IMG/VR virus record: IMGVR_UViG_3300021061_000218 | Location: 1-54,421 of that record | Source: a virus | DNA: 54,421 nt | Reading direction: 5' to 3' (one strand) | In this document: positions 1 through 54,421 of the stretch, in pieces | Numbering within the stretch: position 1 is the first letter of the stretch | Layout: each line of letters opens with the position of its first letter | Made by a program: the position numbers and the translations under genes | Notes under the pieces: model-generated | Databases searched by the model: none | What the model saw: only the letters and a program-made list of their open reading frames with translations | Told to the model about the DNA's origin: nothing

Positions 1-408
1 GTCCCGGTGGATGCGGTACTGGCGTCTGAGCCGAAAGAAGGAGTCGCAACCCAGGATCTTCCGGTCACAAGCATCGGGAGCGATACGGCAATCTTCGACA
101 TCGGCTCCAACAGCGTGAAGCAGTACAAGGATGTCATCGCCAAGGCGGGCATGATCGTCTGGAACGGGCCTATCGGTTTCTACGAAGTCGAGGCGTTCGC
201 CGGAGCGACAAAGGAGCTCGCCACTGCCGTCGCAGCAGCCACTAAAAAGGGAGCCGTGTCCATTATCGGCGGAGGCGATACCTTGGATTTCCACGTCCGC
301 TACGGCTATCCCTTGGACGCCTACTCGTTTGTGAGTACCGGTGGCGGCGCGATGCTGGAGTTCATCGCCGGCAAAACGCTCCCGGCACTTGTGCCGCTTC
401 GGGCCTGA
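1..408 (+). CDS. pgk: Phosphoglycerate kinase, C-terminal part (5' end outside window)
   Basis: C-terminal half of the glycolytic enzyme that transfers a phosphate from 1,3-bisphosphoglycerate to ADP in the cytoplasm. The frame is open from base 1 (VPVDAVLA...). It shows the family blocks IVWNGPIGF, the nucleotide-binding SIIGGGDT and the closing STGGGAMLEF. It ends with TGA at 406-408. The GGGD block continues TLDF rather than the usual SAAA, a modest divergence. This is a chromosomal housekeeping gene, so the left end of the window is bacterial rather than phage. The identification is secure. Confidence 0.97.
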   Translation, partial: VPVDAVLASEPKEGVATQDLPVTSIGSDTAIFDIGSNSVKQYKDVIAKAGMIVWNGPIGFYEVEAFAGATKELATAVAAATKKGAVSIIGGGDTLDFHVRYGYPLDAYSFVSTGGGAMLEFIAGKTLPALVPLRA

Positions 409-441
409 CGGGAGCCTAAATTCCTAGTATTATTCCAGCCG

Positions 442-2019
442 ATGATGACCGTCCAACTCCAGGTCCTCTTTCGGAAGGAAGAGGAGTCATGGTCGGCGTT
501 CGCACGGCGTGCCGTTGACGCGCATGGTGACGTGCTGCTCGTGCTCGGCGCATCGGAGGATTCACTGCAGCGGGAGGAACAGCGTCGTGCATTCCTAGAA
601 GAGATCGGCGCACATCGCACGCGAATCCGCCTGGCCACGCACGATGAAAGTCTCGCGGCGGCCGCCCGAAAGCATGGCGTGCGCGTTATCGAGAACACAC
701 GGGCTTTGCGGACGGCGCTCGCCGGACATGCGTCCATGAAGGAAGCTCTTCGGCTGTTCTCGCCGCAACTCTGGAGACAGGAATGGCGGTCGCGTCTGCA
801 GTCCATGGGCCTGCTTTCCCTTCCGAAACTGCGCATCTGGACGCTGATTCTGATGAGCGTCGGTCTCTTCCTGTTCGTGCTGTTCAAGCTGCTGCCGTCC
901 GCGGAAATCCGGATCTGGCCGCGAGGTGAAACCGCCAGCCAAACCACTAATATCTTCCTCGTCCAGTCCGGCGCGACGGTGCCGTCCCGCGCCCGCAGCT
1001 TGCCGCTGACACCCATCGACGTGACCGTACGCAAGTCGATCACGTTCGATCAAATCAGCAAACAATTCATCGGCACCAACGCGCAGGTCTCCATGACCGT
1101 CGTCAACAAGACGGACGAGGAAGTGTCACTGAAGGAGGGGACTCGCTTCGTGAACCAGGCAGGGATGGTGTTCAAGATCACGAAGAGGGCGACCGTGCCG
1201 CCGCAGGGGAAGATGGCCGTCCCTTCCAAAGCCGAGGATGAAGACATGTTCAACGAAATCATCGGAGAGCGCGGAAATGTTCCTGCCGGTTTGAAGTGGA
1301 CGATTCCGGCGCTCGATGCCGAGCTCCAGAAGGTTATCTACGGCGAGAACCGGGTGGCCGCCACGGGAGGTAGAACCGCCTATCGCACGGTATTGCAGCA
1401 GGGCGATCTCGACTTGGCTCGCAAGCGCCTGGAGCAGGAGCTGCTGGCGGAGGCGAGGAGTTTGGTGCAGGAAGAGCTCATCCAGATGAATCAGCGCGAT
1501 CCCACGCGGCAGCTCCGCCTGCTCTCCTACGACCAATTGGTGAAGCCGACCTACAGTGGTTTCGTGTTGCCGACGCATCAGTTGAATCAGCCCGTAAGTT
1601 CCATTTCCGCGCAGGGAACGCTGATCTACCGTGTCCTGGCGTACGACGCCCAATCCATACTGGACATCGTCGGCACCGATCTGATGGCGCACGTATCCGA
1701 CGGTAAGAAGATCATCGAGGACACGGTGAACGTCGATCACATTGAGCTGCGTGTGTTCGATTACGCCGATGATCTCTCCTGGATCAAGTCCACGGTAGAA
1801 CTGACGGCCACGGAACAGTACATCTTGGATCCGTTGACGCCGCCGGGAGCCAAATTCGCGAAGAAAATCCGCGACGCCGTGACAGGGGAGTCGAAGCAGG
1901 ACGCCCTGCGGATCGTGAAGAACCTGCCCGAAGTGGAGAAAGCCGAAATCAGCCTCTGGCCGCCCTGGGGAAACACGTTGCCCGACATTCCTTCGCATAT
2001 TTCCATCTCCATCGAGTGA
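442..2019 (+). CDS. Single-pass membrane protein of the CPR 'baseplate J-like' type
   Basis: A 525-residue protein with a cytoplasmic N-terminal region (1-130), one transmembrane segment at about 132-152 (WTLILMSVGLFLFVLF) and a large outer region rich in beta strands, including a GERGNVPAG stretch near residue 275. Proteins of this layout are common in CPR genomes and are often annotated as baseplate J-like or hypothetical; the function is unknown. Two ATGs lie in tandem at 442 and 445, and no Shine-Dalgarno sequence is visible. It starts 33 bases after pgk and overlaps the next gene by ATGA, so the two are probably co-transcribed. Confidence 0.8.
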   Translation: MMTVQLQVLFRKEEESWSAFARRAVDAHGDVLLVLGASEDSLQREEQRRAFLEEIGAHRTRIRLATHDESLAAAARKHGVRVIENTRALRTALAGHASMKEALRLFSPQLWRQEWRSRLQSMGLLSLPKLRIWTLILMSVGLFLFVLFKLLPSAEIRIWPRGETASQTTNIFLVQSGATVPSRARSLPLTPIDVTVRKSITFDQISKQFIGTNAQVSMTVVNKTDEEVSLKEGTRFVNQAGMVFKITKRATVPPQGKMAVPSKAEDEDMFNEIIGERGNVPAGLKWTIPALDAELQKVIYGENRVAATGGRTAYRTVLQQGDLDLARKRLEQELLAEARSLVQEELIQMNQRDPTRQLRLLSYDQLVKPTYSGFVLPTHQLNQPVSSISAQGTLIYRVLAYDAQSILDIVGTDLMAHVSDGKKIIEDTVNVDHIELRVFDYADDLSWIKSTVELTATEQYILDPLTPPGAKFAKKIRDAVTGESKQDALRIVKNLPEVEKAEISLWPPWGNTLPDIPSHISISIE

Positions 2020-2669
2020 TGCCGAGCATCGGTCGACTTTGGCGTTTCTTCTGGATGACAGTCCTGGGCTTGGTTGCACTCGCCGCGCTCACCTTCGGCG
2101 CAGTCCTCCTCTTCGTCGTGTCGCAGTTCGACGGTTCCGCCGATTTCCCTGCGGACTGCGGCGTGGTCTTCGGAGCCGCGGTCTGGCCCTCGGCCAAGGA
2201 CGCCAGCGGCGCGGTGGTCTTATCCCAGCCGGGGCCGGGGATTACCAGAAGGGTGCAGACGGCCGTGGATCTCTACAAGAACGGTCAATTGCGGCGCATT
2301 TTCGTCACCGGCGGCAGGGGAGACGGCATGCCGGAAAGTGAGGCGCAGGTGATGCGCCGTTTCGCGGTGCAACAAGGCGTGAAGCCGTCGGATGTGATGA
2401 TGGAGACGAATTCACACTCCACGGAGGAGAATATCGCCCTGACCCAAAACTTGACTTCCGACTGCTCCGATATCGTGGCGATCAGTGATCGCTATCATCT
2501 GGCTCGGATCTCCTACATTGCCTGGGTGGACGGTTGGCCTGTTGCCACGCATCCGGCCTCACGCGTGGCGACGAGACGCTTCGAAGTCTACAGCGTGGTG
2601 CGCGAGGCACTGGGAATCCTGCATTTCACGTTCGAGCGGATTACCGGCATCCGAATTCTCGAACCCTAA
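2016..2669 (+). CDS. YdcF/SanA-like DUF218 membrane protein
   Basis: A 217-residue protein with an N-terminal membrane anchor at about residues 5-28 and a DUF218 fold. Family signatures are VVFGAAVW, the R-x-x-x-A-x-x-L-Y helix (RRVQTAVDLY), FVTGGRGDG followed by ESEAQVM, the STEENI block and AISDRYHLAR. DUF218 proteins (SanA, ElyC, YdcF) are tied to envelope integrity and peptidoglycan or lipid-carrier metabolism. Its ATG overlaps the stop codon of the previous gene (ATGA), which suggests translational coupling. It is the last recognisable chromosomal gene before the phage junction. Confidence 0.9.
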   Translation: MMPSIGRLWRFFWMTVLGLVALAALTFGAVLLFVVSQFDGSADFPADCGVVFGAAVWPSAKDASGAVVLSQPGPGITRRVQTAVDLYKNGQLRRIFVTGGRGDGMPESEAQVMRRFAVQQGVKPSDVMMETNSHSTEENIALTQNLTSDCSDIVAISDRYHLARISYIAWVDGWPVATHPASRVATRRFEVYSVVREALGILHFTFERITGIRILEP

Positions 2670-3139
2670 GAGTGTCGATCGGATTCGACAGCCCCTTGGA
2701 AGAGTTTTCCACAGGACGGTGGATACCGAGCTCGTTTCGAAGGGCGTTTATGTTAAGTATTAGGAGCTGCTCCCCGACCGGATTTCAGTATTCTTACTGT
2801 ATAGGCCGTTTCTCTAAGGTATTTTGGCACTTCTTCTATAAATGCCCTATAACGCGAGATCGTCTCTCGGACGACTCCGACTAGCCTGCCCCACGGACTT
2901 TTATGGGGTTCGCTCTAACTTTTTCCTCAGAGCGGGGAAGTCGGGGATGGGAGATGAAGAGGTGGGAAACCGAATGCATCTCGGTAGAAAACTCTCGAGT
3001 GGTGATCCGATGAGTGTTGATCATATGAATGATTATTCGTGCGTACGAATGAGGAGATATGTACGAGAGGAAACGGCAAAAGCAGCTCGGCTGTAGAGAG
3101 ACCATCCTGTTGACTGAAATGCCCTTGCATTTGAAATAA
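2670..3139. other. Gene-free chromosomal flank left of the attachment site
   Basis: No convincing gene is seen in these 470 bases; all frames give only short, compositionally poor peptides. Two hairpins stand out: CCCCA/TGGGG around 2892-2912 and CGCTCT/AGAGCG around 2921-2936, directly next to each other. Close to the junction there is a TTGACT with an AT-rich stretch 17-19 bases later, and a perfect 10-bp palindrome, ATGTTAACAT, which forms part of the Xer-like left arm. A small chromosomal RNA or terminator is possible but cannot be shown. Confidence 0.5.
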
Positions 3140-3167
3140 TGTTAACATAAAATGCATTATGTAAACC
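3140..3167 (+). other. attL: dif-like Xer recombination site (attL)
   Basis: The sequence reads TGTTAACATAA - AATGCA - TTATGTAAACC: two 11-bp arms forming an imperfect inverted repeat around a 6-bp centre, the architecture of bacterial dif. The right arm closely matches the E. coli XerD half (TTATGTTAAAT) and the left arm ends in the typical CATAA. Identity with the right end of the element starts exactly at the first central base (3151), where Xer strand exchange occurs. The left arm should be chromosomal and the right arm phage-derived. Confidence 0.8.
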
Positions 3168-3277
3168 AAGCCCTAGACAGATCCCAACATTCCATAAGCC
3201 CGTCCCCCTCCTGCGACTCCCCCATCTTCCTAACCGTTGGGAGGGGCCGGCTACTTCATTCCACGTTGAGGCGTGGA
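3151..3277 (+). repeat. 127-bp direct repeat, left copy
   Basis: Identical to 54295-54421 over the full 127 bases up to the end of the window. The base just left of the repeat differs (A at 3150, T at 54294). The repeat covers the central region and right arm of the dif-like site and the start of the integrase leader. The exact length may reflect where an assembly stopped rather than a biological repeat length. Confidence 0.95.
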
Positions 3278-3318
3278 TACTGCGCACTTCAGGGTAACCC
3301 CGCAGGACGACCCCTCCC
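3239..3318 (+). ncRNA. Predicted three-way-junction RNA in the integrase leader
   Basis: An outer stem GGGAGGGG (3239-3246) / CCCCTCCC (3311-3318) encloses two hairpins: CCACG/CGTGG (3261-3276) and CTGCG/CGCAG (3280-3305), the latter with an inner GGG/CCC pair. It is preceded at 3226-3235 by CTTCCTAACC, the motif found at phage transcription starts, although no -10 box lies at the usual distance. It sits 90 bases upstream of the integrase start, so it may be a regulatory leader. I do not recognise a known riboswitch class. Confidence 0.5.
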
Positions 3319-3408
3319 ACCACAATATGTCTTCTCCAAAACATGTTGACTCCCCTGTCCACCCCGAGGATCATTCTGAGTTCTATGATTATACCATCAA
3401 ATCCTCTC

Positions 3409-4353
3409 ATGCAAGCTATCGAGAGATACCTGCAGTTCCTGAAGGCGGAGCAGAATAGATCCCCGCTCACGGTCCTGAGCTATGCCGATTCCCTCACGTT
3501 CGTCTGCAAGCACATTGGGGTCTCCTCCCCGCTGGAGATCAGCAAAGAGGTCGTGCGGAACTTCAAGGGGGAGCTGCATGAGTTTAAGAAGAGAACCGGT
3601 GGGCGGCTGTCTACTCGGACGAAGAACCACCACTTAACCGTCCTCCGTGCCTTCCTTCGCTACCTGATCCGGGAGGAGGGCGCCATTGTGTACTCGCCTG
3701 ACAATATCTCCTTGTTCCACGAGGAGGAGCGGCACGTGAAGTTCCTCTCGAAAGAGGAGATGCAGCGCCTCATCGAGGCCCCCAACAGGATGACAAGAGA
3801 GGGAATGCGGGACGCAGCCATGCTCAACCTCTTCTTCTCAACAGGACTCCGCCTCCAGGAGCTTCGCCTCCTCAATAGGGATGACGTGAACCTCGAGAGC
3901 TGTGAGATGAGCATTCGGGGCAAGAGAGGGAAGGTGCGGGTGGTCTTCCTCTCCCCATCCTGTGCGGAGGCGTTACGGGACTACCTTTCGGTGCGGATCG
4001 ACCAGCTCCCCGCCCTCTTCATTCGCAGGCTCGGGTCTGCTGCGTGGAATCCTGTTAAAGGGGAGGATTACCGCCTCTCCCGGCAGTGGATCAATCAGAT
4101 GGTGAAGAAGTACGCCCGTCAGGCGGGCATCACCTGCTCCCCCTCGCCCCATACGCTGCGCCACTCCTTTGCCACCGACCTTTTGAGTAACGGGGCGGAC
4201 CTGCGTAGCGTGCAGGAGATGCTGGGGCATGCGGATCTCTCGACAACCCAGATCTATACCCATGTGACGAACCCGCAGCTCAGAGAGACGCATAAGAAGT
4301 TCCATTACGACCCCCATCTCCCGAAGGTCACCCTGCCTTCTTCCGGGGCCTGA
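3409..4353 (+). CDS. int: Xer-like tyrosine recombinase (phage integrase)
   Basis: A 314-residue site-specific recombinase, about the size of XerC/XerD. The N-terminal SAM-like domain (1-95) has the Xer pattern IERYLQFLKAEQNRS. The catalytic domain shows Arg148 (TGLRLQEL), a lysine in GKRGKVR (about 172-175), His248/Arg251 (HTLRHSFA), His274 (LGHADL) and the nucleophile Tyr283 (TTQIYTHV). ATG 3409 was chosen because the Xer domain begins there and it follows a pyrimidine-rich leader; in-frame ATGs at 3343 and 3385 are alternatives. It lies 240 bases from a dif-like site, its probable substrate. Confidence 0.93.
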   Translation: MQAIERYLQFLKAEQNRSPLTVLSYADSLTFVCKHIGVSSPLEISKEVVRNFKGELHEFKKRTGGRLSTRTKNHHLTVLRAFLRYLIREEGAIVYSPDNISLFHEEERHVKFLSKEEMQRLIEAPNRMTREGMRDAAMLNLFFSTGLRLQELRLLNRDDVNLESCEMSIRGKRGKVRVVFLSPSCAEALRDYLSVRIDQLPALFIRRLGSAAWNPVKGEDYRLSRQWINQMVKKYARQAGITCSPSPHTLRHSFATDLLSNGADLRSVQEMLGHADLSTTQIYTHVTNPQLRETHKKFHYDPHLPKVTLPSSGA

Positions 4354-4825
4354 ACTGGCGCAGTTGCGTTGCTCGTACCGTATACACCTCCCTGCCGTAT
4401 AAAAAGAGCGGGGACTTCAGCTCATCGAACTCCCCTCTCGAAATCCACCCCAGTACCTCCGCCTCTTCCTGGCTGGGGTCTAGTCTCATGAGGATGTAGC
4501 GCTTGGGAGATTTCCGCTCCCACTCCCTCTTTTTTACGATGAGGAGAGGGTTTCTGTCCTTGCACATCCTCGTTTTGATCTCCAGCGTGCCGAAGTCTCC
4601 CCTATCCCCTCCTGCATAGATTTCCTCGTTGATGGGCATCCCCGTGATCTTCGAGAAGGCCATCTCCCCGAGGAGCCCGATCATGTGGGGGTACCAGCGG
4701 TGGGGATTGTCGTGGTAGCCCGAATCGTTGAAGCGGATGTGCTTGGGCTTGGCTTGGACTCTCTTCTTTGCCAGTTTCTCAGCATGCTTACGGTCTTTGA
4801 GTGTGAGAAGAACGGTGTGAGACAT
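4328..4825 (-). CDS. Putative PD-(D/E)XK nuclease-fold protein
   Basis: A 165-residue basic protein. A helix with GLLGEMAF is followed by GGDRGDFG and TLEIKTR, which fits the D-x(n)-E-x-K core of PD-(D/E)XK nucleases. It may be a small phage nuclease or nuclease-like DNA-binding protein; no close family is recognised. The ATG at 4825 is preferred over an upstream TTG at 4858. Its 3' end overlaps the convergent integrase by 26 bases, so transcription of one could interfere with the other. Confidence 0.55.
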   Translation of the reverse strand: MSHTVLLTLKDRKHAEKLAKKRVQAKPKHIRFNDSGYHDNPHRWYPHMIGLLGEMAFSKITGMPINEEIYAGGDRGDFGTLEIKTRMCKDRNPLLIVKKREWERKSPKRYILMRLDPSQEEAEVLGWISRGEFDELKSPLFLYGREVYTVRATQLRQFRPRKKAG

Positions 4826-4911
4826 CTCACAATCCGAAGGTAGCAGATTAGGCCACAAACTTCAATTTCCCTCTATGGACGCAGCGGGGAAAAAGATGTA
4901 TATACGAAATC

Positions 4912-5115
4912 ATGGATCGCAACTACGAAGACATGCTCGAAGCAGCTGAAATCATTCATGATCACCCGTTCGTTCCCGAGAAGCCTCGCATCGCTCAGGA
5001 GGCGGCCTTTGAGGCGGATGAGGCCTTCGCACGTAATGAGATCACTACCGAGCAGCTCATCCGTCTCTACGCCCTTCTGGGAGTCTCCCCTTCTGCCCCT
5101 TCCCAAGCGCACTGA
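4912..5115 (+). CDS. Small acidic hypothetical protein
   Basis: A 67-residue acidic, helical protein of unknown function. A TATATA at 4898-4903 lies about eight bases before the ATG with almost no leader, so a leaderless or near-leaderless transcript is possible. It is one of only two plus-strand genes between the integrase and the late minus-strand block. Its stop overlaps the next start (TGATG), and the next product is strongly basic, so the two could act as an acidic/basic pair. Confidence 0.55.
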   Translation: MDRNYEDMLEAAEIIHDHPFVPEKPRIAQEAAFEADEAFARNEITTEQLIRLYALLGVSPSAPSQAH

Positions 5116-5219
5116 TGAGTAACTACAAAACACCCCGCAAGTCGGCCAGACGACGTCTCGCCCCGACAAAGAGGGCGCTGACAGGCCGAAAGGTTGGTCG
5201 AGGGGCGAAGAGGCGCTGA
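5115..5219 (+). CDS. 34-residue Arg/Lys-rich basic peptide
   Basis: It starts at an ATG sharing one base with the preceding stop (TGATG) and ends with TGA at 5217-5219. It has 14 basic residues (9 Arg, 5 Lys) out of 34 and essentially no acidic ones, starting MSNYKTPRKSARRR. The composition is protamine-like and suggests nucleic-acid binding. The overlap with an acidic partner gene supports real translation. It has no recognisable family. Confidence 0.45.
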   Translation: MSNYKTPRKSARRRLAPTKRALTGRKVGRGAKRR

Positions 5220-5426
5220 TTATCTGTGCGCCCGGTCGTAGTCCTGAAAAAGGCCTACCAAAGTTTGGAGGCCTACATTCCAGGATTCCGCTGCTGTCTC
5301 AGTGAGTGCTCTGTTGAACACCCGCTGAGCGTCTTCTACTGCCGCCTCCCAATGTTCTTCGCATTGGCTTTTGGCTCTCGTGATCTTTGCGCTGTGCTCG
5401 AGAGCCGCTTCATTGAGGACGTCCAT
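5220..5426 (-). CDS. Small hypothetical protein at the end of the lysis cluster
   Basis: A 68-residue, largely helical protein with alternating charged residues and heptad-like spacing (about 5-50), probably a short coiled coil. It is the last minus-strand gene of the late block, one base beyond the holin-like gene. Position suggests a spanin- or lysis-accessory role, but there is no signal peptide or lipobox, so this is only contextual. Confidence 0.5.
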   Translation of the reverse strand: MDVLNEAALEHSAKITRAKSQCEEHWEAAVEDAQRVFNRALTETAAESWNVGLQTLVGLFQDYDRAHR

Positions 5427-5427
5427 A

Positions 5428-5628
5428 TCATAGCTTGGAACTGAACTTGGAAAGAGTCTTGAGGAGAGCTGCGATGACGACCGTGGCGACTTCTTCGTAT
5501 TGACCGAAGTCCACAGCGTCTACTTTCTGAAGGACCGCAACGAGGCCCGCAGAGACGCCGACAATGACAAGGGTCTTGAAGCCGGAGATGATCTTCGCTT
5601 TGTGGTTAAACCAGAACTGAGAAAACAT
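5428..5628 (-). CDS. Putative holin-like membrane protein
   Basis: A 66-residue protein with a clear hydrophobic segment at about 15-36 (GFKTLVIVGVSAGLVAVLQ) and a second weaker one at 46-62, and charged ends (NHKAK near the start, KFSSKL at the end). Size, topology and position directly after an M23 endolysin suit a phage holin. ATG 5628 follows a leader CCTAACACACAC typical of this phage; an in-frame start nine codons upstream would overlap the endolysin stop region. Confidence 0.55.
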   Translation of the reverse strand: MFSQFWFNHKAKIISGFKTLVIVGVSAGLVAVLQKVDAVDFGQYEEVATVVIAALLKTLSKFSSKL

Positions 5629-5635
5629 GTGTGTG

Positions 5636-6082
5636 TTAGGAATAATAATAAACAATGTAAGGCTCCACGTTCGTGAGCACCCATCGCCCCTTCTTCAGCA
5701 CCCAGTACTCCCAGTGGAGATGGACGTTTGTGGAGAAGCCTGTCGTGCCCATCACCCCCACGGGATCCCCCATGTGGACGAACTGCCCGCTCTTCACCCC
5801 TACCTTCTCAAGGTGGGCGTAGATGCTCTTTCGCTTCTCCCCTTCTACGGTGTAGGGCTGAGAGATGATGCTGATGTAGTTGCCCAGATCCTTATCCTTC
5901 CCCACCTTCACATACCCCTCGTGGGCAGCCTTGAGCACAATCCCCTTCTCTCCCGGAGCCTTGGGGGCGATATCGAGAGCGCCATGTATACCGCTCGCCG
6001 TATAGCTCACAGGGGTGTGAAACCGCTGCATGATCCGGAAGTCCTTTCCGTCCTTGCCGGCGAGAGGATTGATGACGCTCAT
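5636..6082 (-). CDS. M23-family peptidoglycan endopeptidase (endolysin)
   Basis: A 148-residue LytM/M23 metallopeptidase with the zinc ligands in order: His33 and Asp37 (GIHGALD), His90 (YAHLEKVG) and His121/His123 (NVHLHWEYW). It is essentially a bare catalytic domain without signal peptide or cell-wall-binding repeats, so a holin would be needed for export. It is flanked by small membrane proteins on both sides and its start overlaps the previous stop by one base. It would cut cross-link peptides in host peptidoglycan at lysis. Confidence 0.9.
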   Translation of the reverse strand: MSVINPLAGKDGKDFRIMQRFHTPVSYTASGIHGALDIAPKAPGEKGIVLKAAHEGYVKVGKDKDLGNYISIISQPYTVEGEKRKSIYAHLEKVGVKSGQFVHMGDPVGVMGTTGFSTNVHLHWEYWVLKKGRWVLTNVEPYIVYYYS

Positions 6083-6321
6083 TACTTGATGAGAACGAGA
6101 CTGAGGAGAGCCGTGATGATCCCCACGACCACCACTCCCCCCACCACTTTCATGGTGCTGATGTAAGGCTGGATCTTGTCTTCGAGGTTCTTCAATTCGC
6201 CCTTCGTGGCGAACTTCTCATCGAGGGTAACTTTTATCTCCTTCATCTCCCCGCTCAGGGCGTCGACACTTTGTTTGGTAAGGAGGATGAGCTCTCTGTC
6301 TGTGTATTCCGGATGGTCCAT
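6082..6321 (-). CDS. Coiled-coil membrane protein, possible holin partner
   Basis: A 79-residue protein with a charged coiled-coil-like N-terminal region (about 10-55) and one C-terminal transmembrane segment (MKVVGGVVVVGIITALLSLVLI). The layout resembles XhlA-type haemolysin/holin-associated proteins. ATG 6321 is chosen over an upstream TTG (6351) because it does not overlap the preceding gene. Its stop overlaps the endolysin start, consistent with a lysis cassette. Confidence 0.5.
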   Translation of the reverse strand: MDHPEYTDRELILLTKQSVDALSGEMKEIKVTLDEKFATKGELKNLEDKIQPYISTMKVVGGVVVVGIITALLSLVLIK

Positions 6322-6334
6322 GTCTATATTTGGG

Positions 6335-7009
6335 TTATGTGCCGACTCCAAGAAGTAAAAGGCGGCGAGGGGCAGCCGCAGCGACGGACGGGGCGATGGA
6401 TGCGATCATGAGGGCGTTTCTCGTCGAGCCCGTCCAGGTGATGTTGAGTGAGTGTGAGCCTGCCGGTGTCTTGGCTCCGTTGCTGTCGATGAAGGTGTTG
6501 TTCGTCTGGCCGGAGGCCGTTTCGTTGAAGACGATGGAGGTTCCTGCTCCTGCTGTGGGGTTGGAACCGTTGTTGGTGATGAGCCAACCTACCAGCCAGC
6601 AGTTATCATCAATGGTCGTCACCGACTCCGTCTGGGAGGTGCCCGTCGTGAGGGAGTTGGAGTTCTCGGCGTCCGGCTGTCCTGATTGCTTCGCTCCTGT
6701 GTAGGACGAGGAAACGGCGAGGATGGTTCCCGACGCCGGGCAGCTGATGGAGATGTCGTTCGCTCCCGTGCTCGGGTTAATGAGATAGTAGAGATATCCT
6801 CTCGGTGTCGACGTTCCCGCCTGCTCCGTGTTGATCCGAGTCATTGCGACACCGTTGTAGGTCACGGTAGAGACGTTGTCCCCTCCCGCCCCTGCGTACG
6901 TGGTGATGCCCACCAAGAGAATCCGATCCGATCCGGAGCACGTGTGAGAGAAGGTTAAGTTGAAACCAACGCTCGTCCCTGTGCTGTTGGCATCACGGGC
7001 AATGGCCAT
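6335..7009 (-). CDS. Beta-rich virion surface protein, hypothetical
   Basis: A 224-residue Ser/Thr/Gly-rich protein with alternating hydrophobic residues typical of a beta-sandwich. Pieces such as RILLVGITTYAG, VTYNGVAMTRI and LYYLINPSTG recall a family of putative surface or adhesion domains in phages and environmental bacteria. It ends in an odd basic-hydrophobic tail (RRLLLLGVGT). It sits two bases downstream of the giant tail-type protein, so a virion decoration or fibre-tip role is likely but unproven. Confidence 0.5.
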   Translation of the reverse strand: MAIARDANSTGTSVGFNLTFSHTCSGSDRILLVGITTYAGAGGDNVSTVTYNGVAMTRINTEQAGTSTPRGYLYYLINPSTGANDISISCPASGTILAVSSSYTGAKQSGQPDAENSNSLTTGTSQTESVTTIDDNCWLVGWLITNNGSNPTAGAGTSIVFNETASGQTNNTFIDSNGAKTPAGSHSLNITWTGSTRNALMIASIAPSVAAAAPRRLLLLGVGT

Positions 7010-7011
7010 TG

Positions 7012-10000
7012 TTATTTGTAGAAGATGTTCACGATGCAGGCGTTGGCAGCGGGGGCTCCGGTGTCGTTATCCGCAAGGCCGGTTGTCACAGCCGCCGAGA
7101 TAGCGGTGCTGAAAGACACGGGGTACGGGAAGCCGACGTGAGCTGCAGCCCCTGCGGGGATCGGGAAAGTCATCACCGGAGTCGTCGTCCCGACCGTCGT
7201 GTTCGCTGCGGTTGCGTTGTAGAATTTCAGGTAGTGGATCGAGGCTGCGGCGTTGAATATGTAGTAGCCGTAGACGTTTCCTGCGGTGGCCTTCACCTCT
7301 TCCTCCGACTCATCGAGATCGATGGAACGGAAGATTGAGCATCCGCTCGTGGTTGTGGGTGTGAGAGTCGCCCAGATGGCTCCTTCGGCAGAGGCATCCA
7401 TTGTTGCCCAGTCCCCGGAGGTACCGGCACTCGTGGCGGCAGTGTCGATTCTGCGAACGCCGTTCACGGTGAGGGCTTCCCCAGCGATGTGTGCGACGTC
7501 CTCGGGGACCGTTCCGGCAACCCAAAGCTTGCGGAAGTTATCAACGATCGGCGTTGTATAGTCACCGTCGTTGGAGACGCTTGCGTTGGCGATAGGGAGA
7601 TCCTGTCGAACAGCCATGATGGCAACGCCCTGATCGCCTGCGGCAGAGGCAACGTCCTCCGCCTTCATCGGGCCCGTGGTGCCTGCTCCGAGAGCGGAAA
7701 CGGTAGAGACCGTGGTAACGGTGGAGATGACGCCCGTGCCGTTCGTGGGCAGCTCAACTCTGAGCGCACCCGTTGCCGTTCCGGAACCCGTGACAGGCTG
7801 CGAGCCGTTCCAGTCGACGGAGTGTGAGTCACCGCTGTCGAAGATCTCCACCTTCAGACGCCCGTTGGCGTCCATCTGGAGAGGGCCGATCTCGTTGGTG
7901 GTGTCGACGAGGGTGGTGTCTGCGTCTCTGCGGACTGCGCCAATCACATTCCCCTTCGTCGTCGTCTCTGTGTACGTGGTTGTGCCGAGTGTGGCGACAG
8001 TATCGTCAATGAGCTGCAGGGCCGTGAGGGCGGAGCCGTCTACTTGGACGGCAAAGGTTCCTGCATTGGTAACCGGGCCCGCAATCGCCAGCTGGTTGCT
8101 GGCGTTCACATTGACGCCTCTCTCGTTGCCAGCAGCGTCACGGATGGTCGTGTAGATGTTCCTATTCGCCGACATGCGAGCCGCCCCCGCATCCCCTTCG
8201 TCAACTGAGTCGGGGCTTCCATCATCGAACTCGAAGCCCGCCATCATCACCTTTGTGGTGGCCGGCGTAAATGCGGCATCGTCTTGTTTAATCGCATCGT
8301 CAATCAGCTCCACAGAGGTCTGAATGGCTTCCTCTGCGGCGATTTGCTGCGCCTGCGAAGCGGCTGTCGCAACCCCGGAAACTGATACTGTGCCATCAAC
8401 CGTGATCGTGTTCCCCCCGTCATCAATCGAGATGTTCCCGCCGTTATCCGTTACAGGGATCGCATCGACATGCTTTACGTAGAGCTCACCCTTATCCGTT
8501 CCACGGGCAGCCACGTTGTCCCCATCATCCGAGGTAACTCCGGCGAGTGCATCTGCACGGATGAGGTTCAGGGCGGTGCCCACGGGGTTCCCTGCCGCTG
8601 CCGCATCCTCTGTGTACTGCGTCCCCCCTCCCCCGCCGGAGAGGACATCTACTTGGATGTGTCCGTCCGCATCGACAAGAGGTACATACGAAGTCCCCGA
8701 TCCATCCTTCGCCGTGTTGGCGTAAACGAGGATGTCGTCGGAAGCTTTGTCGATATCTCTAATGTCGAGGTTCGTGGCCTGGACGGTGACCGTCGGCATC
8801 GTGATCACGTCCACCTGCATTTCCGTACCTGAGACAGCGCCGGCAAGAGTGCTCGTGTCCGCATCTATCGTCGTGAGTAACGCCTCAATGCCGTCGACGT
8901 GACCAATGATCGTGTCCTGCTTCGCACTCGTCGCAGCCCCCGTGGGGAGAGCAGACGAGAGAACGTCCACGTCACCGATGTTGTTCGTGCCTGCTGGTAG
9001 AGCCGCATCGATGGTGGCAGAGGTCTTGAGTCTGCGAGTCTCCGTGATCCCCACCACACCCAGATCTCCGTCCGTGACGGATGAAGGAGACGATTCGTAG
9101 ACACCCATGGCAGGTGTGCCGGGGGTCGTGCCGTCCGTGAAATCCGCATCGTCTGCAGCTGACGTCCCTCCGAAGGAGATGTCGGAGGTCTTGATGTTGA
9201 TGTCGAGCTTGTCTGAGTTGATGGCTGCAGCGAGTTCCGTGAGAGCTCCATGGGAGATAGGCTGCGTAACTGCGGATCCATCAACCTTCAGGGCCGTCAT
9301 GGATGCGATACCCTGCACTGTGATGACATCGGCTGAGGCCGTGCCAGCCGTTCCCAAGGCCGGCTGCTTCGCTGCTGTTGCCGCTCCTGTGGGGAGCGCT
9401 GAGCTCAGGACATCGACCTGCATCTCCGTGCCGGAGACCGCTCCTGCGAGCGTGTCGACCTTCGTGGAGATGTTTCCGGTGTCCCCATCGATGGTCGTGA
9501 GGAGCCCCTCGATCCCATCGACATGGCCGATGATGGTGTCTTGCTTGGCGCTGGTGGAGACGCCTGTAACCGTGAGTGCATCCACGTGCTTCACGTAGAC
9601 CTCTCCTTTGTCAGTGGCCCGGAGGGCGATGTTGTCCCCGTCTGCGCTTGTGACGCCTGCCAGGGAGTCCGCACGCACGGCCATCGCCATTCCCCCAGAG
9701 GGGTTCGCTGCTGCCGCTGCGTCTTCGGTGTACTCCGTCCCTGACGAGGATCCTGCGACGATATTCACTCGAACGGCATCGTTCGTGTCGTCCATCGCTG
9801 AATCCCCTGTCGGGGTCTCGATCGTGGTGTAGAGGCCTCTCTTCTGCGTCATGGCCAAGGCTCCTGCATCACCATCGTCTACGGAGTCCCTCGTGGATCG
9901 GTAAATACCGCCGGCGGGGGTGATAGCCCCGCTTCCGACCGTGAAAGCGGCGTCGTCCGTCATGGACGTGCCTCCGGACCCCGCTCCGCCCGTCAGGAAG

Positions 10001-10140
10001 ACCTTTAACTCTCCGAGGTCGGTGAGCTGCAGGGCTCCTGCCCCCAGGCTCTCCCTGATACCGGAAACGACACTCTGTGTGCCGGTATTGGCTCCGCCAC
10101 TGAGGACGTGGTGCGGTGTTGGATTCCGGTTAATGCTCAT
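7012..10140 (-). CDS. Large repeat-containing tail/fibre protein
   Basis: A 1042-residue, Gly/Ala/Asp/Thr-rich beta protein with several internal repeats. One module (DDAAFT ... SVDDGDAGA ... RGLYTTI) occurs three times, at about residues 62-110, 325-370 and 640-690. A second (TEDAAAAANP ... DGDNIALRATDKGE-VYVKHVDA) occurs twice. Short units SSALPTGAAT and SGTEMQVDV also recur. Such modules are known from uncultured marine and freshwater phage structural proteins. The leader is made of repeated CAACAC before the ATG. It is probably a long tail fibre or spike. Confidence 0.7.
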   Translation of the reverse strand: MSINRNPTPHHVLSGGANTGTQSVVSGIRESLGAGALQLTDLGELKVFLTGGAGSGGTSMTDDAAFTVGSGAITPAGGIYRSTRDSVDDGDAGALAMTQKRGLYTTIETPTGDSAMDDTNDAVRVNIVAGSSSGTEYTEDAAAAANPSGGMAMAVRADSLAGVTSADGDNIALRATDKGEVYVKHVDALTVTGVSTSAKQDTIIGHVDGIEGLLTTIDGDTGNISTKVDTLAGAVSGTEMQVDVLSSALPTGAATAAKQPALGTAGTASADVITVQGIASMTALKVDGSAVTQPISHGALTELAAAINSDKLDINIKTSDISFGGTSAADDADFTDGTTPGTPAMGVYESSPSSVTDGDLGVVGITETRRLKTSATIDAALPAGTNNIGDVDVLSSALPTGAATSAKQDTIIGHVDGIEALLTTIDADTSTLAGAVSGTEMQVDVITMPTVTVQATNLDIRDIDKASDDILVYANTAKDGSGTSYVPLVDADGHIQVDVLSGGGGGTQYTEDAAAAGNPVGTALNLIRADALAGVTSDDGDNVAARGTDKGELYVKHVDAIPVTDNGGNISIDDGGNTITVDGTVSVSGVATAASQAQQIAAEEAIQTSVELIDDAIKQDDAAFTPATTKVMMAGFEFDDGSPDSVDEGDAGAARMSANRNIYTTIRDAAGNERGVNVNASNQLAIAGPVTNAGTFAVQVDGSALTALQLIDDTVATLGTTTYTETTTKGNVIGAVRRDADTTLVDTTNEIGPLQMDANGRLKVEIFDSGDSHSVDWNGSQPVTGSGTATGALRVELPTNGTGVISTVTTVSTVSALGAGTTGPMKAEDVASAAGDQGVAIMAVRQDLPIANASVSNDGDYTTPIVDNFRKLWVAGTVPEDVAHIAGEALTVNGVRRIDTAATSAGTSGDWATMDASAEGAIWATLTPTTTSGCSIFRSIDLDESEEEVKATAGNVYGYYIFNAAASIHYLKFYNATAANTTVGTTTPVMTFPIPAGAAAHVGFPYPVSFSTAISAAVTTGLADNDTGAPAANACIVNIFYK

Positions 10141-10158
10141 TGGTGTTGGTGTTGGTGT

Positions 10159-10398
10159 TTAGAGCTTCTCCACGACCTTCTCCATTTCCTCGATGAGGAA
10201 CGTGATGCTTTCTATTTTTGCCTCCGTCTCCACAACCTCTGCCTCAGCCTTTGTCTTCGTAGATTGGAACTTCGACTGAAGGAGCCTCGTTGCGATGGCG
10301 AGTTTAATTTTCAGCTTATTGAGCTCCGCCTCGTTGTCCTTGAGGATGTTGAGGAGTTCTCCTTTTAGCGTGTCTGGGTGTGTGTATTTCGTATTCAT
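10159..10398 (-). CDS. Coiled-coil small protein
   Basis: A 79-residue, highly charged helical protein with clear heptads across about 12-79, predicted to form a long coiled coil. No family recognised. Its start overlaps the stop of the gene upstream (ATGA), and it lies between two fibre-type genes, so a chaperone or trimerisation role for fibres is a reasonable guess. Confidence 0.5.
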   Translation of the reverse strand: MNTKYTHPDTLKGELLNILKDNEAELNKLKIKLAIATRLLQSKFQSTKTKAEAEVVETEAKIESITFLIEEMEKVVEKL

Positions 10399-10646
10399 GA
10401 GATGTGTTGGGAGTCGATATTTCTCTCGAAGGTCACGGTGACCGGGAAGGTGACATCTGTACGAGCCAGGCTCACGAGACTGGTGCCGTCCTTGTCTCGC
10501 ACATTGACCGGGACCTCTTCCCCTTTCGCATCGGAGCTCGAAGCCGTGAAGGCCCTGTTGATGAGGGGGACGATGATGTACGTGGAGTCCCCTTCGGCGA
10601 AGTAGATCGTGACTGCCTCTTCTGATGCCTCAGTCTTATTGGGCAC
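10395..10646 (-). CDS. Small beta-rich virion-associated protein
   Basis: An 83-residue protein read from a GTG at 10646 (VPNKTEAS...). This start overlaps the end of the upstream gene by 11 bases and avoids the long overlap that any ATG would need. The body is beta-like (TIYFAEGDSTYIIVPLI, FPVTVTFERNI). Its stop overlaps the next start by ATGA. Function unknown; its place in the tail operon suggests a minor virion component. Confidence 0.5.
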   Translation of the reverse strand: MPNKTEASEEAVTIYFAEGDSTYIIVPLINRAFTASSSDAKGEEVPVNVRDKDGTSLVSLARTDVTFPVTVTFERNIDSQHIS

Positions 10647-11505
10647 GCTTGAAGAGGAAGCGGACGGAGCAAGGAGCAGTGACTTCGACAGTGATGAGTT
10701 CATCCATGGCGACCGTGTCTCCAGTGTTTTTGGAAGACGAGACCGCACATGCGCCGCTCTTCTGAAGGGCTATGCCAACCACCTCTACGATCTTCATGCC
10801 GTCGCACTTGCGGGGCACGTGGATGCGGGAGGTGCCTCCCTGAATCTCTCTCGTGATTTCGACAGTCTCTTCGGGAAGGACGGGGATGGACTTCTCAACT
10901 TCTCTAACTCTGGCTGAGAGATCTCCAAGCGCTTCTCGGCTCTCTACACCGTTTCTTGTAAGGGTGTCCCAGTATGCAGCCAGGCGGGCCTCTGCCATTT
11001 GCACTCTCTCATCGCTTGCCTTCTTAGAAAGCCCCTCCCGGATCTCCTGGAGGACCGACGTAATCTCCGGATGGTCGTGGCTGTCGTGAGAGAGGCCGAG
11101 GGAGTAGACCACGTCCTTTACGAACGTGTTCAGGCCCACAACGTCCTTCGGCTCATGGACATGGAACTTCTCCGCATGTGATTCCCTGCTCTTGGACTGC
11201 GCAATTGCGGACTCAATCTCCTCCTTGAGCCCCAGCACATCCCCCTTCTCGTGCGTGTGCTTCGTGGGGGCGCAGACACGGAGAACGTAGTCTCGCAGCT
11301 CCGTGAGCGCTTCCACGATGTAGTCGAAGAGCTTCACGCCATTGTAGGTCGTGGAGCTGATGTCTTTGACTTCCCGGATGGAGAAGCCGCTGGCGATCAG
11401 ATCCCCTGCCAGTGCTGGGCGTGGATCGTCAGCAAGCCGAGAGGGTACTTTTACCTCCTTCGTCACAATCTGCACGTCGGGGCTTACCTTTTTTACATTG
11501 GACAT
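10636..11505 (-). CDS. Tail fibre-type protein with His-rich repeats
   Basis: A 289-residue protein whose middle carries three spaced units: THTHEKGDVLGL, FHVHEPKDVVGL and SHDHPEITSVL. H-x-H followed by a D-x-x-GL turn is a recurrent element of phage tail fibres, where paired histidines may hold metal along a trimeric needle. A helical stretch (about 165-215) and a beta-rich C-terminus follow. It sits in the tail gene run and is likely part of the host-attachment apparatus. Confidence 0.6.
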   Translation of the reverse strand: MSNVKKVSPDVQIVTKEVKVPSRLADDPRPALAGDLIASGFSIREVKDISSTTYNGVKLFDYIVEALTELRDYVLRVCAPTKHTHEKGDVLGLKEEIESAIAQSKSRESHAEKFHVHEPKDVVGLNTFVKDVVYSLGLSHDSHDHPEITSVLQEIREGLSKKASDERVQMAEARLAAYWDTLTRNGVESREALGDLSARVREVEKSIPVLPEETVEITREIQGGTSRIHVPRKCDGMKIVEVVGIALQKSGACAVSSSKNTGDTVAMDELITVEVTAPCSVRFLFKRAQ

Positions 11506-11520
11506 GTGTGTCGTGGGGAA

Positions 11521-11931
11521 TTAGCAGCAGACGTGACCGGAGTGCGGGTAGAGCGTGATGGTTACGGCTCCGAAGAAGCTGTCCGTCGTCGCAGATTCTT
11601 TCGCCTTCACTCGGATCCAGCGGGCCTTCAGGTTGTCGAGGACGAGAGTGACATTCGGCTTGGCCTGTACGATTCCGTAGGTCGTTTCGGTGAAGACACC
11701 AGAACCGGCCGTCACCGCCCACTCTCCATACGGGTCCCATGTGGTGCCGTCCGTGCTCGTTTCAACTTGGAATTCGCACGTTGCGGAGGCGGAAGACGCA
11801 TGCGGTGCGTATTTAGCATGAATCGTCACTCCGTTTGCAGAGCGGAATTCATAGGCGCTAGAAGTAGCCCCTGAGTAGGCGGCGGTCAGGACGTCAGCGT
11901 CCAGAGCCAAAATTTCATCATTGGATTGCAT
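11521..11931 (-). CDS. Hypothetical virion protein, beta-sandwich
   Basis: A 136-residue protein with a domain resembling discoidin-like or Ig-like phage modules: FQVETSTDGTTWDPYGEW followed later by KARWIRVKAKES. This pattern is typical of proteins describing a measured strand next to a surface loop. It ends with a Cys pair (HVCC). Its place between fibre and internal virion genes suggests a minor tail component. The exact function is unknown. Confidence 0.5.
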   Translation of the reverse strand: MQSNDEILALDADVLTAAYSGATSSAYEFRSANGVTIHAKYAPHASSASATCEFQVETSTDGTTWDPYGEWAVTAGSGVFTETTYGIVQAKPNVTLVLDNLKARWIRVKAKESATTDSFFGAVTITLYPHSGHVCC

Positions 11932-12035
11932 GTTTGTGTGTTGTTATTAATTAAGGATATAACAGAATTCGGTGTTTTACGGTAGAGGGCAGGTTAAGGC
12001 TTGTTGACTGATGAGGATGGGCGTAAGTTGTTGGT

Positions 12036-12116
12036 ATGTGGCTTGGAATTGCGCTCTCGTTTCTTATCGGCGGTATCTACTTCTGGGACGACTATAAGAA
12101 GAGGCACAGGGATTAA
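12036..12116 (+). CDS. Possible 26-residue membrane peptide
   Basis: A plus-strand reading frame (MWLGIALSFLIGG then IYFWDDYKKRHRD) encodes one hydrophobic helix with a charged C-terminal tail, a common layout for small phage membrane peptides. It lies in a 180-base gap between two minus-strand genes and overlaps the end of one by four bases. No promoter or Shine-Dalgarno sequence is evident. It may be a chance frame. Confidence 0.25.
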   Translation: MWLGIALSFLIGGIYFWDDYKKRHRD

Positions 12117-13972
12117 TTTGTTATTGAATTCAGCAACTCGAAGATTGCTGCTTTTTCAGCAGGGGCAGCCTTTTCAAGAAGTTTTGTAAGAGCCTTCCCC
12201 CCGGCGCTTTGAGCCAATCTCCCCCCGAGCATCGCCCCCTTCCCAACCACGACGGGGGACGTCGCAGCCATCATTCCAGCAGCGCCAATTCCTCCTAGAA
12301 TCGCCCCATTTACTCCTGTTTGGAGGCCGCCAATTACCGGCGCTGCGCTCGCAGCCCCTCTGACGAGGAATGAGCGGATGATATCTGCGGTTCTCGGTCC
12401 TGTTTCTGGGAACAGTTGCATCAGCTTCTGTGCGTCTTCAATGAACTGCACCTGGTTCGTAATGTCCATTCCCAGGTGCTCTTCGAGTTCCTGTACGATC
12501 CTCCGTCTCTCTCCCCTGTTCTTTCCGGCAAGAGACTTGAGGAACGTGGAGGCCTGGTCGGACGTGAGTTTCTTATTGCCCACCTTCTGAATGAACTTCC
12601 TTCCGAAGGTGTCTTGCATGATGGCGGACTGAGCGTACGCCTTGTAGGCATCTTTCAGTTCGGTAGGCATCGCTTTCATGATCTTCTCGTCTGCAATGCC
12701 CTTCAGTCTCGTGAGGATCTTGTGATACAACTTCGGACCTCCCGTGTTCGAGAGTTCTACTTCGTCGTACATACGGCCGAAGAATTTGCGGAGATCGATG
12801 CCGTCATCCACGGAGTACTTCTTCGCCTCTGTGAGCTTCGTGATCACCTGCTGCAGGAGGTCCACCTCCTTCTTCACGAGAGGCTCCGCCTGCCCCTGAG
12901 ACAAGACAACTCCCTTCGGGGCTGTCCCCTTCTTCAGGATAGCCTTGCCGGCGGGATTCAGAGGCGGCTTCACGCCTGTCAGGTTGAATTCTTTCAGTGC
13001 TGCATTGACCTCGTCCAAGCTCTGCGAGAAATCAAAGGAGGCGTCGGGATAGGCCTCTTTGAAAATGTCCTTCCCCTTAATGAACTTCTTCTTCGCCTCC
13101 TCTCTCAGCGCAATCATCTTCTTGGAGATGTCATCGGCAAGATTGAGGAAGGGCTCCTTCACGTTCTTGGAGACCTTCGTGATTGCATCCGACATCATGT
13201 TCGGGTGGTTCCAGGCACGCTCGAGCACGTCGTCTGCAAGGTTCGTCATCTTTGCTCCTGCCTTGATGAAGGCGGGCTTGAGGACCTTGGCCCCCTGCGA
13301 GATAACCCTTCCTCCGACTTCGGAGACCGCACCGATGGCACCTTCTTTCGCTACCTTCCCCAAGGAGATGGGCGCAGCTGTGGGATCGCCATACTTTTCA
13401 TTCACTTTGAAGAGATCTCCTACCATCTGCCGTCCTCCTTCCATGGCAGAAGCTCCAGCTCCAGCTCCAGCGGCAGCCCCTAGGACTGCTCCGGGCCCTG
13501 TGGGGGCCGTGACAATGCCTCCTGCCGCACCTCCTGCGAGGCTGCCGATGAGAGGCAAAGATGGGCCCACAACGTCCGCAATGTCGCCCGGCAAGTCAGC
13601 CAGATCGAACCCCTTACTCGTCTCCGTGCGCCCTTCCCGTACTTGGTCTGAACCAAAGCCTCTTGCCAATCGTTCTCCGGAGCTCTTGAAGCTGTCCCCC
13701 AGCCGGCTGAAGAACCCCTTCTCTGGCGTGACATCGGCGGGAGAGGAGAGATCCACTCCCCCGTTCACGAGCTCATTCAGTGAGGCCGTAGAGAGCGGGA
13801 TTTCATTCCCAGTCTTGTCTTTGTATCGCACTCCCTTCTTCTGAGCCTCTTGGTATCGGCTGGCGAATGAGGAGTCATATTTGCTGTAGTACTTCACGAT
13901 CGCATCGTCTGGCATCTTCTGACGAAGCCTCGTGAGCTTATCCGGTGTGAGTTTAGGTTGCGTCTCAGGCAT
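12113..13972 (-). CDS. Large internal virion / ejection-type protein
   Basis: A 619-residue protein (ATG 13972, ten bases after the upstream stop). It has Gly/Ala-rich hydrophobic stretches near residues 140-180 (SLPLIGSLAGGAAGGIV, GAVLGAAAGAGAGASAM) and again near 540-590, separated by long charged helices. Such alternation of membrane-seeking and helical parts is typical of podovirus ejection proteins that form a channel across the envelope. It is next to an M23-bearing large protein, which fits the set of internal proteins delivered with DNA. Confidence 0.55.
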   Translation of the reverse strand: MPETQPKLTPDKLTRLRQKMPDDAIVKYYSKYDSSFASRYQEAQKKGVRYKDKTGNEIPLSTASLNELVNGGVDLSSPADVTPEKGFFSRLGDSFKSSGERLARGFGSDQVREGRTETSKGFDLADLPGDIADVVGPSLPLIGSLAGGAAGGIVTAPTGPGAVLGAAAGAGAGASAMEGGRQMVGDLFKVNEKYGDPTAAPISLGKVAKEGAIGAVSEVGGRVISQGAKVLKPAFIKAGAKMTNLADDVLERAWNHPNMMSDAITKVSKNVKEPFLNLADDISKKMIALREEAKKKFIKGKDIFKEAYPDASFDFSQSLDEVNAALKEFNLTGVKPPLNPAGKAILKKGTAPKGVVLSQGQAEPLVKKEVDLLQQVITKLTEAKKYSVDDGIDLRKFFGRMYDEVELSNTGGPKLYHKILTRLKGIADEKIMKAMPTELKDAYKAYAQSAIMQDTFGRKFIQKVGNKKLTSDQASTFLKSLAGKNRGERRRIVQELEEHLGMDITNQVQFIEDAQKLMQLFPETGPRTADIIRSFLVRGAASAAPVIGGLQTGVNGAILGGIGAAGMMAATSPVVVGKGAMLGGRLAQSAGGKALTKLLEKAAPAEKAAIFELLNSITN

Positions 13973-13982
13973 GGGTGTTGGG

Positions 13983-16586
13983 TTACTTTTTGGCGAATGT
14001 CTTCTTCGTGAACTCCTTCTCCGGATCGATGAGCTTTCCATCCTTCCTCACTTCGTAGTGAACATGGCTCCCGTCTCCGCCGGAGCCTGAGAGGACGTGG
14101 CCGCTGTTGCCTACGTCGGCGATTCTCTGCCGGGGGGAGATCTTATCCCCTTTCTTCACGTGAGTCTTATTGAGGTGGCCGTAGCGGTGCACATAGCCCT
14201 GCTCGTCCATGACATCGACGTAGAGGCCGTAGCCTTTCTTCCCCTGGTCTACGATGTCAACGACCGCCCCCCCTCTGAATGCTGGCACCGGATCCCCGAT
14301 CTTCCCGTCGTAATCGATACCTCCGTGTGTCCCGCTCTTCATGTAGTTCACGGGAGTGTCGAAGCGCTGAGTGATGGCGGAGTATTCGTTAGCGTATTCA
14401 TCGGGGCCGCCGTAGTCCCCCATCTGCTCATTGAAGATGCTGTCGAAATCGTTCTCGAAGTCATTGTCGTCCTCAACGTCGAATTTTGTTGATTGGTCTC
14501 CAAATCCCAGGCCGCTCATTTTCTTGTAATTCCCCTTCCCGAGGATTTTGTCATACCGCCTCTCAAGTGCACGGGTAGAGAAGCCACGGAGACTATTAAT
14601 CTTCACAAGCATTTCCTCGGCGTTATCTACTTTGGTATCAATAAGGAATGTATTTGCTCTCTCTAGCTCGCCCTCAGTGAGGTTTGCACCATAGAGCTGA
14701 TGGATAAGCTGGGCCTGATAAGCCTGGATGTCGCCGATGAGACTCAGGAACTCTTTATCACGAGTAACATTTGAAACCGGCTTGGCGCTTTCTTTTGCCG
14801 CTTTCCACACACCTCCGAATTTCTTATCGAGAGTGGCGAGTTGGCCCTGTACGAAGCCTGTCTCTGTGATTGTGTCTTCCAGCATATCGAATTGGCCCTT
14901 CTTCCCCTCGCCAAGACTTTCGTAAGCGTTGATGAGAACACTGTCCTTGAACTCATCAATCCTCCCCTGTGCGAGCAGAGCTTCGCCCTGAGCGATGGCT
15001 GACCGGCGTCTCTTGTCATCACCCTGGCCACGGACTGCATTCGAGAGGATGAGACCGTAGTCTGTTCCGTCCTTGGAGTCTCGGTACTTGCCAATGAGAG
15101 CGAAGGCGGCGTTATCAGCGATGGCCTTCTCCTCCTCCTTCATCTGGTTGATGGTCATGAGGTCATCCGGCAGCGGGTCGAGACCGAGATCCGATCGCCT
15201 GCGGTTGATGCTGGCGAGCCAGTTCTTGTTCGTGTGCAAGCCCTGCGTAATGCCGAACTCGACGTCTTGATTGAGATCGGAGATGCGGTCTCGCTGCTCC
15301 CCTCTCGCAAGGCGGGCCTGCTCGACAACCCACTTCGTGTTCTCCTCTGCGGCTTCGGCCCTGGCCTTGGCCAGCTCGCCAAGAGCGTCTGCCGTCTTCT
15401 CCATGAGATCTTTCTGGGCCGTGATCATCTCCTTCCCGGTGTCGAGGATCGTCCCATCCGTCTTCTCTGCTGCTTCAATGAGCTTGTCGAAGAGGATATT
15501 GGACTCCGTCATGTAGGCATCGTGTGCAGCTACCTGATTGGCGTGGTAGGTGTTTTCGATGTCCATTAACTTCTCGTCCCAGACTCGACCTGCGTAGACC
15601 TTGTCCACACGCATGTCCATGATCGTGTCTTCCCCCTTCTTGAGGGCGAAGTACACATTGCCGACCTTGCTGGACGCTCTCCAGCCGCCGGAGATCCCAA
15701 GGCCCAAGAGCAGGTCCTTCCTGTCTTTAGACTGCTGCATCTCCGCATCACGGATCGCCCTCTGCATCTCCATCTGTTCAGCCTCCTTGCTGGCAGCGGC
15801 GAGGTTGCGGTTTCGTTCATACGTATTCTTCGCCTCCTGTAACTTGCGTTCCTCAATCTGCTTATTCACAGCGTCCCACCGAGCCTGCTGGGCCCGGAGG
15901 TCTGACTGCGTATTCTGCAGCATCGTCTTCATGTTCTCGCCGATCTGCGTGATGGCGGCGATGGTCTCTGTCTTCCCGTCCTGAAGGACGGCCTGTTGTT
16001 CTTTGATGTACTTGTCCCACGGAGCCATGAGGGCTTCGGCTTGAGCCTGCTGCTCTGCTGGAAGCCCCTTAATAACGGCATCAGTAGCCCCTGTGTCAGG
16101 AGTAGTAGACGGATCCGCAGTTGCGCCGGCCTCCTCTGGGGCAGCGGGATGGTCATGCTCATCCCCCTCTGCGCTCGCAACGAGGTTTGACGTATCAGTC
16201 GGCTCCTCTTCCTTCTCTGGGGCGGACGTCGGGGGCGGGATGGAGTTCGGGATGCTCGGCGCACTCGTCTCCCCTACCACCGCATTGCCGTGGATATCCG
16301 TCATGTTGGCGTCAGCCGGCGTCATGACAGGATCCCCTGCCATTGGGGTCGTGGGGCCTCCTGGCACCTTTGTGGGGTCCACGGAAGCAACGGGGGTTGT
16401 CCCCTTCTTTACTCGTGCGGCTCGGTTCTTCGAGATGACGCCTGCGGCGGGAGCCGTGGTCACCGGGAGCGTTGCTCCCGTGCCCGTGGATGGAGTGGCC
16501 CCCTTCTTCGTGAGGCGCTTCTTTGCAGCGGCCTCGATGGCTCCTCCTGCAGCCAGTCCCCCGGTCTTTTTAGCTTTGATAGGCAT
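13983..16586 (-). CDS. Virion-associated protein with C-terminal M23 peptidase
   Basis: An 867-residue protein: a Lys/Ala/Pro/Thr-rich disordered N-terminus (1-160), a long helical coiled-coil region (about 165-700) and an M23 metallopeptidase in the last ~110 residues, with GTHGGIDYD, RYGHLNKTHV and SHVHYEV supplying the zinc ligands. It probably opens peptidoglycan during DNA entry, while the separate 148-residue M23 enzyme acts at lysis. It is encoded with other internal virion proteins, in line with podovirus ejection proteins carrying cell-wall hydrolase domains. Confidence 0.8.
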   Translation of the reverse strand: MPIKAKKTGGLAAGGAIEAAAKKRLTKKGATPSTGTGATLPVTTAPAAGVISKNRAARVKKGTTPVASVDPTKVPGGPTTPMAGDPVMTPADANMTDIHGNAVVGETSAPSIPNSIPPPTSAPEKEEEPTDTSNLVASAEGDEHDHPAAPEEAGATADPSTTPDTGATDAVIKGLPAEQQAQAEALMAPWDKYIKEQQAVLQDGKTETIAAITQIGENMKTMLQNTQSDLRAQQARWDAVNKQIEERKLQEAKNTYERNRNLAAASKEAEQMEMQRAIRDAEMQQSKDRKDLLLGLGISGGWRASSKVGNVYFALKKGEDTIMDMRVDKVYAGRVWDEKLMDIENTYHANQVAAHDAYMTESNILFDKLIEAAEKTDGTILDTGKEMITAQKDLMEKTADALGELAKARAEAAEENTKWVVEQARLARGEQRDRISDLNQDVEFGITQGLHTNKNWLASINRRRSDLGLDPLPDDLMTINQMKEEEKAIADNAAFALIGKYRDSKDGTDYGLILSNAVRGQGDDKRRRSAIAQGEALLAQGRIDEFKDSVLINAYESLGEGKKGQFDMLEDTITETGFVQGQLATLDKKFGGVWKAAKESAKPVSNVTRDKEFLSLIGDIQAYQAQLIHQLYGANLTEGELERANTFLIDTKVDNAEEMLVKINSLRGFSTRALERRYDKILGKGNYKKMSGLGFGDQSTKFDVEDDNDFENDFDSIFNEQMGDYGGPDEYANEYSAITQRFDTPVNYMKSGTHGGIDYDGKIGDPVPAFRGGAVVDIVDQGKKGYGLYVDVMDEQGYVHRYGHLNKTHVKKGDKISPRQRIADVGNSGHVLSGSGGDGSHVHYEVRKDGKLIDPEKEFTKKTFAKK

Positions 16587-16604
16587 GGATGTTTGTGTTG
16601 AGGT

Positions 16605-17978
16605 TTAGAACGGTGTCGTGGCGATCCTGGTGATCTTTCCGGAGCGCAAAGTCGTTGTATTGCCGCCGTTTGAGGTTCCGAAGGTCGCCTTCAGCGTGAA
16701 GGCGAGAGTGCCGTTGGTTGCGACGGTGGGCTGGGTCGGGAGCGTTGTGTGCGTGAACGCCTTGTACGTGCCGCCAGTAATCGTTCCCATTTCGCCATTG
16801 ATGTTGCCGACAACAGCGACAGAAGCACCTGCCGCTGCCGTGCCATTGATGGATCCATGCACCCGGAATTGGAGGTTGTTGGCATCTGCGGTAAATGTTC
16901 CGCTGACGATCTCCGTTGCACCGAGGTAGATTCCCAAGACAAACGTGCTCGATGCCCCCTTCTCGATGTTCCCCTTCAAATCAAATTCCAAGGCGGTTGA
17001 GCCTGTCAGGAAGTTTGCGGGGACCGTGTACGTATAGGTGTCGTACGCCGTGGCCGATGTGGGGTTCGTGAGGACCCCGGAGGCTGTTCCGGAACAAAGC
17101 TCGACTCTTTCGAAGTAGCTCGCTGCCGGTAGGGCTTGGTATGTCGCAATAGCGCCGGCTCCGTTGCTGGTCAGGACGTGGCCGATCGTTCCTACCGCAC
17201 CTGACTGGAGAGCTCCTGTAGCCGTCGTTCCGCCGAAGAGAGGGGCGAAGGCGGTGAAGGAGGTGGCTGCTGTGCCTCCACGAGCAATCGTGACGGGGCC
17301 CGTCTCGGAGATCGTGAGGGTTTCATTCCCCCCGTCGTTGTTCTCGGTGAGCGTGATGCCTGTCCCTGCGACGAGCTTGCCGTTGGCGAACCCGGACGTG
17401 GTGTCGTTGGCGGAGATGCGCACCTTGGTATCGGTTCCCGCTGCGGCTGCGAGAGCCGACAGACTGGTTTCAGACGTGCTCGCATCTTTGAAGAGGATGT
17501 TCGTTCCCGAGTCGATGGTCTTGATGTAGGCAGAACTTCCGCCGAACTTCAGGGAGTACGTGTTGTCGATGGTTTGATCGGCCGTGAAGGTGTTCGCCCT
17601 GTCTTTGTTCGCCTTCCCGTTGAGAAGAAGGTGGGAGTCGACAATGCGGACCTCTGCGTTCTTCGAGAAGGCCTGGCCCGTCCCCGAGCCTGTCGGCGTC
17701 GCTGCGGTACGGGAGACGTCTCGCTGCAACCCAGTGCCCGAGCAGACGAAGTTGTTGTCGTCGTCGAAGGTCCCCGAAACGACGTAGATCCATTCTCTTT
17801 TCGTCGTGTTGTCTTGTTCCTCGATGATCTCTGCAATGAAGGGGCCGGTGTTGGCGATGCGAGTCGTTGCTCCATTGATATCCATCGGGGCGAACTTGAT
17901 CCCCGTGGTCTGTGTGGAGTTGATCTTCACCGCAAGTTTCGTGCGGTCGCCGGAGGAAATTTCGTAGGTGTTTGCCAT
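16605..17978 (-). CDS. Tail fibre protein
   Basis: A 457-residue beta-rich protein. The N-terminal part (about 1-125) is a repetitive domain seen in tail proteins. The middle contains the fibre signature GGTAATSFTAFAPLFGG followed by a GTIGHVLTSNGAGA unit, very common in phage and prophage fibres. The C-terminal 150 residues form a probable receptor-binding domain. The leader is C/A rich (ACACACAAACACAC) with no Shine-Dalgarno sequence. Confidence 0.75.
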   Translation of the reverse strand: MANTYEISSGDRTKLAVKINSTQTTGIKFAPMDINGATTRIANTGPFIAEIIEEQDNTTKREWIYVVSGTFDDDNNFVCSGTGLQRDVSRTAATPTGSGTGQAFSKNAEVRIVDSHLLLNGKANKDRANTFTADQTIDNTYSLKFGGSSAYIKTIDSGTNILFKDASTSETSLSALAAAAGTDTKVRISANDTTSGFANGKLVAGTGITLTENNDGGNETLTISETGPVTIARGGTAATSFTAFAPLFGGTTATGALQSGAVGTIGHVLTSNGAGAIATYQALPAASYFERVELCSGTASGVLTNPTSATAYDTYTYTVPANFLTGSTALEFDLKGNIEKGASSTFVLGIYLGATEIVSGTFTADANNLQFRVHGSINGTAAAGASVAVVGNINGEMGTITGGTYKAFTHTTLPTQPTVATNGTLAFTLKATFGTSNGGNTTTLRSGKITRIATTPF

Positions 17979-17999
17979 GTGTGTTTGTGTGTGGTGGTC

Positions 18000-20063
18000 T
18001 TAGTAATGTTTCGAGGCTGATTTCATGTTTGTGACGTATTCGATCTCGAAGGCGTCCAGCTTCCATCCAACTCCTTCTGCGTTGCTATAGAGGGAGTGGC
18101 TGAAGTCGATGCCCCTCTTCCCCAGGAGGAAGTAATAGTCGAAGCGTTCGAGAGGATCGCCTGGGGCTCCTCCCGATCCCACGACCGTTTCCCCCGGGAC
18201 CCCCTCTCCGACATCCTCTGCGGCCCCTGCGGGGCCCATGTGGGCATCGGTAATCATTCTGGCCCCTCCGAATTCGATGCCATCAATGTAGGTCTTGTAG
18301 GTGAGCTTGCTCCCCCGTGTCTTCTTCCCTCGGAGGTGTCCCCGCAGGTAAAACTTCTGCTCGGGGGAGTTGTTGCTGAGACGCCCAGAGAGGTACCTTC
18401 GGGCAATCGTGTGATCCCCTGCGTCGTACCCAACCCCGTCCTTGTAGACGATGTCATCATCCGGATCTCCGAAATACATGTTCCGATCCATGATCACGGA
18501 GCAGGACAGATCCGTGTCCTCCGGGCCCGTGAAGACCTTGGGCTTGTTGTCGTAGACCACTCCCGTTCTCACGCCATTCGCCATGTAGATGAGGAGTGCT
18601 TCTTTCGTGAGGGGGTTGTAGGTAAGTCGTGCATTCGACTGATCAACGTCCGCATCCTTGAAGATGGGCATGACTTGCAGGTCGAACTCGTCATCGGCTT
18701 GCTGGATGTTGCCGGCGGAGTCGTAGGCAATGCGGATCAAGCGATTCCCCGTGAAGACGAGGATCGAGTTCTCCATCAAGACGGCGCAGAACTGATTGGC
18801 GCAGCCGTAGTTGCTCGTGAAGAGTTCGGGTGCCGAGAAGGAGGCCGTGCCGTCGGAGTCCCGCACCTCGTAGATGTAATAGATACCCTTCGTCGTGAAG
18901 ACGTAGAGACGCTTCTCTGTGGCGAGGAGGGCTGTCCCCTCTCCGTAGTCGCCCACGATCATGTTGTTCCCCTGCGAGAAGTCATTCACGTTCTCGAGCG
19001 TTCCGACAGTCGAGATCGTCTCGCTGTGGCGCAAGATATTGGGCTCGCCTTTGATCCCCCAAAGCCAAAGCGTTGAAGCCCAGAAGGCCAACGATTTCGC
19101 TTTGATGGATCCTGCATTCTCCGGAGGCGTGAGGGAGACTTTCTGCGTCACATACTTCCCTGCAGCATGCGTCGATGCGACGTTCGTAACACCTGTGAGC
19201 AAATCCCCATCGCCCCCCTCGGAAACGAAGAGGTAATCCACCTCGTCACCCTCGATGTAGACCTTGTCGGTGGCGTTATTAAATCGCATCCCCTCAGAAT
19301 CCTGCAGCTCCAAATAGGCCCCGAAAGTGGCCTGTACATAGTCGAGGACTTTTAGATCCGGGTCAGTGGAGTCGGAGAGGCGGACGTAAACAGTGTTGTA
19401 GTCCAGTGAGTCCGAATTTCCATAAGCCCACTCCCCTGCGGCGAGGTTTGGCAAGGTGCCCGGGGTCATCGCCACCCCGTTCTGGAGCACCGTCGAGGGC
19501 TGGTTGATGTCGGGGTTTAAGCTGTCGATTGTTCGCAGGAAATAGACGTTCGTACCCTGGCTCGAAATCGTCCAAGAGTACGAATCGTTCTTGATGCTGA
19601 CCGTGAGCGTGGGGGGAGACGTGGTGAGCTCCGCATTGAGTTTGCCGATAGGGATTCTTCCCGCATCGTCTTCTCCGTTGGCGTAGTAGAGATTGCCTCG
19701 GAACTCTCTAAAGAGCACCGGGTGACCGGCCGTAAGATCAAGTCCCGGATCTGCCTCGTAGACCGTTGCAGTTGCCTGCGGGGAGATGGACTCATCGACG
19801 TACTTCACCTTCCCGTTGACCGCCGCAAAGAGCAGGTCTGGGTAATTCTCCGCCCTCCCGAGGCCATCGATACCATGTCCCGACTCCCCCCAGTTCCACC
19901 CGGGATCAATGTGCCCCGGGGGCGTGCCGATTCCCCCTTCGGTGAAGCAGCGCAGGTTTCGGGATTCCCGGTTCTGGGACGGATCCAGGTTGCGTTCGCC
20001 TGTCGTGAGGGCTCGGCCCCCACCGACGTGTCGTGCCTCGATCTTGCGTCGATACGTAGGCAT
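18000..20063 (-). CDS. Tail nozzle / packaged-DNA stabilisation-like protein
   Basis: A 687-residue protein directly after a putative adaptor gene, the position of podovirus nozzle proteins (T7 gp12, P22 gp10). Its sequence is a series of beta strands compatible with a propeller-like fold, for example LWLWGIKGEPN, RLYVFTTKGIYYIYEV, ILVFTGNRLIRI and VVYDNKPKVF. The N-terminus (MPTYRRKIEARHVGGG) is basic. Its start overlaps the adaptor stop (TAATG). The assignment rests on order and general composition. Confidence 0.6.
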   Translation of the reverse strand: MPTYRRKIEARHVGGGRALTTGERNLDPSQNRESRNLRCFTEGGIGTPPGHIDPGWNWGESGHGIDGLGRAENYPDLLFAAVNGKVKYVDESISPQATATVYEADPGLDLTAGHPVLFREFRGNLYYANGEDDAGRIPIGKLNAELTTSPPTLTVSIKNDSYSWTISSQGTNVYFLRTIDSLNPDINQPSTVLQNGVAMTPGTLPNLAAGEWAYGNSDSLDYNTVYVRLSDSTDPDLKVLDYVQATFGAYLELQDSEGMRFNNATDKVYIEGDEVDYLFVSEGGDGDLLTGVTNVASTHAAGKYVTQKVSLTPPENAGSIKAKSLAFWASTLWLWGIKGEPNILRHSETISTVGTLENVNDFSQGNNMIVGDYGEGTALLATEKRLYVFTTKGIYYIYEVRDSDGTASFSAPELFTSNYGCANQFCAVLMENSILVFTGNRLIRIAYDSAGNIQQADDEFDLQVMPIFKDADVDQSNARLTYNPLTKEALLIYMANGVRTGVVYDNKPKVFTGPEDTDLSCSVIMDRNMYFGDPDDDIVYKDGVGYDAGDHTIARRYLSGRLSNNSPEQKFYLRGHLRGKKTRGSKLTYKTYIDGIEFGGARMITDAHMGPAGAAEDVGEGVPGETVVGSGGAPGDPLERFDYYFLLGKRGIDFSHSLYSNAEGVGWKLDAFEIEYVTNMKSASKHY

Positions 20064-20854
20064 TAGAAGCCAGGCCGGAACATGTTTTCGGTGCTCGTGT
20101 CTTGTCTGGCAAAGTGCGCCTTTGCGGACTTCTTAATAGTCGCTGCCATCTGCTCGTACTCTTGAGCACGGTCAGAGTCGTAGAGGACTCTGTGGCCTCT
20201 AGCCGTGCCCTTGGCGATGACGTACTGGTCCCAGATATCGGCAATGTCCAGGGTGTCTGCGGCAACCAAGTCGTCTGACCACTTCTTGTAGAAGTGGACG
20301 ACGACCTTCTGGTCTCCCGATGTCGCAACGGGCAGGATGAAGAAGTCGCTGTAGATGATGTAGCTCTGCGGAGGAACATTCTGCAGATCTCCCCTGCGGG
20401 CAAGCGCATACTTCGTCCCCTCAACGAAGAGAGACTGCGGGCGCAGGAAGGTCGATGGGACCGGATATCCCAGCTGTACCACCGCTCCCGAAGACAGGAC
20501 GCAGGGGGCGGCTGGAATCGTGAGAGTGGTCCCTGACCTCGTGAATGTAAACGGAATGTCCGCAATGACGCAGAGCCCGGAGGCGGGCCAGCCGGATGAG
20601 GACGTGATGGTGGCGGATACGCCGCCTGACGCCACCTCGGCGGAGAGAGTCGTGTCGGAGACTGTTACGAATCCGCTCGTCGTCTCCCCCGTCTTCATGC
20701 GGACGTCATCGATGAACTCCTTTCTGTCTCTATTGGCCCACTTCTCAACCACCTCCTGGGAGAGACCGGGGAATGAGTTCCCCGAGTCCACCCCCAGTTC
20801 GGAGAAGATATCGTCTACGACTTCGCCGAAGGTGTTGAAGAGATAGGTGGCCAT
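20063..20854 (-). CDS. Head-to-tail adaptor-like protein
   Basis: A 263-residue protein with an N-terminal helical part, a beta insertion (about 60-125) and a C-terminal helical part ending in a long charged helix (SDRAQEYEQMAATIKKSAK). This helix - beta - helix arrangement resembles the T7 gp11 / P22 gp4 adaptors that bind the portal. It lies upstream of the nozzle-like gene, as expected for a short-tailed phage. Confidence 0.6.
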   Translation of the reverse strand: MATYLFNTFGEVVDDIFSELGVDSGNSFPGLSQEVVEKWANRDRKEFIDDVRMKTGETTSGFVTVSDTTLSAEVASGGVSATITSSSGWPASGLCVIADIPFTFTRSGTTLTIPAAPCVLSSGAVVQLGYPVPSTFLRPQSLFVEGTKYALARRGDLQNVPPQSYIIYSDFFILPVATSGDQKVVVHFYKKWSDDLVAADTLDIADIWDQYVIAKGTARGHRVLYDSDRAQEYEQMAATIKKSAKAHFARQDTSTENMFRPGF

Positions 20855-20863
20855 GAGTTCTTA

Positions 20864-21469
20864 TTAAATTTGAACGAGGAGGTCCTCAGTCGGAGCTCCT
20901 ACGGGTGTCTTGTTGCCGTCTTTCTCGGAATCATCGCCATCGGAGAGGTCATCGCTCCCCGTCACCTTCGCATTCGCCGCCGCTTCCGCAGCGGCTACGA
21001 TGTTCTCGTGCGGATTTACGGGCTCAGCGACAACGGGGTTGTGTTTCTTCCCCGTCTGCGCCTCAAAGCTCTGGACTCGCTGGTCCCATTCCATCTTCTT
21101 CACTTCAACCTTGGCCTGGAGCTCTTGAGCCTGTTCCGTCACGACCTCCATCGCCTTCTCATTCAAGCCCAGACCGTGCTCCTTGAGCGCAGCCCTCAGG
21201 CCATCAATGCCTCCCATCGCCGTGAATTCGACGTCGGACATCTTGCTGTTCGCCAAACGCTGCACCCGATCTCCAGCGACCCTTTTTCGATGCGCCACGA
21301 GGTTGGGATGGTTGTAGGTTCCCGTCTCTCGATACTGCGGGAGGTGATGACGGCCCGGAGTCTTCTGCAACTTCTCGTTGCCTCCGAAGAAAATTTCAGC
21401 GGGGAGCTCGATGGGCGGACGGCCCATCTTCTCCAATTGCTGTACCCTGTCGTAGGTCAGCTTAGACAT
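20864..21469 (-). CDS. Hypothetical protein between head and tail genes
   Basis: A 201-residue hydrophilic protein: a basic N-terminal half containing HHLPQYRETGTYNHPN, a helical middle (95-140) and an acidic tail (SDDLSDGDDSEKD). It is not recognised. The upstream leader reads TTCCTAACCATATTCT before the ATG, a version of the phage start-site motif. A head-completion or assembly role is possible from position only. Confidence 0.5.
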   Translation of the reverse strand: MSKLTYDRVQQLEKMGRPPIELPAEIFFGGNEKLQKTPGRHHLPQYRETGTYNHPNLVAHRKRVAGDRVQRLANSKMSDVEFTAMGGIDGLRAALKEHGLGLNEKAMEVVTEQAQELQAKVEVKKMEWDQRVQSFEAQTGKKHNPVVAEPVNPHENIVAAAEAAANAKVTGSDDLSDGDDSEKDGNKTPVGAPTEDLLVQI

Positions 21470-21506
21470 AGAATATGGTTAGGAATGAATAAGCGATTTG
21501 AGGCAG

Positions 21507-21549
21507 GGGGACTTCTCCCTCCTCTCCGAAGAGAGGATGGGAAATCCCC
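21507..21549 (-). terminator. Strong hairpin between beta-helix and downstream gene
   Basis: GGGGA ... CCTCTC-TTCG-GAGAGG ... TCCCC forms a long imperfect stem capped by a UUCG-type loop on the transcribed (minus) strand. There is no T-run, so it may be an attenuator or RNA-processing or stability element that sets the ratio of capsid-region to tail-region mRNA. Confidence 0.55.
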
Positions 21550-21556
21550 GAGAGGA

Positions 21557-22480
21557 TCAGGAAGCGGCCGTCGCACCTGCGACGCCGAGTTGACCACCCG
21601 CACCGTCGTTACCGATGGACGAGTTGACGTCGATGAAGAACTTGTCGGACATGGTTCCCCACGTCTTCGCCTCCGTGACATCATCCGCACCGGGGATGAT
21701 GAAGAAGCAGTTCTGCGCACCTCCTTCCATGGCTGCAACCTGGATGAACACCTCGGCTCCAGAGAGGAGCTGGGTGCCGTAGCAGTTGCGGAGCCAGACG
21801 TTTTTGGCAGCCGTCGTCTTGTTATGGACGATGGCGGACTCAAAGTTTCCGTAGAAGTAGCAGTCCTCGATGAAGAGGTCTTCGCTATCCACGAGATAGA
21901 AGCATCCCGTTGCCGCAGCACCATCCGTACCCGCCGGATCGGTGGGCTGGATGAACTTGCAGCGACGGAACGTGAAGCCGTCGATCGTGGTCGCCAGGTT
22001 CACGAAGTTCACGATTTCCTTCGTCGAGGAAGAAACGAATTCGCAGTCCTCGCAGACGAAGTTGCCGGCGTTCACGTCCAAGACGACAGCGAGGCTATCG
22101 ATGTTGGACACGAAGCGCAGGTTCTTGATGGTGATGTTCGCAGCATCAATGTCGATATCAGCCGTGGTGGCCGTATCGAGGGTGATGGTCGGACGGTTGG
22201 AGCCGTTGCCCATACCGATGACCGTCACTCCTGCAACGTCGGCAACGATGCCGGCAGCAGCAGAGATGGTCTCCGTGTGGCCCGGGAGGACCACGATCAC
22301 GTCGCCAGCGGAGAGACCCGACTTGTTGAAGGCGGCCTCAATCGTGGAGAACGGGCGGAGAGACGAACCGTCGCCTGAGACGTTACCCGTTGCCGAGCTC
22401 ACGAAGACGACGTCTCCGACAGCCTCCGGGAGTTGTCCCTTCAGCGTGGTCGGAGTGAGATTATAAGGATTGATAGGCAT
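21557..22480 (-). CDS. Right-handed beta-helix protein beside the capsid gene
   Basis: A 307-residue protein with successive short strands of pectate-lyase type: ITLDTATTADIDIDAANITI, LRFVSNIDSLAVVLDV, FVCEDCEFVSS, FTFRRCKFIQP, LFIEDCYFYGN, VWLRNCYG. Cysteine recurs at one rung position, suggesting a stacked ladder. It follows the major capsid gene and shares an N-terminal (MP)-NPYNL with it, so it may be a capsid decoration or surface protein rather than an enzyme. No catalytic residues are evident. Confidence 0.65.
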   Translation of the reverse strand: MPINPYNLTPTTLKGQLPEAVGDVVFVSSATGNVSGDGSSLRPFSTIEAAFNKSGLSAGDVIVVLPGHTETISAAAGIVADVAGVTVIGMGNGSNRPTITLDTATTADIDIDAANITIKNLRFVSNIDSLAVVLDVNAGNFVCEDCEFVSSSTKEIVNFVNLATTIDGFTFRRCKFIQPTDPAGTDGAAATGCFYLVDSEDLFIEDCYFYGNFESAIVHNKTTAAKNVWLRNCYGTQLLSGAEVFIQVAAMEGGAQNCFFIIPGADDVTEAKTWGTMSDKFFIDVNSSIGNDGAGGQLGVAGATAAS

Positions 22481-22510
22481 GTATGTTTGTTGGAGTGGAT
22501 GAAGTTAGTC

Positions 22511-22532
22511 GAAGGGGGCCGAAGCCCCCTTC
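22511..22532 (-). terminator. GC-rich UUCG hairpin after the major capsid gene
   Basis: GAAGGGGGC - TTCG - GCCCCCTTC is a perfect 9-bp stem with a stable tetraloop, 15 bases after the capsid stop. It lacks a T-run. It probably protects the 3' end of a capsid mRNA or lowers read-through into the beta-helix gene. Confidence 0.6.
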
Positions 22533-22546
22533 TCCAGGTTTCAAGA

Positions 22547-23539
22547 TCAAACGGCGGCGGAGCCGACCACGAAGTGACCGTCCAGGTGGCCGATGTCGTA
22601 ACGCATCTTGGCCTTGAACTGGATGGAGTTGTTGTTCGGATCGACCGTCGGAGCCTCCGGGTCCGGCATCGTGCGGATCGAGGAGATCAGCTGACCGTCA
22701 GCCTTAGCAAGGTTCTCGTCGACAATGAACCAGTAGCGGGACTTCGCCGTGTTCTTGGCGCCGGCAGCCGTGGTGTCCAAGTAGGGCAGCATGACGTGGC
22801 GGTACACACCCTGGTACGGGTTGATGTCGTTGAGATCGGAGCCAACCTGAAGGTTCTGCTTCGACAGGCGCATCGCCTGGTGGCGAGTGCCTGCGTGCTG
22901 ACCCGTGACGAGGGCCGTGAATTCCGGAGCGACGAGTTCGCCGTTCTGGTCCACCATCGCAGCGCCGAGGTCCTCAGCGTCCTCGAGGGACGACTCGGAC
23001 AGACGGGCGACGAGCTTGTTGTCGTACGTGTCACCGTTGTTGAGGGTGTGCGTATCGGCACACATGGCCGCAGCGTCGCCGCCGACCGTGGACACCGTGC
23101 GTCCGTCACGATCCGTGTAGGACGTGTCGAAAGCGAAGGTGAACTTGTGGGTCAGGTCGAGTGCGTAACCACGCCAGAGCTTCGTGCCGGTCTTGCGAAG
23201 CAGGGCACCGATCTGGGCGTACTTGTTGAATTCAATCAGGTCTTCCGTGATCTTCCGGCGGGCGGTGCGCTTCACCTGCGTGAGCGTGATGGTGTCGCCT
23301 TCCGTGTCGGACACGAGAGCGTAGTCCTCGTTGTCACCCGTGACGTGCGAGAAACCAGACTCGTTGAAACCAGCGTGAGCCTCAGACAGCTCAGGAGCCG
23401 ACTTCTCGTAGAAGAGAGAGCGGACAGCGAGCGTCTTGGGAATGGACATCGAGGCTCCCTCGTGCCAGTTCACAATCCCGATCTTCACCAGGTCATTGAG
23501 CTGACCCAGGTTGTACGGGTTAAGAAGTTGAGTAGGCAT
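22547..23539 (-). CDS. Major capsid protein
   Basis: A 330-residue protein in the standard position after scaffold and decoration genes. It starts MPTQLLNPYNLGQLNDLVK and contains a long helix (TARRKITEDLIEFNKYAQIGALL, about 90-112), a central beta/loop region, and a C-terminal RYDIGHLDGHFVVGSA typical of HK97-like coat proteins from podoviruses. It is followed by a stable hairpin, as expected for a highly expressed gene. The leader is CCTAACAACGAAAT with no Shine-Dalgarno sequence. Confidence 0.8.
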   Translation of the reverse strand: MPTQLLNPYNLGQLNDLVKIGIVNWHEGASMSIPKTLAVRSLFYEKSAPELSEAHAGFNESGFSHVTGDNEDYALVSDTEGDTITLTQVKRTARRKITEDLIEFNKYAQIGALLRKTGTKLWRGYALDLTHKFTFAFDTSYTDRDGRTVSTVGGDAAAMCADTHTLNNGDTYDNKLVARLSESSLEDAEDLGAAMVDQNGELVAPEFTALVTGQHAGTRHQAMRLSKQNLQVGSDLNDINPYQGVYRHVMLPYLDTTAAGAKNTAKSRYWFIVDENLAKADGQLISSIRTMPDPEAPTVDPNNNSIQFKAKMRYDIGHLDGHFVVGSAAV

Positions 23540-23588
23540 ATTTCGTTGTTAGGTTTGTGTGTAAAAAAGTTCGAAAGGATCAGTCAGA

Positions 23589-24020
23589 TCACTCTCCAAC
23601 ACGGATCATGAAGCGAACGACGGCGGACGCCGTGGACAGGATCTTGTCGATGTAGAGATCGTTATTCGAAGCGGTGTCAGCAGCAGCGTTCACCTGGCCC
23701 GAGGACACAGAGGTGAGGTCGCACTGAACATCCGTCGAGGCGAACGTGCCGGAACCGGCGCCGCAGCGGAACTGCGTGCTCGGCAAGACCTTCGTGGCCA
23801 TGCGGTACGTGTTCGAAGCGTAGTCGGAGTCCGTGGACACCTTCTCCTTGTCGGAGAGGACGTAGCCAACGGCTTCGTTCGTCGTGGCAGGCTCCCAGGT
23901 CTGAGCCGTGGCGGTGCGCTTGAGCGGGCAGCCCGGCTTCACAGCCGTGGACGCCTTGATCAAGATGGGCTCCTGGATGAGTTCTCCATCGTGATAATGG
24001 AAACCAGTAATGGTAGGCAT
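23589..24020 (-). CDS. Capsid decoration / stabilising protein
   Basis: A 143-residue beta-rich protein directly upstream of the capsid gene. Its layout resembles DUF2190-like head decoration proteins: an early GELIQEPILIKASTAVKPG strand pair, a middle EAVGYVLSDKEK and a closing VVRFMIRVG. It would bind the outside of the capsid lattice. The assignment is by position and composition. Confidence 0.6.
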   Translation of the reverse strand: MPTITGFHYHDGELIQEPILIKASTAVKPGCPLKRTATAQTWEPATTNEAVGYVLSDKEKVSTDSDYASNTYRMATKVLPSTQFRCGAGSGTFASTDVQCDLTSVSSGQVNAAADTASNNDLYIDKILSTASAVVRFMIRVGE

Positions 24021-24084
24021 AATGTGTGTTTAAAAATGAAAGGTACAAACGGGTAATCCCGTGATGACGGGGCCGTGTAGCTTT

Positions 24085-24948
24085 CTATCTTGCGAAGCGA
24101 AGAGTTTCGCTCAGGATCTGATCGATGTTCGGGTCGAGGTATTGCTCGGCCTTCGCAGGATCGACGCCTGACTCTCTTATGCGCTTTGCGAGTTCCGCAG
24201 ACAGGAGCGGTCTCTTTTCAGTTACCGTCGTGGCTCTCGGAGCAGAGATAGAACCCTCTGCTACATTCAGCATGTCGAGCGCCATGTCATTGGCGGTCGT
24301 GGTCTGGGATGTTTTCCCGGAGAGTACCCTGGCGAGTTCGTACTTCTTCTCGAGCGGGAATTTCTTCTCGTCGGAATAGTGCGGGTCGCTGTATACCTCT
24401 CGGAACGCTTCCTCCAGTTCACCCGTAAGGTCCGGGTGCACACTTCGCAATCTTTCGACTTCCGAATCGAGCAGCTTCTTCTCAATCGCCTGGAAACGCT
24501 TGTCCTTCTGGACTTCTTTCTTGATGTCCTCGGGCTTCGCATCGGGATTCTCCTTTCGTTGCAGAAGCTCTTCCAAAGTCTCGACTCCATAGTCGAATTC
24601 CTTGAGAAGCTTCTCTGCGACTTCCGGTTCCTCCTCGGCTATTTTGTAGATATTGTCCTGATCGGACTCGACAGCGATCCGGGCGTACTTGAGCCGCTTC
24701 TCGCTGAGATCTCCGATCTTCTGTGCTGCGTGTCGGTCGTCTTTTGTCTGTGGCTGCACGACTGGGGCCGGCTGAACATGGCCCTGAGTCACAGGTACGG
24801 CAACAGAGGCTTTCGCTACTGGGGCATTGAGTGCTCCCACCTGCGTAAAGTCCTGAGTCTGAACCTGTCCCCCGTTTCCACTCGGAGTGAGTGTCTGTGG
24901 CTGCCCCGCTGAATCGGCAGGGTTCACAGACGCATTTTGTGCGGTCAT
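24085..24948 (-). CDS. Capsid scaffolding protein
   Basis: A 287-residue protein with a Gln/Pro-rich disordered N-terminus (1-65), a long strongly charged helical region (70-215) and a short C-terminal helical domain rich in basic residues. This composition and its place between portal-region genes and capsid genes are typical of internal scaffolds that guide procapsid assembly. A promoter at 25082-25110 and a stable leader hairpin lie upstream. Confidence 0.65.
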   Translation of the reverse strand: MTAQNASVNPADSAGQPQTLTPSGNGGQVQTQDFTQVGALNAPVAKASVAVPVTQGHVQPAPVVQPQTKDDRHAAQKIGDLSEKRLKYARIAVESDQDNIYKIAEEEPEVAEKLLKEFDYGVETLEELLQRKENPDAKPEDIKKEVQKDKRFQAIEKKLLDSEVERLRSVHPDLTGELEEAFREVYSDPHYSDEKKFPLEKKYELARVLSGKTSQTTTANDMALDMLNVAEGSISAPRATTVTEKRPLLSAELAKRIRESGVDPAKAEQYLDPNIDQILSETLRFAR

Positions 24949-24982
24949 AAGATTGTTTGTGTGTAGGCTGAGACATCATTTC

Positions 24983-25047
24983 CTGATGGCTCTATGCGCC
25001 TCTCCAGCCCACGTTGGGGCGACTCGAGAGGCTGATGCAACCATCAG
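24983..25047 (-). ncRNA. Structured 5' leader of the scaffold-capsid mRNA
   Basis: On the minus strand CTGATGG pairs with CCATCAG (7 bp), enclosing GCCTCTC/GAGAGGC (7 bp) and GCCC/GGGC. The fold lies wholly in the ~130-nt leader between the capsid promoter and the scaffold start codon. There is no T-run, so it is a leader structure rather than a terminator. It may stabilise the mRNA or control translation. No known class recognised. Confidence 0.55.
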
Positions 25048-25081
25048 AATGACGTTCAGTGAAGTAAAAGAACTATTTTCG

Positions 25082-25110
25082 GATATAACAAGAATTCAAA
25101 ATTGGGTCAA
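25082..25110 (-). promoter_or_regulatory. Promoter of scaffold-capsid genes
   Basis: On the minus strand: TTGACC, 17-bp spacer, TATATC, with an extended -10 TG at the correct place (TGTTATATC). It lies inside the end of the upstream gene and provides a separate start for the structural genes. The CTTCCTAACC motif is absent here, unlike at early promoters. Confidence 0.7.
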
Positions 25111-25460
25111 TAGATACGACGCCTGTTCTGGCTTTTGTTCATCGCATGCTGTTGCAACTCTTGGAAGAGCGCTTGCTCTTCCTGTTCCTCTTCCTCAAAA
25201 GTCTTGAGTGATTCCAGGGTCTCCGGAGTGCCGAGGTTCTTATTGAAGTCCACGGGCTTCGTGTATCCACGCATCCGCATGTGCCCGCAATGCCCCATCC
25301 AGTACACCCGGTACGCCTGGGTTCCATCGACGGCGGGAGTCGAGACTTTCGTGTACAGATACGTGTCCCCTCTCACTGGATACGGGATCTTGCACTTGCG
25401 GCAGGCGTAGTGCGTATTCGGCTTCCAGAGCTTGAAGTTCTTGTGGAAGATCGGCTTCAT
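25107..25460 (-). CDS. Hypothetical zinc-knuckle-like protein
   Basis: A 117-residue protein starting MKPIFHKNFKLWKP. It has a CRKCKIPYPV pair near residues 20-23 and a second Cys/His group WMGHCGHM near 57-63, so it may bind a zinc ion. The C-terminus is very acidic, then Gln-rich. The start overlaps the stop upstream by ATGA. Function unknown; it lies between portal and scaffold genes. Confidence 0.55.
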   Translation of the reverse strand: MKPIFHKNFKLWKPNTHYACRKCKIPYPVRGDTYLYTKVSTPAVDGTQAYRVYWMGHCGHMRMRGYTKPVDFNKNLGTPETLESLKTFEEEEQEEQALFQELQQHAMNKSQNRRRIY

Positions 25461-25810
25461 ATCTTGGCGGGGATGGTCGGCTGCGCATCTGCGTCTTTGA
25501 CCTGCTTCCACATGGAGGCGAAGTCATGCGTGATTTCCGACACCATTTCGACACCTCCGGCGCACACCGTAGCCTCCGTCGTCTTCCCCACGATCGTAAA
25601 GCCGTGGGCCTTGTCTCGCTTGCGATCCGCCTTCCACAGAAGGTACTTCTCTAGCAGACGGAACTCCGGCTGGGAGATCAGGTGGCAGATCGCCTTCATT
25701 TCATCGAGCTTGGGTTCCTTGAAGCCGGCAGTCGTGAACACGGGGTCCACAACGGCGCCCTGCTTTGCGGGACCGAAGAGTCCTCTAATCCACTCGATGA
25801 ACTTTTGCAT
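25457..25810 (-). CDS. Hypothetical protein after the portal gene
   Basis: A 117-residue protein with an amphipathic N-terminal helix (MQKFIEWIRGLFG), a charged middle (LLEKYLLWKADRKRDKAHG) and a helical end. Its ATG shares one base with the portal stop (TGATG), so it is translationally coupled to the portal. No family recognised; a head-assembly role is suggested by position only. Confidence 0.55.
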   Translation of the reverse strand: MQKFIEWIRGLFGPAKQGAVVDPVFTTAGFKEPKLDEMKAICHLISQPEFRLLEKYLLWKADRKRDKAHGFTIVGKTTEATVCAGGVEMVSEITHDFASMWKQVKDADAQPTIPAKI

Positions 25811-27873
25811 CACTGAAGTTGGTTAAGCATGGAAAGCTGGTCAGTTCCACTCATAGGCGGCTGTGCTGGACCCTGCGGCATCCCCTCTTCTTGGGGCATG
25901 GCCTGGGGCTCAGGTGACTTAAACGTCTGTTGGAACTTCTTTTTCAGCTCTTCCATGGCACTCGTGGCGGACCTCCCCTCGTCTCTCTGCTCGCTCACGA
26001 TGACCTTCTTCACGGGCAAATCATTGACCTCGGCCAGCTCCTTCGAGAGGGCTTCCAGGTCCCAGACCAGCTTCCCGCTAGCAACCCCCGTCTCCGGATT
26101 CACCTGGAGAGAGGAGCCGTTCACGGTGATGGCGGTGTTCAGCAATTCGCTGAGCGTCAGCTTCTTGGCCTCCTTCGAGGATCCCATGGCGCTCGGGCGC
26201 ACGGCACGGACATCCAGTCTCGATTTCGTGCGGATGTACTCCGGGCGGGCGAGGATGTAGCTGTTGCCCGAGGGGTCCAGTCGCAGGGAGAAAGACTTTT
26301 TGCTCTTGTCCTCCTCTTCGATGATCTTCATGCCGTCCATCGGGATCTTCCTCTTTTCGAGCTTCGCAATCGGATTCTTGTCTTTGTCACGGACAATCTC
26401 ATCTTCCTCAAGGTCCGAGATGTCTTCCTCAGCCATCAGCCTCCTTATCTTGGGGGCCGGGAAGTACTGCATGATGTCTTGGATCAAGAGGTTGCCGAGA
26501 CGCACGATGAAGTTCGCCTCATTCTCTCGGAGGTTGGCGTTCACTCTTGCGAGCATTCCCTCTTTCTTCAGGGCCTCGATGCCCACCCGTTCCGACTGCT
26601 CACCGAAGAGCTGCTGGTAGTTGATGCCCGTCACCCAGATCAGAAGCTCCTCGATCTTGTCTTTCAACTTGTAGCTCTCGCCGGGCACGGAGCCCAGCTG
26701 CATCAGTTCGATGTTGTCTTTGGCCCCGTCTAAAACGACGCCCGGATAGGAAGCGATGGATCTGGGGTCGACGACCGAGTCGTCGGAGGTCGCAAGGATC
26801 GGGAAGGCGAGTTTCGTGGCCCGCACCTCCGCCTGCATGATGGCGTTGTAGGCGGCCTCAAGCGATTCGATGAGCTTGGGGATCCCCTTGCTGTAGAACG
26901 TGTGAGGACGCCGGTGCATGTGGAGCACGGCGAAAGGCAGTTCCTTGTGGTCGTCTAAGAGGCAGGTCGGGCGGATCAAGACGTTGTTCGCCATTACAAC
27001 GTATTCGTCTCGGTACTTATTCCAGTACTCGAGAACCACCACTCGCTTCGTCTCATCGGGGATGAGCGAGAGCGGGGACGTCAGCATGTGCTTGTCATCC
27101 AGGCGGTAAGCGCAGCCAGGCTGCACGTACTCGATATTCTGGTATCGCTTGTCGTGCTGGACCATCTGCTTGAACTGAGCCCAGCTCATCTCCGTCTCCA
27201 GCATGCAGTCTTCCGCTTCGTCGATGTCTTTCGCCGCATCATCGATTAAAAACCTCTTCGGGTTATCGATAATCTCGATCTTGATGTCGTCCCAGGGGTA
27301 GTCGATCACTTCCTCCGTCTTAATCGTGATCCCATCATCCCCCTTCACGGGCTTGCGCTGCTTGATGATGCGAGTCTCCCGGCAGAAGTAGATGCGCACG
27401 GGGACGTGGCCGTAGACTCTCCTGAGTCGCAGCGCCTGCTGCTTCACCTTGTCCCAATTCGTGCGGGAGAGGGCGTACTTCTTGGCCGCATCGATCAGCG
27501 GCAGCTTCTGTTTGTCGGTGGCTTCCTGGGTATCGACAGCGATATCCGGGAAGGCATCGAGCTCTTCGGCTACAGCCGTATCAATGATCGTGTGGGACCA
27601 CGGAATACGGAAACGCTCCTTGGTGTTGGTCGGGTCCTCGGGGATCTCCGCCTCGAGGATAGTGATGGCGTCATCCCATTCCTGGTGGTAGTGCTGCTGG
27701 GCAACCACAAGATCTTGGTGTCGACGAAGGAGGCGCTCCACGATGGAGCGCTCCTCGTCTGTAGGCTGCCAGACCTTCGGAACCTCGTTCTGCTTCTCTT
27801 CTAAATTCGGAACCTTGTTCTTGTCAGTATACGTGACTTTGTTTTCGGGGTTCAGGGCAGCAGCCTTGGGCAT
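25810..27873 (-). CDS. Portal protein
   Basis: A 687-residue protein in the expected place downstream of the large terminase. Portal-like features are a long helical N-terminal part, the segment LPFAVLHMHRRPHTFYSKG, and the helix-rich IPKLIESLEAAYNAIMQAEV followed by LAFPILATSDDSV and the stem region EELLIWVTGINYQQLFGE. It would form the dodecameric ring through which DNA is packaged. ATG 27873 (MPKAAALNPE) follows a C/A-rich leader; an in-frame start 25 codons upstream encodes an Asn/Thr-rich tail. Confidence 0.75.
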   Translation of the reverse strand: MPKAAALNPENKVTYTDKNKVPNLEEKQNEVPKVWQPTDEERSIVERLLRRHQDLVVAQQHYHQEWDDAITILEAEIPEDPTNTKERFRIPWSHTIIDTAVAEELDAFPDIAVDTQEATDKQKLPLIDAAKKYALSRTNWDKVKQQALRLRRVYGHVPVRIYFCRETRIIKQRKPVKGDDGITIKTEEVIDYPWDDIKIEIIDNPKRFLIDDAAKDIDEAEDCMLETEMSWAQFKQMVQHDKRYQNIEYVQPGCAYRLDDKHMLTSPLSLIPDETKRVVVLEYWNKYRDEYVVMANNVLIRPTCLLDDHKELPFAVLHMHRRPHTFYSKGIPKLIESLEAAYNAIMQAEVRATKLAFPILATSDDSVVDPRSIASYPGVVLDGAKDNIELMQLGSVPGESYKLKDKIEELLIWVTGINYQQLFGEQSERVGIEALKKEGMLARVNANLRENEANFIVRLGNLLIQDIMQYFPAPKIRRLMAEEDISDLEEDEIVRDKDKNPIAKLEKRKIPMDGMKIIEEEDKSKKSFSLRLDPSGNSYILARPEYIRTKSRLDVRAVRPSAMGSSKEAKKLTLSELLNTAITVNGSSLQVNPETGVASGKLVWDLEALSKELAEVNDLPVKKVIVSEQRDEGRSATSAMEELKKKFQQTFKSPEPQAMPQEEGMPQGPAQPPMSGTDQLSMLNQLQ

Positions 27874-28001
27874 ACAGGTGTTGTTGTTTGTGTTTGTGTT
27901 CTTCCCACCCTCAGTGAGAGGCAAAGGCCTGGACGGGCCTAACGCCAATTTCTGAACGTAACAGATGACGATTCTGTCGTCTATGGTTTGGCACTATGAT
28001 T

Positions 28002-30368
28002 TTAGAGGCCCCAGCCGGCTCCCAGGATCTTCGAATGTCTGTCTGCCGGACGTCCCAAAAATCCATAACGATCCCGCAGTGACGCCGCTCTCTTCTTGGA
28101 CTTGCCGCCGCCTTGGGTCTGCAGGATGGCGTAGACCAGGGCGTCACAGTTGTGAGTTAACACACCATTGGCAAAGTACTCGGGCGCCCCCTCAACCGCT
28201 AGGGAGTAAACGGGAGATCTTCTTTCCTCTTCTCGCAAGCCCACCACAAACACGGGAGCAGTATCTTGTCTTTCTGAAGCGGCTTCTGGCGAAAGTCTTC
28301 TTGCAATGCTCGCAAGTACGGACTTCGTCATCTTTACCGCTTTGTCTACGGTCTTTTGCGCAGCAGGCTCGGGAGCAAAATTTTGCCCGGGGAAAGAAGG
28401 CAGTGAATTCTTCTTTGCATACGGAGCACTTGGCCCTAGCCCCCTTTCTTCCCTCCCAGCACTGTCGGCCATGTTCCCTGTGCCACCTTTTTCCTGCTTC
28501 TGTTCGGTGCCAGAGGCCTGCTGCAGGCCTGATGGATTCCAAGTGTCGGAGCATTCTTTCTGACGTTCCCCGGTGGCGCCTCCGGTGCTCGGCAGATGTA
28601 ATGCACTCCAGATTTGAGAGATCATTGTTGAGGGGGTTTTCATCTGAATGGTGGATGTGATAACCCTTGGGGATCGGTCCATTTTCTTTTTCCCAAATGT
28701 ATCGATGTAGGTAGAGAACAGGCCCTTTATTCTCTTTGTGAATCTGGAAATACCTCCGGTGATTGAGACGAGGACTGTCCGGGTAGCGGCGGAAGCGCAT
28801 CCCATCCAGTTCGAAGATTTCAATTTTTTGTTTTTGCATGTGAACATTATATCTCCATAAACGAGTGAATCAAGACGGGTAAATCCCGCTCCCTCTACCC
28901 AAACAGGGTGGTTGGGGGTCCCTGTAAGGGAGGTTCCATCCGAAAGACTTGCTGTGATTACGTGTGCAGAGGGATTCGTCATTCCTGCGGCGACAACCCT
29001 TCTCAGGCCCCTCCGGGTCGATACCAACTCGCCAGGCAGAATATCCTCGATAGTCTTTGGCCCCTTGGAAGTTTCTACCATCGTTCCAGGAACTAGGCAC
29101 ATATCATCGTGCTTCCCTCGTGGGAACGACAGGATCTCGTGCATGAAATCCCCCAGGTAGGGCGCTCCCTCCCGGAGGATCACTCTGCCGGCCTGGACGT
29201 ACCCTGACGCAGCCTGGGCCCTCTGCAGCTTCGACTTTCCAATCTCTGTGAGCGGGTCTAGCGGCATCACGGGCAGGGCGCTCTCTTTCCGAAGCGCCTG
29301 CAAAACGGATGTCCCGGATACCCTGTCCTCAATCATCACCCGGGAGATCGGGAAGTGATTGCTCCAGTGCTCGTGCAGGTTGTACATCTTCTGCTTCAAG
29401 TCAGGGAAGTTCAGGTGAGCACGATAGACGTCTGCAATGAAGAGGCCGTCTTTGGTGACGTAGGCTGTCACGCACGCCGAGTAGTCACTCTCCTCCTTCT
29501 CGGTTAAGGCCGTGTCCCAGATCTGGATCCCCCTCGTAATCTCGTCTGGGTGCGGGAGCCTGCCATATCTGAACCAACCCTCCTGAAAGACATCCCCTTC
29601 GGCAGAGGTGGGACGCTGCTGATAGAGAGCGTTCCACTGCCTTGGGGTTAAGACCGACTTCGTGTCGTTCAAGGCAACAGCATCGAATCTCTCCGGCCAG
29701 AGCGGCTCCCCCACGGGGCGCTTTAAGGGGTCATTGTCTTCAGCGAAGGCCGGGAGGTTGATGACCGTCCAGTTACCCGGGTTCTGCTCGAGGATACGGC
29801 CGACGAGATCGTCTTCATGCCAGCGGGTGCACATCACAATGACCGCTGCGCCTTTGTGTAATCGTGTGTAGGCCACGGAGGTGTAGAAGTCCCAGACCTT
29901 GTCCCGCATCACCTCCGAGTCGGCTTCTTCGCTGTTTTTGATGGGGTCATCGATGATCAGGAGGTCGGCTCCCCTACCCGTGAGTGCTCCTCCGACACCA
30001 ACAGCTGTCAACCCCCCTCTCCTCCCTCCGATGTCCCAGCTCTGGAGCTTTCTTCGCTCTGGGTCGACAGAAACTGCGGCTCCGTCCTCCGTCAAAGCAC
30101 GGAGAGAGGTCTTGCCGAAGATCACTTGGAACTCGGGCCCCTCGATGACACTTCTCACCTGCCTCGAGAAGTCTTCTGCGAGTTCTGCTCCGTACGAAAC
30201 CTGAACAACTTTTTTGTCCGGGTTACGCCCGAGGAACCACGCCGGGAAGCGGATGGAGACTTTCTCACTCTTCCCATGTCTCGGCGGGAGCGTGACGATC
30301 AGCCTCCCAATCCCCTCCTTGCCCTCCGTTGCTACATATCTCTCTACCTGTTCCAATTTCTCATTCAA
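28002..30368 (-). CDS. terL: Terminase large subunit, interrupted by an intein
   Basis: ATP-driven DNA-packaging motor and nuclease. Walker A is PPRHGKSE (28-35) and Walker B is LLIIDDP (136-142). The nuclease domain has IWDTALT (283), IEDRVSG (346) and the split motif HDDM // DALVYA, into which the intein is inserted (residues 424-740). The first usable start is a TTG at 30368, but the same frame stays open to 30518. It encodes terminase-like residues (RRHLRDFTTFTFPGYQ, NARHQDL) upstream without any ATG, GTG or TTG. The true start may be a non-standard codon such as ATA at 30506. Confidence 0.92.
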   Translation of the reverse strand: MNEKLEQVERYVATEGKEGIGRLIVTLPPRHGKSEKVSIRFPAWFLGRNPDKKVVQVSYGAELAEDFSRQVRSVIEGPEFQVIFGKTSLRALTEDGAAVSVDPERRKLQSWDIGGRRGGLTAVGVGGALTGRGADLLIIDDPIKNSEEADSEVMRDKVWDFYTSVAYTRLHKGAAVIVMCTRWHEDDLVGRILEQNPGNWTVINLPAFAEDNDPLKRPVGEPLWPERFDAVALNDTKSVLTPRQWNALYQQRPTSAEGDVFQEGWFRYGRLPHPDEITRGIQIWDTALTEKEESDYSACVTAYVTKDGLFIADVYRAHLNFPDLKQKMYNLHEHWSNHFPISRVMIEDRVSGTSVLQALRKESALPVMPLDPLTEIGKSKLQRAQAASGYVQAGRVILREGAPYLGDFMHEILSFPRGKHDDMCLVPGTMVETSKGPKTIEDILPGELVSTRRGLRRVVAAGMTNPSAHVITASLSDGTSLTGTPNHPVWVEGAGFTRLDSLVYGDIMFTCKNKKLKSSNWMGCASAATRTVLVSITGGISRFTKRIKGLFSTYIDTFGKKKMDRSPRVITSTIQMKTPSTMISQIWSALHLPSTGGATGERQKECSDTWNPSGLQQASGTEQKQEKGGTGNMADSAGREERGLGPSAPYAKKNSLPSFPGQNFAPEPAAQKTVDKAVKMTKSVLASIARRLSPEAASERQDTAPVFVVGLREEERRSPVYSLAVEGAPEYFANGVLTHNCDALVYAILQTQGGGKSKKRAASLRDRYGFLGRPADRHSKILGAGWGL
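28192..28839 (-). CDS. HNH homing endonuclease nested out of frame in the intein
   Basis: A 215-residue HNH nuclease on the same strand as terL but in a different frame. It begins with the usual free-standing HNH N-terminus (DGMRFRRYP, LNHRRYF, YLHRYIWEKENGPIPKG), has the catalytic core YHIHHSDENPLNNDLSNLE, and ends with two Cys4-type zinc units (CSVC ... FCSRAC, then CEHC ... YCSRVC). Its start lies just after intein block B and its stop falls within block F, exactly where an in-frame endonuclease would normally sit. It has its own promoter with the ATG at the predicted transcription start. Confidence 0.9.
   Translation of the reverse strand: MQKQKIEIFELDGMRFRRYPDSPRLNHRRYFQIHKENKGPVLYLHRYIWEKENGPIPKGYHIHHSDENPLNNDLSNLECITSAEHRRRHRGTSERMLRHLESIRPAAGLWHRTEAGKRWHREHGRQCWEGRKGARAKCSVCKEEFTAFFPRAKFCSRACCAKDRRQSGKDDEVRTCEHCKKTFARSRFRKTRYCSRVCGGLARRGKKISRLLPSG
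28846..28873 (-). promoter_or_regulatory. Internal promoter for the nested HNH gene
   Basis: On the minus strand: TTGATT, 16-bp spacer, perfect TATAAT, then six bases and the ATG. The predicted start of transcription coincides with the start codon, so the mRNA would be leaderless. These bases at the same time encode intein residues around GDIMF in the terminase frame. Confidence 0.7.
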
Positions 30369-30518
30369 GAGATCCTGGTGCCGGGCATTCTGATAGCCCG
30401 GGAAGGTGAACGTGGTGAAATCCCGCAGGTGACGTCTTGCGAGCTCTCTCCTGGCTAAGATCGAGCGGATCTCGTCAGGCGTTGGGAGTTTCTCTTGTGT
30501 GGGTATTGGCTGTTTACT

Positions 30519-30644
30519 TTAAGACGATAGCGGCGTGAACTGTGACCGGATGGTGATGTAGAGGACCAGGGAGATAATGCTTAGGACGTGGGCCCAGCGC
30601 ACGGCCTTATGACGGGCTTTCGCCCACGTGTGTTCGAATACCAT
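30519..30644 (-). CDS. 41-residue single-pass membrane protein upstream of terL
   Basis: A minus-strand frame with ATG at 30644 and TAA at 30519-30521. It has a charged N-terminus (HTWAKARHKAVRW) and one hydrophobic helix (AHVLSIISLVLYITI). It lies just before, and in the same frame as, the start-less N-terminal extension of the terminase. The leader is pyrimidine rich. It is the first gene after the promoter at 30740-30768. Function unknown; a small holin or membrane-targeted factor is possible. Confidence 0.5.
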   Translation of the reverse strand: MVFEHTWAKARHKAVRWAHVLSIISLVLYITIRSQFTPLSS

Positions 30645-30739
30645 ACTGAAAGTTGGGAAGGATTCCTGCTGCCTCTCGCCTCTGCAATCTCACTTCTCTG
30701 TGGGTGCCTTCCTGCAATGTTCCTTGGCATCAATTTCGA

Positions 30740-30768
30740 AACGTAGCACACATCAAAAAACAATTCAA
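30740..30768 (-). promoter_or_regulatory. Promoter of the terminase-portal unit
   Basis: On the minus strand: TTGAAT, 17-bp spacer, TACGTT with an extended -10 (TGCTACGTT). It is placed back to back with the plus-strand promoter at 30780-30808, so this is a divergent start region. No CTTCCTAACC follows, in contrast to the early promoters. Confidence 0.65.
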
Positions 30769-30779
30769 TGACTGGTCAC

Positions 30780-30808
30780 TTGCGCACTTCTAAATTCTTT
30801 GCTATGAT
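30780..30808 (+). promoter_or_regulatory. Promoter of a polypurine non-coding RNA
   Basis: TTGCGC (30780-30785), 17-bp spacer, TATGAT (30803-30808) with an extended -10 (TGCTATGAT). Transcription should begin near 30814, at the left half of an ACTAGAGAA/TTCTCTAGAGT stem. No protein gene lies downstream before a strong terminator. Confidence 0.65.
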
Positions 30809-30811
30809 TGT

Positions 30812-31012
30812 TACTAGAGAATCCCGGGGAAGTGCTAGGTGAGAAAGAGAGACGAGAGAGAGGGAAGAAAGAAAGAACCAAAGAAAGAAGTCCAGAGAGA
30901 GGAGAGAGAAAGAGCCCCTAGCTCTTTCGAATCTCCTCCTGTTCTCTAGAGTACTTAAAACAGTTAAATACAGGCGTTAGACATGATAGTCATGGCTAAC
31001 GCTTTTCTTTTG
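30812..31012 (+). ncRNA. Polypurine non-coding RNA with terminator
   Basis: A ~200-nt transcription unit bounded by the promoter at 30780-30808 and a factor-independent terminator. Bases 30841-30914 are almost pure purine (repeats of GAGA, GAAAGAAAG). They lead into the hairpin GAAAGAGC-CCCTA-GCTCTTTC (30908-30928), extended by GGAGA/TCTCC. CTAGAGAA (30814-30821) pairs with TTCTCTAG (30942-30949) to close the domain. A related purine-rich element occurs on the minus strand near 41900-41972. No open frame of note is present. Confidence 0.6.
30974..31012 (+). terminator. Factor-independent terminator of the polypurine RNA
   Basis: GCGTTAG-a-CATGA-tag-TCATG-g-CTAACGC forms a nearly continuous 12-bp stem followed by TTTTCTTTT. 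Textbook form. Confidence 0.85.
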
Positions 31013-31113
31013 TTACTTTTCTTTTAAACGAGCACACAATTGCGCCAATCTCCATTGAAGCAGGAGGTTAAAGTACGTTCAAAGAGACGAACACAAAAGT
31101 TACTCAGGAGAGT

Positions 31114-31296
31114 TCAAAACACGAAGTCATCAGCTGCATCGGGGTACTGTCTTCCCCCTCGTTCTGACTCCGCTCCGATCTGGTACTGAAAGCCGCACCA
31201 GCTACAGACTGCGTACTGCTTTCCGGACGGGGTCGTCCAAATGCCGTTGGGCTTCGGCGTGTGTGAACTGCACTTTCTGTTACGGGTGGGGTACAT
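31114..31296 (-). CDS. Small CxxC-containing protein
   Basis: A 60-residue protein (MYPTRNRKC...) with CSWCGFQY around residues 33-40 and an acidic C-terminus. The paired cysteines suggest half of a zinc site. Its ATG is seven bases after CTTCCTAACC on the minus strand, and a promoter with an extended -10 precedes that. It is transcribed divergently from the gene at 31405. Confidence 0.6.
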   Translation of the reverse strand: MYPTRNRKCSSHTPKPNGIWTTPSGKQYAVCSWCGFQYQIGAESERGGRQYPDAADDFVF

Positions 31297-31303
31297 ACCA
31301 AAG

Positions 31304-31350
31304 GGTTAGGAAGCACCACGCACTCTACCACATTCACACCTCTCCAACAA
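31304..31350 (-). promoter_or_regulatory. Promoter with CTTCCTAACC start-site motif (minus)
   Basis: TTGTTG (31350-31345), 17 bp, TAGAGT (31327-31322) in extended form TGGTAGAGT, then eight bases and CTTCCTAACC (31313-31304). Its -35 directly abuts the -35 of the plus-strand promoter at 31351, forming a compact divergent pair. Confidence 0.75.
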
Positions 31351-31397
31351 TTGAGGAAACACGAATATTGTGCTAGGATATGCGCAACTTCCTAACC
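31351..31397 (+). promoter_or_regulatory. Promoter with CTTCCTAACC start-site motif (plus)
   Basis: TTGAGG (31351-31356), 17 bp, TAGGAT (31374-31379) in extended form TGCTAGGAT, eight bases, then CTTCCTAACC (31388-31397). The ATG at 31405 follows seven bases later. Confidence 0.75.
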
Positions 31398-31404
31398 ACG
31401 GCTG

Positions 31405-31734
31405 ATGCCAGAAAAGATGTCTTTGAGTGAGAAGCAATTGCGGACTCGTTTGACCAAAGCCTACGGAAAGAAATACCCCGTCATCGCTGCCCAAGCCGGC
31501 AAGTATTTGCAGTGCCGGGAATGCGGAGGTGATACGCACTTCCTGATCCTTCACCGCTGCGAAAGAGACTTCAAGAAGTATCTTGAGAGAAAGGTCTCCC
31601 TCACGGAAGAGGGCTTTTACTCAAACCTTAAGAGACTCACGACGCCCACCTACATGAACTTCGAGCTTCGTGAACGCCTCCGAGAGGGCAGAAACAAGAA
31701 ACCTCTTCCCCCACCCAAAGATGGCGAAGCGTAA
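31405..31734 (+). CDS. Hypothetical protein with CxxC motif
   Basis: A 109-residue basic protein with a helical N-terminus (SLSEKQLRTRLTKAYGKKYP), a CRECGGDTHFLILHRC segment (about 37-52) that could hold zinc with Cys/His ligands, and a Pro/Lys-rich end. Not recognised. It is the first gene of a four-gene plus-strand unit placed between terL and the possible small terminase, driven by the promoter at 31351-31379. Confidence 0.6.
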   Translation: MPEKMSLSEKQLRTRLTKAYGKKYPVIAAQAGKYLQCRECGGDTHFLILHRCERDFKKYLERKVSLTEEGFYSNLKRLTTPTYMNFELRERLREGRNKKPLPPPKDGEA

Positions 31735-31963
31735 GCTCATCGGCGTTAAGCAGAAGGTCTATGCCCGTGTCCACATGGACGTGCTCGAGAAGTACCCGCA
31801 GGTGATCGAAGCGATCTCTGAGGGCGATCTGGAACGCATCCAGAAGCGATGTGAAGAGATCCTCTTAAACGAAGAGGCGAAGGCTGCACACCCCATCGCC
31901 ATCGATCTCCTCCGTCTCTGTATCACTCTCCTTGTGGTTGAGGCAGAGAACCCTTTTGCCTAA
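31721..31963 (+). CDS. Small helical hypothetical protein
   Basis: An 80-residue protein read from ATG 31721 (MAKRKLIGVKQKVYARVHMD), overlapping the previous gene by 14 bases. It is helical with an amphipathic C-terminal segment (IDLLRLCITLLVVEAENPF). Function unknown. Its stop overlaps the next start (TAATG), indicating an operon. Confidence 0.55.
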   Translation: MAKRKLIGVKQKVYARVHMDVLEKYPQVIEAISEGDLERIQKRCEEILLNEEAKAAHPIAIDLLRLCITLLVVEAENPFA

Positions 31964-32292
31964 TGCCCTGTCTTGGCCTTCATCCGTCGGTTAAGACGCC
32001 CTGTGATACGTGTTACGGGGAGTTTGGAAGAGCCCGATGGTTTGTCACCGAAACTCATCTCTATGCGTGTGACCACTGCGCCCCCTTTCAGAATGGTGTT
32101 GAAGAGTACGCTCCAGAAATTGTCACGGTGAGGAGGGCCTTCAGGCTTCTGTGGGTCAGGTGGAAATTCAGGGGGTACAAGCTCTGCGGCAAGTGGAGGA
32201 AGGGCGCACACCATTGGACGCTTCTCAGTGCCCCTGCCTGGAAGTGCTTACTCAAGAAGCTTCTTCGATATTTCTTCCCCCGTTCTTCATGA
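31963..32292 (+). CDS. Putative zinc-binding basic protein
   Basis: A 109-residue protein with CDTCYGEFGRARWFV and YACDHCAP (two CxxC pairs, about 14-40), an arrangement that fits a zinc ribbon. The C-terminal half is rich in Arg, Lys and Trp. It may bind nucleic acid. It is joined to its neighbours by TAATG upstream and ATGA downstream. Confidence 0.55.
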   Translation: MPCLGLHPSVKTPCDTCYGEFGRARWFVTETHLYACDHCAPFQNGVEEYAPEIVTVRRAFRLLWVRWKFRGYKLCGKWRKGAHHWTLLSAPAWKCLLKKLLRYFFPRSS

Positions 32293-33122
32293 TCTGTGAG
32301 CCGTATATCTGTCTCGAGTCAAAGATATATCCGATTGGGGACATCCAATATCTCGATGTTCGAGAAGCGCACACAAGGCGGCCGTTTGGTCGCCCGGATA
32401 TCTACGTGAATCACGATAACACCTGGCAGAGATACGCAGACTTTGAGCGGGAGAAGCTGCGAGAGCTTATCGGGCCAGTGAAGATCGACATCGACTACTC
32501 CGGAGGTTATCGCCTCGTGAGAGAGAATGAGATCAGCGGACCGCTGATGGCAACGGAGAAGACGGCGAAGATCTGGCTCTCCGAAAAACTCACTGGCTAC
32601 TCCACCAAAGATTACAAGAACGACACCGAAGCAGACCGCCTCCTCATGAGAGCTGAGTTCCTCAAGGCTGTCTGTCTCAAGGAGGGGCTCTCGTGGCCAG
32701 GCGTAGAAGAGCCAAAGAGGATTTCCTCAGGAGGTGTCGATCTCGACTGGGGGGTCTATTGCCCCCCGGCAGAGAAGAAGGAGACCACGGCCAGCGAAGA
32801 GACCAAATTAGGTGATTTCTGCAGCATAATAGGCGTCAGTGAAGCCACGCCTGAGAAGGGGCTTACAGTCTGGGATTATTCCCGGGATGCTACGGGAGCA
32901 GACGGGAATGGAGAACTTGTGCTCGCCCCCAGGCGGGAGCCGTTCTGGCAGCGCATGAAGTTTGGGGCTCCGGTTTACAGGGACGACGCTGTGAACACGT
33001 ACCCGAGCCCGCCAGCCTCGGCTTTCATAAAAACACTCGTAAAAAGCTACTCTCTTGAGGAGTGGAAGGCGCTCATGGGAGAGAAGGAAGAGGTGGACTA
33101 CCTCCCCTTCCTGAAGAAATAA
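32289..33122 (+). CDS. Hypothetical protein, 277 residues
   Basis: The start at 32289 overlaps the previous stop (ATGA). The N-terminal 100 residues are mixed alpha/beta (YICLESKIYPIGDIQYLDVR); a central helical part (TEADRLLMRAEFLKAVCLKEG) is followed by a flexible region and a short C-terminal helix ending LPFLKK. No family, motif or membrane segment recognised. Confidence 0.6.
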   Translation: MICEPYICLESKIYPIGDIQYLDVREAHTRRPFGRPDIYVNHDNTWQRYADFEREKLRELIGPVKIDIDYSGGYRLVRENEISGPLMATEKTAKIWLSEKLTGYSTKDYKNDTEADRLLMRAEFLKAVCLKEGLSWPGVEEPKRISSGGVDLDWGVYCPPAEKKETTASEETKLGDFCSIIGVSEATPEKGLTVWDYSRDATGADGNGELVLAPRREPFWQRMKFGAPVYRDDAVNTYPSPPASAFIKTLVKSYSLEEWKALMGEKEEVDYLPFLKK

Positions 33123-33181
33123 TTTATTATAGAAACATGGGACCCCTTTCCTGCCTGCCGGGGGAGGGGTACTTTTGAAAC

Positions 33182-33451
33182 ATGCTGAATAACGGGAAGC
33201 TCATGGAAGAAGCGAAGGCGTACCTCACGCCTGAGGAGATAGCGATGGTAGAGGGGTGGGTGCCGCAACCTGGCACGACAAAGCTAGCGCACCTCGAGAT
33301 GGCCTCTGCGGTCGTTACAGCGGCGATGCATCGTCGTGCGCTTCTAGAGAGCGAGGAGAGAGGAAGAGCGTCCACAGCCCAAGCAAATCGCATAGCGGGG
33401 CTCGTGGGGATCGCTGTGGTCCTGCAGGCAATAGTGACTCTCTATTTCTAA
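33182..33451 (+). CDS. Small tail-anchored membrane protein
   Basis: An 89-residue protein: helical, charged N-terminal part and one C-terminal transmembrane helix (IAGLVGIAVVLQAIVTLYF). The leader has no Shine-Dalgarno sequence. Function unknown; topology fits a superinfection or lysis-modulating membrane protein, but nothing specific supports this. Confidence 0.5.
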   Translation: MLNNGKLMEEAKAYLTPEEIAMVEGWVPQPGTTKLAHLEMASAVVTAAMHRRALLESEERGRASTAQANRIAGLVGIAVVLQAIVTLYF

Positions 33452-33637
33452 TTTTTTATTTCTGGCTGTGTGAGGGGGGTGGCTCCAATTAAACACCGGG
33501 GGTGGCAAAACACAAACAGACAAGTGCAATTCCGGACTGCAAACATGGCTTGCTGCTGCGCAACTGTGGGCCTTTTCGCCAATTTGTTTACATAATATAG
33601 ATTAGTGAAAGTACATTCACACACAAGTGTGTTGTAC
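33452..33637. other. Convergent intergenic region with dif-half-like sequence
   Basis: No gene. Contains TGTTTACATAA at 33585-33595, which matches the reverse complement of the attL right arm in 10 of 11 bases and is followed by six bases and a weak second arm. An AGTAC ... ACACAC-TT-GTGTGT ... GTACT hairpin at about 33609-33638 could end transcription of the minus-strand gene. Confidence 0.4.
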
Positions 33638-34063
33638 TCACACGTCTACTGCATTCTCCTTCGCCTTCTGCTTCTCCTCTGCCTCTAGCATGCGTCGCAG
33701 TTCTTCCTCTGGAAGATGAGCCGGATCGACTCTTAAGAGGTTTATGGTGGTCTTCTGTGCGTCGCTGCCTATGAGCTCTGCGAACTTCGCCAAGTTCTCT
33801 GATGCCTTCATTTGATCTGAGTGCTTCACGTCGTCTTTCACATCTCTCTTCAAGATCCCAAGCCAGTAATCGAGCACTCCTGCTCCAATTTCACGCTTGA
33901 GCGCCGCATTCCCCAATTTCGCCTCCAAATCAGCTATACGTGCCCCCTTCGCCAAAGGAGCGTGGCCGCCGTAGTAGTAGGGTGGCGTATGCGGCGGGGT
34001 CCCCTTCTTACTCCCCGCTGGCACCACCTCAGGCCACTTATGCTCGTCTCCAGCTGGCGTCAT
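33638..34063 (-). CDS. Possible terminase small subunit
   Basis: A 141-residue protein with a Pro/Gly/His-rich N-terminus (1-45), a helical centre (ADLEAKLGNAALKREIGAGV, about 48-110) and an acidic/charged helical tail (PEEELRRMLEAEEKQKAKE). The layout - DNA-binding N-part, oligomerising helices, charged tail - and first place in the late minus-strand direction would fit TerS. However, it is separated from terL by four plus-strand genes and no helix-turn-helix is certain. Confidence 0.35.
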   Translation of the reverse strand: MTPAGDEHKWPEVVPAGSKKGTPPHTPPYYYGGHAPLAKGARIADLEAKLGNAALKREIGAGVLDYWLGILKRDVKDDVKHSDQMKASENLAKFAELIGSDAQKTTINLLRVDPAHLPEEELRRMLEAEEKQKAKENAVDV

Positions 34064-34144
34064 AATGTGCGTGTGTGTGAAATTTCTCCTCCTATGTACC
34101 ACACTTGCCTAAAGCCTGCAATCCCCCTCTCTTTATACTTAGCT

Positions 34145-34153
34145 ATTATACCA
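34145..34153 (-). promoter_or_regulatory. Extended -10 promoter for the minus-strand gene at 34063
   Basis: TGGTATAAT on the minus strand, a perfect extended -10. No good -35 lies 16-18 bases upstream. It is divergent from the strong plus promoter that begins 20 bases away. Confidence 0.55.
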
Positions 34154-34172
34154 TATTATTGATATTTTGTCC

Positions 34173-34217
34173 TTGACACTCAAGGGAGGAGGTATATACT
34201 AAAGATACTTCCTAACC
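34173..34217 (+). promoter_or_regulatory. Strong early promoter with CTTCCTAACC motif
   Basis: TTGACA (34173-34178), 16 bp, TATACT (34195-34200), seven bases, then CTTCCTAACC (34208-34217). This is the closest to consensus of the motif-bearing promoters, and it drives a structured RNA rather than a protein gene directly. Confidence 0.85.
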
Positions 34218-34412
34218 GTTCTGGTTGTCATCACCGCCAAGCAGGTCACACCGTAAGACTCAACCTGCACACCTCAATCGGACTAGAGAGCGCTACGTGC
34301 CAAGCGTAGCACATGAGATAGGAACGACTATCGTCCTCATTGCCTCGCTCTTGTCGCCACTGAGGGAAGAATAAGCTGCACCACTCGGTGCCGCTTTCGC
34401 TTCCCTCTTTTT
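34208..34412 (+). ncRNA. Structured ~205-nt RNA with own promoter and terminator
   Basis: It begins at the CTTCCTAACC start site. Clear helices are GCAGGT/ACCTGC (34241-34268), GCTACG/CGTAGC (34292-34310) and the two-part stem ATGAG-GATAG/CTATC-CTCAT (34313-34340). It closes with GAGGGAAG/CTTCCCTC enclosing CACC/GGTG and ending in TTTTT (34362-34412). There is no good coding frame. It is probably an abundant early phage RNA; no Rfam-type family recognised. Confidence 0.7.
34362..34412 (+). terminator. Terminator of the early structured RNA
   Basis: GAGGGAAG (34362-34369) pairs with CTTCCCTC (34400-34407), with an internal CACC-ACTC-GGTG hairpin, followed by TTTTT. Read-through would be needed for genes downstream unless they have another promoter. 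Confidence 0.7.
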
Positions 34413-34494
34413 GCCGTTCCACATTCCTGTGTGGGACGAGTAACTTCCTTGGTCCTTCGGACCTCGGAAGAACGCCCATCCGGGCGAACTTCCT
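34413..34494 (+). other. Cluster of three stable hairpins
   Basis: In order: GTTCCACA/TGTGGGAC (34416-34437), CTTCC..GGTCC-TTCG-GGACC..GGAAG (34444-34470) and CGCCC-ATCC-GGGCG (34473-34486). They are followed by CTTCCTACCC, a variant of the start-site motif, just before a small membrane-protein gene. They may form the leader of that gene or an RNA-processing region. Confidence 0.55.
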
Positions 34495-34507
34495 ACCCCC
34501 TCTCTAT

Positions 34508-34642
34508 ATGACGTGCTTCACGTCTCGTCTCTTTATCGTTCTGTATGGTTCTGCGCTGATTGCGCTTGTACTCGCAGGGGCTCTCGGGCCTATCGACTTG
34601 AGCCCCTCTCCGCTCGCCTCTCCGTTCATTGATCTTCTGTAA
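34508..34642 (+). CDS. 44-residue membrane protein
   Basis: It starts at ATG 34508 after a pyrimidine-rich leader containing CTTCCTACCCCC. One transmembrane helix (LFIVLYGSALIALVLAGALG) is followed by a short Pro/Ser-rich tail. A hairpin GACGTG-CTT-CACGTC begins two bases inside the gene and could hide the start codon. Role unknown; small early membrane proteins often act in superinfection exclusion. Confidence 0.45.
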   Translation: MTCFTSRLFIVLYGSALIALVLAGALGPIDLSPSPLASPFIDLL

Positions 34643-34663
34643 ATCCCCTCCCCGTCCTAGACT

Positions 34664-35005
34664 ATGACAATGCAAACGAGACCTCCCACCGCTGAAGAGC
34701 TGAAGGCATTCGTTCAGATTCATGCACACCAGAACCAGACAAGCCTTGTGTTACTCCTTCTCGAAAGCGTGGTCATAACGCACGATGATATCCGCAATCT
34801 CTACGTTGAAACTCCAGATGGCGGCGAAGACGAGCAAGACATTACTGAATGGATCGTGGTGAGCTCAAAGCTCCTCGAAACCCTCGAAGCCCTCGGGCAA
34901 CCTGTTCTCATCTCTGACCTAGGCTCCTGGTGGGGCAGGATGGAGTCAGGTCATGACATCTCTGAAGACAAGATCATCAAAGAAGCCTGGCTCAAGATGC
35001 AATAA
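34664..35005 (+). CDS. Hypothetical early protein
   Basis: A 113-residue acidic protein. Helices at 10-45 are followed by a mixed region with SLVLLLLESVVITHDDI and a C-terminal WWGRMESGHD. No family, signal or membrane segment is clear; the Leu/Val stretch is too short and is part of a helix. First soluble product of the 34.6-38.1 kb plus-strand unit. Confidence 0.55.
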   Translation: MTMQTRPPTAEELKAFVQIHAHQNQTSLVLLLLESVVITHDDIRNLYVETPDGGEDEQDITEWIVVSSKLLETLEALGQPVLISDLGSWWGRMESGHDISEDKIIKEAWLKMQ

Positions 35006-35057
35006 GCCCCCTCACTCATACAAACATTTATCTCCGTCCTCCCTTTCCCTCTTTCGT

Positions 35058-35360
35058 ATGTTCACCTTTAAGTTTTACGTGAACGTGAAGACTGACAAAC
35101 ACGGCCGCAAATTAGACGATCTTGATGCACGCACCTCTCGTGCCCTGGACTACCTCTCGTCTCTCTACGGTCACGTCACCTATTCCCTGGACCGTGGTAG
35201 CTACAAGATCGGCCGAAAAACACACAGATCTGAGCCCTGCGTGGTCTTCACTGTCACCACCTCATTGACGCTTGATCATGGCGAGAGCTCTGCAAAGGCC
35301 CTCAAAAACATCTTCGACCAGATGCACATTCTCTTTGTCTACGAGAAGCAGAAGAAATAA
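35058..35360 (+). CDS. Hypothetical early protein, alpha/beta
   Basis: A 100-residue basic protein from ATG 35058, which follows a pyrimidine-only leader (CCCTCTTTCGT). It alternates beta strands (MFTFKFYVNVKTD, CVVFTVTTSLTL) with helices and ends EKQKK. The fold suggests a small ferredoxin-like domain, but no family is recognised. Confidence 0.55.
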   Translation: MFTFKFYVNVKTDKHGRKLDDLDARTSRALDYLSSLYGHVTYSLDRGSYKIGRKTHRSEPCVVFTVTTSLTLDHGESSAKALKNIFDQMHILFVYEKQKK

Positions 35361-35399
35361 CGAATCCGCATTTGCGCACTCCTCCTTTATCCCCCCTCT

Positions 35400-35819
35400 A
35401 TGTCGAATGACGTGGACTCTTTGGGCGATGTTCGTCGCTCCTCCCAACTCCCAACTTCTATGCCCCTTCCCACCGGAACGGGCTACTCCCATCAGCTTAT
35501 GCCCCAACCCATTACCCCCGGCCTCTGGCACGTAGACGAGGACGGCCTGAACTACGCCATCGTGGCCCCGAATAAGCCTGTCTCCTTCCTCACGCACGAG
35601 AAGCCCATCATTGCCATCTGCCAGCTCAGAAGTGATGCGCAATTGATGGCCGCCGCTCCCATCCTCCTCCAGCGCCTGAAGATGTCTCTCAAAGATGCCG
35701 AGGACGCCATTGAGAGTCCGTCAGCTGCGGTTCATTTCAATTGGGTGAGCATTGCAGAGGATATCCGATACGTGATTGCTCTCGCTGAATCTCACTTCCC
35801 CTTTAATCACCATGAATAA
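35400..35819 (+). CDS. Phage protein with the 'LMAAAPxLL' module
   Basis: A 139-residue protein. The N-terminal 35 residues are Pro/Ser-rich; then comes a domain PGLWHVDEDGLNYAIVA ... DAQLMAAAPILLQRLKMSLKD, a module common in phage proteins of unknown function. The C-terminal helix carries the only Trp/aromatic cluster. It overlaps the next gene by eight bases. Confidence 0.6.
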   Translation: MSNDVDSLGDVRRSSQLPTSMPLPTGTGYSHQLMPQPITPGLWHVDEDGLNYAIVAPNKPVSFLTHEKPIIAICQLRSDAQLMAAAPILLQRLKMSLKDAEDAIESPSAAVHFNWVSIAEDIRYVIALAESHFPFNHHE

Positions 35820-36015
35820 CAATCGCACTGTCCAAGACTTCTTAAACGATGTCCCGGATCCCATGCCGCCTATGACGCTCTCTATGTCTCGGCGTGAGCT
35901 TCTAGGCCGCTCTCGACTCGTCACACCCCCAACCCCATTCATCCCCTTTGGCCCTGCCCTCTTCATGGGGCTCTGCGCCCTTGCGGTCTCGTCTCTCTTT
36001 TCATTCATCTTCTAA
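35812..36015 (+). CDS. Small tail-anchored membrane protein
   Basis: A 67-residue protein from ATG 35812, inside the end of the previous gene. The N-terminal part is soluble and Pro-rich; the C-terminus is one membrane helix (FGPALFMGLCALAVSSLFSFIF). Function unknown. Confidence 0.5.
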   Translation: MNNNRTVQDFLNDVPDPMPPMTLSMSRRELLGRSRLVTPPTPFIPFGPALFMGLCALAVSSLFSFIF

Positions 36016-36037
36016 TTCCCCACTCCCCCTTATCATT

Positions 36038-36235
36038 ATGGTTACCCTCCTCACCGCTGGAATCCTCGTCTTTGGTCATCTGGTCCCCCTCACCTTCTGC
36101 CAGGGCACGACAGCCTCTGGCCTCTCTTATTCCGCCTACATTGAGGCGCATGCTACGACTCCTCAGCATAAGCAGGTTTGGACGGAGCAGGTAAAGCGTG
36201 GACAGATCCACATCTGTGGTAATTCCACTCTTTGA
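36038..36235 (+). CDS. Small secreted or membrane protein
   Basis: A 65-residue protein starting MVTLLTAGILVFGHLVPLTFCQG, a hydrophobic N-terminus that could be a signal sequence or membrane anchor, followed by a soluble part with two further Cys/His positions. The leader is C/T-rich (CCCCACTCCCCC). Not recognised. Confidence 0.5.
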   Translation: MVTLLTAGILVFGHLVPLTFCQGTTASGLSYSAYIEAHATTPQHKQVWTEQVKRGQIHICGNSTL

Positions 36236-36302
36236 GAGACACGTCAATTATCATTTACGAAATACAATGGTACGGTATCACAGAACTTTCCCACTTCACC
36301 GC

Positions 36303-36674
36303 ATGCCCCGACGCAAGATTAGACTCCCCGCCCCCGAGGAGGACGTCATTCGCAAGCCCCCCGTCAAAGCCCTCATCCGTAAATGGAAGAAGGGTGTGCA
36401 TCAGGGCGGTATCGTTGTCGTCTTCCCGGAGGTCCCAACCGATATCCCAGAAACTTGTAAGATCTATCAGCACATCCCCGATCTCGGTGCTGCCTCCTAT
36501 CACGCCATTGAGTCCATGACGGTCCAGGCTACGGAGAAAGAAGCCCGCCAGTACTTAGTCGAGCTCGCCCGCATGGGCATCCACTTCGAAGTCGCCAAAC
36601 GCATTTCTAAGAAGATGGACGAAGTCAGAAAGCGCAGATTCGAGAGCCGGGACTTCGGGATGATGCTGGTATAA
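36303..36674 (+). CDS. Hypothetical basic protein
   Basis: A 123-residue protein from ATG 36303 (MPRRKIRLPAPEED). This was chosen over ATG 36267 because of the pyrimidine-rich leader. A basic first third (ALIRKWKKGVHQGG) is followed by a helical domain (ATEKEARQYLVELARMGIHF) that could bind nucleic acid. No family recognised. Confidence 0.55.
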   Translation: MPRRKIRLPAPEEDVIRKPPVKALIRKWKKGVHQGGIVVVFPEVPTDIPETCKIYQHIPDLGAASYHAIESMTVQATEKEARQYLVELARMGIHFEVAKRISKKMDEVRKRRFESRDFGMMLV

Positions 36675-36696
36675 TACCCGCCCATCCACCTCTCTC

Positions 36697-36879
36697 ATGC
36701 TCGGAACAACCATCAAGTATCAGAAGAGAAACGTCTACGGAAAGATCCGCATGTACATCACCACCGCACACCGGGAGCCCATCTCATTTCTCACGGGCTC
36801 CCCTTCGATTACGTTAAACGATATAAAGGCTCTCCAAGCCCTCGGCTTTACGGTTGAGGAGGAGATAAAGCCTGAATAA
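36697..36879 (+). CDS. Small hypothetical protein
   Basis: A 60-residue protein with a basic N-terminal beta region (TTIKYQKRNVYGKIRMYI) and a C-terminal helix ending EEEIKPE. Unknown. The leader is C-rich and without a Shine-Dalgarno sequence. A CGGCC-ATTA-GGCCG hairpin lies 20 bases downstream. Confidence 0.5.
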   Translation: MLGTTIKYQKRNVYGKIRMYITTAHREPISFLTGSPSITLNDIKALQALGFTVEEEIKPE

Positions 36880-36939
36880 GGAATGCCCTACCCTTTGCTC
36901 GGCCATTAGGCCGCAGTGTAATTCTTCCTACCCACACCA

Positions 36940-37236
36940 ATGCTAAAAAAGATTGCGCCGCTCTTTGCGGTGTTGTTTGTTTTCGCTCTCTTCATCATCA
37001 TCGGAGGCCGCACATTCGCCACAAGCGAACTGGAGGCGGCTAAGCAGCGCTACATCGAATCTGTTCGTGGCAGCTGCATCACTATCGCAAATCGCACGCT
37101 CGACTGCTACGAAGGAGACAAGAGCGAGTGCGAGAAGCTGAAAGACTCCCAGAACTGGTTCATGTCTGAATTCGGGAAGTCTCCCGACTTCGTGTGTCAG
37201 GACCCCGGGGCGTATTTTTTAGTCTTCGGGGCCTGA
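36940..37236 (+). CDS. Exported or membrane-anchored small protein
   Basis: A 98-residue protein with an N-terminal hydrophobic segment (IAPLFAVLFVFALFIIIGG) and an outer part with four cysteines (SCITIA, DCYEG, ECEKL, VCQDP) likely to form two disulfides. It overlaps the start region of the following amidase gene, so it may be an accessory factor (spanin-like or lysis regulator) for that enzyme. The leader contains CTTCCTACCC close to the ATG. Confidence 0.55.
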   Translation: MLKKIAPLFAVLFVFALFIIIGGRTFATSELEAAKQRYIESVRGSCITIANRTLDCYEGDKSECEKLKDSQNWFMSEFGKSPDFVCQDPGAYFLVFGA

Positions 37237-38135
37237 TCAAACCCCTGACAACAATCGTCGTGCACCACACGGCGGTAGAGAGGGAGGACCAGCGAGCAGT
37301 CATAGAAGGAGCTCACCTTGGGCGTGGTTACGCCGAGGGGTGCACAGGCTCCCATATCGCCTATCACTTCTCTATCAACAGTAAAGGAAAGATTGATCAG
37401 AACCGTTGCCCCCAGGAGCGCAGCATCCACACCCGCTGTGGCCTGGGGATGGAGCAATGTCTGGGAGATGAAAAGGACATCAATAACGAGTCCCTCGCTA
37501 TCGTCCTTGAAGGCGACTTCACCAATCACCTCCCGCCCCCTGAGCAGCTCACGGCGCTTCAGAACCTCATCGCCTTCATTAAGGCGCAGTACCCCTCCGT
37601 TACGCACGTCATCCCCCACAGAGAAGCCAGCGCAACTGCGTGCCCGGGAAAGAAACTCTCTGACTGGCTTGGGGCGAAGTATCCCCAGCCGAAGCCAGAG
37701 CCGCCGCTACACAAGGCAGCCCCTCTCCCAGACGATGTCTGGAGGATCACCCGCTACTATTCCCCGATCGTAGGCCAACCTCGCTACTACATGGGCAAGA
37801 CCTACTTAGAGGATGTACGGATGAACTGTGGGCTTAATAAAGATGGGACCGCAGGCGACTGCTATCACACAGCTGATGGAAGCGATGTCCGCAATTACGC
37901 ACCGCTCACGTTGGCAGCATGCCCCCCTTCAATCCCGCATGGCACCAAGCTCAAGATTGAGATGTACGGCATCGTGGAGTGCCACGACAGGGGCGGGGCC
38001 ATCAAAGAGAAGCGTATTGACCTCTGGGCAGGACTTGGCATGGACGGCCTCGCCGTCCTCGCAGATAAGAAGTACGCCTGCCCTGGCGGTGCTACGAAAG
38101 ACGGCTGTCCTCTGAAAGTAGAAATCATGAAGTAA
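37194..38135 (+). CDS. N-acetylmuramoyl-L-alanine amidase with C-terminal 3D domain
   Basis: A 313-residue two-domain lysin. The amidase_2/PGRP domain (about 18-165) has zinc ligands His24/25 (VVHHTAV), His142 (PHREAS) and Cys150 (ACPGKK). The second domain (about 185-313) is a 3D double-psi barrel with GTKLKIEMYGIVECHDRG and KRIDLWAG, as in MltA- and YuiC-like lytic enzymes. No ATG lies near the domain start: GTG 37194 is used here, and a CTG at 37233 that overlaps the previous stop is an alternative. It ends at a strong terminator. Confidence 0.9.
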   Translation: MSGPRGVFFSLRGLIKPLTTIVVHHTAVEREDQRAVIEGAHLGRGYAEGCTGSHIAYHFSINSKGKIDQNRCPQERSIHTRCGLGMEQCLGDEKDINNESLAIVLEGDFTNHLPPPEQLTALQNLIAFIKAQYPSVTHVIPHREASATACPGKKLSDWLGAKYPQPKPEPPLHKAAPLPDDVWRITRYYSPIVGQPRYYMGKTYLEDVRMNCGLNKDGTAGDCYHTADGSDVRNYAPLTLAACPPSIPHGTKLKIEMYGIVECHDRGGAIKEKRIDLWAGLGMDGLAVLADKKYACPGGATKDGCPLKVEIMK

Positions 38136-38138
38136 GTA

Positions 38139-38166
38139 AAAAGCCCCTCCTCACGGTGGGGCTTTT
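38139..38166. terminator. Bidirectional terminator
   Basis: AAAAGCCCC (38139-38147) pairs with GGGGCTTTT (38158-38166), a perfect 9-bp stem with A- and T-runs on the two sides, so it can work on both strands. It separates the plus-strand amidase unit from the convergent minus-strand gene at 38176. Confidence 0.85.
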
Positions 38167-38175
38167 ATTGTGCCC

Positions 38176-38385
38176 TCAGATGCGAATCAGCATCCGTCCG
38201 GCACTATCCCTCACTCCTCGGTCCCATTCCGGGGCGAAGAGTCGTTGATCCCCTTCCGCCTCGATGTCGCTCTCACGGAAAGAGTGTTCGAGCGAGACCA
38301 AGCGGGAGAGGTCGCCTTCGGCGAAGCCCTCTTCTTCTGTTTCCATGTCTGTGTCTAATTCAAGTTCATCCACTTCACACTGCAT
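38176..38385 (-). CDS. Small very acidic protein
   Basis: A 69-residue protein with about 22 Asp/Glu residues, mostly in the first 45 (VDELELDTDMETEEEG). Small acidic early phage proteins can mimic DNA or block host enzymes, but no family match is visible. Its ATG follows CTTCCTAACC by six bases, downstream of a well-formed promoter. It ends against the bidirectional terminator. Confidence 0.6.
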   Translation of the reverse strand: MQCEVDELELDTDMETEEEGFAEGDLSRLVSLEHSFRESDIEAEGDQRLFAPEWDRGVRDSAGRMLIRI

Positions 38386-38391
38386 AATAGT

Positions 38392-38438
38392 GGTTAGGAA
38401 GTGGACGGAATAATGCCAGATAAGTTACGAATGATCAA
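38392..38438 (-). promoter_or_regulatory. Promoter with CTTCCTAACC motif (minus)
   Basis: TTGATC (38438-38433), 17 bp, CATTAT (38415-38410) with TG one base upstream (TGGCATTAT), eight bases, then CTTCCTAACC (38401-38392). Drives the acidic protein gene. Confidence 0.75.
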
Positions 38439-38467
38439 ATGACAGAACTCTTCATTTGTTTCGTAAC

Positions 38468-38830
38468 TCAGAGGAGACTCACGTCCATCTTGGCGTAGTA
38501 GAGCCTCTGTCCTCCCGGGAGGTAGGCAGTCACAAGAACCTTCATCTGCAACTGCTCCACGATGTCTTGAGCGATGGCGACGAGAGCAGGTAAGGGCACC
38601 GGGATTCCCTCTTCGAAAAGAAACCCAGCAAGGCCTGTCGGATCGTTATTGATGATGAAGACCTCTCCCCTGTCATCAATGGCTGTCGTGATGGATTCAA
38701 TGATCTTCACGAGGAACGCATCTGCGCAGATCTCCAGTTGATCCACAGGCATGGAAGCCAGCTCTGGATACGCCTCAATGGCGTCGAGCTTCGAGGCAAC
38801 AGCGTTCGTTACGGCGAGGACGGAACTCAT
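38468..38830 (-). CDS. Hypothetical protein
   Basis: A 120-residue acidic, mainly helical protein from ATG 38830 (MSSVLAVTNAVAS). It has a beta-containing centre (EVFIINNDPTGLAGFLFEEG) and a C-terminal strand-rich end (VLVTAYLPGGQRLYYAKMD). Not recognised. It belongs to the minus-strand early cluster. Confidence 0.55.
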   Translation of the reverse strand: MSSVLAVTNAVASKLDAIEAYPELASMPVDQLEICADAFLVKIIESITTAIDDRGEVFIINNDPTGLAGFLFEEGIPVPLPALVAIAQDIVEQLQMKVLVTAYLPGGQRLYYAKMDVSLL

Positions 38831-38879
38831 CTCATCTCTGCAAGATAACATCGTGGGGCTGGAGGAGATAGATAGGGGT

Positions 38880-39041
38880 TTAGGGCTTCAACAACTTGTC
38901 TTGTACGTTCTTGGGCAACTCTGAAAGAGCCTTCTGAATGTCATAGGTGATCTTTTTCATCATCTTGTTAGTCCAGAACATCCTCTCGGCATGACTTCCC
39001 GCCCTCATCGCCATCAGCATGTAGATTTCTGAGTCGGTCAT
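38880..39041 (-). CDS. 53-residue helical protein
   Basis: It starts at ATG 39041, overlapping the stop of the upstream gene by ATGA, and ends with TAA at 38880-38882. Met-rich, basic and helical (MTDSEIYMLMAMRAG, then FWTNKMMKKITYDIQKALS). The 4-base overlap and the coherent helical composition support a real gene. Function unknown. Confidence 0.5.
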   Translation of the reverse strand: MTDSEIYMLMAMRAGSHAERMFWTNKMMKKITYDIQKALSELPKNVQDKLLKP

Positions 39042-39496
39042 TCTTTCGGGAGAAGGCTATAGGCCGTGTCGATGGTCTTGGCAGCGTTGCCCTCCGTGGC
39101 TAGCCAGGCGTCGAGAATCCGTCGGGCCGCCTCACGCCAGCCCACGCTGATGATGATTACCCGCTGAAAGTCATGTTCTTCTTCCCCGAGGTCCACGACG
39201 AACGTATCGCCAGGGAGAGCGTTTGTGATGATGCCCGTGCTGGGGTCTTTAACAGGATCGAAGGGCTCGTAGCGATTCTTCTCCTCTCCATACGCCGCCT
39301 TCAGCCCAGCGGGATCGAGGAGGCCTTCAAGTATGTATACTGATGAGCCCGCTCCGGGGAAGAGGCGGCTATACGACTTCACATACCGTGTTTCCTCTAC
39401 GAATATTTCACGGCCGTCATCAAACACGTCATAGAGATCGTATCCCCCTTTCACCTGAGCCCGGATAATCGCCTGTAGTTTTTGTGCGGTGGTCAT
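39038..39496 (-). CDS. Hypothetical protein
   Basis: A 152-residue protein starting MTTAQKLQAIIRAQVKGGYD, a start that resembles host-take-over or regulatory proteins in other phages (helical opening followed by beta meander). Acidic middle; C-terminal helix WREAARRILDAWLATEGN. Linked by ATGA on both sides (39493 and 39038). Confidence 0.55.
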   Translation of the reverse strand: MTTAQKLQAIIRAQVKGGYDLYDVFDDGREIFVEETRYVKSYSRLFPGAGSSVYILEGLLDPAGLKAAYGEEKNRYEPFDPVKDPSTGIITNALPGDTFVVDLGEEEHDFQRVIIISVGWREAARRILDAWLATEGNAAKTIDTAYSLLPKE

Positions 39497-39642
39497 GGCT
39501 GTCTCTGGTAACCAAGAATCCATTCGAGATACATTCCTGTCACCAAGAATTTAAGAGCGATAACCTGCAGCTTCTGCTTGTCGGGGGTGGTCATAAGCTT
39601 CATTGGCTCCCCTCTTAAGGGAAGCACTAGAAACTTACGCAT
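39493..39642 (-). CDS. 49-residue hypothetical protein
   Basis: Read from ATG 39642 (MRKFLVLPLRGEPMK), overlapping the previous stop by eight bases; an internal ATG gives a 33-residue form starting MTTPDKQKLQ. Basic, with a hydrophobic segment (LQVIALKFLVTGMYLEWILG) that is probably an amphipathic helix. Its stop overlaps the next ATG (ATGA). Confidence 0.45.
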   Translation of the reverse strand: MRKFLVLPLRGEPMKLMTTPDKQKLQVIALKFLVTGMYLEWILGYQRQP

Positions 39643-40507
39643 CGTCATCTTCGTCTTCGTCCTTGCGGGCCTTGATGATCTTCTTAGCCTCGGCAACGAG
39701 CTCGGCCTTGTGCTTGTCTGCGAGGAGCTCTAAGAGAAGTTCCGTGCCCTCTTCGGTGAGGCCGTCTTCGTCTTTAATGTCGGCCTTACGGAGGACACGC
39801 TCTTCGGAACTGAGTCTGCTGTTACGATACAGAGAACGGATAGACATACGTTTGGATGGGGAAGAAGAAATTGAAGATCCTGATGCACAGGAGACAGTAA
39901 ACGAATATTTATTAGAGGAGACGGGTGAGGGTATGGAGTGGGTACAAGTGTCGGTGGTGTAGAAGCCCTCATCATCCGAAGGCTTGGACTCATCCACCTG
40001 CCTTGCAAACTTCTCTTCGGGGGGTGAGCACTTGCGGTAGTTTTCCCGAGGAACGCTAGAGATCTGCCAAGCCACAAGGCCATCAGGCTGGGCAAGGCGG
40101 AGGATCGTCCCCATATTGGTTACACTGAAGACCTGGCACCTGGCTCCTCTTGGGTAGATGTAATCAACTCCAGGGGCACTGAAGGATTCGGTGATCTCCA
40201 CCCAGTCCCCCACCTTAAATCGGTGTTTGGGGTCCTTATCAATCCCCTGCTCTTTCTTGAATTCGGCGAGGGTGAGGATGCGGTAGCCCATGTTTTTGTA
40301 CCACTCCCTCCCGGTATACTCGAGCGGGTCCCCAGCACGAATACACAGCTGATCTTCATACACCTCCCAAGCGGGTCTGTATTCAGTCGGCCGCTCTCCG
40401 TTCCCGAACCATACCCACCCTCCCTCTTCACAGAGACGGAGGTACTCATCTCTCTCTGCCTCGGTCTTGAGGTGAACGACGGTATTTTCAAGCTCACGCA
40501 AATGCAT
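39635..40507 (-). CDS. Hypothetical protein, 290 residues
   Basis: The N-terminal half (1-160) has an alpha/beta arrangement with a KVGDWVEITESF beta stretch typical of small SH3-like barrels. A Ser-rich linker (185-225) leads to a C-terminal helical segment (EEGTELLLELLADKHKAELV) ending in a DED-rich acidic tail. It could be a modular regulatory or DNA-metabolism protein, but no family is recognised. Confidence 0.55.
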   Translation of the reverse strand: MHLRELENTVVHLKTEAERDEYLRLCEEGGWVWFGNGERPTEYRPAWEVYEDQLCIRAGDPLEYTGREWYKNMGYRILTLAEFKKEQGIDKDPKHRFKVGDWVEITESFSAPGVDYIYPRGARCQVFSVTNMGTILRLAQPDGLVAWQISSVPRENYRKCSPPEEKFARQVDESKPSDDEGFYTTDTCTHSIPSPVSSNKYSFTVSCASGSSISSSPSKRMSIRSLYRNSRLSSEERVLRKADIKDEDGLTEEGTELLLELLADKHKAELVAEAKKIIKARKDEDEDDDA

Positions 40508-40528
40508 GATGAAACAAGCGGAAGAAAA

Positions 40529-41125
40529 TTAGATCGTGCCGAGGAGCGTCTCTGCGTGCTGTGCCTCCGTAAGAGCGATAGCTCTTGCCTTCTCTACCCC
40601 TCCGGGGGTATTGAAGTCGACGTTGCCAGAGGACAGAAGAGCATTCAGGAAGCCGCAGTAGCTCTTGATCTTCCCGAAGTCGGATCCAGTCAGATTGCGG
40701 CCGGTAGCGGGGGCGTAATGCGTGACAGGCTCATTGCTGAAGGCAGACTCGACGTCGGCGGGGGTGAGCGAGGGTGCACGGCTAAGAGTCTCTGGCGTTG
40801 GCTCTGCATCGTAGTAATCTCGTCCGCCTTCCTTCGTGTTTCGCTTGAATTGCACATCCAATTCATCGCCCACCTTGGCCGTCCAGCGGACGGTCGTCTT
40901 CTGCTTCGTCGCAGGGTCGTAGTTGTATTTCGTCATGAGGCGGTTCTTCTGGTCCTCGTTGAGGTCCCAGAAATACGTCTCGCCGTTGTAGGTCAGACGG
41001 AACGGATACTTCGCTCCGAACTTTCCGTCCTTCGCAGCAGACGGGACATGGGCAATCGTCAGGCGGCGGGGAGTGTTCATCAAATACGTCCCGTCTTCCT
41101 GCTTGAAAAGATCTTGGACCTTCAT
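40529..41125 (-). CDS. Hypothetical protein, early minus-strand unit
   Basis: A 198-residue protein. The first 100 residues are beta-rich (RRLTIAHVPSA, YPFRLTYNGETYFWDL, TTVRWTAKVGDELDVQF), possibly an OB-like barrel, followed by a flexible region and a C-terminal helical end. A single-strand DNA-binding role would suit its position near replication genes but is only a guess. The leader carries CTTCCTAACC at 41146-41137; the nearest promoter (TTGCGA, 17 bp, TGATAATAT) is some 35 bases further up. Confidence 0.5.
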   Translation of the reverse strand: MKVQDLFKQEDGTYLMNTPRRLTIAHVPSAAKDGKFGAKYPFRLTYNGETYFWDLNEDQKNRLMTKYNYDPATKQKTTVRWTAKVGDELDVQFKRNTKEGGRDYYDAEPTPETLSRAPSLTPADVESAFSNEPVTHYAPATGRNLTGSDFGKIKSYCGFLNALLSSGNVDFNTPGGVEKARAIALTEAQHAETLLGTI

Positions 41126-41157
41126 AAAACGTGTGGGGTTAGGAAGTTACTCCCTTC

Positions 41158-41340
41158 TCAGGGCAGACGGATATTATCAGAAAACCACAGATCTCGCAAT
41201 TTACGGATCCGAGGTTTGTTATGAAACATGAATGCCCAAACTTCACGCTTGTTGAACGTCCCGATTTTTCTGTATTCAGTGTATTTGTATCCCATCCGCA
41301 CCAGTGAGTGCGCTAGTTCTCCGTCTTCAATTGGCAGCAT
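41158..41340 (-). CDS. Small basic hypothetical protein
   Basis: A 60-residue protein, rich in Arg/Lys and aromatic residues (MGYKYTEYRKIGTFNKREVW AFMF), probably a small alpha/beta nucleic-acid-binding domain. It overlaps the end of the regulator gene by 14 bases. Not recognised. Confidence 0.5.
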   Translation of the reverse strand: MLPIEDGELAHSLVRMGYKYTEYRKIGTFNKREVWAFMFHNKPRIRKLRDLWFSDNIRLP

Positions 41341-41704
41341 CTGGTGTTGGTGTGGGGGGCGGAGGTGGCGGTGGTGGACTGGCGTACGTCTGAATTCCCA
41401 TCTGCTGAATTTCTTCGAACGTCGGGAAGATGTCTGTCGGGAATTGCAGAGAGTCGTTCCACGGGAACGTGATGCCCCGGGGGAATAACAGCCGCCTGTT
41501 CCTGCGAGCTCTGTCTGGCGTCACTTCGAGGTAGCCTTTCTTCACGAGTGCCTTGAGCTTGATGCCGTAGGCCTTGTCCTTGCCGCCGAGGAAATCGGCC
41601 AGGTCCGCTTGCGTGGGTGAGAAGCGGAACCGGAACTGGATCATCCTGACGGCGTAGAGAATTTGCTTCTCACGCTCTGTGAGCTCGGGTTTGATGTTCG
41701 ACAT
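41327..41704 (-). CDS. LexA-like winged-helix regulator with polyproline tail
   Basis: A 125-residue protein. Residues 7-70 match the winged-helix N-terminal domain of LexA-type repressors: LTEREKQILYAVRMI, then the helix-turn-helix FSPTQADLADFLGG and LKALVKKGYLEVTPDRARR. There is no peptidase domain; instead the C-terminus runs into eight prolines (about 111-118) and PTPTPDAAN. Its own promoter carries a version of the start-site motif (CTTCCTAGCC), as expected for an autoregulated repressor. It is the best candidate for the protein binding CTTCCTAACC. Confidence 0.7.
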   Translation of the reverse strand: MSNIKPELTEREKQILYAVRMIQFRFRFSPTQADLADFLGGKDKAYGIKLKALVKKGYLEVTPDRARRNRRLLFPRGITFPWNDSLQFPTDIFPTFEEIQQMGIQTYASPPPPPPPPTPTPDAAN

Positions 41705-41707
41705 AGT

Positions 41708-41755
41708 GGCTAGGAAGTTAAGGCTCAAGGTAACACAGTTCTTTATTTTTTTCAA
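41708..41755 (-). promoter_or_regulatory. Promoter of the regulator gene with CTTCCTAGCC
   Basis: TTGAAA (41755-41750), 17 bp, TACCTT (41732-41727) in extended form TGTTACCTT, nine bases, then CTTCCTAGCC (41717-41708). The motif differs from consensus at one position, which could lower affinity and set the order of repression. Confidence 0.75.
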
Positions 41756-41867
41756 CGAGCCCGCAATGACGCCTGCTCTCTGTCCCAAGAGTTGCGCCGT
41801 TGTGGGCCCGTCAAAAAGAAAGTACCAAAGAAAAATTAATACTGTTATTAAACTGTTTTTATACTAG

Positions 41868-41899
41868 ATACTTAAAACCCTAAGAGGGGTTTTAAGTAT
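41868..41899. terminator. 13-bp perfect hairpin
   Basis: ATACTTAAAACCC (41868-41880), loop TAAGAG, GGGTTTTAAGTAT (41887-41899). A-T-rich outer part and GC-rich top; it can act on either strand. It lies in an AT-rich gap beside a polypurine tract and upstream of the regulator gene's promoter. Confidence 0.7.
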
Positions 41900-41972
41900 T
41901 TCTCTTTTGCTTCTCTCTCTTCTTCTTTCTTTTGGTACTTTTCTTTCTTCTTCTCTCTCTTCATTTTCTCTT
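41900..41972 (-). other. Polypurine tract related to the RNA at 30841-30914
   Basis: On the minus strand these 73 bases are nearly all purine. They share the run AAGAAAGAAAAGTACC / AAAGAAAGAAG with the plus-strand copy near 30866-30890 (there AAGAAAGAAAGAACC). Both tracts are followed by a strong hairpin and both lie next to divergent promoters. The surrounding 41790-42000 region is the most AT-rich gap in the element and borders the primase-helicase, so an origin function is also possible. Confidence 0.5.
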
Positions 41973-41982
41973 AAACACGTCG

Positions 41983-42111
41983 AAAAAAGTGGTGCCCCCG
42001 CAGTAACTTCCTAACCGCTATGGCTGTTGCCAATGCAGTGAAGGCTACTACGCCTTCGTTGCTCGGGAGCACCACTTTGCTTCCGTCGCACTAGTGACAG
42101 CGGTTAGGAAG
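41983..42111 (-). ncRNA. Structured ~130-nt RNA carrying an inverted start-site motif
   Basis: It begins at CTTCCTAACCGCT (42111-42099) downstream of a promoter. It contains GAAGGC-GTAGTA-GCCTTC and, near its end, AGCGGTTAGGAAG (42019-42007), the exact complement of its own first 13 bases. It ends with AAAGTGGTGC ... GCACCACTTTTTT, a terminator-like stem and U-run at 41983. The 5'-end pairing and the terminator stem cross each other, so the RNA may switch between two folds. Confidence 0.6.
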
Positions 42112-42154
42112 CATTAGCAAGATACGCCCTCTGCTGTTTAAGTCAACAGAGGGC
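42102..42154 (-). promoter_or_regulatory. Promoter overlapping a hairpin, with CTTCCTAACC motif
   Basis: TTGACT (42146-42141), 16 bp, TATCTT (42124-42119), seven bases, then CTTCCTAACC (42111-42102). The -35 lies in the loop of GCCCTCTG/CAGAGGGC (42154-42126), a hairpin 20 bases after the primase-helicase stop. The same arrangement recurs at 46920-46957. Confidence 0.7.
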
Positions 42155-42173
42155 ATACATGTTTTGTTCGAGG

Positions 42174-44012
42174 TTATTTGCCTGTTTGTAGTGCGTGCGC
42201 CACGTTCGCAGCGTCATCGCTAGACCCCTCAAGTCGGAAGGACGAATGCTTCCAGTCGTAGATCATGTTCAATCTCACACGACGCTGGAGCGTCTTGCTC
42301 TTGCGAACATCGACGATGCAGTGCGGGTCGTAGGTGCCAAGAGACTTGTTTCGGCTGATCAGGATCGACACGTCTGCGGACTGGTTCAGCGGCCCCCCGC
42401 CCTCGAACGGGATATAGCCCTGCTGTTCGTGCAGGTCGGTTAAGCCTTCTTTGCCGAGCTGACACACGTCGATGATGGCAACGTCATGCCGCTGGGCGAG
42501 TGACTGCAGGTTCTTGCCGTACTCTCTGGCCCAGTTGTAAACCTCGGGCTTCATGTCGATCATCTGGCTGTAGTCCAGCATGATGAAGTCCACGCCCCCG
42601 TCGGTCTTCGCCTTCGCAATCAGGTCTTCCATCTGGCGCAGGGAGTTGCTGGTGTGACGCACGTCGAAAATCTTCAGGCCAGAATAGATTTGCAGCGATG
42701 CCTCTGACGGGCTTCGCTTCTGCTCCAGGATGTCCATGTACTTGCAGCCAAGCTGGATCGAGATCAGGTGGGCCAGGACTTCGGTGGTGTCCACTTCGGT
42801 CGAGAAGATAATGCCCCGGTAGCCACTGCGAAGCAGCTGGTCTGCTAGGAAGTAGCCGAACTTGGATTTGCCGGTGCCGAAGAGCGCCCCGATGCGGGTG
42901 ACTTTCTTGCGAGCCAAAAGCCGGAACGGGGTGAGCTCCGGATTGATGTGCAGACAGTTCGGCGGGGAGGACTGGAGTTCCTTCAGGATCTCCTCGATGC
43001 CGTACGAGGTGTTTTCGGCCCCAGGCTTCTTGTCGATTCTGACCTGCGGGTAGTGGTCCTTGAACCAGAAGAACGTGTCTCGGGTGGAGAGGCCTTTCAC
43101 CGCCTTCACGAACTCGAACGGCGCAAAGCCGTTCGCAGTCTTCGGGATGTGGTCAGAGCCGCCGTGCATGACGATATTTCGTTCTGGAATTATGTAAGTG
43201 GCCTTGTGCTTGCCGCCGGAGGGGTCCCGGAAATTCTTGCCATTCGGCATTAGCTCCCAGCCCATTACCCGGCAGACAATCTCGCTTATCGGCAGCTTTT
43301 GGATAGCATTGTAAGTATCATTGCGAACTTTGTCTTCGGGTGGCGAAGATTGAGCCGCAGTCTCACGCCTCTCAGTGATACGTCTCTCCCCCGTCGCAAC
43401 CATCTCCGAAAGACTTATTTTCGTATCCTGGAACTTTAGGATCCTAACTTGCGATGGGGGGTTGTGCTTTCGGTTGAAGGATCCCGGCAGCCGTCCGATA
43501 CGGGCAACGTTCACACACGAATTATCAAGCTTCTCATCGGTAAGCAGCTCCGCCTGTTCGATGAGCACCCGGAGGCCTTCTTTCCAGGCATTTTTGTCTG
43601 AAATCTCTATGGCTTGTTTGCCAAAGTAGTAAACATGAATGCCGTTCCCGGAGAAAATTATATATCTCCATTTCGCCAAGACCGCATCTGCGCTGAGGAG
43701 CTCAGGGAGCGTGTTCTCGCCCCAGTAGACAATGTCCTCGTCTTCAAGATATGGCGAGCCTTTGCGGATATCGAAGTCGAAGTAGAAATAGTTCTTGAGC
43801 TTGATATCGTCATCCTCGGCCCTCTCGTTCCTAATGCCCGGGGAGTCTTTAACCCCCGCCATAAAGAACAAGTTGCTTCTTGGATTTGCCTCCACGAACT
43901 TCTCGAGCTCCTGAGGAGACCAGCTTTTTATACAAGCATCGACCCTGTTCAGTGGGCCTGCCTGGATGACGCAACCGGGAAGTGAAATGTCTGTCAGAAA
44001 CTTCTGCAGCAT
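42174..44012 (-). CDS. Primase-helicase (AEP primase fused to DnaB-like ATPase)
   Basis: A 612-residue replication protein. The N-terminal archaeo-eukaryotic primase domain has YFDFDIR (77-83, metal-binding acids), SGNGIHVYYF (121-130) and RIGRLPGSFNRKH (171-183). A linker domain (about 245-325) resembles the degenerate zinc-finger part of phage primases. The C-terminal RecA-type helicase has Walker A GALFGTGKS (375-383), Walker B VDFIMLDYSQMI (475-486) and a later QSADVSILISRN. It should prime and unwind DNA for phage replication. Its promoter carries the start-site motif and is divergent from groES. Confidence 0.88.
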   Translation of the reverse strand: MLQKFLTDISLPGCVIQAGPLNRVDACIKSWSPQELEKFVEANPRSNLFFMAGVKDSPGIRNERAEDDDIKLKNYFYFDFDIRKGSPYLEDEDIVYWGENTLPELLSADAVLAKWRYIIFSGNGIHVYYFGKQAIEISDKNAWKEGLRVLIEQAELLTDEKLDNSCVNVARIGRLPGSFNRKHNPPSQVRILKFQDTKISLSEMVATGERRITERRETAAQSSPPEDKVRNDTYNAIQKLPISEIVCRVMGWELMPNGKNFRDPSGGKHKATYIIPERNIVMHGGSDHIPKTANGFAPFEFVKAVKGLSTRDTFFWFKDHYPQVRIDKKPGAENTSYGIEEILKELQSSPPNCLHINPELTPFRLLARKKVTRIGALFGTGKSKFGYFLADQLLRSGYRGIIFSTEVDTTEVLAHLISIQLGCKYMDILEQKRSPSEASLQIYSGLKIFDVRHTSNSLRQMEDLIAKAKTDGGVDFIMLDYSQMIDMKPEVYNWAREYGKNLQSLAQRHDVAIIDVCQLGKEGLTDLHEQQGYIPFEGGGPLNQSADVSILISRNKSLGTYDPHCIVDVRKSKTLQRRVRLNMIYDWKHSSFRLEGSSDDAANVAHALQTGK

Positions 44013-44022
44013 GGCGAATAGT

Positions 44023-44068
44023 GGTTAGGAAGTCCCCGCATTCTAGCACGGCGCAGTTGTGGTTCCAA
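44023..44068 (-). promoter_or_regulatory. Promoter of primase-helicase with CTTCCTAACC motif
   Basis: TTGGAA (44068-44063), 17 bp, TAGAAT (44045-44040) in extended form TGCTAGAAT, seven bases, then CTTCCTAACC (44032-44023). It is divergent from the promoter at 44113. Confidence 0.8.
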
Positions 44069-44112
44069 TTCCCACAAGACAATTAATATTGGTTCCTCGC
44101 AAATGCAGAAAA

Positions 44113-44158
44113 TTGAAAAAAATGTCGAAGCGTGCTAAGATGTTCGCACTTCCTAACC
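44113..44158 (+). promoter_or_regulatory. Promoter of the groES unit with CTTCCTAACC motif
   Basis: TTGAAA (44113-44118), 17 bp, TAAGAT (44136-44141) in extended form TGCTAAGAT, seven bases, then CTTCCTAACC (44149-44158). The groES ATG follows nine bases later. Confidence 0.85.
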
Positions 44159-44167
44159 GTTCATTCC

Positions 44168-44494
44168 ATGCAGCTTGAGGTAGAATTTAGCCCGCTCGGT
44201 GACCATGTGCTTGTCGAGCCTTTAGACAAGACGCAGGTGACGGCGTCGGGCATTGTCCTCACGGCAGCAGCGAATGACGAGATGCCGGAACAGGCCACTG
44301 TCGTTGCCGTCGGGAGGGGCGGAACGTACAAGGACTGTCCGGATCCCTCACAGTTTCTCACGGACGGGCAGACCGTAGTGATCAACAAGTGGGCCGGCGA
44401 GGAGATGAAGATCAAAGACCTGCAGGGCAAGGAGCACACGTTAAAGCTCCTGCACCTTGCGCAGATTTACGGTATTTCGAAGAAAACGAAGTGA
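44168..44494 (+). CDS. groES: GroES-type co-chaperonin
   Basis: A 108-residue Cpn10 protein: PLGDHVLVEPLDKTQ at the N-terminus, TASGIVLT (start of the mobile loop), then EQATVVAVGRGG and a beta-rich end with TVVINKWAGEEMKI. Cpn10 forms a heptameric lid on GroEL; phage versions such as T4 gp31 replace the host lid to fold capsid proteins. It is a little longer than the usual ~97 residues. ATG 44168 is set by the promoter and leader. Its stop overlaps the next start (GTGA). Confidence 0.92.
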   Translation: MQLEVEFSPLGDHVLVEPLDKTQVTASGIVLTAAANDEMPEQATVVAVGRGGTYKDCPDPSQFLTDGQTVVINKWAGEEMKIKDLQGKEHTLKLLHLAQIYGISKKTK

Positions 44495-45288
44495 GTCCTG
44501 TCGATCTTTCACAGAAACGCTGTTTCGTAGACAAGAGGTTCTATCCGCTCGTCCATCCGGAGACCGGGGAGAGCAAGAAGGGCCCCTCTGTCACCACTAT
44601 CCTGGATTTCGTCCGTGAGAAGGGATTTCTGGACCAGTGGGAAAGCGAATTCATTGAACTGTGGGGAGTCGACGGCTACAAGAAATTCCTCGAAAAGAAA
44701 GCCGCTGAAGGGACCATGCTCCACTCGCTGATAGAGCTCTATCTGAATCGAGTGTTGCTGAAGGACCCCACCCCGATCGAATGGACGGAGGGTATCTCCG
44801 GTTTTGTCTGGAAGAAGTTCCTCAACTTCAAAGCTTGGTTCGAGGAGCATCGACCGAACATCCTCTGGATGGAGCGAACAGTGCAGTCTTGGGAACTTGG
44901 CTACGGCGGGAGGGCAGACCTCGGCCTAGAAATGACCAGGGACACTGACGACTACAAGAAGGGGCAACTCTTCGTCCACGATCACAAGTCATCGAAATCT
45001 GCGACGTCGAAACATCTGGAACAGGATGCAGCCTATATCTACGCCCTGGAAGAAGAGACGGGGCTGAAGTACCACGGAGTTGTAGTGCCGTTTGGAACGC
45101 CGACGAGAAAGGGTTACAAGCCGGTCTACGTGCGCCGTGATGTCCCCTACCAGAAGGGAAAGACGAAGTCTGAATACGAGTATTACCTAGAGGCGTTCCT
45201 CCTGAAAAAGAAGCTCTTCGATCACTACTTCGACGAGATGTTGCCGGAGGATCAGTGGCTGGATGTGTTTGTTACCCCGAAGTTCTGA
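44491..45288 (+). CDS. RecB/Cas4-like PD-(D/E)XK nuclease
   Basis: A 265-residue protein from GTG 44491, overlapping the groES stop (GTGA). The core shows GTMLHSLIELYLN (about residues 70-82), GGRADLGLE, then VHDHKSSKS, where D-x-K is the catalytic pair, and QDAAYIYALEE, the Q-x3-Y helix of RecB-family nucleases. It probably processes phage DNA in recombination or degrades DNA ends. It starts the coupled run nuclease - RNA ligase - Nmad1-like protein. Confidence 0.8.
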   Translation: MSPVDLSQKRCFVDKRFYPLVHPETGESKKGPSVTTILDFVREKGFLDQWESEFIELWGVDGYKKFLEKKAAEGTMLHSLIELYLNRVLLKDPTPIEWTEGISGFVWKKFLNFKAWFEEHRPNILWMERTVQSWELGYGGRADLGLEMTRDTDDYKKGQLFVHDHKSSKSATSKHLEQDAAYIYALEEETGLKYHGVVVPFGTPTRKGYKPVYVRRDVPYQKGKTKSEYEYYLEAFLLKKKLFDHYFDEMLPEDQWLDVFVTPKF

Positions 45289-46196
45289 TGTTCAAGAAGT
45301 ACCCGCACCTTGAAAGATTCGGCACGGATGAAGTGGAGGATATCCAGTTCGGCGAGTGCTATGTCTTCCCGAAGATCGACGGCACGAACGCCCAGCTGTG
45401 GAGCGAAGAGGGATTGCTAAGAGCAGGCAGCCGCAACAGAACGCTATCACTCGACAGTGACAATGCTGGCTTCTGCGCCTATGCGGTCTCGAATCAAAAG
45501 ATTGTGAAATTCTTAGAGAACAATCCACAATTGCGCCTCTTTGGAGAGTGGCTCGTCCCCCACTCGCTTAGGACCTACAGAGAGGAGGCCTGGAGGAAGT
45601 TCTACATCTTTGATGTCGCAACGGTGACAAGAGAGAGCGGAAATGACGAGCAGATCTATTTCATGCCCTACGGAGAGTACAAACCCCTCCTTGAGGCCGC
45701 CGGCCTCGACTACATTCCGGCGCTCTGCAAGATCACGAATGGCACTCTAGAGCAGTTCGAGGAAATGCTAGAGAAGAACACCTTCCTCATTAAGGACGGA
45801 GAAGGATTCGGCGAAGGCATCGTTATAAAGAACTACGCCTTCAAGAACAAGTTCCATCGAACCACCTGGGCAAAGATCATTCGCAATGAGTTCAAAGAGA
45901 CTCACGCTCACGCCTTCCGGTTGGCAGCGATAACCGGACAGAAGCTCCTTGAAGAAGAGATTGCAAAGGAGTTCGTCACGAAGTCTCTTGTGGAGAAGGA
46001 ATACGAGAAGATCAAGCTAGAGGATGGATGGAGCTCGAAGCTCATTCCCCGCCTCCTCAACACCGTCTTCCACAACATCGTGACAGAGGAAACGTGGAAC
46101 ATCTTAAAGAAGTACGAGTCTCCGAAGATCGACTTCAAGATGCTGCGCACCTACACATACAGGGTAACGAAAGAAGTTGCTCCCCATCTATTTTAA
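45288..46196 (+). CDS. RNA ligase, Rnl2-like
   Basis: A 302-residue nucleotidyltransferase. Motif I is PKIDGTNAQLW with the AMP-accepting Lys29; then LRAGSRNR (motif Ia region), RLFGEW (motif III, 84-88), EGIVIK (motif IV, 176-181) and WAKIIRNEFKE (motif V, Lys196). The C-terminal ~100 residues form a helical domain. Such enzymes reseal broken RNA, for example tRNAs cut by host defences. The start overlaps the previous stop (TGATG). A PNKP-type phosphatase is encoded 2.6 kb further on. Confidence 0.88.
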   Translation: MFKKYPHLERFGTDEVEDIQFGECYVFPKIDGTNAQLWSEEGLLRAGSRNRTLSLDSDNAGFCAYAVSNQKIVKFLENNPQLRLFGEWLVPHSLRTYREEAWRKFYIFDVATVTRESGNDEQIYFMPYGEYKPLLEAAGLDYIPALCKITNGTLEQFEEMLEKNTFLIKDGEGFGEGIVIKNYAFKNKFHRTTWAKIIRNEFKETHAHAFRLAAITGQKLLEEEIAKEFVTKSLVEKEYEKIKLEDGWSSKLIPRLLNTVFHNIVTEETWNILKKYESPKIDFKMLRTYTYRVTKEVAPHLF

Positions 46197-46531
46197 TGGA
46201 GAACACTGCCGACCCCGTCGATCTCCAGCCGACCAAGAAGCCTTATAGGGATCTTGGGATCGAAGTCGGCGAATTAGTGCAGGAGAAAAACGAGGCTTAT
46301 GGGGATAGCTTTGGCAAAACTCCGGCAGTTTTGAAGATTATGTACCCGCAAGGCATCCGGCCCGATCAATACGACGATGTTCTCACCCAAATCCGAGTCC
46401 TGGATAAGCAATTTCGAATTGCTACGGACAAGGATGCCCTAGGAGAAAGCCCGTGGATGGATGTCGCCGGTTACGGGCTCCTTGGGTGGTCAAACGATAT
46501 AAAAGCAAAAGAATCATCTTCCAATAGTTAA
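46196..46531 (+). CDS. Nucleotide-modification-associated domain 1 (DUF1599) protein
   Basis: A 111-residue protein with the family pattern LVQEKNEAYGDSFGKT ... VLTQIRVLDKQFRIATD ... SPWMDVAGYGLLG. DUF1599/Nmad1 proteins occur in phages, often near enzymes of modified nucleotides; the exact activity is not settled. The start overlaps the RNA ligase stop (TAATG). Confidence 0.8.
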   Translation: MENTADPVDLQPTKKPYRDLGIEVGELVQEKNEAYGDSFGKTPAVLKIMYPQGIRPDQYDDVLTQIRVLDKQFRIATDKDALGESPWMDVAGYGLLGWSNDIKAKESSSNS

Positions 46532-46535
46532 GTGT

Positions 46536-46895
46536 ATGGCAGAACCGTACTACAACAACTTCACATACTCCGGCTTCTCCGACTGGGCCATCGCATCAGT
46601 CAGCTACGACGGCACTTGTACCGTCTCTTTCTCTACCCCTTCCCCCCTTTCCTTTCTTATGGGCACCTGTACAGATCTCGTAAAGAAATTCCGTAACTTC
46701 CTCTCCGACGCAGACACGAAGGTCTTAAAGAAGCAGAACTTCTTGGATGACTGTGGCAACATCACCGATGCCGGCATCCGAGTCTGGCTTGAAGATCAGA
46801 TGCGCAAAGAGGAGGTGAGAGCTCGCCTTGTCGAGATTGCCAAAGACCTCCAGAAGGAGGACGACAAAGATGCGAAGAAGTGCACGGACTGTTAA
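46536..46895 (+). CDS. Hypothetical protein, possibly two modules
   Basis: A 119-residue protein. Residues 1-40 (FTYSGFSDWAIASVSYDG) recall a shortened KTSC-type beta module. From Met43 there is a common small phage domain (KKFRNFLSDADTKVLKKQNF LDDCGNITDAG) and a charged helical tail. The Met43 codon at 46662 follows a pyrimidine-only leader, so a 77-residue product may be the main or only one. It ends just before a terminator/promoter overlap. Confidence 0.55.
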   Translation: MAEPYYNNFTYSGFSDWAIASVSYDGTCTVSFSTPSPLSFLMGTCTDLVKKFRNFLSDADTKVLKKQNFLDDCGNITDAGIRVWLEDQMRKEEVRARLVEIAKDLQKEDDKDAKKCTDC

Positions 46896-46919
46896 TAGCA
46901 TTCGGACACGAAGCGAAGG

Positions 46920-46949
46920 AGCGGACAATTGAGAGTCCGCTCTTTTTTT
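46920..46949 (+). terminator. Terminator overlapping a promoter
   Basis: AGCGGAC - AATTGAGA - GTCCGCT followed by CTTTTTTT: a perfect 7-bp stem and T-run that should end the 44.1-46.9 kb transcript. The loop contains the TTGAGA -35 of the next promoter. Confidence 0.85.
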
Positions 46950-46974
46950 GCTATAGTATGTTCACTTCCTAACT
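46929..46974 (+). promoter_or_regulatory. Promoter of the large structured RNA
   Basis: TTGAGA (46929-46934), 17 bp, TATAGT (46952-46957) in extended form TGCTATAGT, seven bases, then CTTCCTAACT (46965-46974), one base from the common motif. Confidence 0.8.
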
Positions 46975-47518
46975 GCTGCCGCCAATGTCGCAATTAAGCG
47001 TTTCATCGGTCCCGCTTTCAGGAAGCTGGCTGTCTCTACAAAGAGAGAGCTGCTGATCTTTGAAAGCACCGGACGCATTGAAAGTGTATTTAAACGGGGC
47101 GTGGCGGAATAGGTAGACGCTAGGAAAATGGGCGGCAGCCGCAAGGCTGTGTCGAGCCTAACGAGTCTCCATCGCCTGCGAGCGCATTACGGTGCCTTCG
47201 CAAGGCTGGAGACATGTAGGGTGACAATACGAGTTTTGGCTTAACGAGGACTGTCCTAGCCCAACAGCGAAAGCACACTTGTTACTCGTCAAATCCCTGC
47301 CGCCCCTATTAAAGAGCCCCGACTCTGGATTCCCGCCCACTGATCAGTTCCCCCCACGGGGGGATCGGGCGGCAGGGAAGGGGCTTCAAAGACCTCCAGA
47401 TGATTCCACTCCTGAGCCACGAAACGTAGATGAGTGGTGACCCGTACATGACGACGGATCCTCCGAATAGGCGGCGTCTGACTGCTGGCGGTGGAATCTT
47501 CGGGGGCCTTCATCCCCC
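46965..47518 (+). ncRNA. ~550-nt structured RNA with a tRNA-Leu-like segment
   Basis: A gene-free 690-base gap starting at a strong promoter. 47096-47120 reads like the 5' part of tRNA-Leu (GGGGCGTGGCGGAA then TAGGTAGACGC: acceptor strand, 3-bp D stem GCG/CGC, GG and A of the D loop). Its acceptor-like GGGGCG pairs with CGCCCC at 47301-47306. A TAGGA/TCCTA pair (47121-47257) sits where an anticodon stem would be but encloses about 130 nt, including CAGCC-GCAA-GGCTG and GTCTCCA/TGGAGAC. A second domain (47316-47382) is a long helix built from GCCCC/GGGGC, TTCCC/GGGAA, GCCC/GGGC and CCCCCC/GGGGGG. A GGGGG/CCCCC hairpin lies near the end. No T-arm or CCA: not a working tRNA. Confidence 0.65.
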
Positions 47519-47590
47519 ATGACTCCCAGGTGGGAGAACTTGCGTCCGGTGTTTTTGCACCTTGTCTTTATTCATTCATTTTCTTTCTCC

Positions 47591-47845
47591 ATGTCTAAGA
47601 AGAAAGTCGAAAAGAAGAAGCCCGCAGTTGCGCAGCCTCCTGTGGCACCCGAGAAGAAGGCTCCTCAGACTCTAGAAGAGCACATCCATTTCGCTATCGA
47701 TGATGAGCTCTTAACGCTCCGTGAGAAGTACAAGATCGACAACGGGTCCATCTTCGCTCTCCAGATCATTCGCAACCAGAATAAGCAGCTCTCCTTCTTC
47801 CTGCGCCAGAGCCAGGTGAAGGCTTCCCAGGTAAATCAGAAGTGA
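47591..47845 (+). CDS. Small Lys-rich protein
   Basis: An 84-residue protein from ATG 47591 (MSKKKVEKKKPAVAQPP). It has a very basic, Pro/Ala-rich N-terminus (1-27), then a helical domain (LEEHIHFAIDDELLTLREKYK, SIFALQIIRNQNKQLSFFL). It could bind nucleic acid through the basic tail. An upstream in-frame ATG at 47519 lies inside the RNA region and is rejected. The stop overlaps the next start (GTGA). Confidence 0.55.
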   Translation: MSKKKVEKKKPAVAQPPVAPEKKAPQTLEEHIHFAIDDELLTLREKYKIDNGSIFALQIIRNQNKQLSFFLRQSQVKASQVNQK

Positions 47846-48366
47846 GCTCCACCTTCACCTTCATGGGCATCGACCCGGGGCAGAACGGGGCAGTGGCTCT
47901 CCTAATGCCTGACGGCAGAACGGAGATCCATGACTTCCCTGTCTACCACGTGAAGGAGGGAAAGATGAATCGGGGGTACTACGACCTCCCAAGGCTCGTT
48001 GATCTCTTCGAGATGATCCTCGTGAAACACGCTCCAGTCCTCGCCATGATTGAAGACGGCATTGCGATGCCGAGTCAGAGCAGTGCCTCTACCAAGAGCA
48101 CGTTCCTCTCAATTGGGGCGCTCTGGGGCATCCTCGCAGCCTTGAAGGTGACGATGTACAGAACGAAGCCAAGTGCATGGAAGAAGTACTTAGGGCTATC
48201 CGAGAAGAGGGCGAAGGGAGAAGCCAAAGCTACCTCCAAAGAGAAGAAGGAGGATGCCATCGCCCTTGCCAAGAAGCTCTACCCCAAGGCTGACATTACG
48301 AAGAAGAAGCATGACGGGAGGGCAGAGGCTCTTTTAATCGCACATTTCCTCAAGAAGGTTATATGA
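47842..48366 (+). CDS. RuvC-like Holliday junction resolvase
   Basis: A 174-residue RNase H-fold nuclease. FMGIDPGQNGAVAL gives the first catalytic Asp (about 11), MIEDG the Glu (about 71), and KKEDAIALAKKL followed by KKHDGRAEALLIAHF the last acids (about 138 and 158), the RuvC pattern. It would resolve branched DNA before packaging. GTG start overlapping the previous stop by four bases. Confidence 0.85.
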   Translation: MSSTFTFMGIDPGQNGAVALLMPDGRTEIHDFPVYHVKEGKMNRGYYDLPRLVDLFEMILVKHAPVLAMIEDGIAMPSQSSASTKSTFLSIGALWGILAALKVTMYRTKPSAWKKYLGLSEKRAKGEAKATSKEKKEDAIALAKKLYPKADITKKKHDGRAEALLIAHFLKKVI

Positions 48367-48785
48367 CGCCGCTGCGATTCAGAGGGTGGAATATAGACAA
48401 TAAGGAGATGGACAATTTTGGTGATTACCTTTATTGGTTTGAGGAGAGAGGTATTGCGAGTGAAAAAGAAATTGGGATTTATGGATGGGTCATCATGCAA
48501 TCCACCGGCCTGAAGGACAAGAACGGGGTGGAGATATTTGAGGGGGATATCGTCGCTGACAGATTCCCGGCGGGGGAAGATATCGGAGAGGTCAAATGGG
48601 GAAACTTTTATGATATGGACGGCGAGTATTACCCGCAGATTAGTGGGCATCACGTACAGTGGCACAAGAAATGCTATGCCCCGAGCGATGAAACATTTAC
48701 CGATCATCTGTTGGGGCAGGTTAAGGCTCTGGAGGTGATAGGGAATATCTACGAGAACCCAGAGCTCCTTCCCGCCGCCAAATGA
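48363..48785 (+). CDS. YopX-family protein
   Basis: A 140-residue protein with the family landmarks LRFRGWN at the start, QSTGLKDKNGVEIFEGDIV in the middle (about 46-64) and VIGNIYENPELL at the end. YopX proteins are widespread in phages; their function is unknown. ATGA overlaps on both sides. Confidence 0.88.
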   Translation: MTPLRFRGWNIDNKEMDNFGDYLYWFEERGIASEKEIGIYGWVIMQSTGLKDKNGVEIFEGDIVADRFPAGEDIGEVKWGNFYDMDGEYYPQISGHHVQWHKKCYAPSDETFTDHLLGQVKALEVIGNIYENPELLPAAK

Positions 48786-49288
48786 GCCCAGCCCTCTCTT
48801 CTCCCCTACCGGGATTTGGCGAGATGGAGTTCGCTCCTATTGATGTGGAGCGGTGCGTCATTGTGGACCTCGATGGCACACTCTCTAATCCCAAGAGCCG
48901 TATCCATCTTGTAACCGGAACAAAGAAGAAGGACTGGGATCAGTTCTTCAAAGAGGCCATTAATGACCCAGCCCACCACTGGTGCGTCCATCTCGTACGG
49001 ACTCTCTATCTCTGTGGCTATGACGTGAGCATTGTGACGGCACGGCCGGAGCGATGCCTGGATGACACGCTGGCATGGCTAGAGAAATACGGAGTCACCT
49101 ACGACACGATCTTCATGCGGAAGGATGGAGACAGGAGGCCTGACCATGTCGTAAAGAAGGCCATCTTCTTAGAGCACCTCCAAGGCAAGAACATTGAGTT
49201 CGTGATCGATGACCGGGAGGAGGTGGTGAAGATGTGGAGGGGGCTTGGATTGCAGTGTCTTCAGCCGAATCCTCACGACTTTAATTAA
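48782..49288 (+). CDS. HAD phosphatase resembling the 3'-phosphatase of T4 PNKP
   Basis: A 168-residue HAD-superfamily enzyme: motif I VIVDLDGTLSNP (about 26-37), motif II SIVTARPE, then a conserved KDGDRRPDHVVKKAIFLEHL and motif III/IV FVIDDREEVVKMWRGLGL. This order and the DRRPDxVVK stretch closely follow the C-terminal phosphatase domain of T4 polynucleotide kinase/phosphatase. The kinase domain is missing. With the RNA ligase at 45288 it could remove 3'-phosphates from cut RNA before sealing. Confidence 0.82.
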   Translation: MSPALSSPLPGFGEMEFAPIDVERCVIVDLDGTLSNPKSRIHLVTGTKKKDWDQFFKEAINDPAHHWCVHLVRTLYLCGYDVSIVTARPERCLDDTLAWLEKYGVTYDTIFMRKDGDRRPDHVVKKAIFLEHLQGKNIEFVIDDREEVVKMWRGLGLQCLQPNPHDFN

Positions 49289-49452
49289 TGGAAATACCAG
49301 ACCATATCGGCGCAGCCATTGATGGGGAGTGCATGCGAGTCTGGGGCGTCATCTCTCACTACAACAGGACGAGAGACACTGCTTACACCATGGAATCCAT
49401 CTTCAGTGAACATAAGACGAAGCTCAAAGAAATCTTCTCTTTCACCCCCTAA
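49288..49452 (+). CDS. 54-residue hypothetical protein
   Basis: It starts at ATG 49288, overlapping the previous stop (TAATG), and ends at TAA 49450-49452. Helical C-terminus (MESIFSEHKTKLKEIFSF). Not recognised. The overlap and its place in a tightly packed operon support it. Confidence 0.5.
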   Translation: MEIPDHIGAAIDGECMRVWGVISHYNRTRDTAYTMESIFSEHKTKLKEIFSFTP

Positions 49453-49455
49453 TCC

Positions 49456-49749
49456 ATGTCCAAGTCCATCCGTACCGAATGCAAGAACCTCTCTGATGAA
49501 GAGCTGTATCAGAAATATAAGAACAGCTATTCGACTGATTATGATTTGTTCTGGCTGGATAAGTCGAAAGCCGAAGAAATAGCAACAGAGCTGGGGACCT
49601 CACCCTACATTCTTGAAAAGATCATCAGGCTGGAGAGCAGGGGAAGCAAGAAGCATTCCCAGTTTTCAGGGATAAATGTTGAGGCCCTGATGGCAGTGGG
49701 GGTCATTTTAGTTTTATTAAGCTCAGTCGTTTATTCCATAGGTTTATGA
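49456..49749 (+). CDS. Small tail-anchored membrane protein
   Basis: A 97-residue protein: a charged, helical N-terminal domain (DEELYQKYKNSYSTDYDLFW) and one C-terminal transmembrane helix (ALMAVGVILVLLSSVVYSIG). Unknown role. The start is three bases after the previous stop, and its own stop overlaps the next start (ATGA). Confidence 0.55.
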   Translation: MSKSIRTECKNLSDEELYQKYKNSYSTDYDLFWLDKSKAEEIATELGTSPYILEKIIRLESRGSKKHSQFSGINVEALMAVGVILVLLSSVVYSIGL

Positions 49750-49901
49750 CCCCCAAAAAGAAAGCACCGGCCCCGAAGCCCTGTCATTGCATGGGCCAAG
49801 GCTGCAACGCAAAGCCCGAGAATCCCTGCTGGTGTGACTGTCACTCCTCAGGTGCAGAGGGGTGCATGGGCGTTCCATTTTGTTCCTGCCTCAAGCGATG
49901 A
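49746..49901 (+). CDS. 51-residue cysteine-rich protein
   Basis: Starts at ATG 49746 (ATGA overlap) and ends at TGA 49901. A basic, Lys/Pro-rich N-terminus (MTPKKKAPAPKP) is followed by nine cysteines in 36 residues, arranged as PCHC, GC, PCWCDC, GC and FCSC. This could hold two or three zinc or iron-type centres or a compact disulfide fold. No family recognised. Confidence 0.5.
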   Translation: MTPKKKAPAPKPCHCMGQGCNAKPENPCWCDCHSSGAEGCMGVPFCSCLKR

Positions 49902-50410
49902 CCCACCTCTCCGCTTCGGACGTTGCCGAACCCCGTTCGGCTTGCTGTCGGGCTCCCGTGACCTCTGAGCCATGCTCTTGTTACTCCTCTACGATTGACA
50001 CCTGTCAGAAATGTCAGAGGCGCTGTGACCTCCTCCCCACCGAGCCCGAGGACCACACACTCACGATTCCCGCCGGAACGCTGAAGGAAGGTGAAGCGTT
50101 CAGATTCACAGCCGGTGGCGAACCCGACGACATCGAGAAGAGAATCGCTGCGCTTGAAAGCGAGTGTGGGAACCTGACGGACCTCTATTCGTTCAGCGAC
50201 GAGAAGCTGTTCGTTACTGCCACTCACGTTCCTTGGCTCTTGGCCCAGCTCCACGCATCGAGGCAGCGGGAGAAGAGGTATAGGGAGTCTCTGCATGACA
50301 TCGTCTTCTACGAGAAGGAGGTCCACGACTACGAGCCCCTGGATGCGAAAGCTGCCGACGAAATCGTGAAGATTGCTAAAGCCGCCCTATCCCCCCGACC
50401 CCATGAGTAA
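49898..50410 (+). CDS. Zinc-ribbon-containing phage protein
   Basis: A 170-residue protein. The N-terminal ACCRAPVTSEPCSCYS ... DTCQKCQRRC is a Cys-rich ribbon typical of small phage proteins. The C-terminal part is a helical module (DDIEKRIAALESECGNLTDLYS, LLAQLHASRQREKRYRESLHD) that is common in phages. ATGA overlap at the start. Confidence 0.6.
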   Translation: MTHLSASDVAEPRSACCRAPVTSEPCSCYSSTIDTCQKCQRRCDLLPTEPEDHTLTIPAGTLKEGEAFRFTAGGEPDDIEKRIAALESECGNLTDLYSFSDEKLFVTATHVPWLLAQLHASRQREKRYRESLHDIVFYEKEVHDYEPLDAKAADEIVKIAKAALSPRPHE

Positions 50411-50693
50411 CCACTACGCAGCAGGAGACTATGCCGGACTCTCTGGCGGCGGATTCTCGTTCTATTACGGCTACGAGGAAACGAAGGATGATGACTGGGC
50501 GTTTGTGATGCGGAAAGACGACGTGGATGGCCCCAAGGAACTTGTCCGCTTCTCGGCAACCGAACTTGGAGTGCGCAATGGCGATGATCCGACAGAAGGT
50601 TTGCTGGCCGGAATCGCAAGAGCGTTAGATTTCCTCTACCGGAAGCCATCCCCCCCACCCCCATGCAGAGTGAACTCACCGACTCAGAGCTGA
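50403..50693 (+). CDS. Small hypothetical protein
   Basis: A 96-residue protein with an aromatic- and Gly-rich N-terminus (YAGLSGGGFSFYYGYEE), an acidic centre and a Pro-rich C-terminus (KPSPPPPCR). It overlaps the previous gene by eight bases and the next by 31 bases. Not recognised. Confidence 0.5.
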   Translation: MSNHYAAGDYAGLSGGGFSFYYGYEETKDDDWAFVMRKDDVDGPKELVRFSATELGVRNGDDPTEGLLAGIARALDFLYRKPSPPPPCRVNSPTQS

Positions 50694-51040
50694 TCGAAGC
50701 CGTCGCCACGAAGCGTAAGAAATGGGATCGGGCGTACTACCAGCGGCACAAGGCGAAGATCCTCGCCCAACAGGCAGAGTACAGCCGGACGAAAGCGGGA
50801 CGTGGCGCCGAATACCGCAAGGCCAGAGCGTACGCCGCTAGACACCCTGAGAAGAGGTGGGCGCACGAGAAGGTGAAGGATGCTCTCCGGCGTGGAGACC
50901 TCATGAAAAGCCCGTGCGAAGAGTGCGGAAGTCTCAACGTTCAGGCGCACCACGACGATTACACGAAGCCGCTCTCGGTGCGATGGCTCTGCCGGAGGCA
51001 CCATCGTGCGTTTCATTCCGATCTCATCCATGCTGCATGA
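50663..51040 (+). CDS. HNH-type zinc-finger protein
   Basis: A 125-residue protein: a strongly basic helical N-terminal part (KRKKWDRAYYQRHKAKILAQ) and a C-terminal HNH-like module CEECGSLNVQAHHDDYTKP followed by WLCRRHHRAFH. This is a familiar small phage HNH protein; it may be a nicking nuclease or only a DNA-binding zinc finger. Confidence 0.75.
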   Translation: MQSELTDSELIEAVATKRKKWDRAYYQRHKAKILAQQAEYSRTKAGRGAEYRKARAYAARHPEKRWAHEKVKDALRRGDLMKSPCEECGSLNVQAHHDDYTKPLSVRWLCRRHHRAFHSDLIHAA

Positions 51041-51374
51041 AGAACTCACCGATCAACAGCTCATCTCTGAAGTCGCCACCCATGTGATGGGGTGGAAGAT
51101 GGAGGAGGGGTCATGGTTCGATATGAAGCGGCCAGAAAATCATTGGTGGGTCTCTGACTGTAGAGACTGGAACCCCCTCACCGACTGGAACCACTGGCGA
51201 GAAGTCGAAGAGAAGCTGATGGAGCGTACGTCGGTGTTCTGGAGATTCGTGGACGAGATACTGAAGATCGGAAATCGAGGACCAAACTACTACCCCCCGG
51301 AGTTTAATTCTGACCTCCGCACCCGCTGCCTCGCCGCCCTTGCTGCTGTTTCCCCCCAGACCAATGCCCAGTGA
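51030..51374 (+). CDS. Phage ABA-sandwich-type domain protein
   Basis: A 114-residue protein with the landmarks VMGWKMEEGSWF, WNPLTDWNHWREVEEKLME and a C-terminal TRCLAALAAV, a pattern of the phage ABA-sandwich family of unknown function. It shares an N-terminal ELTDxxLIxxVAT module with the HNH protein upstream. ATG 51030 is used; it overlaps the previous gene by 11 bases. Confidence 0.7.
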   Translation: MLHEELTDQQLISEVATHVMGWKMEEGSWFDMKRPENHWWVSDCRDWNPLTDWNHWREVEEKLMERTSVFWRFVDEILKIGNRGPNYYPPEFNSDLRTRCLAALAAVSPQTNAQ

Positions 51375-51810
51375 GCCCAAGTCAAAAGTCTGCCCATGCT
51401 GCGGCCTGACCGAGAACGGCATGACGCCTGATGAGGAAGCGGAGATCTTGCGGAGGTCCAAGGAGACCGACGGCTGGTCCTCCGCCAGCGCCGAGGAATT
51501 GCACGACGATATTCTGTCGGCACCCCGCACCCTGAGAGACGAGATTCTGGAGTTTGAGGGAAGTTTCGTTCGAGAATGCACTCACAGAAACCCCGATTCC
51601 CCAGAATTTGACGACATGGACGAATGGTATTTTTGTCAGACGTGCTTCGTTCAATTCATCCAGGGGATCATCGACCGTGAGAGACGCAAGGGCTTCCGTG
51701 CTGGATGGGATATCACGGGCGAAGGCTACAACGCCGAGTGCGCCAATATCCTGGACTATGACGCCCACCTTGACGAGAAGTACTCCGAACTGTTCCCCCA
51801 GCCAGAATGA
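51364..51810 (+). CDS. Hypothetical protein with two Cys pairs
   Basis: A 148-residue acidic protein. VCPCCGLTENGMTPDE near the start and WYFCQTCFVQF near residue 85 could together bind zinc. The rest is helical and acidic. It overlaps neighbours at both ends (11 and 4 bases). Not recognised. Confidence 0.55.
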   Translation: MPSEPKSKVCPCCGLTENGMTPDEEAEILRRSKETDGWSSASAEELHDDILSAPRTLRDEILEFEGSFVRECTHRNPDSPEFDDMDEWYFCQTCFVQFIQGIIDRERRKGFRAGWDITGEGYNAECANILDYDAHLDEKYSELFPQPE

Positions 51811-51893
51811 AGACCCCAGACTTTCTCATCGCACTGTTTGGCTCCGTGGCCGTGCTTCTCACCCTCTACATTTCCGTTCTGATCCTCGTATGA
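51807..51893 (+). CDS. 28-residue membrane peptide
   Basis: ATG 51807 overlaps the previous stop (ATGA) and the TGA at 51891-51893 overlaps the next ATG. MKTPDF is followed by an uninterrupted hydrophobic helix (LIALFGSVAVLLTLYISVLI). The two 4-base overlaps in a densely packed operon make a real gene likely. The same MKTP/MKTQ start is used by the next two genes. Confidence 0.5.
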   Translation: MKTPDFLIALFGSVAVLLTLYISVLILV

Positions 51894-52291
51894 AGACCCA
51901 GCTCGAAGAACTCAAAGCCTCACAGCTTCAACAAGTAACAGAGGCCATCGTGAAGGCGGTGCCGGAGATCGTGAACAGGCGCCATTCCGAATCTGACATT
52001 GAGGAGGGTTATCACGGCTGGTGTCGGAGGTGCGGCAAAGAGTTGGTTACGAGAAATGACGAAGATGCTGACTGTCTCCGCCCCATCCTCTTTGAAGACG
52101 TGCTGAGGGCAGCGTGCGCAAAGGGCGTCCACACCAGGTACGGTGACTGGAAGATCCACGGCACCATCGACGAGAAGGCGTGCTTCTATGCAGCGGACGG
52201 TGAAGCATTGGGGAACTGGACCCTCGGCCAGCCTCTCTCCTCCCAGCCCCCAGAGACCATTGCCTTCCTTCACTCCCTCCTCATCCCATGA
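51890..52291 (+). CDS. Hypothetical protein with CxxC site
   Basis: A 133-residue protein from ATG 51890. A helical N-terminus (EELKASQLQQVTEAIVKAVPE) leads to HGWCRRCGKELVTR (possible zinc site) and a C-terminal region DVLRAACAKGVHTRYGDWKI ... NWTLGQPLSSQPPETI that looks like a phage-specific domain. Unknown function. Confidence 0.55.
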   Translation: MKTQLEELKASQLQQVTEAIVKAVPEIVNRRHSESDIEEGYHGWCRRCGKELVTRNDEDADCLRPILFEDVLRAACAKGVHTRYGDWKIHGTIDEKACFYAADGEALGNWTLGQPLSSQPPETIAFLHSLLIP

Positions 52292-52569
52292 AGACCCCTC
52301 AGGACATCATCGAAATTGTTAAGGAGCTGCAAGACTTCATGGAGACGGGCAAGAAGGTCTCCCGGACCGAAAAGACAGTGCAATGCCGAGAGGTCCCGGA
52401 ATCGTTGTATCTATTCTGGCAGCACGTCACGAAGCATTTCCCCGCCATCGCAGAAGCCCTTCAGATCGCCGTGGAGGCGCTGGATTTCTACGAGAGCGAG
52501 TACGACAACGGTATAAATACAACCGCTGACATAGCGCTCCAGAAGATCCGTTCCCTTCAGACCCCATGA
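52288..52569 (+). CDS. Hypothetical protein, paralogue of the next gene
   Basis: A 93-residue acidic helical protein starting MKTPQDIIEIVKELQDFM. The last 40 residues (LQIAVEALDFYESEYDNG ... ALQKIRSLQTP) match the C-terminus of the following gene product. ATGA overlap at both ends. Function unknown. Confidence 0.6.
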   Translation: MKTPQDIIEIVKELQDFMETGKKVSRTEKTVQCREVPESLYLFWQHVTKHFPAIAEALQIAVEALDFYESEYDNGINTTADIALQKIRSLQTP

Positions 52570-52961
52570 AGCCCGAAGAGATCCAGAAGCTCCTAACGGA
52601 GATCGGCGAGTACGGCAGCTACGACCTGAAGGTGTCCGAGAACTTCCCGGAATGGCCCAAGCTCCTCGCCTACATCCGCCAGTTGGAGCAGGCCAATGAG
52701 GAATTGCGTTTATTGAACAACTCCGTGTTCAACGTCTCTCGACGAGAGGGATTAGCCCAGAAGCAACGCAGTGACGAAGTGGATTCAGTCCTCCAGATGG
52801 CGGTAGAGGCGCTGGAGGACATTGAAATTGAACATGATGACTTTGATGGTGAAACGGAACCAGATTATGAGGACTGGGAAGAGTATCTGATGTCGATGGA
52901 GACGAAGAGGCAACTGGCGATTATGGTCCTCCAGAAGATCCGTTCCCTCCAGGCCCCATGA
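52566..52961 (+). CDS. Hypothetical protein, paralogue of the previous gene
   Basis: A 131-residue acidic helical protein. It shares LQMAVEALEDIE and the closing VLQKIRSLQAP with the gene before it, separated here by an acidic insert (DDFDGETEPDYEDWEEY). This suggests a tandem duplication followed by divergence. ATGA overlap at both ends. Confidence 0.6.
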   Translation: MKPEEIQKLLTEIGEYGSYDLKVSENFPEWPKLLAYIRQLEQANEELRLLNNSVFNVSRREGLAQKQRSDEVDSVLQMAVEALEDIEIEHDDFDGETEPDYEDWEEYLMSMETKRQLAIMVLQKIRSLQAP

Positions 52962-53158
52962 CCGCCCCCACACCGAAGGCAGAGGACGTGAAGCCCTACG
53001 GTTTCATGTTCATCGAGGGGTACACCTGCAAACACTGCGGGAACACTCTGCTCTCAATCTACGGCTTCGCCAGACAGACCGGAGAGGACGAACCCATCGA
53101 CAAGCAGCTCTCTGAGTTTCGTGCCTGCCCCTGCCGTCTTTCCCCTCCCTCAGCATGA
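52958..53158 (+). CDS. Small putative zinc-binding protein
   Basis: A 66-residue protein with YTCKHCGNTLLSIYG and a distant RACPCR, which together could make a four-Cys zinc ribbon. Not otherwise recognised. ATGA overlap on both sides. Confidence 0.5.
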   Translation: MTAPTPKAEDVKPYGFMFIEGYTCKHCGNTLLSIYGFARQTGEDEPIDKQLSEFRACPCRLSPPSA

Positions 53159-53475
53159 GCGACTACCAGGACAACGACAGCGGCCCCTTCGTGACCCCCC
53201 AGAGCTGTAAGCACGAGCGGACGCATTCTGAATTCAGCACCTACCCCATGGTGGAAGTGAAGAGGGTGTGTACCGAGTGTGGCTCCGTTCTCTTAGACAT
53301 CCTCAAGCAGAAGCCCCCCGACTGGATTCGGGAGAGGGCCAGGGAGCTGGAAAGAGAAGACTGGGAAAAGAGAGGCCGAAAAGGCCCCCGCCCCTTTGAT
53401 CATTGGCAATCATTTGAGCGTGATGCGGTCTTCGAATACCTCGACTCCCAAGCCGGATTCCCCCCGAAGGGATGA
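53155..53475 (+). CDS. Hypothetical protein with Cys/His pair
   Basis: A 106-residue protein. SCKHERTHSEF and RVCTECGSVLLDILK resemble a zinc ribbon; the C-terminal half is a charged helix (ERARELEREDWEKRGRKG). Linked to neighbours by ATGA overlaps. Unknown function. Confidence 0.5.
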   Translation: MSDYQDNDSGPFVTPQSCKHERTHSEFSTYPMVEVKRVCTECGSVLLDILKQKPPDWIRERARELEREDWEKRGRKGPRPFDHWQSFERDAVFEYLDSQAGFPPKG

Positions 53476-53786
53476 AGAGTGAAGATAGGCTGCTGGCAAT
53501 GCTGGACTCTATTGAGGGCGGCGAGGGTGCGGATGAAGATGGCATACAAAAAAAGCGCCCTCAAAAGAGTAGAGTACAAAAGACTCCAAAGATAAGCTGG
53601 TGGACTAGAGAGGAGGGGTTCACTCGAAAGAAGTGGCTGTATTTCGCATGGCAGGGGTGTAGTTATAGAGTGGAAAATGCAAAAAGGATCGAGAACGGGA
53701 AATGGAGACAGATTCTTTCTTTCTGCTTCCAGCTGCGGCACTTCCCCCTTCTCCTCCCAAGGCCTCTTGCTAAATCCCGTAAATAG
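53472..53786 (+). CDS. Basic hypothetical protein
   Basis: A 104-residue protein: acidic start (MKSEDRLLAMLDSIEGGEG), then strongly basic (KKRPQKSRVQKTPKISWW) with many aromatic residues and a hydrophobic, basic end. Nucleic-acid binding is possible. It is the last member of the overlapping gene run that begins at 47842. Confidence 0.5.
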   Translation: MKSEDRLLAMLDSIEGGEGADEDGIQKKRPQKSRVQKTPKISWWTREEGFTRKKWLYFAWQGCSYRVENAKRIENGKWRQILSFCFQLRHFPLLLPRPLAKSRK

Positions 53787-53789
53787 TAT

Positions 53790-53817
53790 TTGACAAGGAG
53801 GAGAGTGACGCTATTCT
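53790..53817 (+). promoter_or_regulatory. Promoter of the rightmost gene
   Basis: TTGACA (53790-53795), 16 bp, TATTCT (53812-53817). Transcription would start about 15 bases before the ATG at 53837, in a T-rich leader. The CTTCCTAACC motif is absent, so this gene may be expressed when the motif-bearing promoters are off. Confidence 0.65.
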
Positions 53818-53836
53818 GCCGCCCTTTTTTTGATTC

Positions 53837-54226
53837 ATGAAGGTTTACGAGCCAAGAAAGGCACTTCCAGTCTGTACTGATTCGGCAGTACATAGCGAAA
53901 TTCGAGACCTCCTCAAGAGGTATCCGAAGAACGGGCCTGACCTGGTCTATCAGCTCTTCTTATACGTCGTAAAGGTGCGTACGAACGTCTATAAAGACTA
54001 TATCGACGGATTTATGCGGCAGGCAGAGAAAGATCGGAAGATGATGCTGAAGATGGCGAAGAAGCTGGGGAAGAAGGCGCCCAAAGAGCTATTGAAGGAG
54101 GGGGAAGACGAGACCGCAGAGGAGTCCACGATGGACTCCGCAATGACGCAGGCTCTCTCGGGTAACATAACGGAATGCTCAGCAAGTGACTTTAATTGCT
54201 CCCCTGCCGCTGTTTCTGTATTGTAA
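53837..54226 (+). CDS. Hypothetical helical basic protein next to the attachment site
   Basis: A 129-residue protein with a helical, basic core (IRDLLKRYPKNGPDLVYQLF, RQAEKDRKMMLKMAKKLGKK) and an acidic/Ser-rich tail. It has its own motif-free promoter and lies at the right end of the element, close to the att site. An excision factor or lysogeny gene would suit the position, but no recognised fold supports this. Confidence 0.5.
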   Translation: MKVYEPRKALPVCTDSAVHSEIRDLLKRYPKNGPDLVYQLFLYVVKVRTNVYKDYIDGFMRQAEKDRKMMLKMAKKLGKKAPKELLKEGEDETAEESTMDSAMTQALSGNITECSASDFNCSPAAVSVL

Positions 54227-54265
54227 AAGGCATTCGCAGCAGAGACGGCGGGAACTACACGGGGA

Positions 54266-54311
54266 GTTTACATAGTGCGGAATAGCGGAAAGATAATGCA
54301 TTATGTAAACC
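54266..54311 (+). other. attP: Right-end attachment site (attP or attR)
   Basis: AATGCA - TTATGTAAACC (54295-54311) repeats the centre and right arm of attL. The bases to the left (AGCGGAAAGAT) match the left Xer arm poorly, as in phages that carry one weak arm. An inverted copy of the right arm, GTTTACATA (54266-54274), lies 20 bases further left and may be an accessory recombinase site. Confidence 0.7.
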
Positions 54312-54421
54312 AAGCCCTAGACAGATCCCAACATTCCATAAGCCCGTCCCCCTCCTGCGACTCCCCCATCTTCCTAACCGTTGGGAGGGGCCGGCTACTT
54401 CATTCCACGTTGAGGCGTGGA
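54295..54421 (+). repeat. 127-bp direct repeat, right copy
   Basis: Identical to 3151-3277 and ends with the last base of the window. It begins at the 6-bp centre of the Xer-like site. It shows that the right end of the element is followed by the sequence that also starts its left end, as in a circular molecule. Confidence 0.95.

What the first reader, a model, noticed from the sequence alone, without database searches (positions are those of the whole stretch)
3140..3167. Phage of a probable CPR bacterium using a dif-like site
The left junction is TGTTAACATAA - AATGCA - TTATGTAAACC, a dif-like layout, and the integrase is a 314-residue Xer-like recombinase. The breakpoint of left/right identity is exactly between the left arm and the centre, where XerC-type cleavage is expected. 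Few phages of CPR bacteria have been described, and use of the chromosome dimer-resolution site offers a host-conserved target.
Basis: partly seen in the sequence, partly recalled or inferred. Interest (0 to 1): 0.75.

Follow-up and report, generated by a model that had tools for sequence, protein, structure and literature searches.

The report
Peribacteria phage with captured Xer recombinase
A tailed virus of Peribacteria, a group of tiny, barely cultured bacteria, carries a fast-evolving copy of its host's own chromosome-separating enzyme and appears to insert itself at exactly the spot on the chromosome that this enzyme recognises.

Summary
The 28-mer at 3140-3167 is a dif site. Related Peribacteria genomes carry the same kind of site at the same place (PGK, baseplate-J-like, DUF218, site, xer). 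Where matched it is single-copy, and it marks the GC-skew switch on a complete 1.24-Mb chromosome (and near it on a second). The host is therefore a CPR bacterium of the Peribacteria.

The 127-bp exact repeat (3151-3277 = 54295-54421) makes the contig read host-attL-phage-attP, a 51,144-bp circle with the breakpoint at the first base of the 6-bp centre AATGCA.

'XerC-type cleavage' is not supported: Peribacteria appear to use one Xer, encoded beside dif, and both dif arms are palindromic and covary.

The phage 'integrase' is 57-62% identical to that host Xer, against 34.7% for the top-listed of 50,697 phage records. It is more diverged than the host Xers compared are from each other (66.6% or more), so it is most likely a captured, fast-evolving copy; its exact origin is unresolved.

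Phages and islands that integrate at dif are known, but those described use host Xer. A tailed CPR phage with its own host-derived Xer at dif is a new variant. attR and recombinase activity were not observed.

The parts
7..408 (+). Host: C-terminal part of phosphoglycerate kinase
   Evidence: Pfam PGK E 9e-33
442..2019 (+). Host: baseplate-J-like 525-aa protein, syntenic neighbour of dif in Peribacteria
   Evidence: 46-59% identical in 18 loci, nearly all titled Peribacteria/Peregrinibacteria
2016..2669 (+). Host: DUF218 protein
   Evidence: Pfam DUF218 E 7e-22
3140..3167 (+). attL: host left arm TGTTAACATAA, centre AATGCA, phage right arm TTATGTAAACC; one mismatch in 24 to the dif consensus
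3151..3277 (+). Left copy of the 127-bp exact repeat; starts at the first base of the centre
3343..4353 (+). Phage Xer recombinase (likely start 3385, 322 aa), catalytic residues intact, short C-terminal extension absent from the host Xers aligned
28002..30368 (-). Terminase large subunit with a probable intein
25810..27948 (-). Portal protein
37194..38135 (+). Endolysin (amidase plus 3D domain)
54266..54279 (+). Inverted copy (12/14) of the attP half site, 17 bp from it; possible accessory recombinase site
54284..54311 (+). attP: degenerate left arm AGCGGAAAGAT, centre AATGCA, right arm TTATGTAAACC
54295..54421 (+). Right copy of the 127-bp repeat, to the contig end

Best explanation
This is a temperate tailed phage of a Peribacteria (CPR) bacterium, integrated at the host chromosome-dimer-resolution site dif by its own recombinase, which is a captured and rapidly evolving copy of the host's single Xer. 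Shown here: related hosts have a one-enzyme dif/Xer module (symmetric dif with centre AATGCA, xer directly beside it, at the replication terminus); the window holds attL and attP; the phage carries an Xer with all conserved catalytic positions that is related to, but diverged from, host Xer. Inferred: the phage Xer pairs its attP with dif, exchanges strands within AATGCA, and leaves attL (left, 23/24 like dif) and attR (right, one degenerate arm, predicted AGCGGAAAGAT-AATGCA-TTATGTTAAC) in front of the host xer. The lysogen would keep one near-intact dif, and the poor attR would make the insertion stable, as reported for LME-1 and the gonococcal island.
For: Syntenic site downstream of the same host genes in relatives; exactly one match in each of 37 of 74 genomes, none in the reversed control; skew switch at the site in complete chromosome G027 and near it in G056; one PF00589 gene in G027, beside dif; covarying symmetric arms; FtsK gamma in 72/74 genomes; 127-bp repeat starting exactly at the centre; recombinase 57-62% identical to host Xers while host-host pairs are never below 66.6%; end branch 1.57 against a median of 0.17; top-listed phage-record match only 34.7%; no other integrase recognised among the phage proteins scanned.
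Against: attR not seen; empty site seen only in other species; no read coverage; the position of the phage Xer in the host tree is unresolved (AU tests reject neither alternative); no second strongly similar Xer in any of the 74 genomes and no sister phage found; attP has only one good arm; activity is untested.
Confidence: 0.78

Rival explanations
1. IMEX-like: the phage integrates at dif with the host Xer in trans, and the phage-borne Xer has another role (for example resolving phage genome multimers) or only helps.
For: The elements reported at dif use host Xer (PMC9765430, PMC2731167); the phage and host centre and inner right arm are the same.
Against: The Xer gene lies directly beside attP, in the usual place of a phage integrase, with intact catalytic residues; attP has only one canonical arm, and its arms carry a variant base (GTTTACATA).
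Confidence: 0.13
2. The recombinase at 3343-4353 is the host's own dif-linked xer, and the contig end is attR or a duplication, so the phage has no Xer of its own.
For: In relatives xer sits just right of dif, as here; AU test does not reject grouping with the nearest host relatives.
Against: It is far more diverged than the flanking host genes predict, and it lies inside the unit bounded by the 127-bp repeat.
Confidence: 0.07
3. Assembly chimera: host and phage DNA joined by error.
For: Metagenomic contig; read coverage cannot be inspected.
Against: The junction falls exactly at the centre of a dif site, and the phage carries a Peribacteria-type Xer; a chance join would do neither.
Confidence: 0.02

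Closest known systems
LME-1 of Legionella with single-recombinase dif/XerL (PMC9765430)
   Same: Element integrates at dif of a single-Xer host; one flank keeps an intact dif, the other a modified one; dif arms are long inverted repeats
   Different: LME-1 is reported to exploit host XerL; here the phage carries its own Xer, and host dif and xer are adjacent rather than over 400 kb apart
difSL/XerS of streptococci and difH/XerH of epsilon-proteobacteria (PMC5357621, PMC2731167)
   Same: Single recombinase encoded beside its dif at the replication terminus
   Different: Peribacteria proteins are about 305-320 aa and do not reach the XerS cut-off; arms are fully symmetric and covary, centre AATGCA
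CTXphi and other filamentous phages at dif (PMC4246890, PMC2731167)
   Same: Phage integrates at dif with a partial dif copy in attP; an inverted second half site is near attP here too
   Different: Small single-stranded phages that use host XerC/XerD; this is a 51-kb tailed phage with its own Xer
Phage and island simple tyrosine recombinases such as Brujita Int and XerT (PMC8138268)
   Same: Mobile-element recombinases thought to be Xer genes taken from hosts
   Different: Here the relation to the host's own Xer (57-62%) is still direct and the target is still the host dif

Membership tests
dif site | About 28 bp: two inverted arms around a 6-bp centre | tested here: met
dif site | Single copy per chromosome | tested here: met
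   exactly one match in each of 37 genomes with a match
dif site | At the GC-skew switch / replication terminus | tested here: met
   G027 best terminus bin 710 kb, site 709,961-709,984; G056 490 and 530 kb tie, site 490.4 kb
dif site | Resolves chromosome dimers | not testable with these tools
   needs an experiment
XerC/XerD two-recombinase system | Two Xer proteins, asymmetric arms | tested here: not met
   one PF00589 gene in complete chromosome G027, symmetric arms, below the XerC and XerD equivalog cut-offs
Single-recombinase dif/Xer module (XerS- or XerH-like organisation) | One Xer encoded beside dif | tested here: met
XerS protein family | Reaches the NCBIfam XerS cut-off (267 bits) | tested here: not met
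   114-116 bits
IMEX (integrative element exploiting Xer) | dif mimic in the element | tested here: met
   attP half site AATGCA-TTATGTAAAC
IMEX (integrative element exploiting Xer) | Relies on host Xer for integration | tested here: inconclusive
   the phage carries its own Xer, but which enzyme acts is not known
Tailed temperate phage (Caudoviricetes) | Terminase, portal, lysis genes, integrase with att sites | tested here: met
   capsid match is weak and no repressor was recognised

The most novel reading that the evidence does not exclude
On integration the phage rebuilds the host's dif-xer module with its own Xer: attL (a near-intact dif) ends up beside the phage xer just as dif sits beside the host xer, while the host xer is pushed about 51 kb away behind a broken site. 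The phage enzyme may then take over chromosome dimer resolution, tying the host's cell cycle to the prophage.
Probability: 0.18. Interest if true: 0.85.

Novelty: new variant of a known kind. Interest (0 to 1): 0.62.

Why it matters
It gives a single-recombinase dif/Xer module for a CPR lineage for which the open-access literature searched here reports none, with natural arm variants (TTAACATAA, TCAAGATAA, TTCGTATAA) that covary and make enzyme-site specificity directly testable. It also shows what looks like an early stage of a process proposed for phage integrases in general: a phage taking over its host's Xer while still aiming at the host's dif. And it ties a tailed temperate phage to a Peribacteria host through a physical junction rather than by prediction.

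Tried and rejected
Exact half-site search in IMG/VR gave two hits in unrelated DNA, taken as chance. Single-protein searches of IMG/VR with the recombinase or the host protein found nothing. Full dif patterns in IMG/VR gave none. Terminase relatives in 74 genomes of the order: only two distant ones, so no sister prophage. The more distant Xers of the same order (about 41%) show no symmetric dif beside xer by the filter used. IMG/VR phages with 42-43% Xers (L144, L145, L163) fall outside the Peribacteria clade. G004, where the gene left of dif and xer lie on separate contigs, was considered as a hidden lysogen, but its left contig shows no dif. The first dif alignment had placeholder outer bases in one row and was replaced. 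The XerC/XerD-type reading was rejected.

Full report
What is in the window. The record is a 54,421-bp virus contig. Its left end is host chromosome: the C-terminus of phosphoglycerate kinase, a baseplate-J-like 525-aa protein and a DUF218 protein. A genome-wide scan with the 525-aa protein returned 18 loci, nearly all titled Peribacteria or Peregrinibacteria, at 46-59% identity. The rest is a tailed phage: terminase large subunit, portal, M23 peptidase, endolysin, DnaB-like helicase, exonuclease, RNA ligase and PNKP-type phosphatase.

The junctions. An exact 127-bp repeat, 3151-3277 = 54295-54421, starts at the first base of AATGCA with no shared base to its left. The right copy ends at the last base of the contig. 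The simplest reading is host-attL-phage-attP, assembled from integrated plus circular (or tandem) phage, with a 51,144-bp circle. That 127 is an assembler k-mer length is my own knowledge; it would explain why the contig stops there.

The target is dif. Downstream of the same genes, relatives carry TGTTAACATAA-AATGCA-TTATGTTAACA or a close variant. Of 74 genomes of the order, 37 have a match within 3 mismatches to the TTAACATAA type, each exactly one, with none in the reversed control. Many of the others carry TCAAGATAA...TTATCTTGA or TTCGTATAA...TTATACGAA, mostly with the same centre, at the same place. On 25 distinct sites, 96.4% of arm cells pair and 23 cells have changes on both sides, against 6.8 in shuffles. 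Relatedness inflates such counts, but sliding the arms by 1 to 3 columns destroys the signal. In complete chromosome G027 (1,239,242 bp) the best GC-skew terminus is the 710-kb bin and the site is at 709,961-709,984. In G056, sampled more sparsely, 490 and 530 kb tie and the site is at 490.4 kb. Bootstraps fall within 40 kb of the site in 52/60 and 43/60. FtsK gamma is present in 72/74 genomes.

One recombinase, beside dif. A search with the window recombinase found, in most genomes of the order, one strong homologue at 53-62% whose match mostly begins within about 200 bp of the site. In G027 it is the only PF00589 gene. So Peribacteria appear to use a single-Xer module, organised like difSL/XerS and difH/XerH (PMC5357621, PMC2731167), but with proteins that do not reach the XerC, XerD or XerS cut-offs.

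The phage recombinase. All conserved catalytic positions are present. It is 57-62% identical to the host Xers compared, while host-host pairs are never below 66.6%. Its end branch is 1.57 against a median of 0.17, inside or next to the Peribacteria clade. AU tests reject neither a position outside all hosts nor grouping with the host's nearest relatives, so the donor is unresolved. The top-listed match among 50,697 phage records is at 34.7%; the best in IMG/VR is at 43% and falls outside the clade. The gene also lies inside the repeat-bounded 51-kb unit. I conclude that it is a phage-borne, fast-evolving copy of a Peribacteria Xer.

How it works. Shown: attL, attP, the host dif in relatives, the recombinase beside attP. 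Inferred: the phage Xer synapses attP with dif, crosses over within AATGCA, and leaves attL (one mismatch in 24 to dif) plus an attR with a degenerate left arm in front of the host xer. LME-1 and the gonococcal island show the same asymmetry, which in LME-1 contributes to stability and leaves an intact dif on one side (PMC9765430). attP also holds an inverted 12/14 copy of its half site (54266-54279), possibly an accessory binding site.

What is new. dif-integrating phages and islands are well known, and those described in the papers read use host Xer; Xer capture by mobile elements has been proposed (PMC8138268). No paper in the library searched combines dif with CPR, Patescibacteria or Peregrinibacteria in the terms used, and none was found on Peribacteria lysogens. 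Absence from an open-access library is weak evidence. I call it a new variant of a known kind.

Limits. No read data, no attR, no sister phage, no empty site from the same species, no activity data.

Noticed in passing
28002-30368 (-): The terminase large subunit carries a probable intein (Hint_2 and Intein_splicing matches below their cut-offs, ending in HNC).
   Followed up: partly
33585-33612: A further GTTTACATAA arm with a dif-like layout lies at 33.6 kb inside the phage; four GTTTACATA in the window against 0.06 expected.
   Followed up: no
45255-49288: RNA ligase and PNKP-type phosphatase genes a few kilobases apart, possibly an RNA-repair pair; a YopX-family gene lies beside the phosphatase.
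   Followed up: no
L009 (G005) 11977-12004: The dif centre is inverted relative to xer in this genome, unlike the others checked.
   Followed up: no
L135 (G034), upstream of xer: A dif with normal arms but a different centre (TCTTCA instead of AATGCA).
   Followed up: no
L145, about 81 bp upstream of its Xer: An IMG/VR phage with a 43% Xer has a weak dif-like site ACCAAGCATAA-AATGAA-TTACGCTATAT before the gene; possibly a parallel case in another host.
   Followed up: partly
L011: A record titled Kiritimatiellales carries the Peribacteria PGK-dif-xer locus, so the bin is probably mislabelled or contaminated.
   Followed up: no

What the first reader, a model, noticed from the sequence alone, without database searches (positions are those of the whole stretch)
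31304..46974. A ten-base motif, CTTCCTAACC, at the predicted start of nine phage promoters
At 31313-31304(-), 31388, 34208, 38401-38392(-), 41717-41708(-, one change), 42111-42102(-), 44032-44023(-), 44149 and 46965 (one change), the motif begins 7-9 bases after a -10 box that follows a TTGNNN and a 16-17 bp spacer. It therefore lies at +1 to +10 of the transcript. It marks the acidic protein, regulator, primase-helicase, GroES unit and three structured RNAs, but not the capsid, terminase-portal, HNH or rightmost promoters. It is either an operator overlapping the start site or an mRNA 5'-end tag. This looks like an unreported phage-wide regulon.
Basis: seen in the sequence. Interest (0 to 1): 0.88.

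Follow-up and report, generated by a model that had tools for sequence, protein, structure and literature searches.

The report
Shared start tag on phage transcripts
A temperate phage of Peribacteria (tiny bacteria that have largely lost the usual ribosome-binding signal) puts the same ten letters at the very start of at least nine of its transcripts and also encodes a small RNA carrying their exact complement, which suggests one shared switch for many phage genes, probably acting on RNA.

Summary
CTTCCTAACC occurs 11 times exactly (10 distinct; one lies in a duplicated contig end; about 0.06 expected) and is the most over-represented 10-mer in the window. All nine claimed sites sit 7-9 nt after a -10 box with a TTG -35 box and a 16-17 nt spacer, preceded by a purine, so the motif is at about +2 to +11. 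That RNA has an intrinsic terminator (fold z -6.5), carries its own 5' tag, and contains the complement of the tag.

The window is a phage integrated at the dif site of a Peribacteria (Patescibacteria) host. Those hosts show no Shine-Dalgarno signal, many leaderless genes, and a 16S tail without CCUCC. The tag is rare in 74 Peribacterales genomes, and no other phage examined has the promoter-tag set.

Best reading: an RNA-level 5'-leader tag used for Shine-Dalgarno-free initiation and addressable by an anti-tag RNA. Main rival: an oriented operator/stoperator set for the wHTH regulator 41327-41704. No relative exists to test conservation; nothing is experimentally shown.

The parts
31304..31313 (-). 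tag, exact; promoter TTGTTG-17-TAGAGT, gap 8; ATG of 60-aa CxxC protein (31114-31296) follows 7 nt later
31388..31397 (+). tag, exact; promoter TTGAGG-17-TAGGAT, gap 8; ATG of 31405-31734 follows 7 nt later
34208..34217 (+). tag, exact; strongest promoter TTGACA-16-TATACT, gap 7; no ATG near; starts an RNA with an intrinsic terminator near 34410
34207..34413 (+). predicted ~205-nt structured RNA, own tag unpaired in the MFE fold; possible decoy or attenuator
   Evidence: z -3.35
34489..34498 (+). tag variant CTTCCTACCC without promoter, 9 nt before ATG of a 44-aa ORF
36924..36933 (+). tag variant CTTCCTACCC without promoter, 6 nt before ATG of 36940-37236
38392..38401 (-). tag, exact; TTGATC-17-CATTAT, gap 8; ATG of acidic protein 38176-38385 follows 6 nt later
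41137..41146 (-). tag, exact, 11 nt before ATG of 40529-41125; no promoter at that spacing
41708..41717 (-). tag variant CTTCCTAGCC; TTGAAA-17-TACCTT, gap 9; ATG of regulator follows 3 nt later
41327..41704 (-). regulator with LexA-type winged-helix DNA-binding domain; candidate operator-binding protein in the rival model
41984..42112 (-). anti-tag RNA: 5' tag, 5' hairpin, terminator stem with U run, internal AGCGGUUAGGAAG
   Evidence: z -6.5
42007..42016 (+). inverted tag copy = anti-tag of the 42112(-) RNA
42102..42111 (-). tag, exact, at the 5' end of the anti-tag RNA; TTGACT-16-TATCTT, gap 7
44023..44032 (-). tag, exact; TTGGAA-17-TAGAAT, gap 7; ATG of primase-helicase 42174-44012 follows 10 nt later
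44149..44158 (+). tag, exact; TTGAAA-17-TAAGAT, gap 7; ATG of GroES-like protein follows 9 nt later
46965..46974 (+). tag variant CTTCCTAACT; TTGAGA-17-TATAGT, gap 7; 23-aa ORF then ~550 nt mostly non-coding RNA
3226..3235 (+). tag, exact, about 75 bp inside the phage from the dif junction, upstream of the integrase; no promoter seen; repeated at 54370-54379 in the duplicated contig end
21477..21486 (-). partial tag ATTCCTAACC, 7 nt before ATG of 20864-21469 in the structural operon, no promoter
5634..5643 (-). partial tag with TTCCTAAC core at 5635-5642, 6 nt from the core to ATG of a 66-aa ORF, no promoter seen

Best explanation
CTTCCTAACC (with flanks R...NYT) is a phage-specific RNA leader tag. 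Host-type promoters place it at +2..+11 of at least nine transcripts, giving short (about 14-22 nt) Shine-Dalgarno-free leaders in front of replication, regulator and chaperonin genes. A few copies lie directly before internal start codons. In a host with no Shine-Dalgarno signal the tag serves as the start-proximal leader. Because the sequence is identical everywhere, all tagged transcripts can be addressed together, most likely by the 42112-41984(-) RNA, whose internal AGCGGUUAGGAAG is complementary to every tag and would cover the initiation region (silencing, or protection). Shown by sequence: motif, register, promoter and terminator matches, complementarity, host translation signals. Inferred: transcription start sites, expression of the RNA, pairing in trans, and the sign of the effect.
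For: Fixed register: 9 promoters with unrelated -35/spacer sequence, gap 7-9, each P<=0.004, purine before the tag in 9/9. Start-codon link: TTCCTAAC occurs 14 times, 10 of them 4-12 nt before an ATG opening an ORF of at least 23 aa (one of these is the 24-aa ORF opposite the anti-tag RNA); 7 lie upstream of a curated set of 48 gene starts against 0.19 expected; 41137, 21477 and 5634 have no promoter there. Anti-tag: exact 13-nt complement inside a terminated RNA, full fold -65.4 kcal/mol, z -6.5; at 110 nt the nascent RNA instead forms the tag:anti-tag stem, -51.9, z -6.2. Tag sites fill most of the best duplex partners of the anti-tag in the genome. Variation inside the tag (A->G at position 8, C->T at position 10, Y at +12, R at -1) keeps pairing with the fixed anti-tag through G-U; only column +11 and part of +13 do not. 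Host setting: Shine-Dalgarno 8/263 genes, equal to control; 56/226 ATG genes leaderless-like; pyrimidine tracts (TTCCCC 15 vs 1.7) before the others; 16S tail without CCUCC. Phage genes also show no Shine-Dalgarno signal.
Against: The anti-tag's flanks beyond the 10-mer add only modest complementarity to other tags (P 0.023; the CAT triplet ranks 17th of 64) and it pairs best with its own 5' end, so the complement could be a cis device or an inverted DNA site. Two tagged RNAs (34207, 42112) have no start codon near, which a pure translation signal does not need. No relative for covariation. No transcript data. The host itself does not use this sequence (0 of 226 leaders).
Confidence: 0.45

Rival explanations
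1. The motif is an asymmetric DNA operator, also used as a stoperator between genes, bound by the phage repressor (winged-helix protein 41327-41704), which thereby represses its own promoter and the early genes during lysogeny.
For: Non-palindromic conserved block of about 13 bp, oriented with transcription, in promoters and in short intergenic gaps, including the regulator's own promoter. The regulator has a LexA-type DNA-binding domain above the Pfam cut-off. Cluster A mycobacteriophages have such a system (PMC9283540). The prophage is integrated at dif, so an immunity system is expected.
Against: All nine promoter copies keep one register to the start site within 2 nt, which an operator does not need. 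The 42007 copy is inverted inside a terminated RNA. LexA-type domains usually bind palindromes as dimers (general knowledge).
Confidence: 0.3
2. The motif is only a strong, phage-optimised translation leader for a host lacking Shine-Dalgarno signals, with no dedicated regulator.
For: Host and phage leaders are pyrimidine-rich and lack Shine-Dalgarno sequences; the tag is 3-12 nt before ATG at coding sites; several Peribacteria 16S tails read CUUCCUUACC, 9 of 10 identical to the tag.
Against: Exact 10-nt identity exceeds what a loose pyrimidine signal needs; no host gene examined uses it; tagged RNAs without a start codon; the clade nearest the host has a less similar tail, CUCCUUACC.
Confidence: 0.12
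3. The motif is a transcription element: an initially transcribed sequence recognised by RNA polymerase with a phage factor, marking one temporal class of promoters.
For: Constant distance to the -10 box; other phage genes lack it.
Against: Copies away from promoters and next to start codons; the anti-tag RNA.
Confidence: 0.1

Closest known systems
Mycobacteriophage L5 / cluster A operators and stoperators
   Same: asymmetric ~13-bp site repeated across the genome, oriented with transcription, in promoters and intergenic gaps (PMC9283540)
   Different: fewer copies, fixed at the transcript start, an inverted copy inside a terminated RNA, regulator with a LexA-type domain; binding not shown
Phage P4 CI RNA
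   Same: a small phage RNA complementary to leader sequences of its own phage (PMC4825925)
   Different: P4 CI RNA pairs with two sites around its own gene and causes termination; here one complement matches the 5' ends of many separate transcripts, and expression is only predicted
Phage P1/P7 C4 antisense RNA
   Same: antisense control of phage genes by a small RNA (general knowledge)
   Different: no Rfam match; different genomic setting; many targets
Leaderless and non-Shine-Dalgarno initiation
   Same: host and phage lack Shine-Dalgarno signals
   Different: the phage uses a short leader with a fixed tag, while many host genes are leaderless

Membership tests
L5-type operator/stoperator system | asymmetric conserved site of about 13 bp in multiple copies | tested here: met
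   (10 distinct exact copies plus variants)
L5-type operator/stoperator system | sites oriented with transcription in promoters and short intergenic gaps | tested here: met
   one exception, 42007
L5-type operator/stoperator system | bound by a monomeric repressor with HTH plus stoperator domain | not testable with these tools
   candidate 41327-41704 is LexA-DBD type; binding needs experiment
P4 CI / P1 C4 type antisense RNA | small untranslated RNA with promoter and terminator | tested here: met
   by prediction only:
P4 CI / P1 C4 type antisense RNA | complementarity to leader transcripts of the same phage | tested here: met
P4 CI / P1 C4 type antisense RNA | matches the described RNA families (Rfam) | tested here: not met
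   no match at gathering scores
P4 CI / P1 C4 type antisense RNA | pairing changes expression and confers immunity | not testable with these tools
   experiment needed
Shine-Dalgarno leader | GGAGG-like sequence 5-12 nt before the start codon, complementary to the 16S tail | tested here: not met

The most novel reading that the evidence does not exclude
A Patescibacteria phage runs an RNA-only regulon: one 5'-terminal tag on its early transcripts, one anti-tag RNA that silences them together in lysogeny, and a tag-displaying RNA from the strongest phage promoter (34207+) that soaks up the anti-tag to release the block.
Probability: 0.12. Interest if true: 0.9.

Novelty: new variant of a known kind. 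Interest (0 to 1): 0.62.

Why it matters
Gene control in phages of candidate phyla radiation bacteria appears little studied, and the host lineage seems to start translation without Shine-Dalgarno pairing. A shared start tag with a matching anti-tag RNA would be a simple way to switch a whole phage gene class with one RNA, and it can be tested from existing metatranscriptomes and with reporter assays in ordinary laboratory strains.

Tried and rejected
Relatives: primase-helicase, terminase, 22547-23539 and RNA ligase searched in viral contigs gave no relative except one terminase at 34%; megablast against annotated phages gave nothing; terminase hits in Peribacterales genomes (best 37%, L188) carry no exact tag. 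Inverted-pair scan: 13 loci, most of them tandem CTTCCTAAC-type repeat or palindromic elements without the promoter layout; judged unrelated. Single tagged promoter-like hits in L011/L077 and in G045 (L255) were not followed further. G006 helicase relative (42%): its contig shows a recombinase-like gene and ordinary cellular genes by eye and no tag, so it was not taken as a relative. Loop presentation of the tag at 3226: fold not better than shuffles (z -0.82). Strong adaptation of the anti-tag flanks to the mRNA start codons: weak. 16S tail mimicry: striking in several genomes but weaker in the clade nearest the host. Rfam: none.

Full report
Observation. CTTCCTAACC is present at all nine stated places, with the stated strands and two one-base variants. 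It is the most over-represented 10-mer of the window (11 copies, 0.06 expected; 19 matches with up to one mismatch against 2.58 expected). At the nine places a TTG -35 box, a 16-17 nt spacer and a -10 box end 7-9 nt before the motif; each promoter score is reached by at most 0.4% of random positions. A purine precedes the motif in all nine and the conserved block runs on to N-Y-T, so the RNA most likely begins R-CUUCCUAACC.

What was missed. An exact copy at 41137(-) and variants at 21477(-), 5634(-), 34489(+) and 36924(+) stand 6-11 nt before start codons without a promoter at that spacing. TTCCTAAC occurs 14 times, 7 of them upstream of 48 curated starts where 0.19 are expected. An exact copy lies near the integrase (3226). 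An inverted copy at 42007 lies inside the RNA that starts at 42112(-).

The setting. Positions 1-2669 are host DNA: the end of phosphoglycerate kinase (recognised by eye), a Baseplate_J-like membrane protein and a DUF218 protein. The membrane protein is 46-59% identical to proteins in 18 genomes, nearly all labelled Peribacteria or Peregrinibacteria. The host side joins the phage in a dif-like site that is found once in each of 37 of 74 Peribacterales genomes. The window is therefore most likely a temperate phage of a Peribacteria host. The 127-bp repeat at the contig end is probably an assembly overlap (inference).

Host translation. In 400 kb of one host relative, Shine-Dalgarno motifs are no commoner before starts (8 of 263) than in a control stretch; 56 of 226 ATG genes have a -10 box 5-8 nt before ATG, the signature of leaderless mRNA; the others show pyrimidine tracts. 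The place of the anti-Shine-Dalgarno in 16S reads CACUUCCUUACC or similar (CAUUUCCUUACC, CAUCUCCUUACC, UAUCUCCUUACC); the first two forms lack CCUCC, and in the last two only CUCC remains. The tag equals the first form in 9 of 10 letters, but the clade closest to this host has a CUCCUUACC form, so this likeness is noted and not used as proof. The tag itself is rare in host genomes: 52 exact copies in 74 Peribacterales genomes, in most genomes fewer than the reversed control.

The anti-tag RNA. From a TTGACT-16-TATCTT promoter, 42112 to about 41984(-) gives an RNA with a terminator stem and U run, z -6.5. Its 5' tag is held in a small hairpin while an internal AGCGGUUAGGAAG, the exact complement of the tag, is partly unpaired; at 110 nt the alternative is a long tag:anti-tag stem. 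Tag sites make up most of the strongest duplex partners in the phage. Base changes among tags keep G-U or Watson-Crick pairing at all core positions. Against over-reading: the flanks add only modest trans complementarity (P 0.023).

Mechanism. I favour an RNA-level tag: fixed to the transcript start, next to start codons even without promoters, and matched by an anti-tag RNA. The strongest rival is an oriented operator/stoperator set for the winged-helix regulator, as in cluster A mycobacteriophages (PMC9283540). P4 CI RNA is the nearest RNA precedent (PMC4825925). Neither pairing nor protein binding is shown. No close relative was found in the collections searched, so conservation could not be tested.

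Second leader class. Structural genes mostly carry ACACAAAC or similar just before ATG: ACACAAAC occurs 8 times, 5 of them within 30 nt of a curated start against 0.11 expected. This fits classes of leaders in a phage without Shine-Dalgarno signals; that they are temporal classes is inference.

Verdict. Real, well above chance, more extensive than reported; mechanism open between RNA and DNA level with the RNA level preferred.

Noticed in passing
window 3126-3175 and 54270-54319: Phage-host junction in a dif-like site (TTAACATAAAATGCATTATGTAAAC); the phage end shares the core and one arm. The same site occurs once in each of 37 of 74 Peribacterales genomes, so this phage appears to integrate at dif with the integrase 3343-4353.
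   Followed up: partly
L211-L222 (16S 3' ends), L223-L242: Peribacteria genomes lack CCUCC at the 16S tail, show no Shine-Dalgarno enrichment and have many leaderless genes.
   Followed up: partly
window 27891, 24954, 23554, 17982, 16590, 11931 (all -): ACACAAAC-type leader directly before structural genes, a second leader class.
   Followed up: partly
window 47096-47309: tRNA-Leu-like 5' part (GGGGCGTGGCGGAATAGGTAGACGC) and a possible matching 3' end (CCGCCCC) about 200 nt later; ARAGORN and Rfam find nothing.
   Followed up: partly
window 28002-30368: Large terminase with an intein-like insertion (weak Hint and intein-splicing matches).
   Followed up: no
window 45255-46196 and 48782-49288: RNA ligase and polynucleotide kinase genes, a possible RNA repair pair.
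   Followed up: no
L198-L205, L207-L210: Other viral contigs carry tandem CTTCCTAAC-type repeats around GC-rich alternating sequence, perhaps origins or binding arrays.
   Followed up: no
L188: Peribacterales contig with a terminase 37% identical to this phage's; no tag; GGCGGGGTTT is over-represented there.
   Followed up: no

What the first reader, a model, noticed from the sequence alone, without database searches (positions are those of the whole stretch)
41983..42111. Small RNA containing the exact antisense of the start-site motif
The minus-strand RNA begins with CTTCCTAACCGCT and near its 3' part carries AGCGGTTAGGAAG, perfectly complementary over 13 bases. Besides folding on itself, this segment could pair with the 5' end of every mRNA that starts CUUCCUAACC, close to their start codons. 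The terminator stem GTGGTGC/GCACCAC crosses the self-pairing, so two folds compete: this could be a switch or a trans-acting regulator of the whole early set. As DNA, it is also a pair of inverted operators 79 bp apart.
Basis: inference. Interest (0 to 1): 0.7.

Follow-up and report, generated by a model that had tools for sequence, protein, structure and literature searches.

The report
Phage RNA antisense to start tags
A virus integrated in a tiny, uncultured bacterium (Candidatus Peribacteria) puts the same 13-letter tag at the start of about ten of its early transcripts and also appears to make a small folded RNA holding the exact reverse copy of that tag, so one RNA could pair with, and tune, the whole early gene set; this is untested but specific enough to test directly.

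Summary
In detail: 42007-42019 and 42099-42111 are a perfect 13-bp inverted pair, and the minus strand between them has a sigma70-like promoter, a strong fold (z -6.25) and a long terminator stem with a T run, so a ~130-nt small RNA is likely. The motif is the commonest 10-mer of the phage, sits 7-9 nt after a -10 element at nine promoters, and is not enriched in 353 host-class genomes. The window is a Ca. Peribacteria prophage at the dif site. The 13-bp self-pairing is not the stable fold (terminator fold better by 11 kcal/mol); the RNA's own 5' copy is held by a local hairpin and the antisense core UAGGAA is open. Pairing with tagged leaders extends beyond the core more than controls (P about 0.0002-0.014): modest independent support for trans pairing. 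The DNA motif is probably also the operator of an adjacent LexA-type protein, and a DNA-only reading of the reversed copy is not excluded. No relatives were found, so covariation could not be tested; a parallel exists in cluster K1 mycobacteriophages, whose lone reversed start-associated sequence lies in a conserved hairpin loop. New variant of phage antisense RNA, moderate confidence.

The parts
41983..42112 (-). candidate small RNA, about 130 nt, 5' G-CUUCCUAACCGCU ... GGCACCACUUUUUU
   Evidence: promoter, fold z -6.25, terminator
42119..42146 (-). promoter of the small RNA, TTGACT-16-TATCTT, 7 nt before the motif
   Evidence: the -35 lies in the loop of a hairpin that follows the helicase gene
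42099..42111 (-). motif copy at the RNA 5' end (nt 2-14), held by hairpin P1 (42079-42112) in the predicted fold
42007..42019 (+). inverted motif copy; in the RNA (nt 94-106) the antisense AGCGGUUAGGAAG, core UAGGAA unpaired with probability 0.95 or more
41983..42078 (-). terminator: stem arms about 42062-42078 and 41986-42000 closing a multiloop with two hairpins and the antisense; T run 41983-41988
41327..41704 (-). LexA-type winged-helix protein, 125 aa, no peptidase or known dimer domain; likely reader of the motif as operator; its own leader is UUAACUUCCUAGCCACUAUG
   Evidence: Pfam PF01726 1.1e-6, PDB LexA 2e-4, single-sequence model pLDDT 60
41705..41717 (-). motif variant CTTCCTAGCCACT directly before the ATG of the LexA-type gene
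   Evidence: pairs with the sRNA over 19 nt including AUG
41134..41146 (-). motif in the leader of gene 40529-41125; AGUAACUUCCUAACC is complementary to the sRNA over 15 nt
44020..44032 (-). motif at the promoter of the DnaB-like helicase 42174-44012
44149..44161 (+). motif at the divergent promoter of the exonuclease/RNA-ligase operon
34208..34220 (+). motif at the best promoter (TTGACA-16-TATACT) of a second ncRNA 34207-34411 (z -4.1) with a predicted free 5' tag; 21 of 22 nt can pair with the sRNA
46965..46977 (+). motif (CTTCCTAACTGCT) at promoter TTGAGA-17-TATAGT
31301..31313 (-). motif at one of two divergent promoters
31388..31400 (+). motif at the other divergent promoter
38389..38401 (-). 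motif at a promoter, 3 nt before an ATG
3226..3238 (+). motif in a GC-rich hairpin between the att site and the phage Xer recombinase gene, no -10 element beside it

Best explanation
The prophage marks the start of about ten early transcripts with CUUCCUAACC-NYU. In DNA the same letters overlap the start of transcription and are probably the operator of the adjacent LexA-type protein. The unit 42112-41983(-) is transcribed from a promoter of the same kind into a ~130-nt terminated RNA. In that RNA the 5' tag is locked in a local hairpin, while the reverse complement of the tag is presented in the multiloop of the terminator fold. The RNA most likely pairs in trans with the tagged 5' leaders (13 nt plus flanks), next to or over the start codon, and lowers their translation or stability, i.e. 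it damps or shuts off the early set, with the LexA-type gene, gene 40529-41125 and the ncRNA 34207-34411 among the best-matched partners. Shown: sequence, promoter and terminator patterns, predicted fold, excess of complementarity beyond the core. Inferred: transcription, accessibility in the cell, pairing in trans, sign of the effect, identity of the operator-binding protein.
For: Exact 13-bp inverted copy inside a unit with promoter, terminator and z -6.25. When the two 13-mers are kept and the rest shuffled, 99.6% of sequences fold the 13-mers onto each other; the real RNA does not and leaves UAGGAA open (with the terminator stem also kept, 11% of shuffles do the same). Opening the antisense costs about 6.9 kcal/mol against about -20 to -33 gained with leaders. 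Flanks of ten tagged leaders pair with the sRNA better than flanks from other start regions (Fisher P 0.0002-0.006 over four window choices) or random genome pieces (P 0.006-0.014); replacing the sRNA's flanks by random genome pieces matches the observed total in 5 of 200 trials. Variants inside the core at two promoter sites (A to G at 41705, C to T at 46965) keep G-U pairing.
Against: No transcript data and no relatives, so neither expression nor covariation is tested. The antisense fits the RNA's own 5' end about as well as the best targets (-28.1 kcal/mol). Position 11 of the motif mismatches the sRNA at six of ten targets. The excess beyond the core is small and rests on energy models. 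Two-strand folding without kissing contacts shows little net gain (0 to -6 kcal/mol). A DNA-binding protein explains the motif itself without any RNA.
Confidence: 0.42

Rival explanations
1. DNA only: both copies are binding sites of the LexA-type protein, as in cluster A mycobacteriophage operators/stoperators. The copy at 42007(+) blocks rightward transcription (for example from the weak promoter-like site at 41836-41865) or pairs with the 42099 site; its presence inside an RNA is incidental.
For: Asymmetric 13-bp sites at a fixed place beside the -10 element and in leaders, oriented with transcription, next to a small winged-helix gene; cluster A repressors bind such sites as monomers and reversed sites are inactive (PMC9283540). 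A stray copy in the RNA has about 1% chance, not negligible.
Against: The 42007 copy has no promoter beside it and faces against the only well supported transcript there. Pairing of the flanks beyond the motif and the avoided self-pairing are not expected.
Confidence: 0.33
2. Cis element: the 5' copy and the antisense pair with each other in the RNA itself, as a transient antiterminator-like helix or as a pseudoknot that seals the 5' end.
For: Self-pairing is among the strongest pairings (-28.1 kcal/mol, 16 or more bp); it is the minimum-energy fold of 106-120-nt intermediates; both helices together come to about -70 kcal/mol before a pseudoknot penalty.
Against: At full length the terminator fold wins by 11 kcal/mol and the 5' copy has its own local partner GGAAGC; no gene follows closely that an attenuator would control, except a 31-codon Lys/Glu-rich ORF.
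Confidence: 0.14
3. Plus-strand start site: 42007(+) is the usual start-associated leader of a 24-codon ORF (MAVANAVKATTPSLLGSTTLLPSH) read from the plus strand, and the minus-strand RNA is its antisense.
For: AACTTCCTAACCGCTATG looks like the leader of the LexA-type gene (AACTTCCTAGCCACTATG); AGTAACTTCCT is shared with the leader at 41141.
Against: No -10 element beside it; an ATG within 12 nt and 24 open codons are not rare by chance; the plus strand lacks a comparable T run after the stem.
Confidence: 0.08

Closest known systems
Start-associated sequences (SAS) of cluster K mycobacteriophages (PMC3203893)
   Same: 13-bp asymmetric repeat, 11-19 copies, just before start codons of non-structural genes, absent from the host; K1 phages carry one copy in the opposite orientation away from any gene start. 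Here that copy was found to lie in the loop of a conserved hairpin in a 430-bp gene-free gap.
   Different: Other sequence (GGGATAGGAGCCC contains a Shine-Dalgarno core; the window motif does not), defined by the start codon rather than the -10 element, unrelated phage and host; the reversed copy is not kept in subclusters such as K6 (Unicorn) although SAS is.
Cluster A operators/stoperators and their monomeric repressor (PMC9283540)
   Same: Asymmetric 13-bp sites spread over the genome, oriented with transcription, at promoters and in intergenic spaces.
   Different: Repressor there is 183 aa with an HTH plus a stoperator domain; here a 125-aa LexA-type winged helix; no antisense RNA is described in the paper read.
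C4 antisense RNA of P1/P7 (PMC12197685, citing Citron and Schuster 1990); CI RNA of P4 (from memory)
   Same: Phage-encoded structured RNA with short antisense stretches in loops, aimed at a region around the ribosome-binding site.
   Different: C4 targets the ant mRNA; here one antisense would match about ten separate transcripts through a shared tag.

Membership tests
trans-acting phage small RNA | own promoter and intrinsic terminator | tested here: met
   sequence patterns only
trans-acting phage small RNA | accessible antisense complementary to target leaders beyond chance | tested here: inconclusive
   open core and excess flank pairing, P 0.0002-0.014, energy-model dependent
trans-acting phage small RNA | transcript detected and effect on targets | not testable with these tools
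   no expression data for this virus
Start-associated sequence (cluster K) | 13-bp asymmetric repeat a few nt before start codons of early genes, absent from host | tested here: met
   of the ten sense copies other than the sRNA's own, eight end 0-8 nt before ATG; not enriched in 353 host-class genomes
Start-associated sequence (cluster K) | sequence GGGATAGGAGCCC and cluster K genome relationship | tested here: not met
   different motif; no nucleotide match of the local 2.5 kb to phage records
Cluster A stoperator system | asymmetric sites oriented with transcription at promoters and in intergenic spaces | tested here: met
   all sense copies; exception 42007(+)
Cluster A stoperator system | two-domain L5-type repressor | tested here: inconclusive
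   local regulator is of LexA DNA-binding-domain type, 125 aa; not compared directly with the L5 repressor
Known Rfam RNA family | covariance-model match | tested here: not met
   no match at gathering score; only sub-threshold hits

The most novel reading that the evidence does not exclude
One short sequence serves twice: as operator DNA read by the phage regulator and as a 5' RNA tag read by one phage-encoded antisense RNA that controls the whole early regulon after transcription; similar logic arose independently in cluster K1 mycobacteriophages, where the lone reversed start-associated sequence is displayed in a hairpin loop.
Probability: 0.25. Interest if true: 0.82.

Novelty: new variant of a known kind. 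Interest (0 to 1): 0.52.

Why it matters
Phage antisense RNAs known to me hit one or a few transcripts; a single RNA aimed at a tag shared by a whole early regulon would be a new way to run a lysis/lysogeny programme, in a phage of the Candidate Phyla Radiation where almost nothing is known about gene control. It also offers a direct test for the unexplained start-associated sequences of cluster K mycobacteriophages, which can be grown and edited in the laboratory.

Tried and rejected
Relatives: helicase, capsid, portal and Xer proteins in IMG/VR, portal in 353 class genomes, helicase in ten Peribacteria genomes, promoter-plus-motif pattern (27 single hits, chance by context), inverted-pair pattern (13 hits, nearly all GGTTAGGAAG-rich palindromic repeats of other genomes, no relative), divergent-pair pattern (one hit, no promoter context). 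Terminase homologues in 20 class genomes are distant, and the phage-bearing contigs fetched show no comparable start motif. Rfam: PyrG leader E 0.09 far below its threshold, rejected. Bistable switch: rejected on the 11 kcal/mol difference. G-U-compatible variation of the targets was considered as evidence but is weak (transitions are common; position 11 mismatches six of ten targets). Single-sequence model of 40529-41125 is unusable (pLDDT 40).

Full report
What the window is. It is a single IMG/VR virus record. Bases 1 to about 3150 are host DNA: the C-terminal part of phosphoglycerate kinase, a membrane protein and a DUF218 protein, in the same order as in Candidatus Peribacteria/Peregrinibacteria genomes, mostly at 42-69% identity. 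In those genomes a dif site, GTTAACATAAAATGCATTATGTTAAC, lies between the DUF218 gene and a Xer recombinase gene; the window has a hybrid site at 3142 and the phage half again at the right end, with an exact 127-base repeat 3151-3277 = 54295-54421. The simplest reading is a tailed temperate phage of about 51.1 kb integrated at dif, with its own Xer gene (3343-4353), seen both integrated and circular. Leaders of its structural genes are A/C-rich and lack Shine-Dalgarno sequences.

The motif. CTTCCTAACC occurs far more often than expected and is the commonest 10-mer of the phage. Nine copies start 7-9 nt after a -10-like hexamer with a TTGNNN -35 at 16-17 bp, so the transcripts should begin A/G-CUUCCUAACC. 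They serve a DnaB-like helicase, a divergent exonuclease/RNA-ligase operon, a LexA-type regulator, several unknown genes and two other apparent non-coding RNAs. Three more copies have no such promoter beside them: 41134(-) in a leader before ATG, 3226(+) in a hairpin before the Xer gene, and 42007(+), the subject of the finding. Of the ten sense copies other than the sRNA's own, eight are followed by ATG within 0-8 nt. The extended motif is not enriched in 353 genomes of the host class (29 genomes with a hit, fewer than for the reversed control pattern), so it is phage-specific.

The small RNA. On the minus strand, TTGACT-16-TATCTT leads to a start at about 42112; the unit ends in a long stem and six U at 41983. 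It folds at -65 kcal/mol, z -6.25. In the predicted fold the 5' tag pairs locally (GCUUCC with GGAAGC, nt 1-34) and the antisense AGCGGUUAGGAAG (nt 94-106) has its core UAGGAA unpaired with probability 0.95 or more. The two helices cross and could coexist as a pseudoknot; a rough sum gives -70 kcal/mol before the penalty, so this cannot be ruled out. If both 13-mers are kept and everything else is shuffled, 99.6% of sequences form the self-pairing; with the terminator stem kept as well, 55% do and 11% leave the core fully open. Much of the effect is therefore due to the terminator.

Does it pair with other transcripts? The 13-nt complementarity to targets follows from the shared motif and is no independent evidence. 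An independent test is whether pairing continues beyond the motif. It does: the LexA-type leader pairs over 19 nt including its AUG (one mismatch, one G-U), the leader of gene 40529-41125 over 15 nt without a break, and the 5' end of the second ncRNA (34207-34411) over 21 of 22 nt. Over ten targets the excess has Fisher P 0.006-0.014 against random genome flanks and 0.0002-0.006 against flanks of other gene starts; with the sRNA's own flanks replaced by random genome pieces 5 of 200 trials reach the observed total. This is modest and depends on an energy model. The RNA's own 5' end pairs about as well as the best targets.

DNA reading. The gene at 41327-41704(-) encodes a 125-aa protein with a LexA-type DNA-binding domain and neither a LexA peptidase domain nor a recognisable dimer domain. 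An asymmetric 13-bp site beside the -10 element, oriented with transcription, is what cluster A mycobacteriophage repressors use; these bind as monomers, and reversed sites are inactive (PMC9283540). The motif is therefore probably also, perhaps primarily, an operator. On a purely DNA reading the reversed copy at 42007 needs another purpose.

A parallel. Cluster K mycobacteriophages carry a 13-bp start-associated sequence of unknown function, and K1 phages have a single copy in the opposite orientation (PMC3203893). In Adephagia this copy lies in a gene-free gap and in the loop of a stable hairpin. In ten K1 phages the loop CCTCCTATCC is invariant while the stem varies: 93.8% of cells paired and three pairs changed on both sides, far more than slid controls but only moderately more than shuffles. 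In Unicorn (K6) the start-associated sequence is the same but the loop is not its complement, so the link is not universal. I found no paper that reports this hairpin; the held library is partial.

Verdict. The best-supported account is a phage small RNA whose antisense targets a tag common to the early transcripts, with the same tag serving as operator DNA; confidence 0.42. The main rival is DNA only (0.33). Without a relative or any expression data the choice stays open.

Noticed in passing
window 1-3400 and 54280-54421: Prophage of Candidatus Peribacteria inserted at the host dif site and carrying its own Xer-family recombinase; hybrid att at 3142, 127-base repeat at the right end suggests integrated and circular forms in one sample.
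   Followed up: partly
window 34207-34411 (+): Second apparent ncRNA from the phage's best sigma70-like promoter, z -4.1, with a predicted single-stranded 5' tag and 21-of-22-nt complementarity to the small RNA; possible sponge.
   Followed up: partly
window 47098-47310 (+): Stretch with tRNA-Leu-like ends (GGGGCGTGGCGGAATAGGTAGACGC ... AAATCCCTGCCGCCCC) about 200 nt apart, in the transcript of the motif promoter at 46965; ARAGORN and Rfam do not recognise it.
   Followed up: partly
L078 28662-28714 (Adephagia about 58661-58713) and K1 relatives: The lone reversed start-associated sequence of K1 mycobacteriophages is the loop of a conserved hairpin, i.e. a possible RNA antisense to SAS; not conserved in K6.
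   Followed up: partly
L002-L014: Thirteen viral contigs match the inverted-pair pattern; nearly all have GGTTAGGAAG-rich inverted repeats flanking alternating purine-pyrimidine tracts, unrelated to this phage; origin not pursued.
   Followed up: no
window 28002-30368 (-): Terminase large subunit with an intein-like insert (Hint and splicing domains).
   Followed up: no
window 45255-46196 and 48782-49288 (+): RNA ligase and a PNKP-type phosphatase in the early region, suggesting RNA repair.
   Followed up: no
window 41870-41975: Long, almost pure pyrimidine (plus strand) tract downstream of the sRNA terminator, with a 31-codon Lys/Glu-rich ORF on the minus strand.
   Followed up: no

What the first reader, a model, noticed from the sequence alone, without database searches (positions are those of the whole stretch)
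46965..47518. Large structured RNA containing a tRNA-Leu-like 5' half
A gene-free stretch begins at a strong promoter and is full of long helices. Within it 47096-47120 looks like the acceptor and D-arm of tRNA-Leu, its acceptor strand finds a partner 200 bases later, and the anticodon-stem-like TAGGA/TCCTA pair encloses about 130 nt. A second domain has four stacked GC helices (47316-47382). The size, phage location and embedded tRNA-like part recall the large ornate phage RNAs (GOLLD, ROOL), though no sequence match is claimed.
Basis: partly seen in the sequence, partly recalled or inferred. Interest (0 to 1): 0.82.

Follow-up and report, generated by a model that had tools for sequence, protein, structure and literature searches.

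The report
Uncatalogued tRNA-like RNA in phages
The window holds a non-coding phage RNA built on a transfer-RNA body without an anticodon arm; it belongs to a widespread family of phage RNAs (over 200 distinct copies found here) that is in neither Rfam nor, as far as could be searched, the literature.

Summary
Window 47095-47307 folds as a nearly complete tRNA-Leu-like body (acceptor, D arm, variable arm, T arm). The anticodon arm is replaced by a long insertion, and a second insertion splits the T loop (TG[66 nt]CAAAT). It is not an isolated curiosity: D-arm and T-arm patterns recover 174 non-redundant relatives with a plain TGCAAAT T loop and about 50-60 with the window's split T loop, nearly all in phages or prophages of many bacterial phyla. 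Acceptor and T-stem pairs covary strongly. A covariance model built without the window finds it at 82.5 bits (E 7e-22). No Rfam 15 family matches, including GOLLD, ROOL, tmRNA, tRNA and group I intron. The two classes differ. Plain members end like tRNAs and often sit in tRNA arrays. Split-T-loop members sit on a helix extended by 10 or more covarying pairs, so they are unlikely to be processed or charged as tRNAs. The GOLLD/ROOL kinship is not supported. Best reading: a tRNA-mimicking domain, with host target unknown, inside a roughly 590-nt transcript closed by a 17-bp long-range helix. Function is inferred, not shown.

The parts
46915..46946 (+). terminator-like hairpin of the preceding gene; overlaps the promoter-like site
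46929..46957 (+). promoter-like site TTGAGA-17-TATAGT with extended TG
   Evidence: 10 of 12; 0.3 expected
46964..47560 (+). presumed extent of the non-coding transcript (ends inferred)
   Evidence: no protein family matches, fold z -3.9, closing helix
47061..47077 (+). 5' strand of the long-range closing helix, partner 47541-47557
   Evidence: 17 bp, 14 Watson-Crick, shuffle maximum 12 Watson-Crick
47095..47307 (+). tRNA-Leu-like domain, split-T-loop class
   Evidence: 82.5 bits, E 6.8e-22 with a model built without the window
47096..47101 (+). acceptor stem 5' strand GGGGCG, partner 47301-47306; after a 2x2 mismatch TTTAA/TTAAA extends it
47102..47122 (+). U8 G9, D arm GCGGAATAGGTAGACGC and TA; identical to the family consensus over 21 nt
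47123..47213 (+). insertion in place of the anticodon arm, including variable arm 47165-47171/47207-47213 (7 bp)
   Evidence: a helix in this position is enriched in the plain class
47214..47221 (+). A47 U48 and T-stem 5' strand GTAGGG (6 bp with 47295-47300)
47222..47294 (+). split T loop: TG (47222-47223), 66-nt insertion with helix ACGAG/CTCGT (47229-47233/47285-47289), CAAAT (47290-47294)
47295..47306 (+). T-stem 3' strand CCCTGC and acceptor 3' strand CGCCCC
47314..47386 (+). GC-rich interrupted hairpin; its segment 47367-47378 could pair 12/12 with 47294-47305 and unfold the tRNA-like domain
   Evidence: domain alone z -1.35
47541..47557 (+). 3' strand of the closing helix, running into TTTTTG

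Best explanation
Shown: 47095-47307 is a member of an uncatalogued family of phage RNAs with a tRNA-Leu-derived body. The tRNA core positions are kept (U8, A14, A15-U48, G18/G19, U54, C56, A58). The anticodon arm is replaced by a variable insertion, the T stem has 6 bp instead of 5, no CCA is encoded and the discriminator is not conserved. The window is in a second class, in which an insertion splits the T loop between G55 and C56 and the acceptor stem continues into a long helix. Inferred: the RNA does not act as an adaptor in translation. The phage transcribes it from its own promoter as a stable RNA that presents a tRNA-shaped core, held on a long helix and carrying extra arms at the anticodon position and the elbow. 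The likeliest use is mimicry: occupying or recruiting a host (or phage) factor that recognises the tRNA core, such as a tRNA-processing, tRNA-modifying or tRNA-attacking enzyme or the ribosome, with the variable arms setting target or partner. Confidence: family membership about 0.97, domain on an extended helix about 0.85 for the class, mimicry as the mechanism about 0.4.
For: Membership: model excluding the window, 82.5 bits, E 6.8e-22; genuine tRNA-Leu genes score 38-41 bits with it and plain-class members 31-63. Unbiased seeding: 147 of 160 T-arm hits have the D arm upstream and at least 6/7 acceptor pairs, against 3% when the 3' strand is shuffled. Covariation: 131 of 174 plain members pair 7/7 and 36 pair 6/7, against 2.6% and 9% for mismatched partners; most acceptor positions take all four Watson-Crick types. 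Split class: 97.6% of cells paired against 80.2% shuffled, 133 double changes against 34. Extended helix: 10 further pairs, 72% paired, each with double changes; flank duplex energy -11.6 against -5.9 for mismatched flanks, while the plain class shows none (-6.4 against -6.2). Not a working tRNA: ARAGORN finds none; CCA encoded in 1 of 174 and discriminator A only 51%. Phage-borne: none of 398 sampled genomes of one bacterial phylum carry the T-arm pattern.
Against: No expression or binding data. No protein or host target is identified, and mimicry rests on conservation of the core alone. The split T loop and the 13-bp acceptor/T stack may not allow a true tRNA elbow. The window phage has no close relatives in IMG/VR by its RNA ligase or RuvC, and one distant relative by TerL, so the outer parts of the 590-nt RNA could not be tested by covariation. 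The window's own acceptor extension is weak (flank duplex -5.3). A 12-bp alternative pairing competes with the domain.
Confidence: 0.55

Rival explanations
1. Processing chassis: the tRNA-like body is cut out by RNase P and RNase Z and protects a cargo RNA held in the anticodon position, as in mascRNA.
For: Plain-class members have stems that end like tRNAs, U enriched at -1 and at 74, same-strand tRNAs within 10 nt in 10 of 174 and within 1 kb in 50 of 174; in Enterococcus phage EFDG1 one starts 2 nt after a tmRNA gene.
Against: The window's class has a helix extended by 10 pairs, no tRNA neighbours within 10 nt and an insertion at the elbow. Good for the plain class, weak for the window.
Confidence: 0.15
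2. Architectural module: the tRNA-like fold is a structural joint in a large RNA that assembles like GOLLD or ROOL, without any tRNA-specific partner.
For: Window domain sits inside a ~590-nt RNA closed by a long helix; L019 has several further long hairpins downstream; extended acceptor helix.
Against: No Rfam GOLLD or ROOL match; strong sequence conservation of the D arm exceeds what a joint needs; plain members are small (about 90-270 nt).
Confidence: 0.2
3. Cis-acting leader or genome-end element of the late operon (antitermination, packaging or cos region).
For: In Bacillota phages the upstream neighbour is often an ArpU/RinA-like late activator (phrog_248 15 of 56, phrog_36 13 of 56), downstream HNH or small terminase; in phiJL-1 it ends 3 nt before the end of the linear record.
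Against: The window copy lies between RNA ligase/exonuclease and RuvC genes, 17 kb from its terminase; EFDG1 and LP-037 copies are elsewhere; split-class neighbours show no late activator among the top families.
Confidence: 0.1
4. The T-loop insertion is a small intron: its removal leaves exactly TGCAAAT, the plain T loop, and a phage RNA ligase could join the ends.
For: TG+CAAAT equals the plain consensus; an RNA ligase gene lies just upstream in the window and relatives lie in loci L098 and L228, both with split members.
Against: Ligase relatives found in only 3 loci (one plain); the split class also differs in its extended stem; no splicing enzyme identified.
Confidence: 0.07
5. A decayed or group-I-intron-interrupted ordinary tRNA-Leu gene.
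For: D arm identical to tRNA-Leu in type.
Against: No group I intron match; family-wide covariation without anticodon arm; non-tRNA T loop; a spliced product would still lack an anticodon arm.
Confidence: 0.01

Closest known systems
Bacterial tRNA-Leu (class II tRNA)
   Same: D arm sequence, U8-A14, A15-U48, G18G19, long variable arm in the window, 7-bp acceptor in the plain class
   Different: no anticodon arm, TGCAAAT instead of TTCRANY T loop, 6-bp T stem, no CCA, discriminator not conserved; split T loop and extended stem in the window's class
tmRNA (transfer-messenger RNA)
   Same: tRNA-like domain whose anticodon arm is replaced by a long structured insertion
   Different: no Rfam tmRNA match, no tag reading frame identified, G3-U70 alanine identity in only 5 of 174, different D and T loops
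GOLLD and ROOL large ornate phage RNAs
   Same: non-coding, structured, in phages; plain-class members often near tRNA genes
   Different: no covariance-model match; tRNA-like core is the conserved part here, whereas GOLLD only sometimes carries a tRNA in its linker (PMC12286853)
Pseudo-tRNA tRNA-Other of Bacillus cereus (PMC3399842)
   Same: tRNA-like element inside a longer non-coding transcript
   Different: it is a host genomic-island element with a Trp anticodon; no sequence relation was tested
mascRNA/menRNA (MALAT1 and MENbeta)
   Same: tRNA-like fold without normal adaptor role, RNase P substrate
   Different: eukaryotic, single lineage; RNase P cleavage untested here

Membership tests
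New phage tRNA-Leu-like family, split-T-loop class | match to a covariance model built without the window | tested here: met
   82.5 bits, E 6.8e-22
New phage tRNA-Leu-like family, split-T-loop class | TGAC[AT]ATACGAGT ... CTCG[GT]CAAAT inside a 6-bp T stem preceded by AT | tested here: met
   47214-47300
New phage tRNA-Leu-like family, split-T-loop class | acceptor stem continued by a longer helix | tested here: inconclusive
   class feature clear; the window has 6 bp, a 2x2 mismatch, then 5 bp, 6 of 8 positions pair; its flank duplex energy is only -5.3, close to mismatched flanks
tRNA-Leu (functional gene) | 5-bp anticodon arm with 7-nt loop, TTCRANY T loop, recognised by a tRNA finder | tested here: not met
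   ARAGORN 0 genes; no tRNA match in Rfam
tRNA-Leu (functional gene) | A73 and 3' end able to take CCA | tested here: not met
   family: A73 51%, CCA encoded 1 of 174; -1:73 paired in 45 of 50 of the window's class. CCA addition after transcription not testable
tmRNA | tmRNA covariance model, tag peptide frame | tested here: not met
   no match; EFDG1 shows the two as separate neighbours
GOLLD / ROOL | Rfam covariance model match | tested here: not met
   no match at gathering score or at E up to 10
GOLLD / ROOL | assembly into an RNA-only multimer | not testable with these tools
   needs native gels or cryo-EM
Group I intron | Rfam Intron_gpI match | tested here: not met
   no match at E up to 10
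RNase P substrate | cleavage at the acceptor 5' end | not testable with these tools
   indirect support for the plain class only

The most novel reading that the evidence does not exclude
Phages of many bacterial phyla share a previously undescribed class of infection-related RNA: an anticodon-less tRNA-Leu core used as a standard mount for variable arms, in two forms, one cut out of tRNA arrays and one (the window's) fixed on a long helix with an arm growing from the tRNA elbow, which mimics tRNA to bind or block a conserved host tRNA-handling factor during infection.
Probability: 0.3. Interest if true: 0.92.

Novelty: new variant of a known kind. Interest (0 to 1): 0.8.

Why it matters
tRNA-like RNAs are well known in plant RNA viruses and as tmRNA, but a conserved, anticodon-less tRNA-like family across DNA phages is not in Rfam and was not found in the papers that could be searched. 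It sits unannotated in cultured phages (Enterococcus EFDG1, Listeria B025 and LP-037, Leuconostoc Ln-9, Lactobacillus phiJL-1 and Lenus), so deletion, RNA-seq and pull-down can be done now. The alignments and the covariance model recipe would let annotators find it.

Tried and rejected
Rfam at permissive thresholds: only chance hits (P2 20.8 bits against a cut-off of 80). DNA similarity in phages: only the D arm aligns. Relatives of the window phage through RuvC, RNA ligase and terminase: none, none, and one distant, so synteny of the outer RNA could not be tested. The rli62/rliG idea: a weak rli62 match in Lactobacillus phage Satyr led to Listeria A118, which carries rliG in the same position but no tRNA-like element. 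Real tRNA-Leu genes and intron-bearing tRNA-Leu genes among the pattern hits (e.g. L022, L130, L138; L141, L149, L197) were set apart. A pseudoknot in the insertion of short plain members is only mildly enriched (at least 5 bp in 40% against 21%), so it is left as possible. Canonical second T arms in insertions are rare (5 of 174, 0.2 expected). Literature: ten searches found no description; the library lacks most subscription journals, so prior publication is not excluded.

Full report
What was checked. The window is a 54,421-base viral record of a tailed phage (large terminase, portal). The reported stretch contains no recognisable protein gene, follows a promoter-like site at 46929-46957, has no tRNA by ARAGORN and no Rfam 15 match at gathering scores or, in 46900-47600, any credible match up to E 10. 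The 601-nt stretch folds better than shuffled sequence, z -3.9.

How the family was found. A distant BLAST search of phage records aligned only 22-23 bases, the tRNA-Leu-like D arm, but those hits were not tRNA genes. They were unannotated intergenic elements in Lactobacillus, Weissella, Brochothrix and Enterococcus phages. Reading them showed a shared plan: 7-nt acceptor strand, TG, GCGGAATAGGTAGACGC, TA, a variable insertion, AT, a 6-bp T stem closing the loop TGCAAAT, and the acceptor complement. A genome-collection scan gave 76 stretches, some of them true tRNA-Leu genes.

Tests against chance and bias. Because the first set was chosen by its D arm, a second scan was seeded only on the T arm: 147 of 160 hits have the D arm upstream and pair at 6 or 7 of 7 acceptor positions, against 3% when the 3' strand is shuffled. 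T8, G9, A14, A15 and A17 are at 147 of 147 there. With no pairing demanded, 174 non-redundant plain members pair 7/7 in 131 cases and 6/7 in 36; mismatched partners do so in 2.6% and 9%. T stems pair 6/6 in 161. A47-U48 is present in 164. A helix ending just before A47-U48, the tRNA variable-arm position, has at least 5 Watson-Crick pairs in 60% against 14% shuffled.

The window's class. D-arm seeding alone already gave 25 members, the window included, whose T loop is split between G55 and C56. A pattern scan for that split loop gave 69 stretches; 61 of 67 non-identical hits have the D arm and acceptor. An alignment of 35 of them without the window gives 97.6% paired cells against 80.2% shuffled and 133 double changes against 34. 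These members had been filtered for at least 6 acceptor pairs, a mild bias. A model from it finds the window at 47095-47307 with 82.5 bits, E 6.8e-22, and nothing else in the record. The constancy of TGACTATACGAGT in that alignment is by selection; among the D-arm-seeded members TGAC is near-constant and the rest varies.

A difference that bears on mechanism. In the plain class the paired stem stops at 7-8 bp, as in real tRNAs from the same loci, flanks do not pair more than mismatched flanks, U is enriched at -1 and 74, and same-strand tRNAs lie within 1 kb in 50 of 174 and within 10 nt in 10. In the split class, position -1 pairs with 73 in 45 of 50, ten further pairs covary, and tRNA neighbours are rare, 3 of 50 within 1 kb. 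So plain members look like tRNA-array products, and split members look like a domain on the end of a long helix. The window fits the second only in part outside the acceptor: GGGGCG/CGCCCC, a 2x2 mismatch, then TTTAA/TTAAA, with flank duplex energy no better than mismatched flanks.

The larger window RNA. A 17-bp helix, 47061-47077 with 47541-47557, encloses the domain and exceeds all 100 shuffles in Watson-Crick pairs. Imposing the family structure costs 5 kcal/mol of 241. The downstream part alone is not significant (z -1.35). The T-stem and acceptor 3' strand (47294-47305) also has a perfect 12-nt complement at 47367-47378, a level reached in about 1 of 100 shuffles, so a switch between two folds is possible; nothing else tests it.

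Setting. In the window the RNA lies between exonuclease and RNA-ligase genes and a RuvC-like resolvase. In Bacillota phages the upstream neighbour is often a late transcription activator and HNH or terminase genes follow. In EFDG1 it lies in a tRNA array, starting 2 nt after a complete tmRNA gene. None of 398 sampled genomes of the phylum of L. brevis carry the T-arm pattern, so it is mainly phage-borne. A CRISPR array in a Peregrinibacteria assembly holds a 26-nt spacer matching the D arm, which shows that hosts meet it as foreign DNA.

Interpretation. That this is a conserved tRNA-derived RNA family is shown. That it does not decode is strongly inferred: no anticodon arm, no conserved discriminator, no CCA. 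What it binds is unknown. Mimicry of tRNA toward a host or phage factor is preferred, because core sequence is conserved across phages of many phyla while arms and acceptor sequence vary freely. The architectural and processing-chassis readings remain open, the latter mainly for the plain class. Novelty is graded as a new variant of a known kind, since tRNA-like RNAs as such are known; absence from Rfam is tested, absence from the literature only within an open-access library.

Noticed in passing
L373 (Enterococcus phage EFDG1 NC_029009) 2476-2823: Unannotated complete tmRNA gene, tag AKNEELLAVA, in the phage tRNA array, 2 nt upstream of the tRNA-like RNA.
   Followed up: partly
L155 (Peregrinibacteria contig JAHFJU010000012) about 2003-2028: CRISPR spacer GGGTGGCGGAATAGGTAGACGCTAGG matches the family's D arm; 25 of 26 identical to the window. 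Repeat looks Cas12a-like.
   Followed up: partly
L380 (Listeria phage A118) 3155-3526: rliG sRNA (RF02415) lies after the late activator, the position where related phages carry the tRNA-like RNA.
   Followed up: partly
L374 3276-3326 and L375 3204-3254: mcrA RNA motif (RF03010) lies about 90 nt downstream of the tRNA-like RNA in Listeria phages B025 and LP-037.
   Followed up: no
window 45255-46196: Phage RNA ligase (PF09414) two small genes upstream of the RNA; relatives in L098 (36% identity, locus also has a split-class RNA), L228 and L084.
   Followed up: partly
L318 insertion; L034 and L102 after the D arm: A tRNA(-like) gene nested inside the insertion of the tRNA-like RNA (tRNA-Lys by ARAGORN in L318; L034/L102 seen by eye).
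   Followed up: no
window 47294-47305, 47367-47378, 47130-47138: The tRNA-like 3' strand has perfect 12-nt and 9-nt alternative complements, hinting at competing folds.
   Followed up: partly
L019 4900-5400 (minus strand): Series of long hairpins directly downstream of a split-class member, suggesting a larger non-coding RNA region.
   Followed up: no
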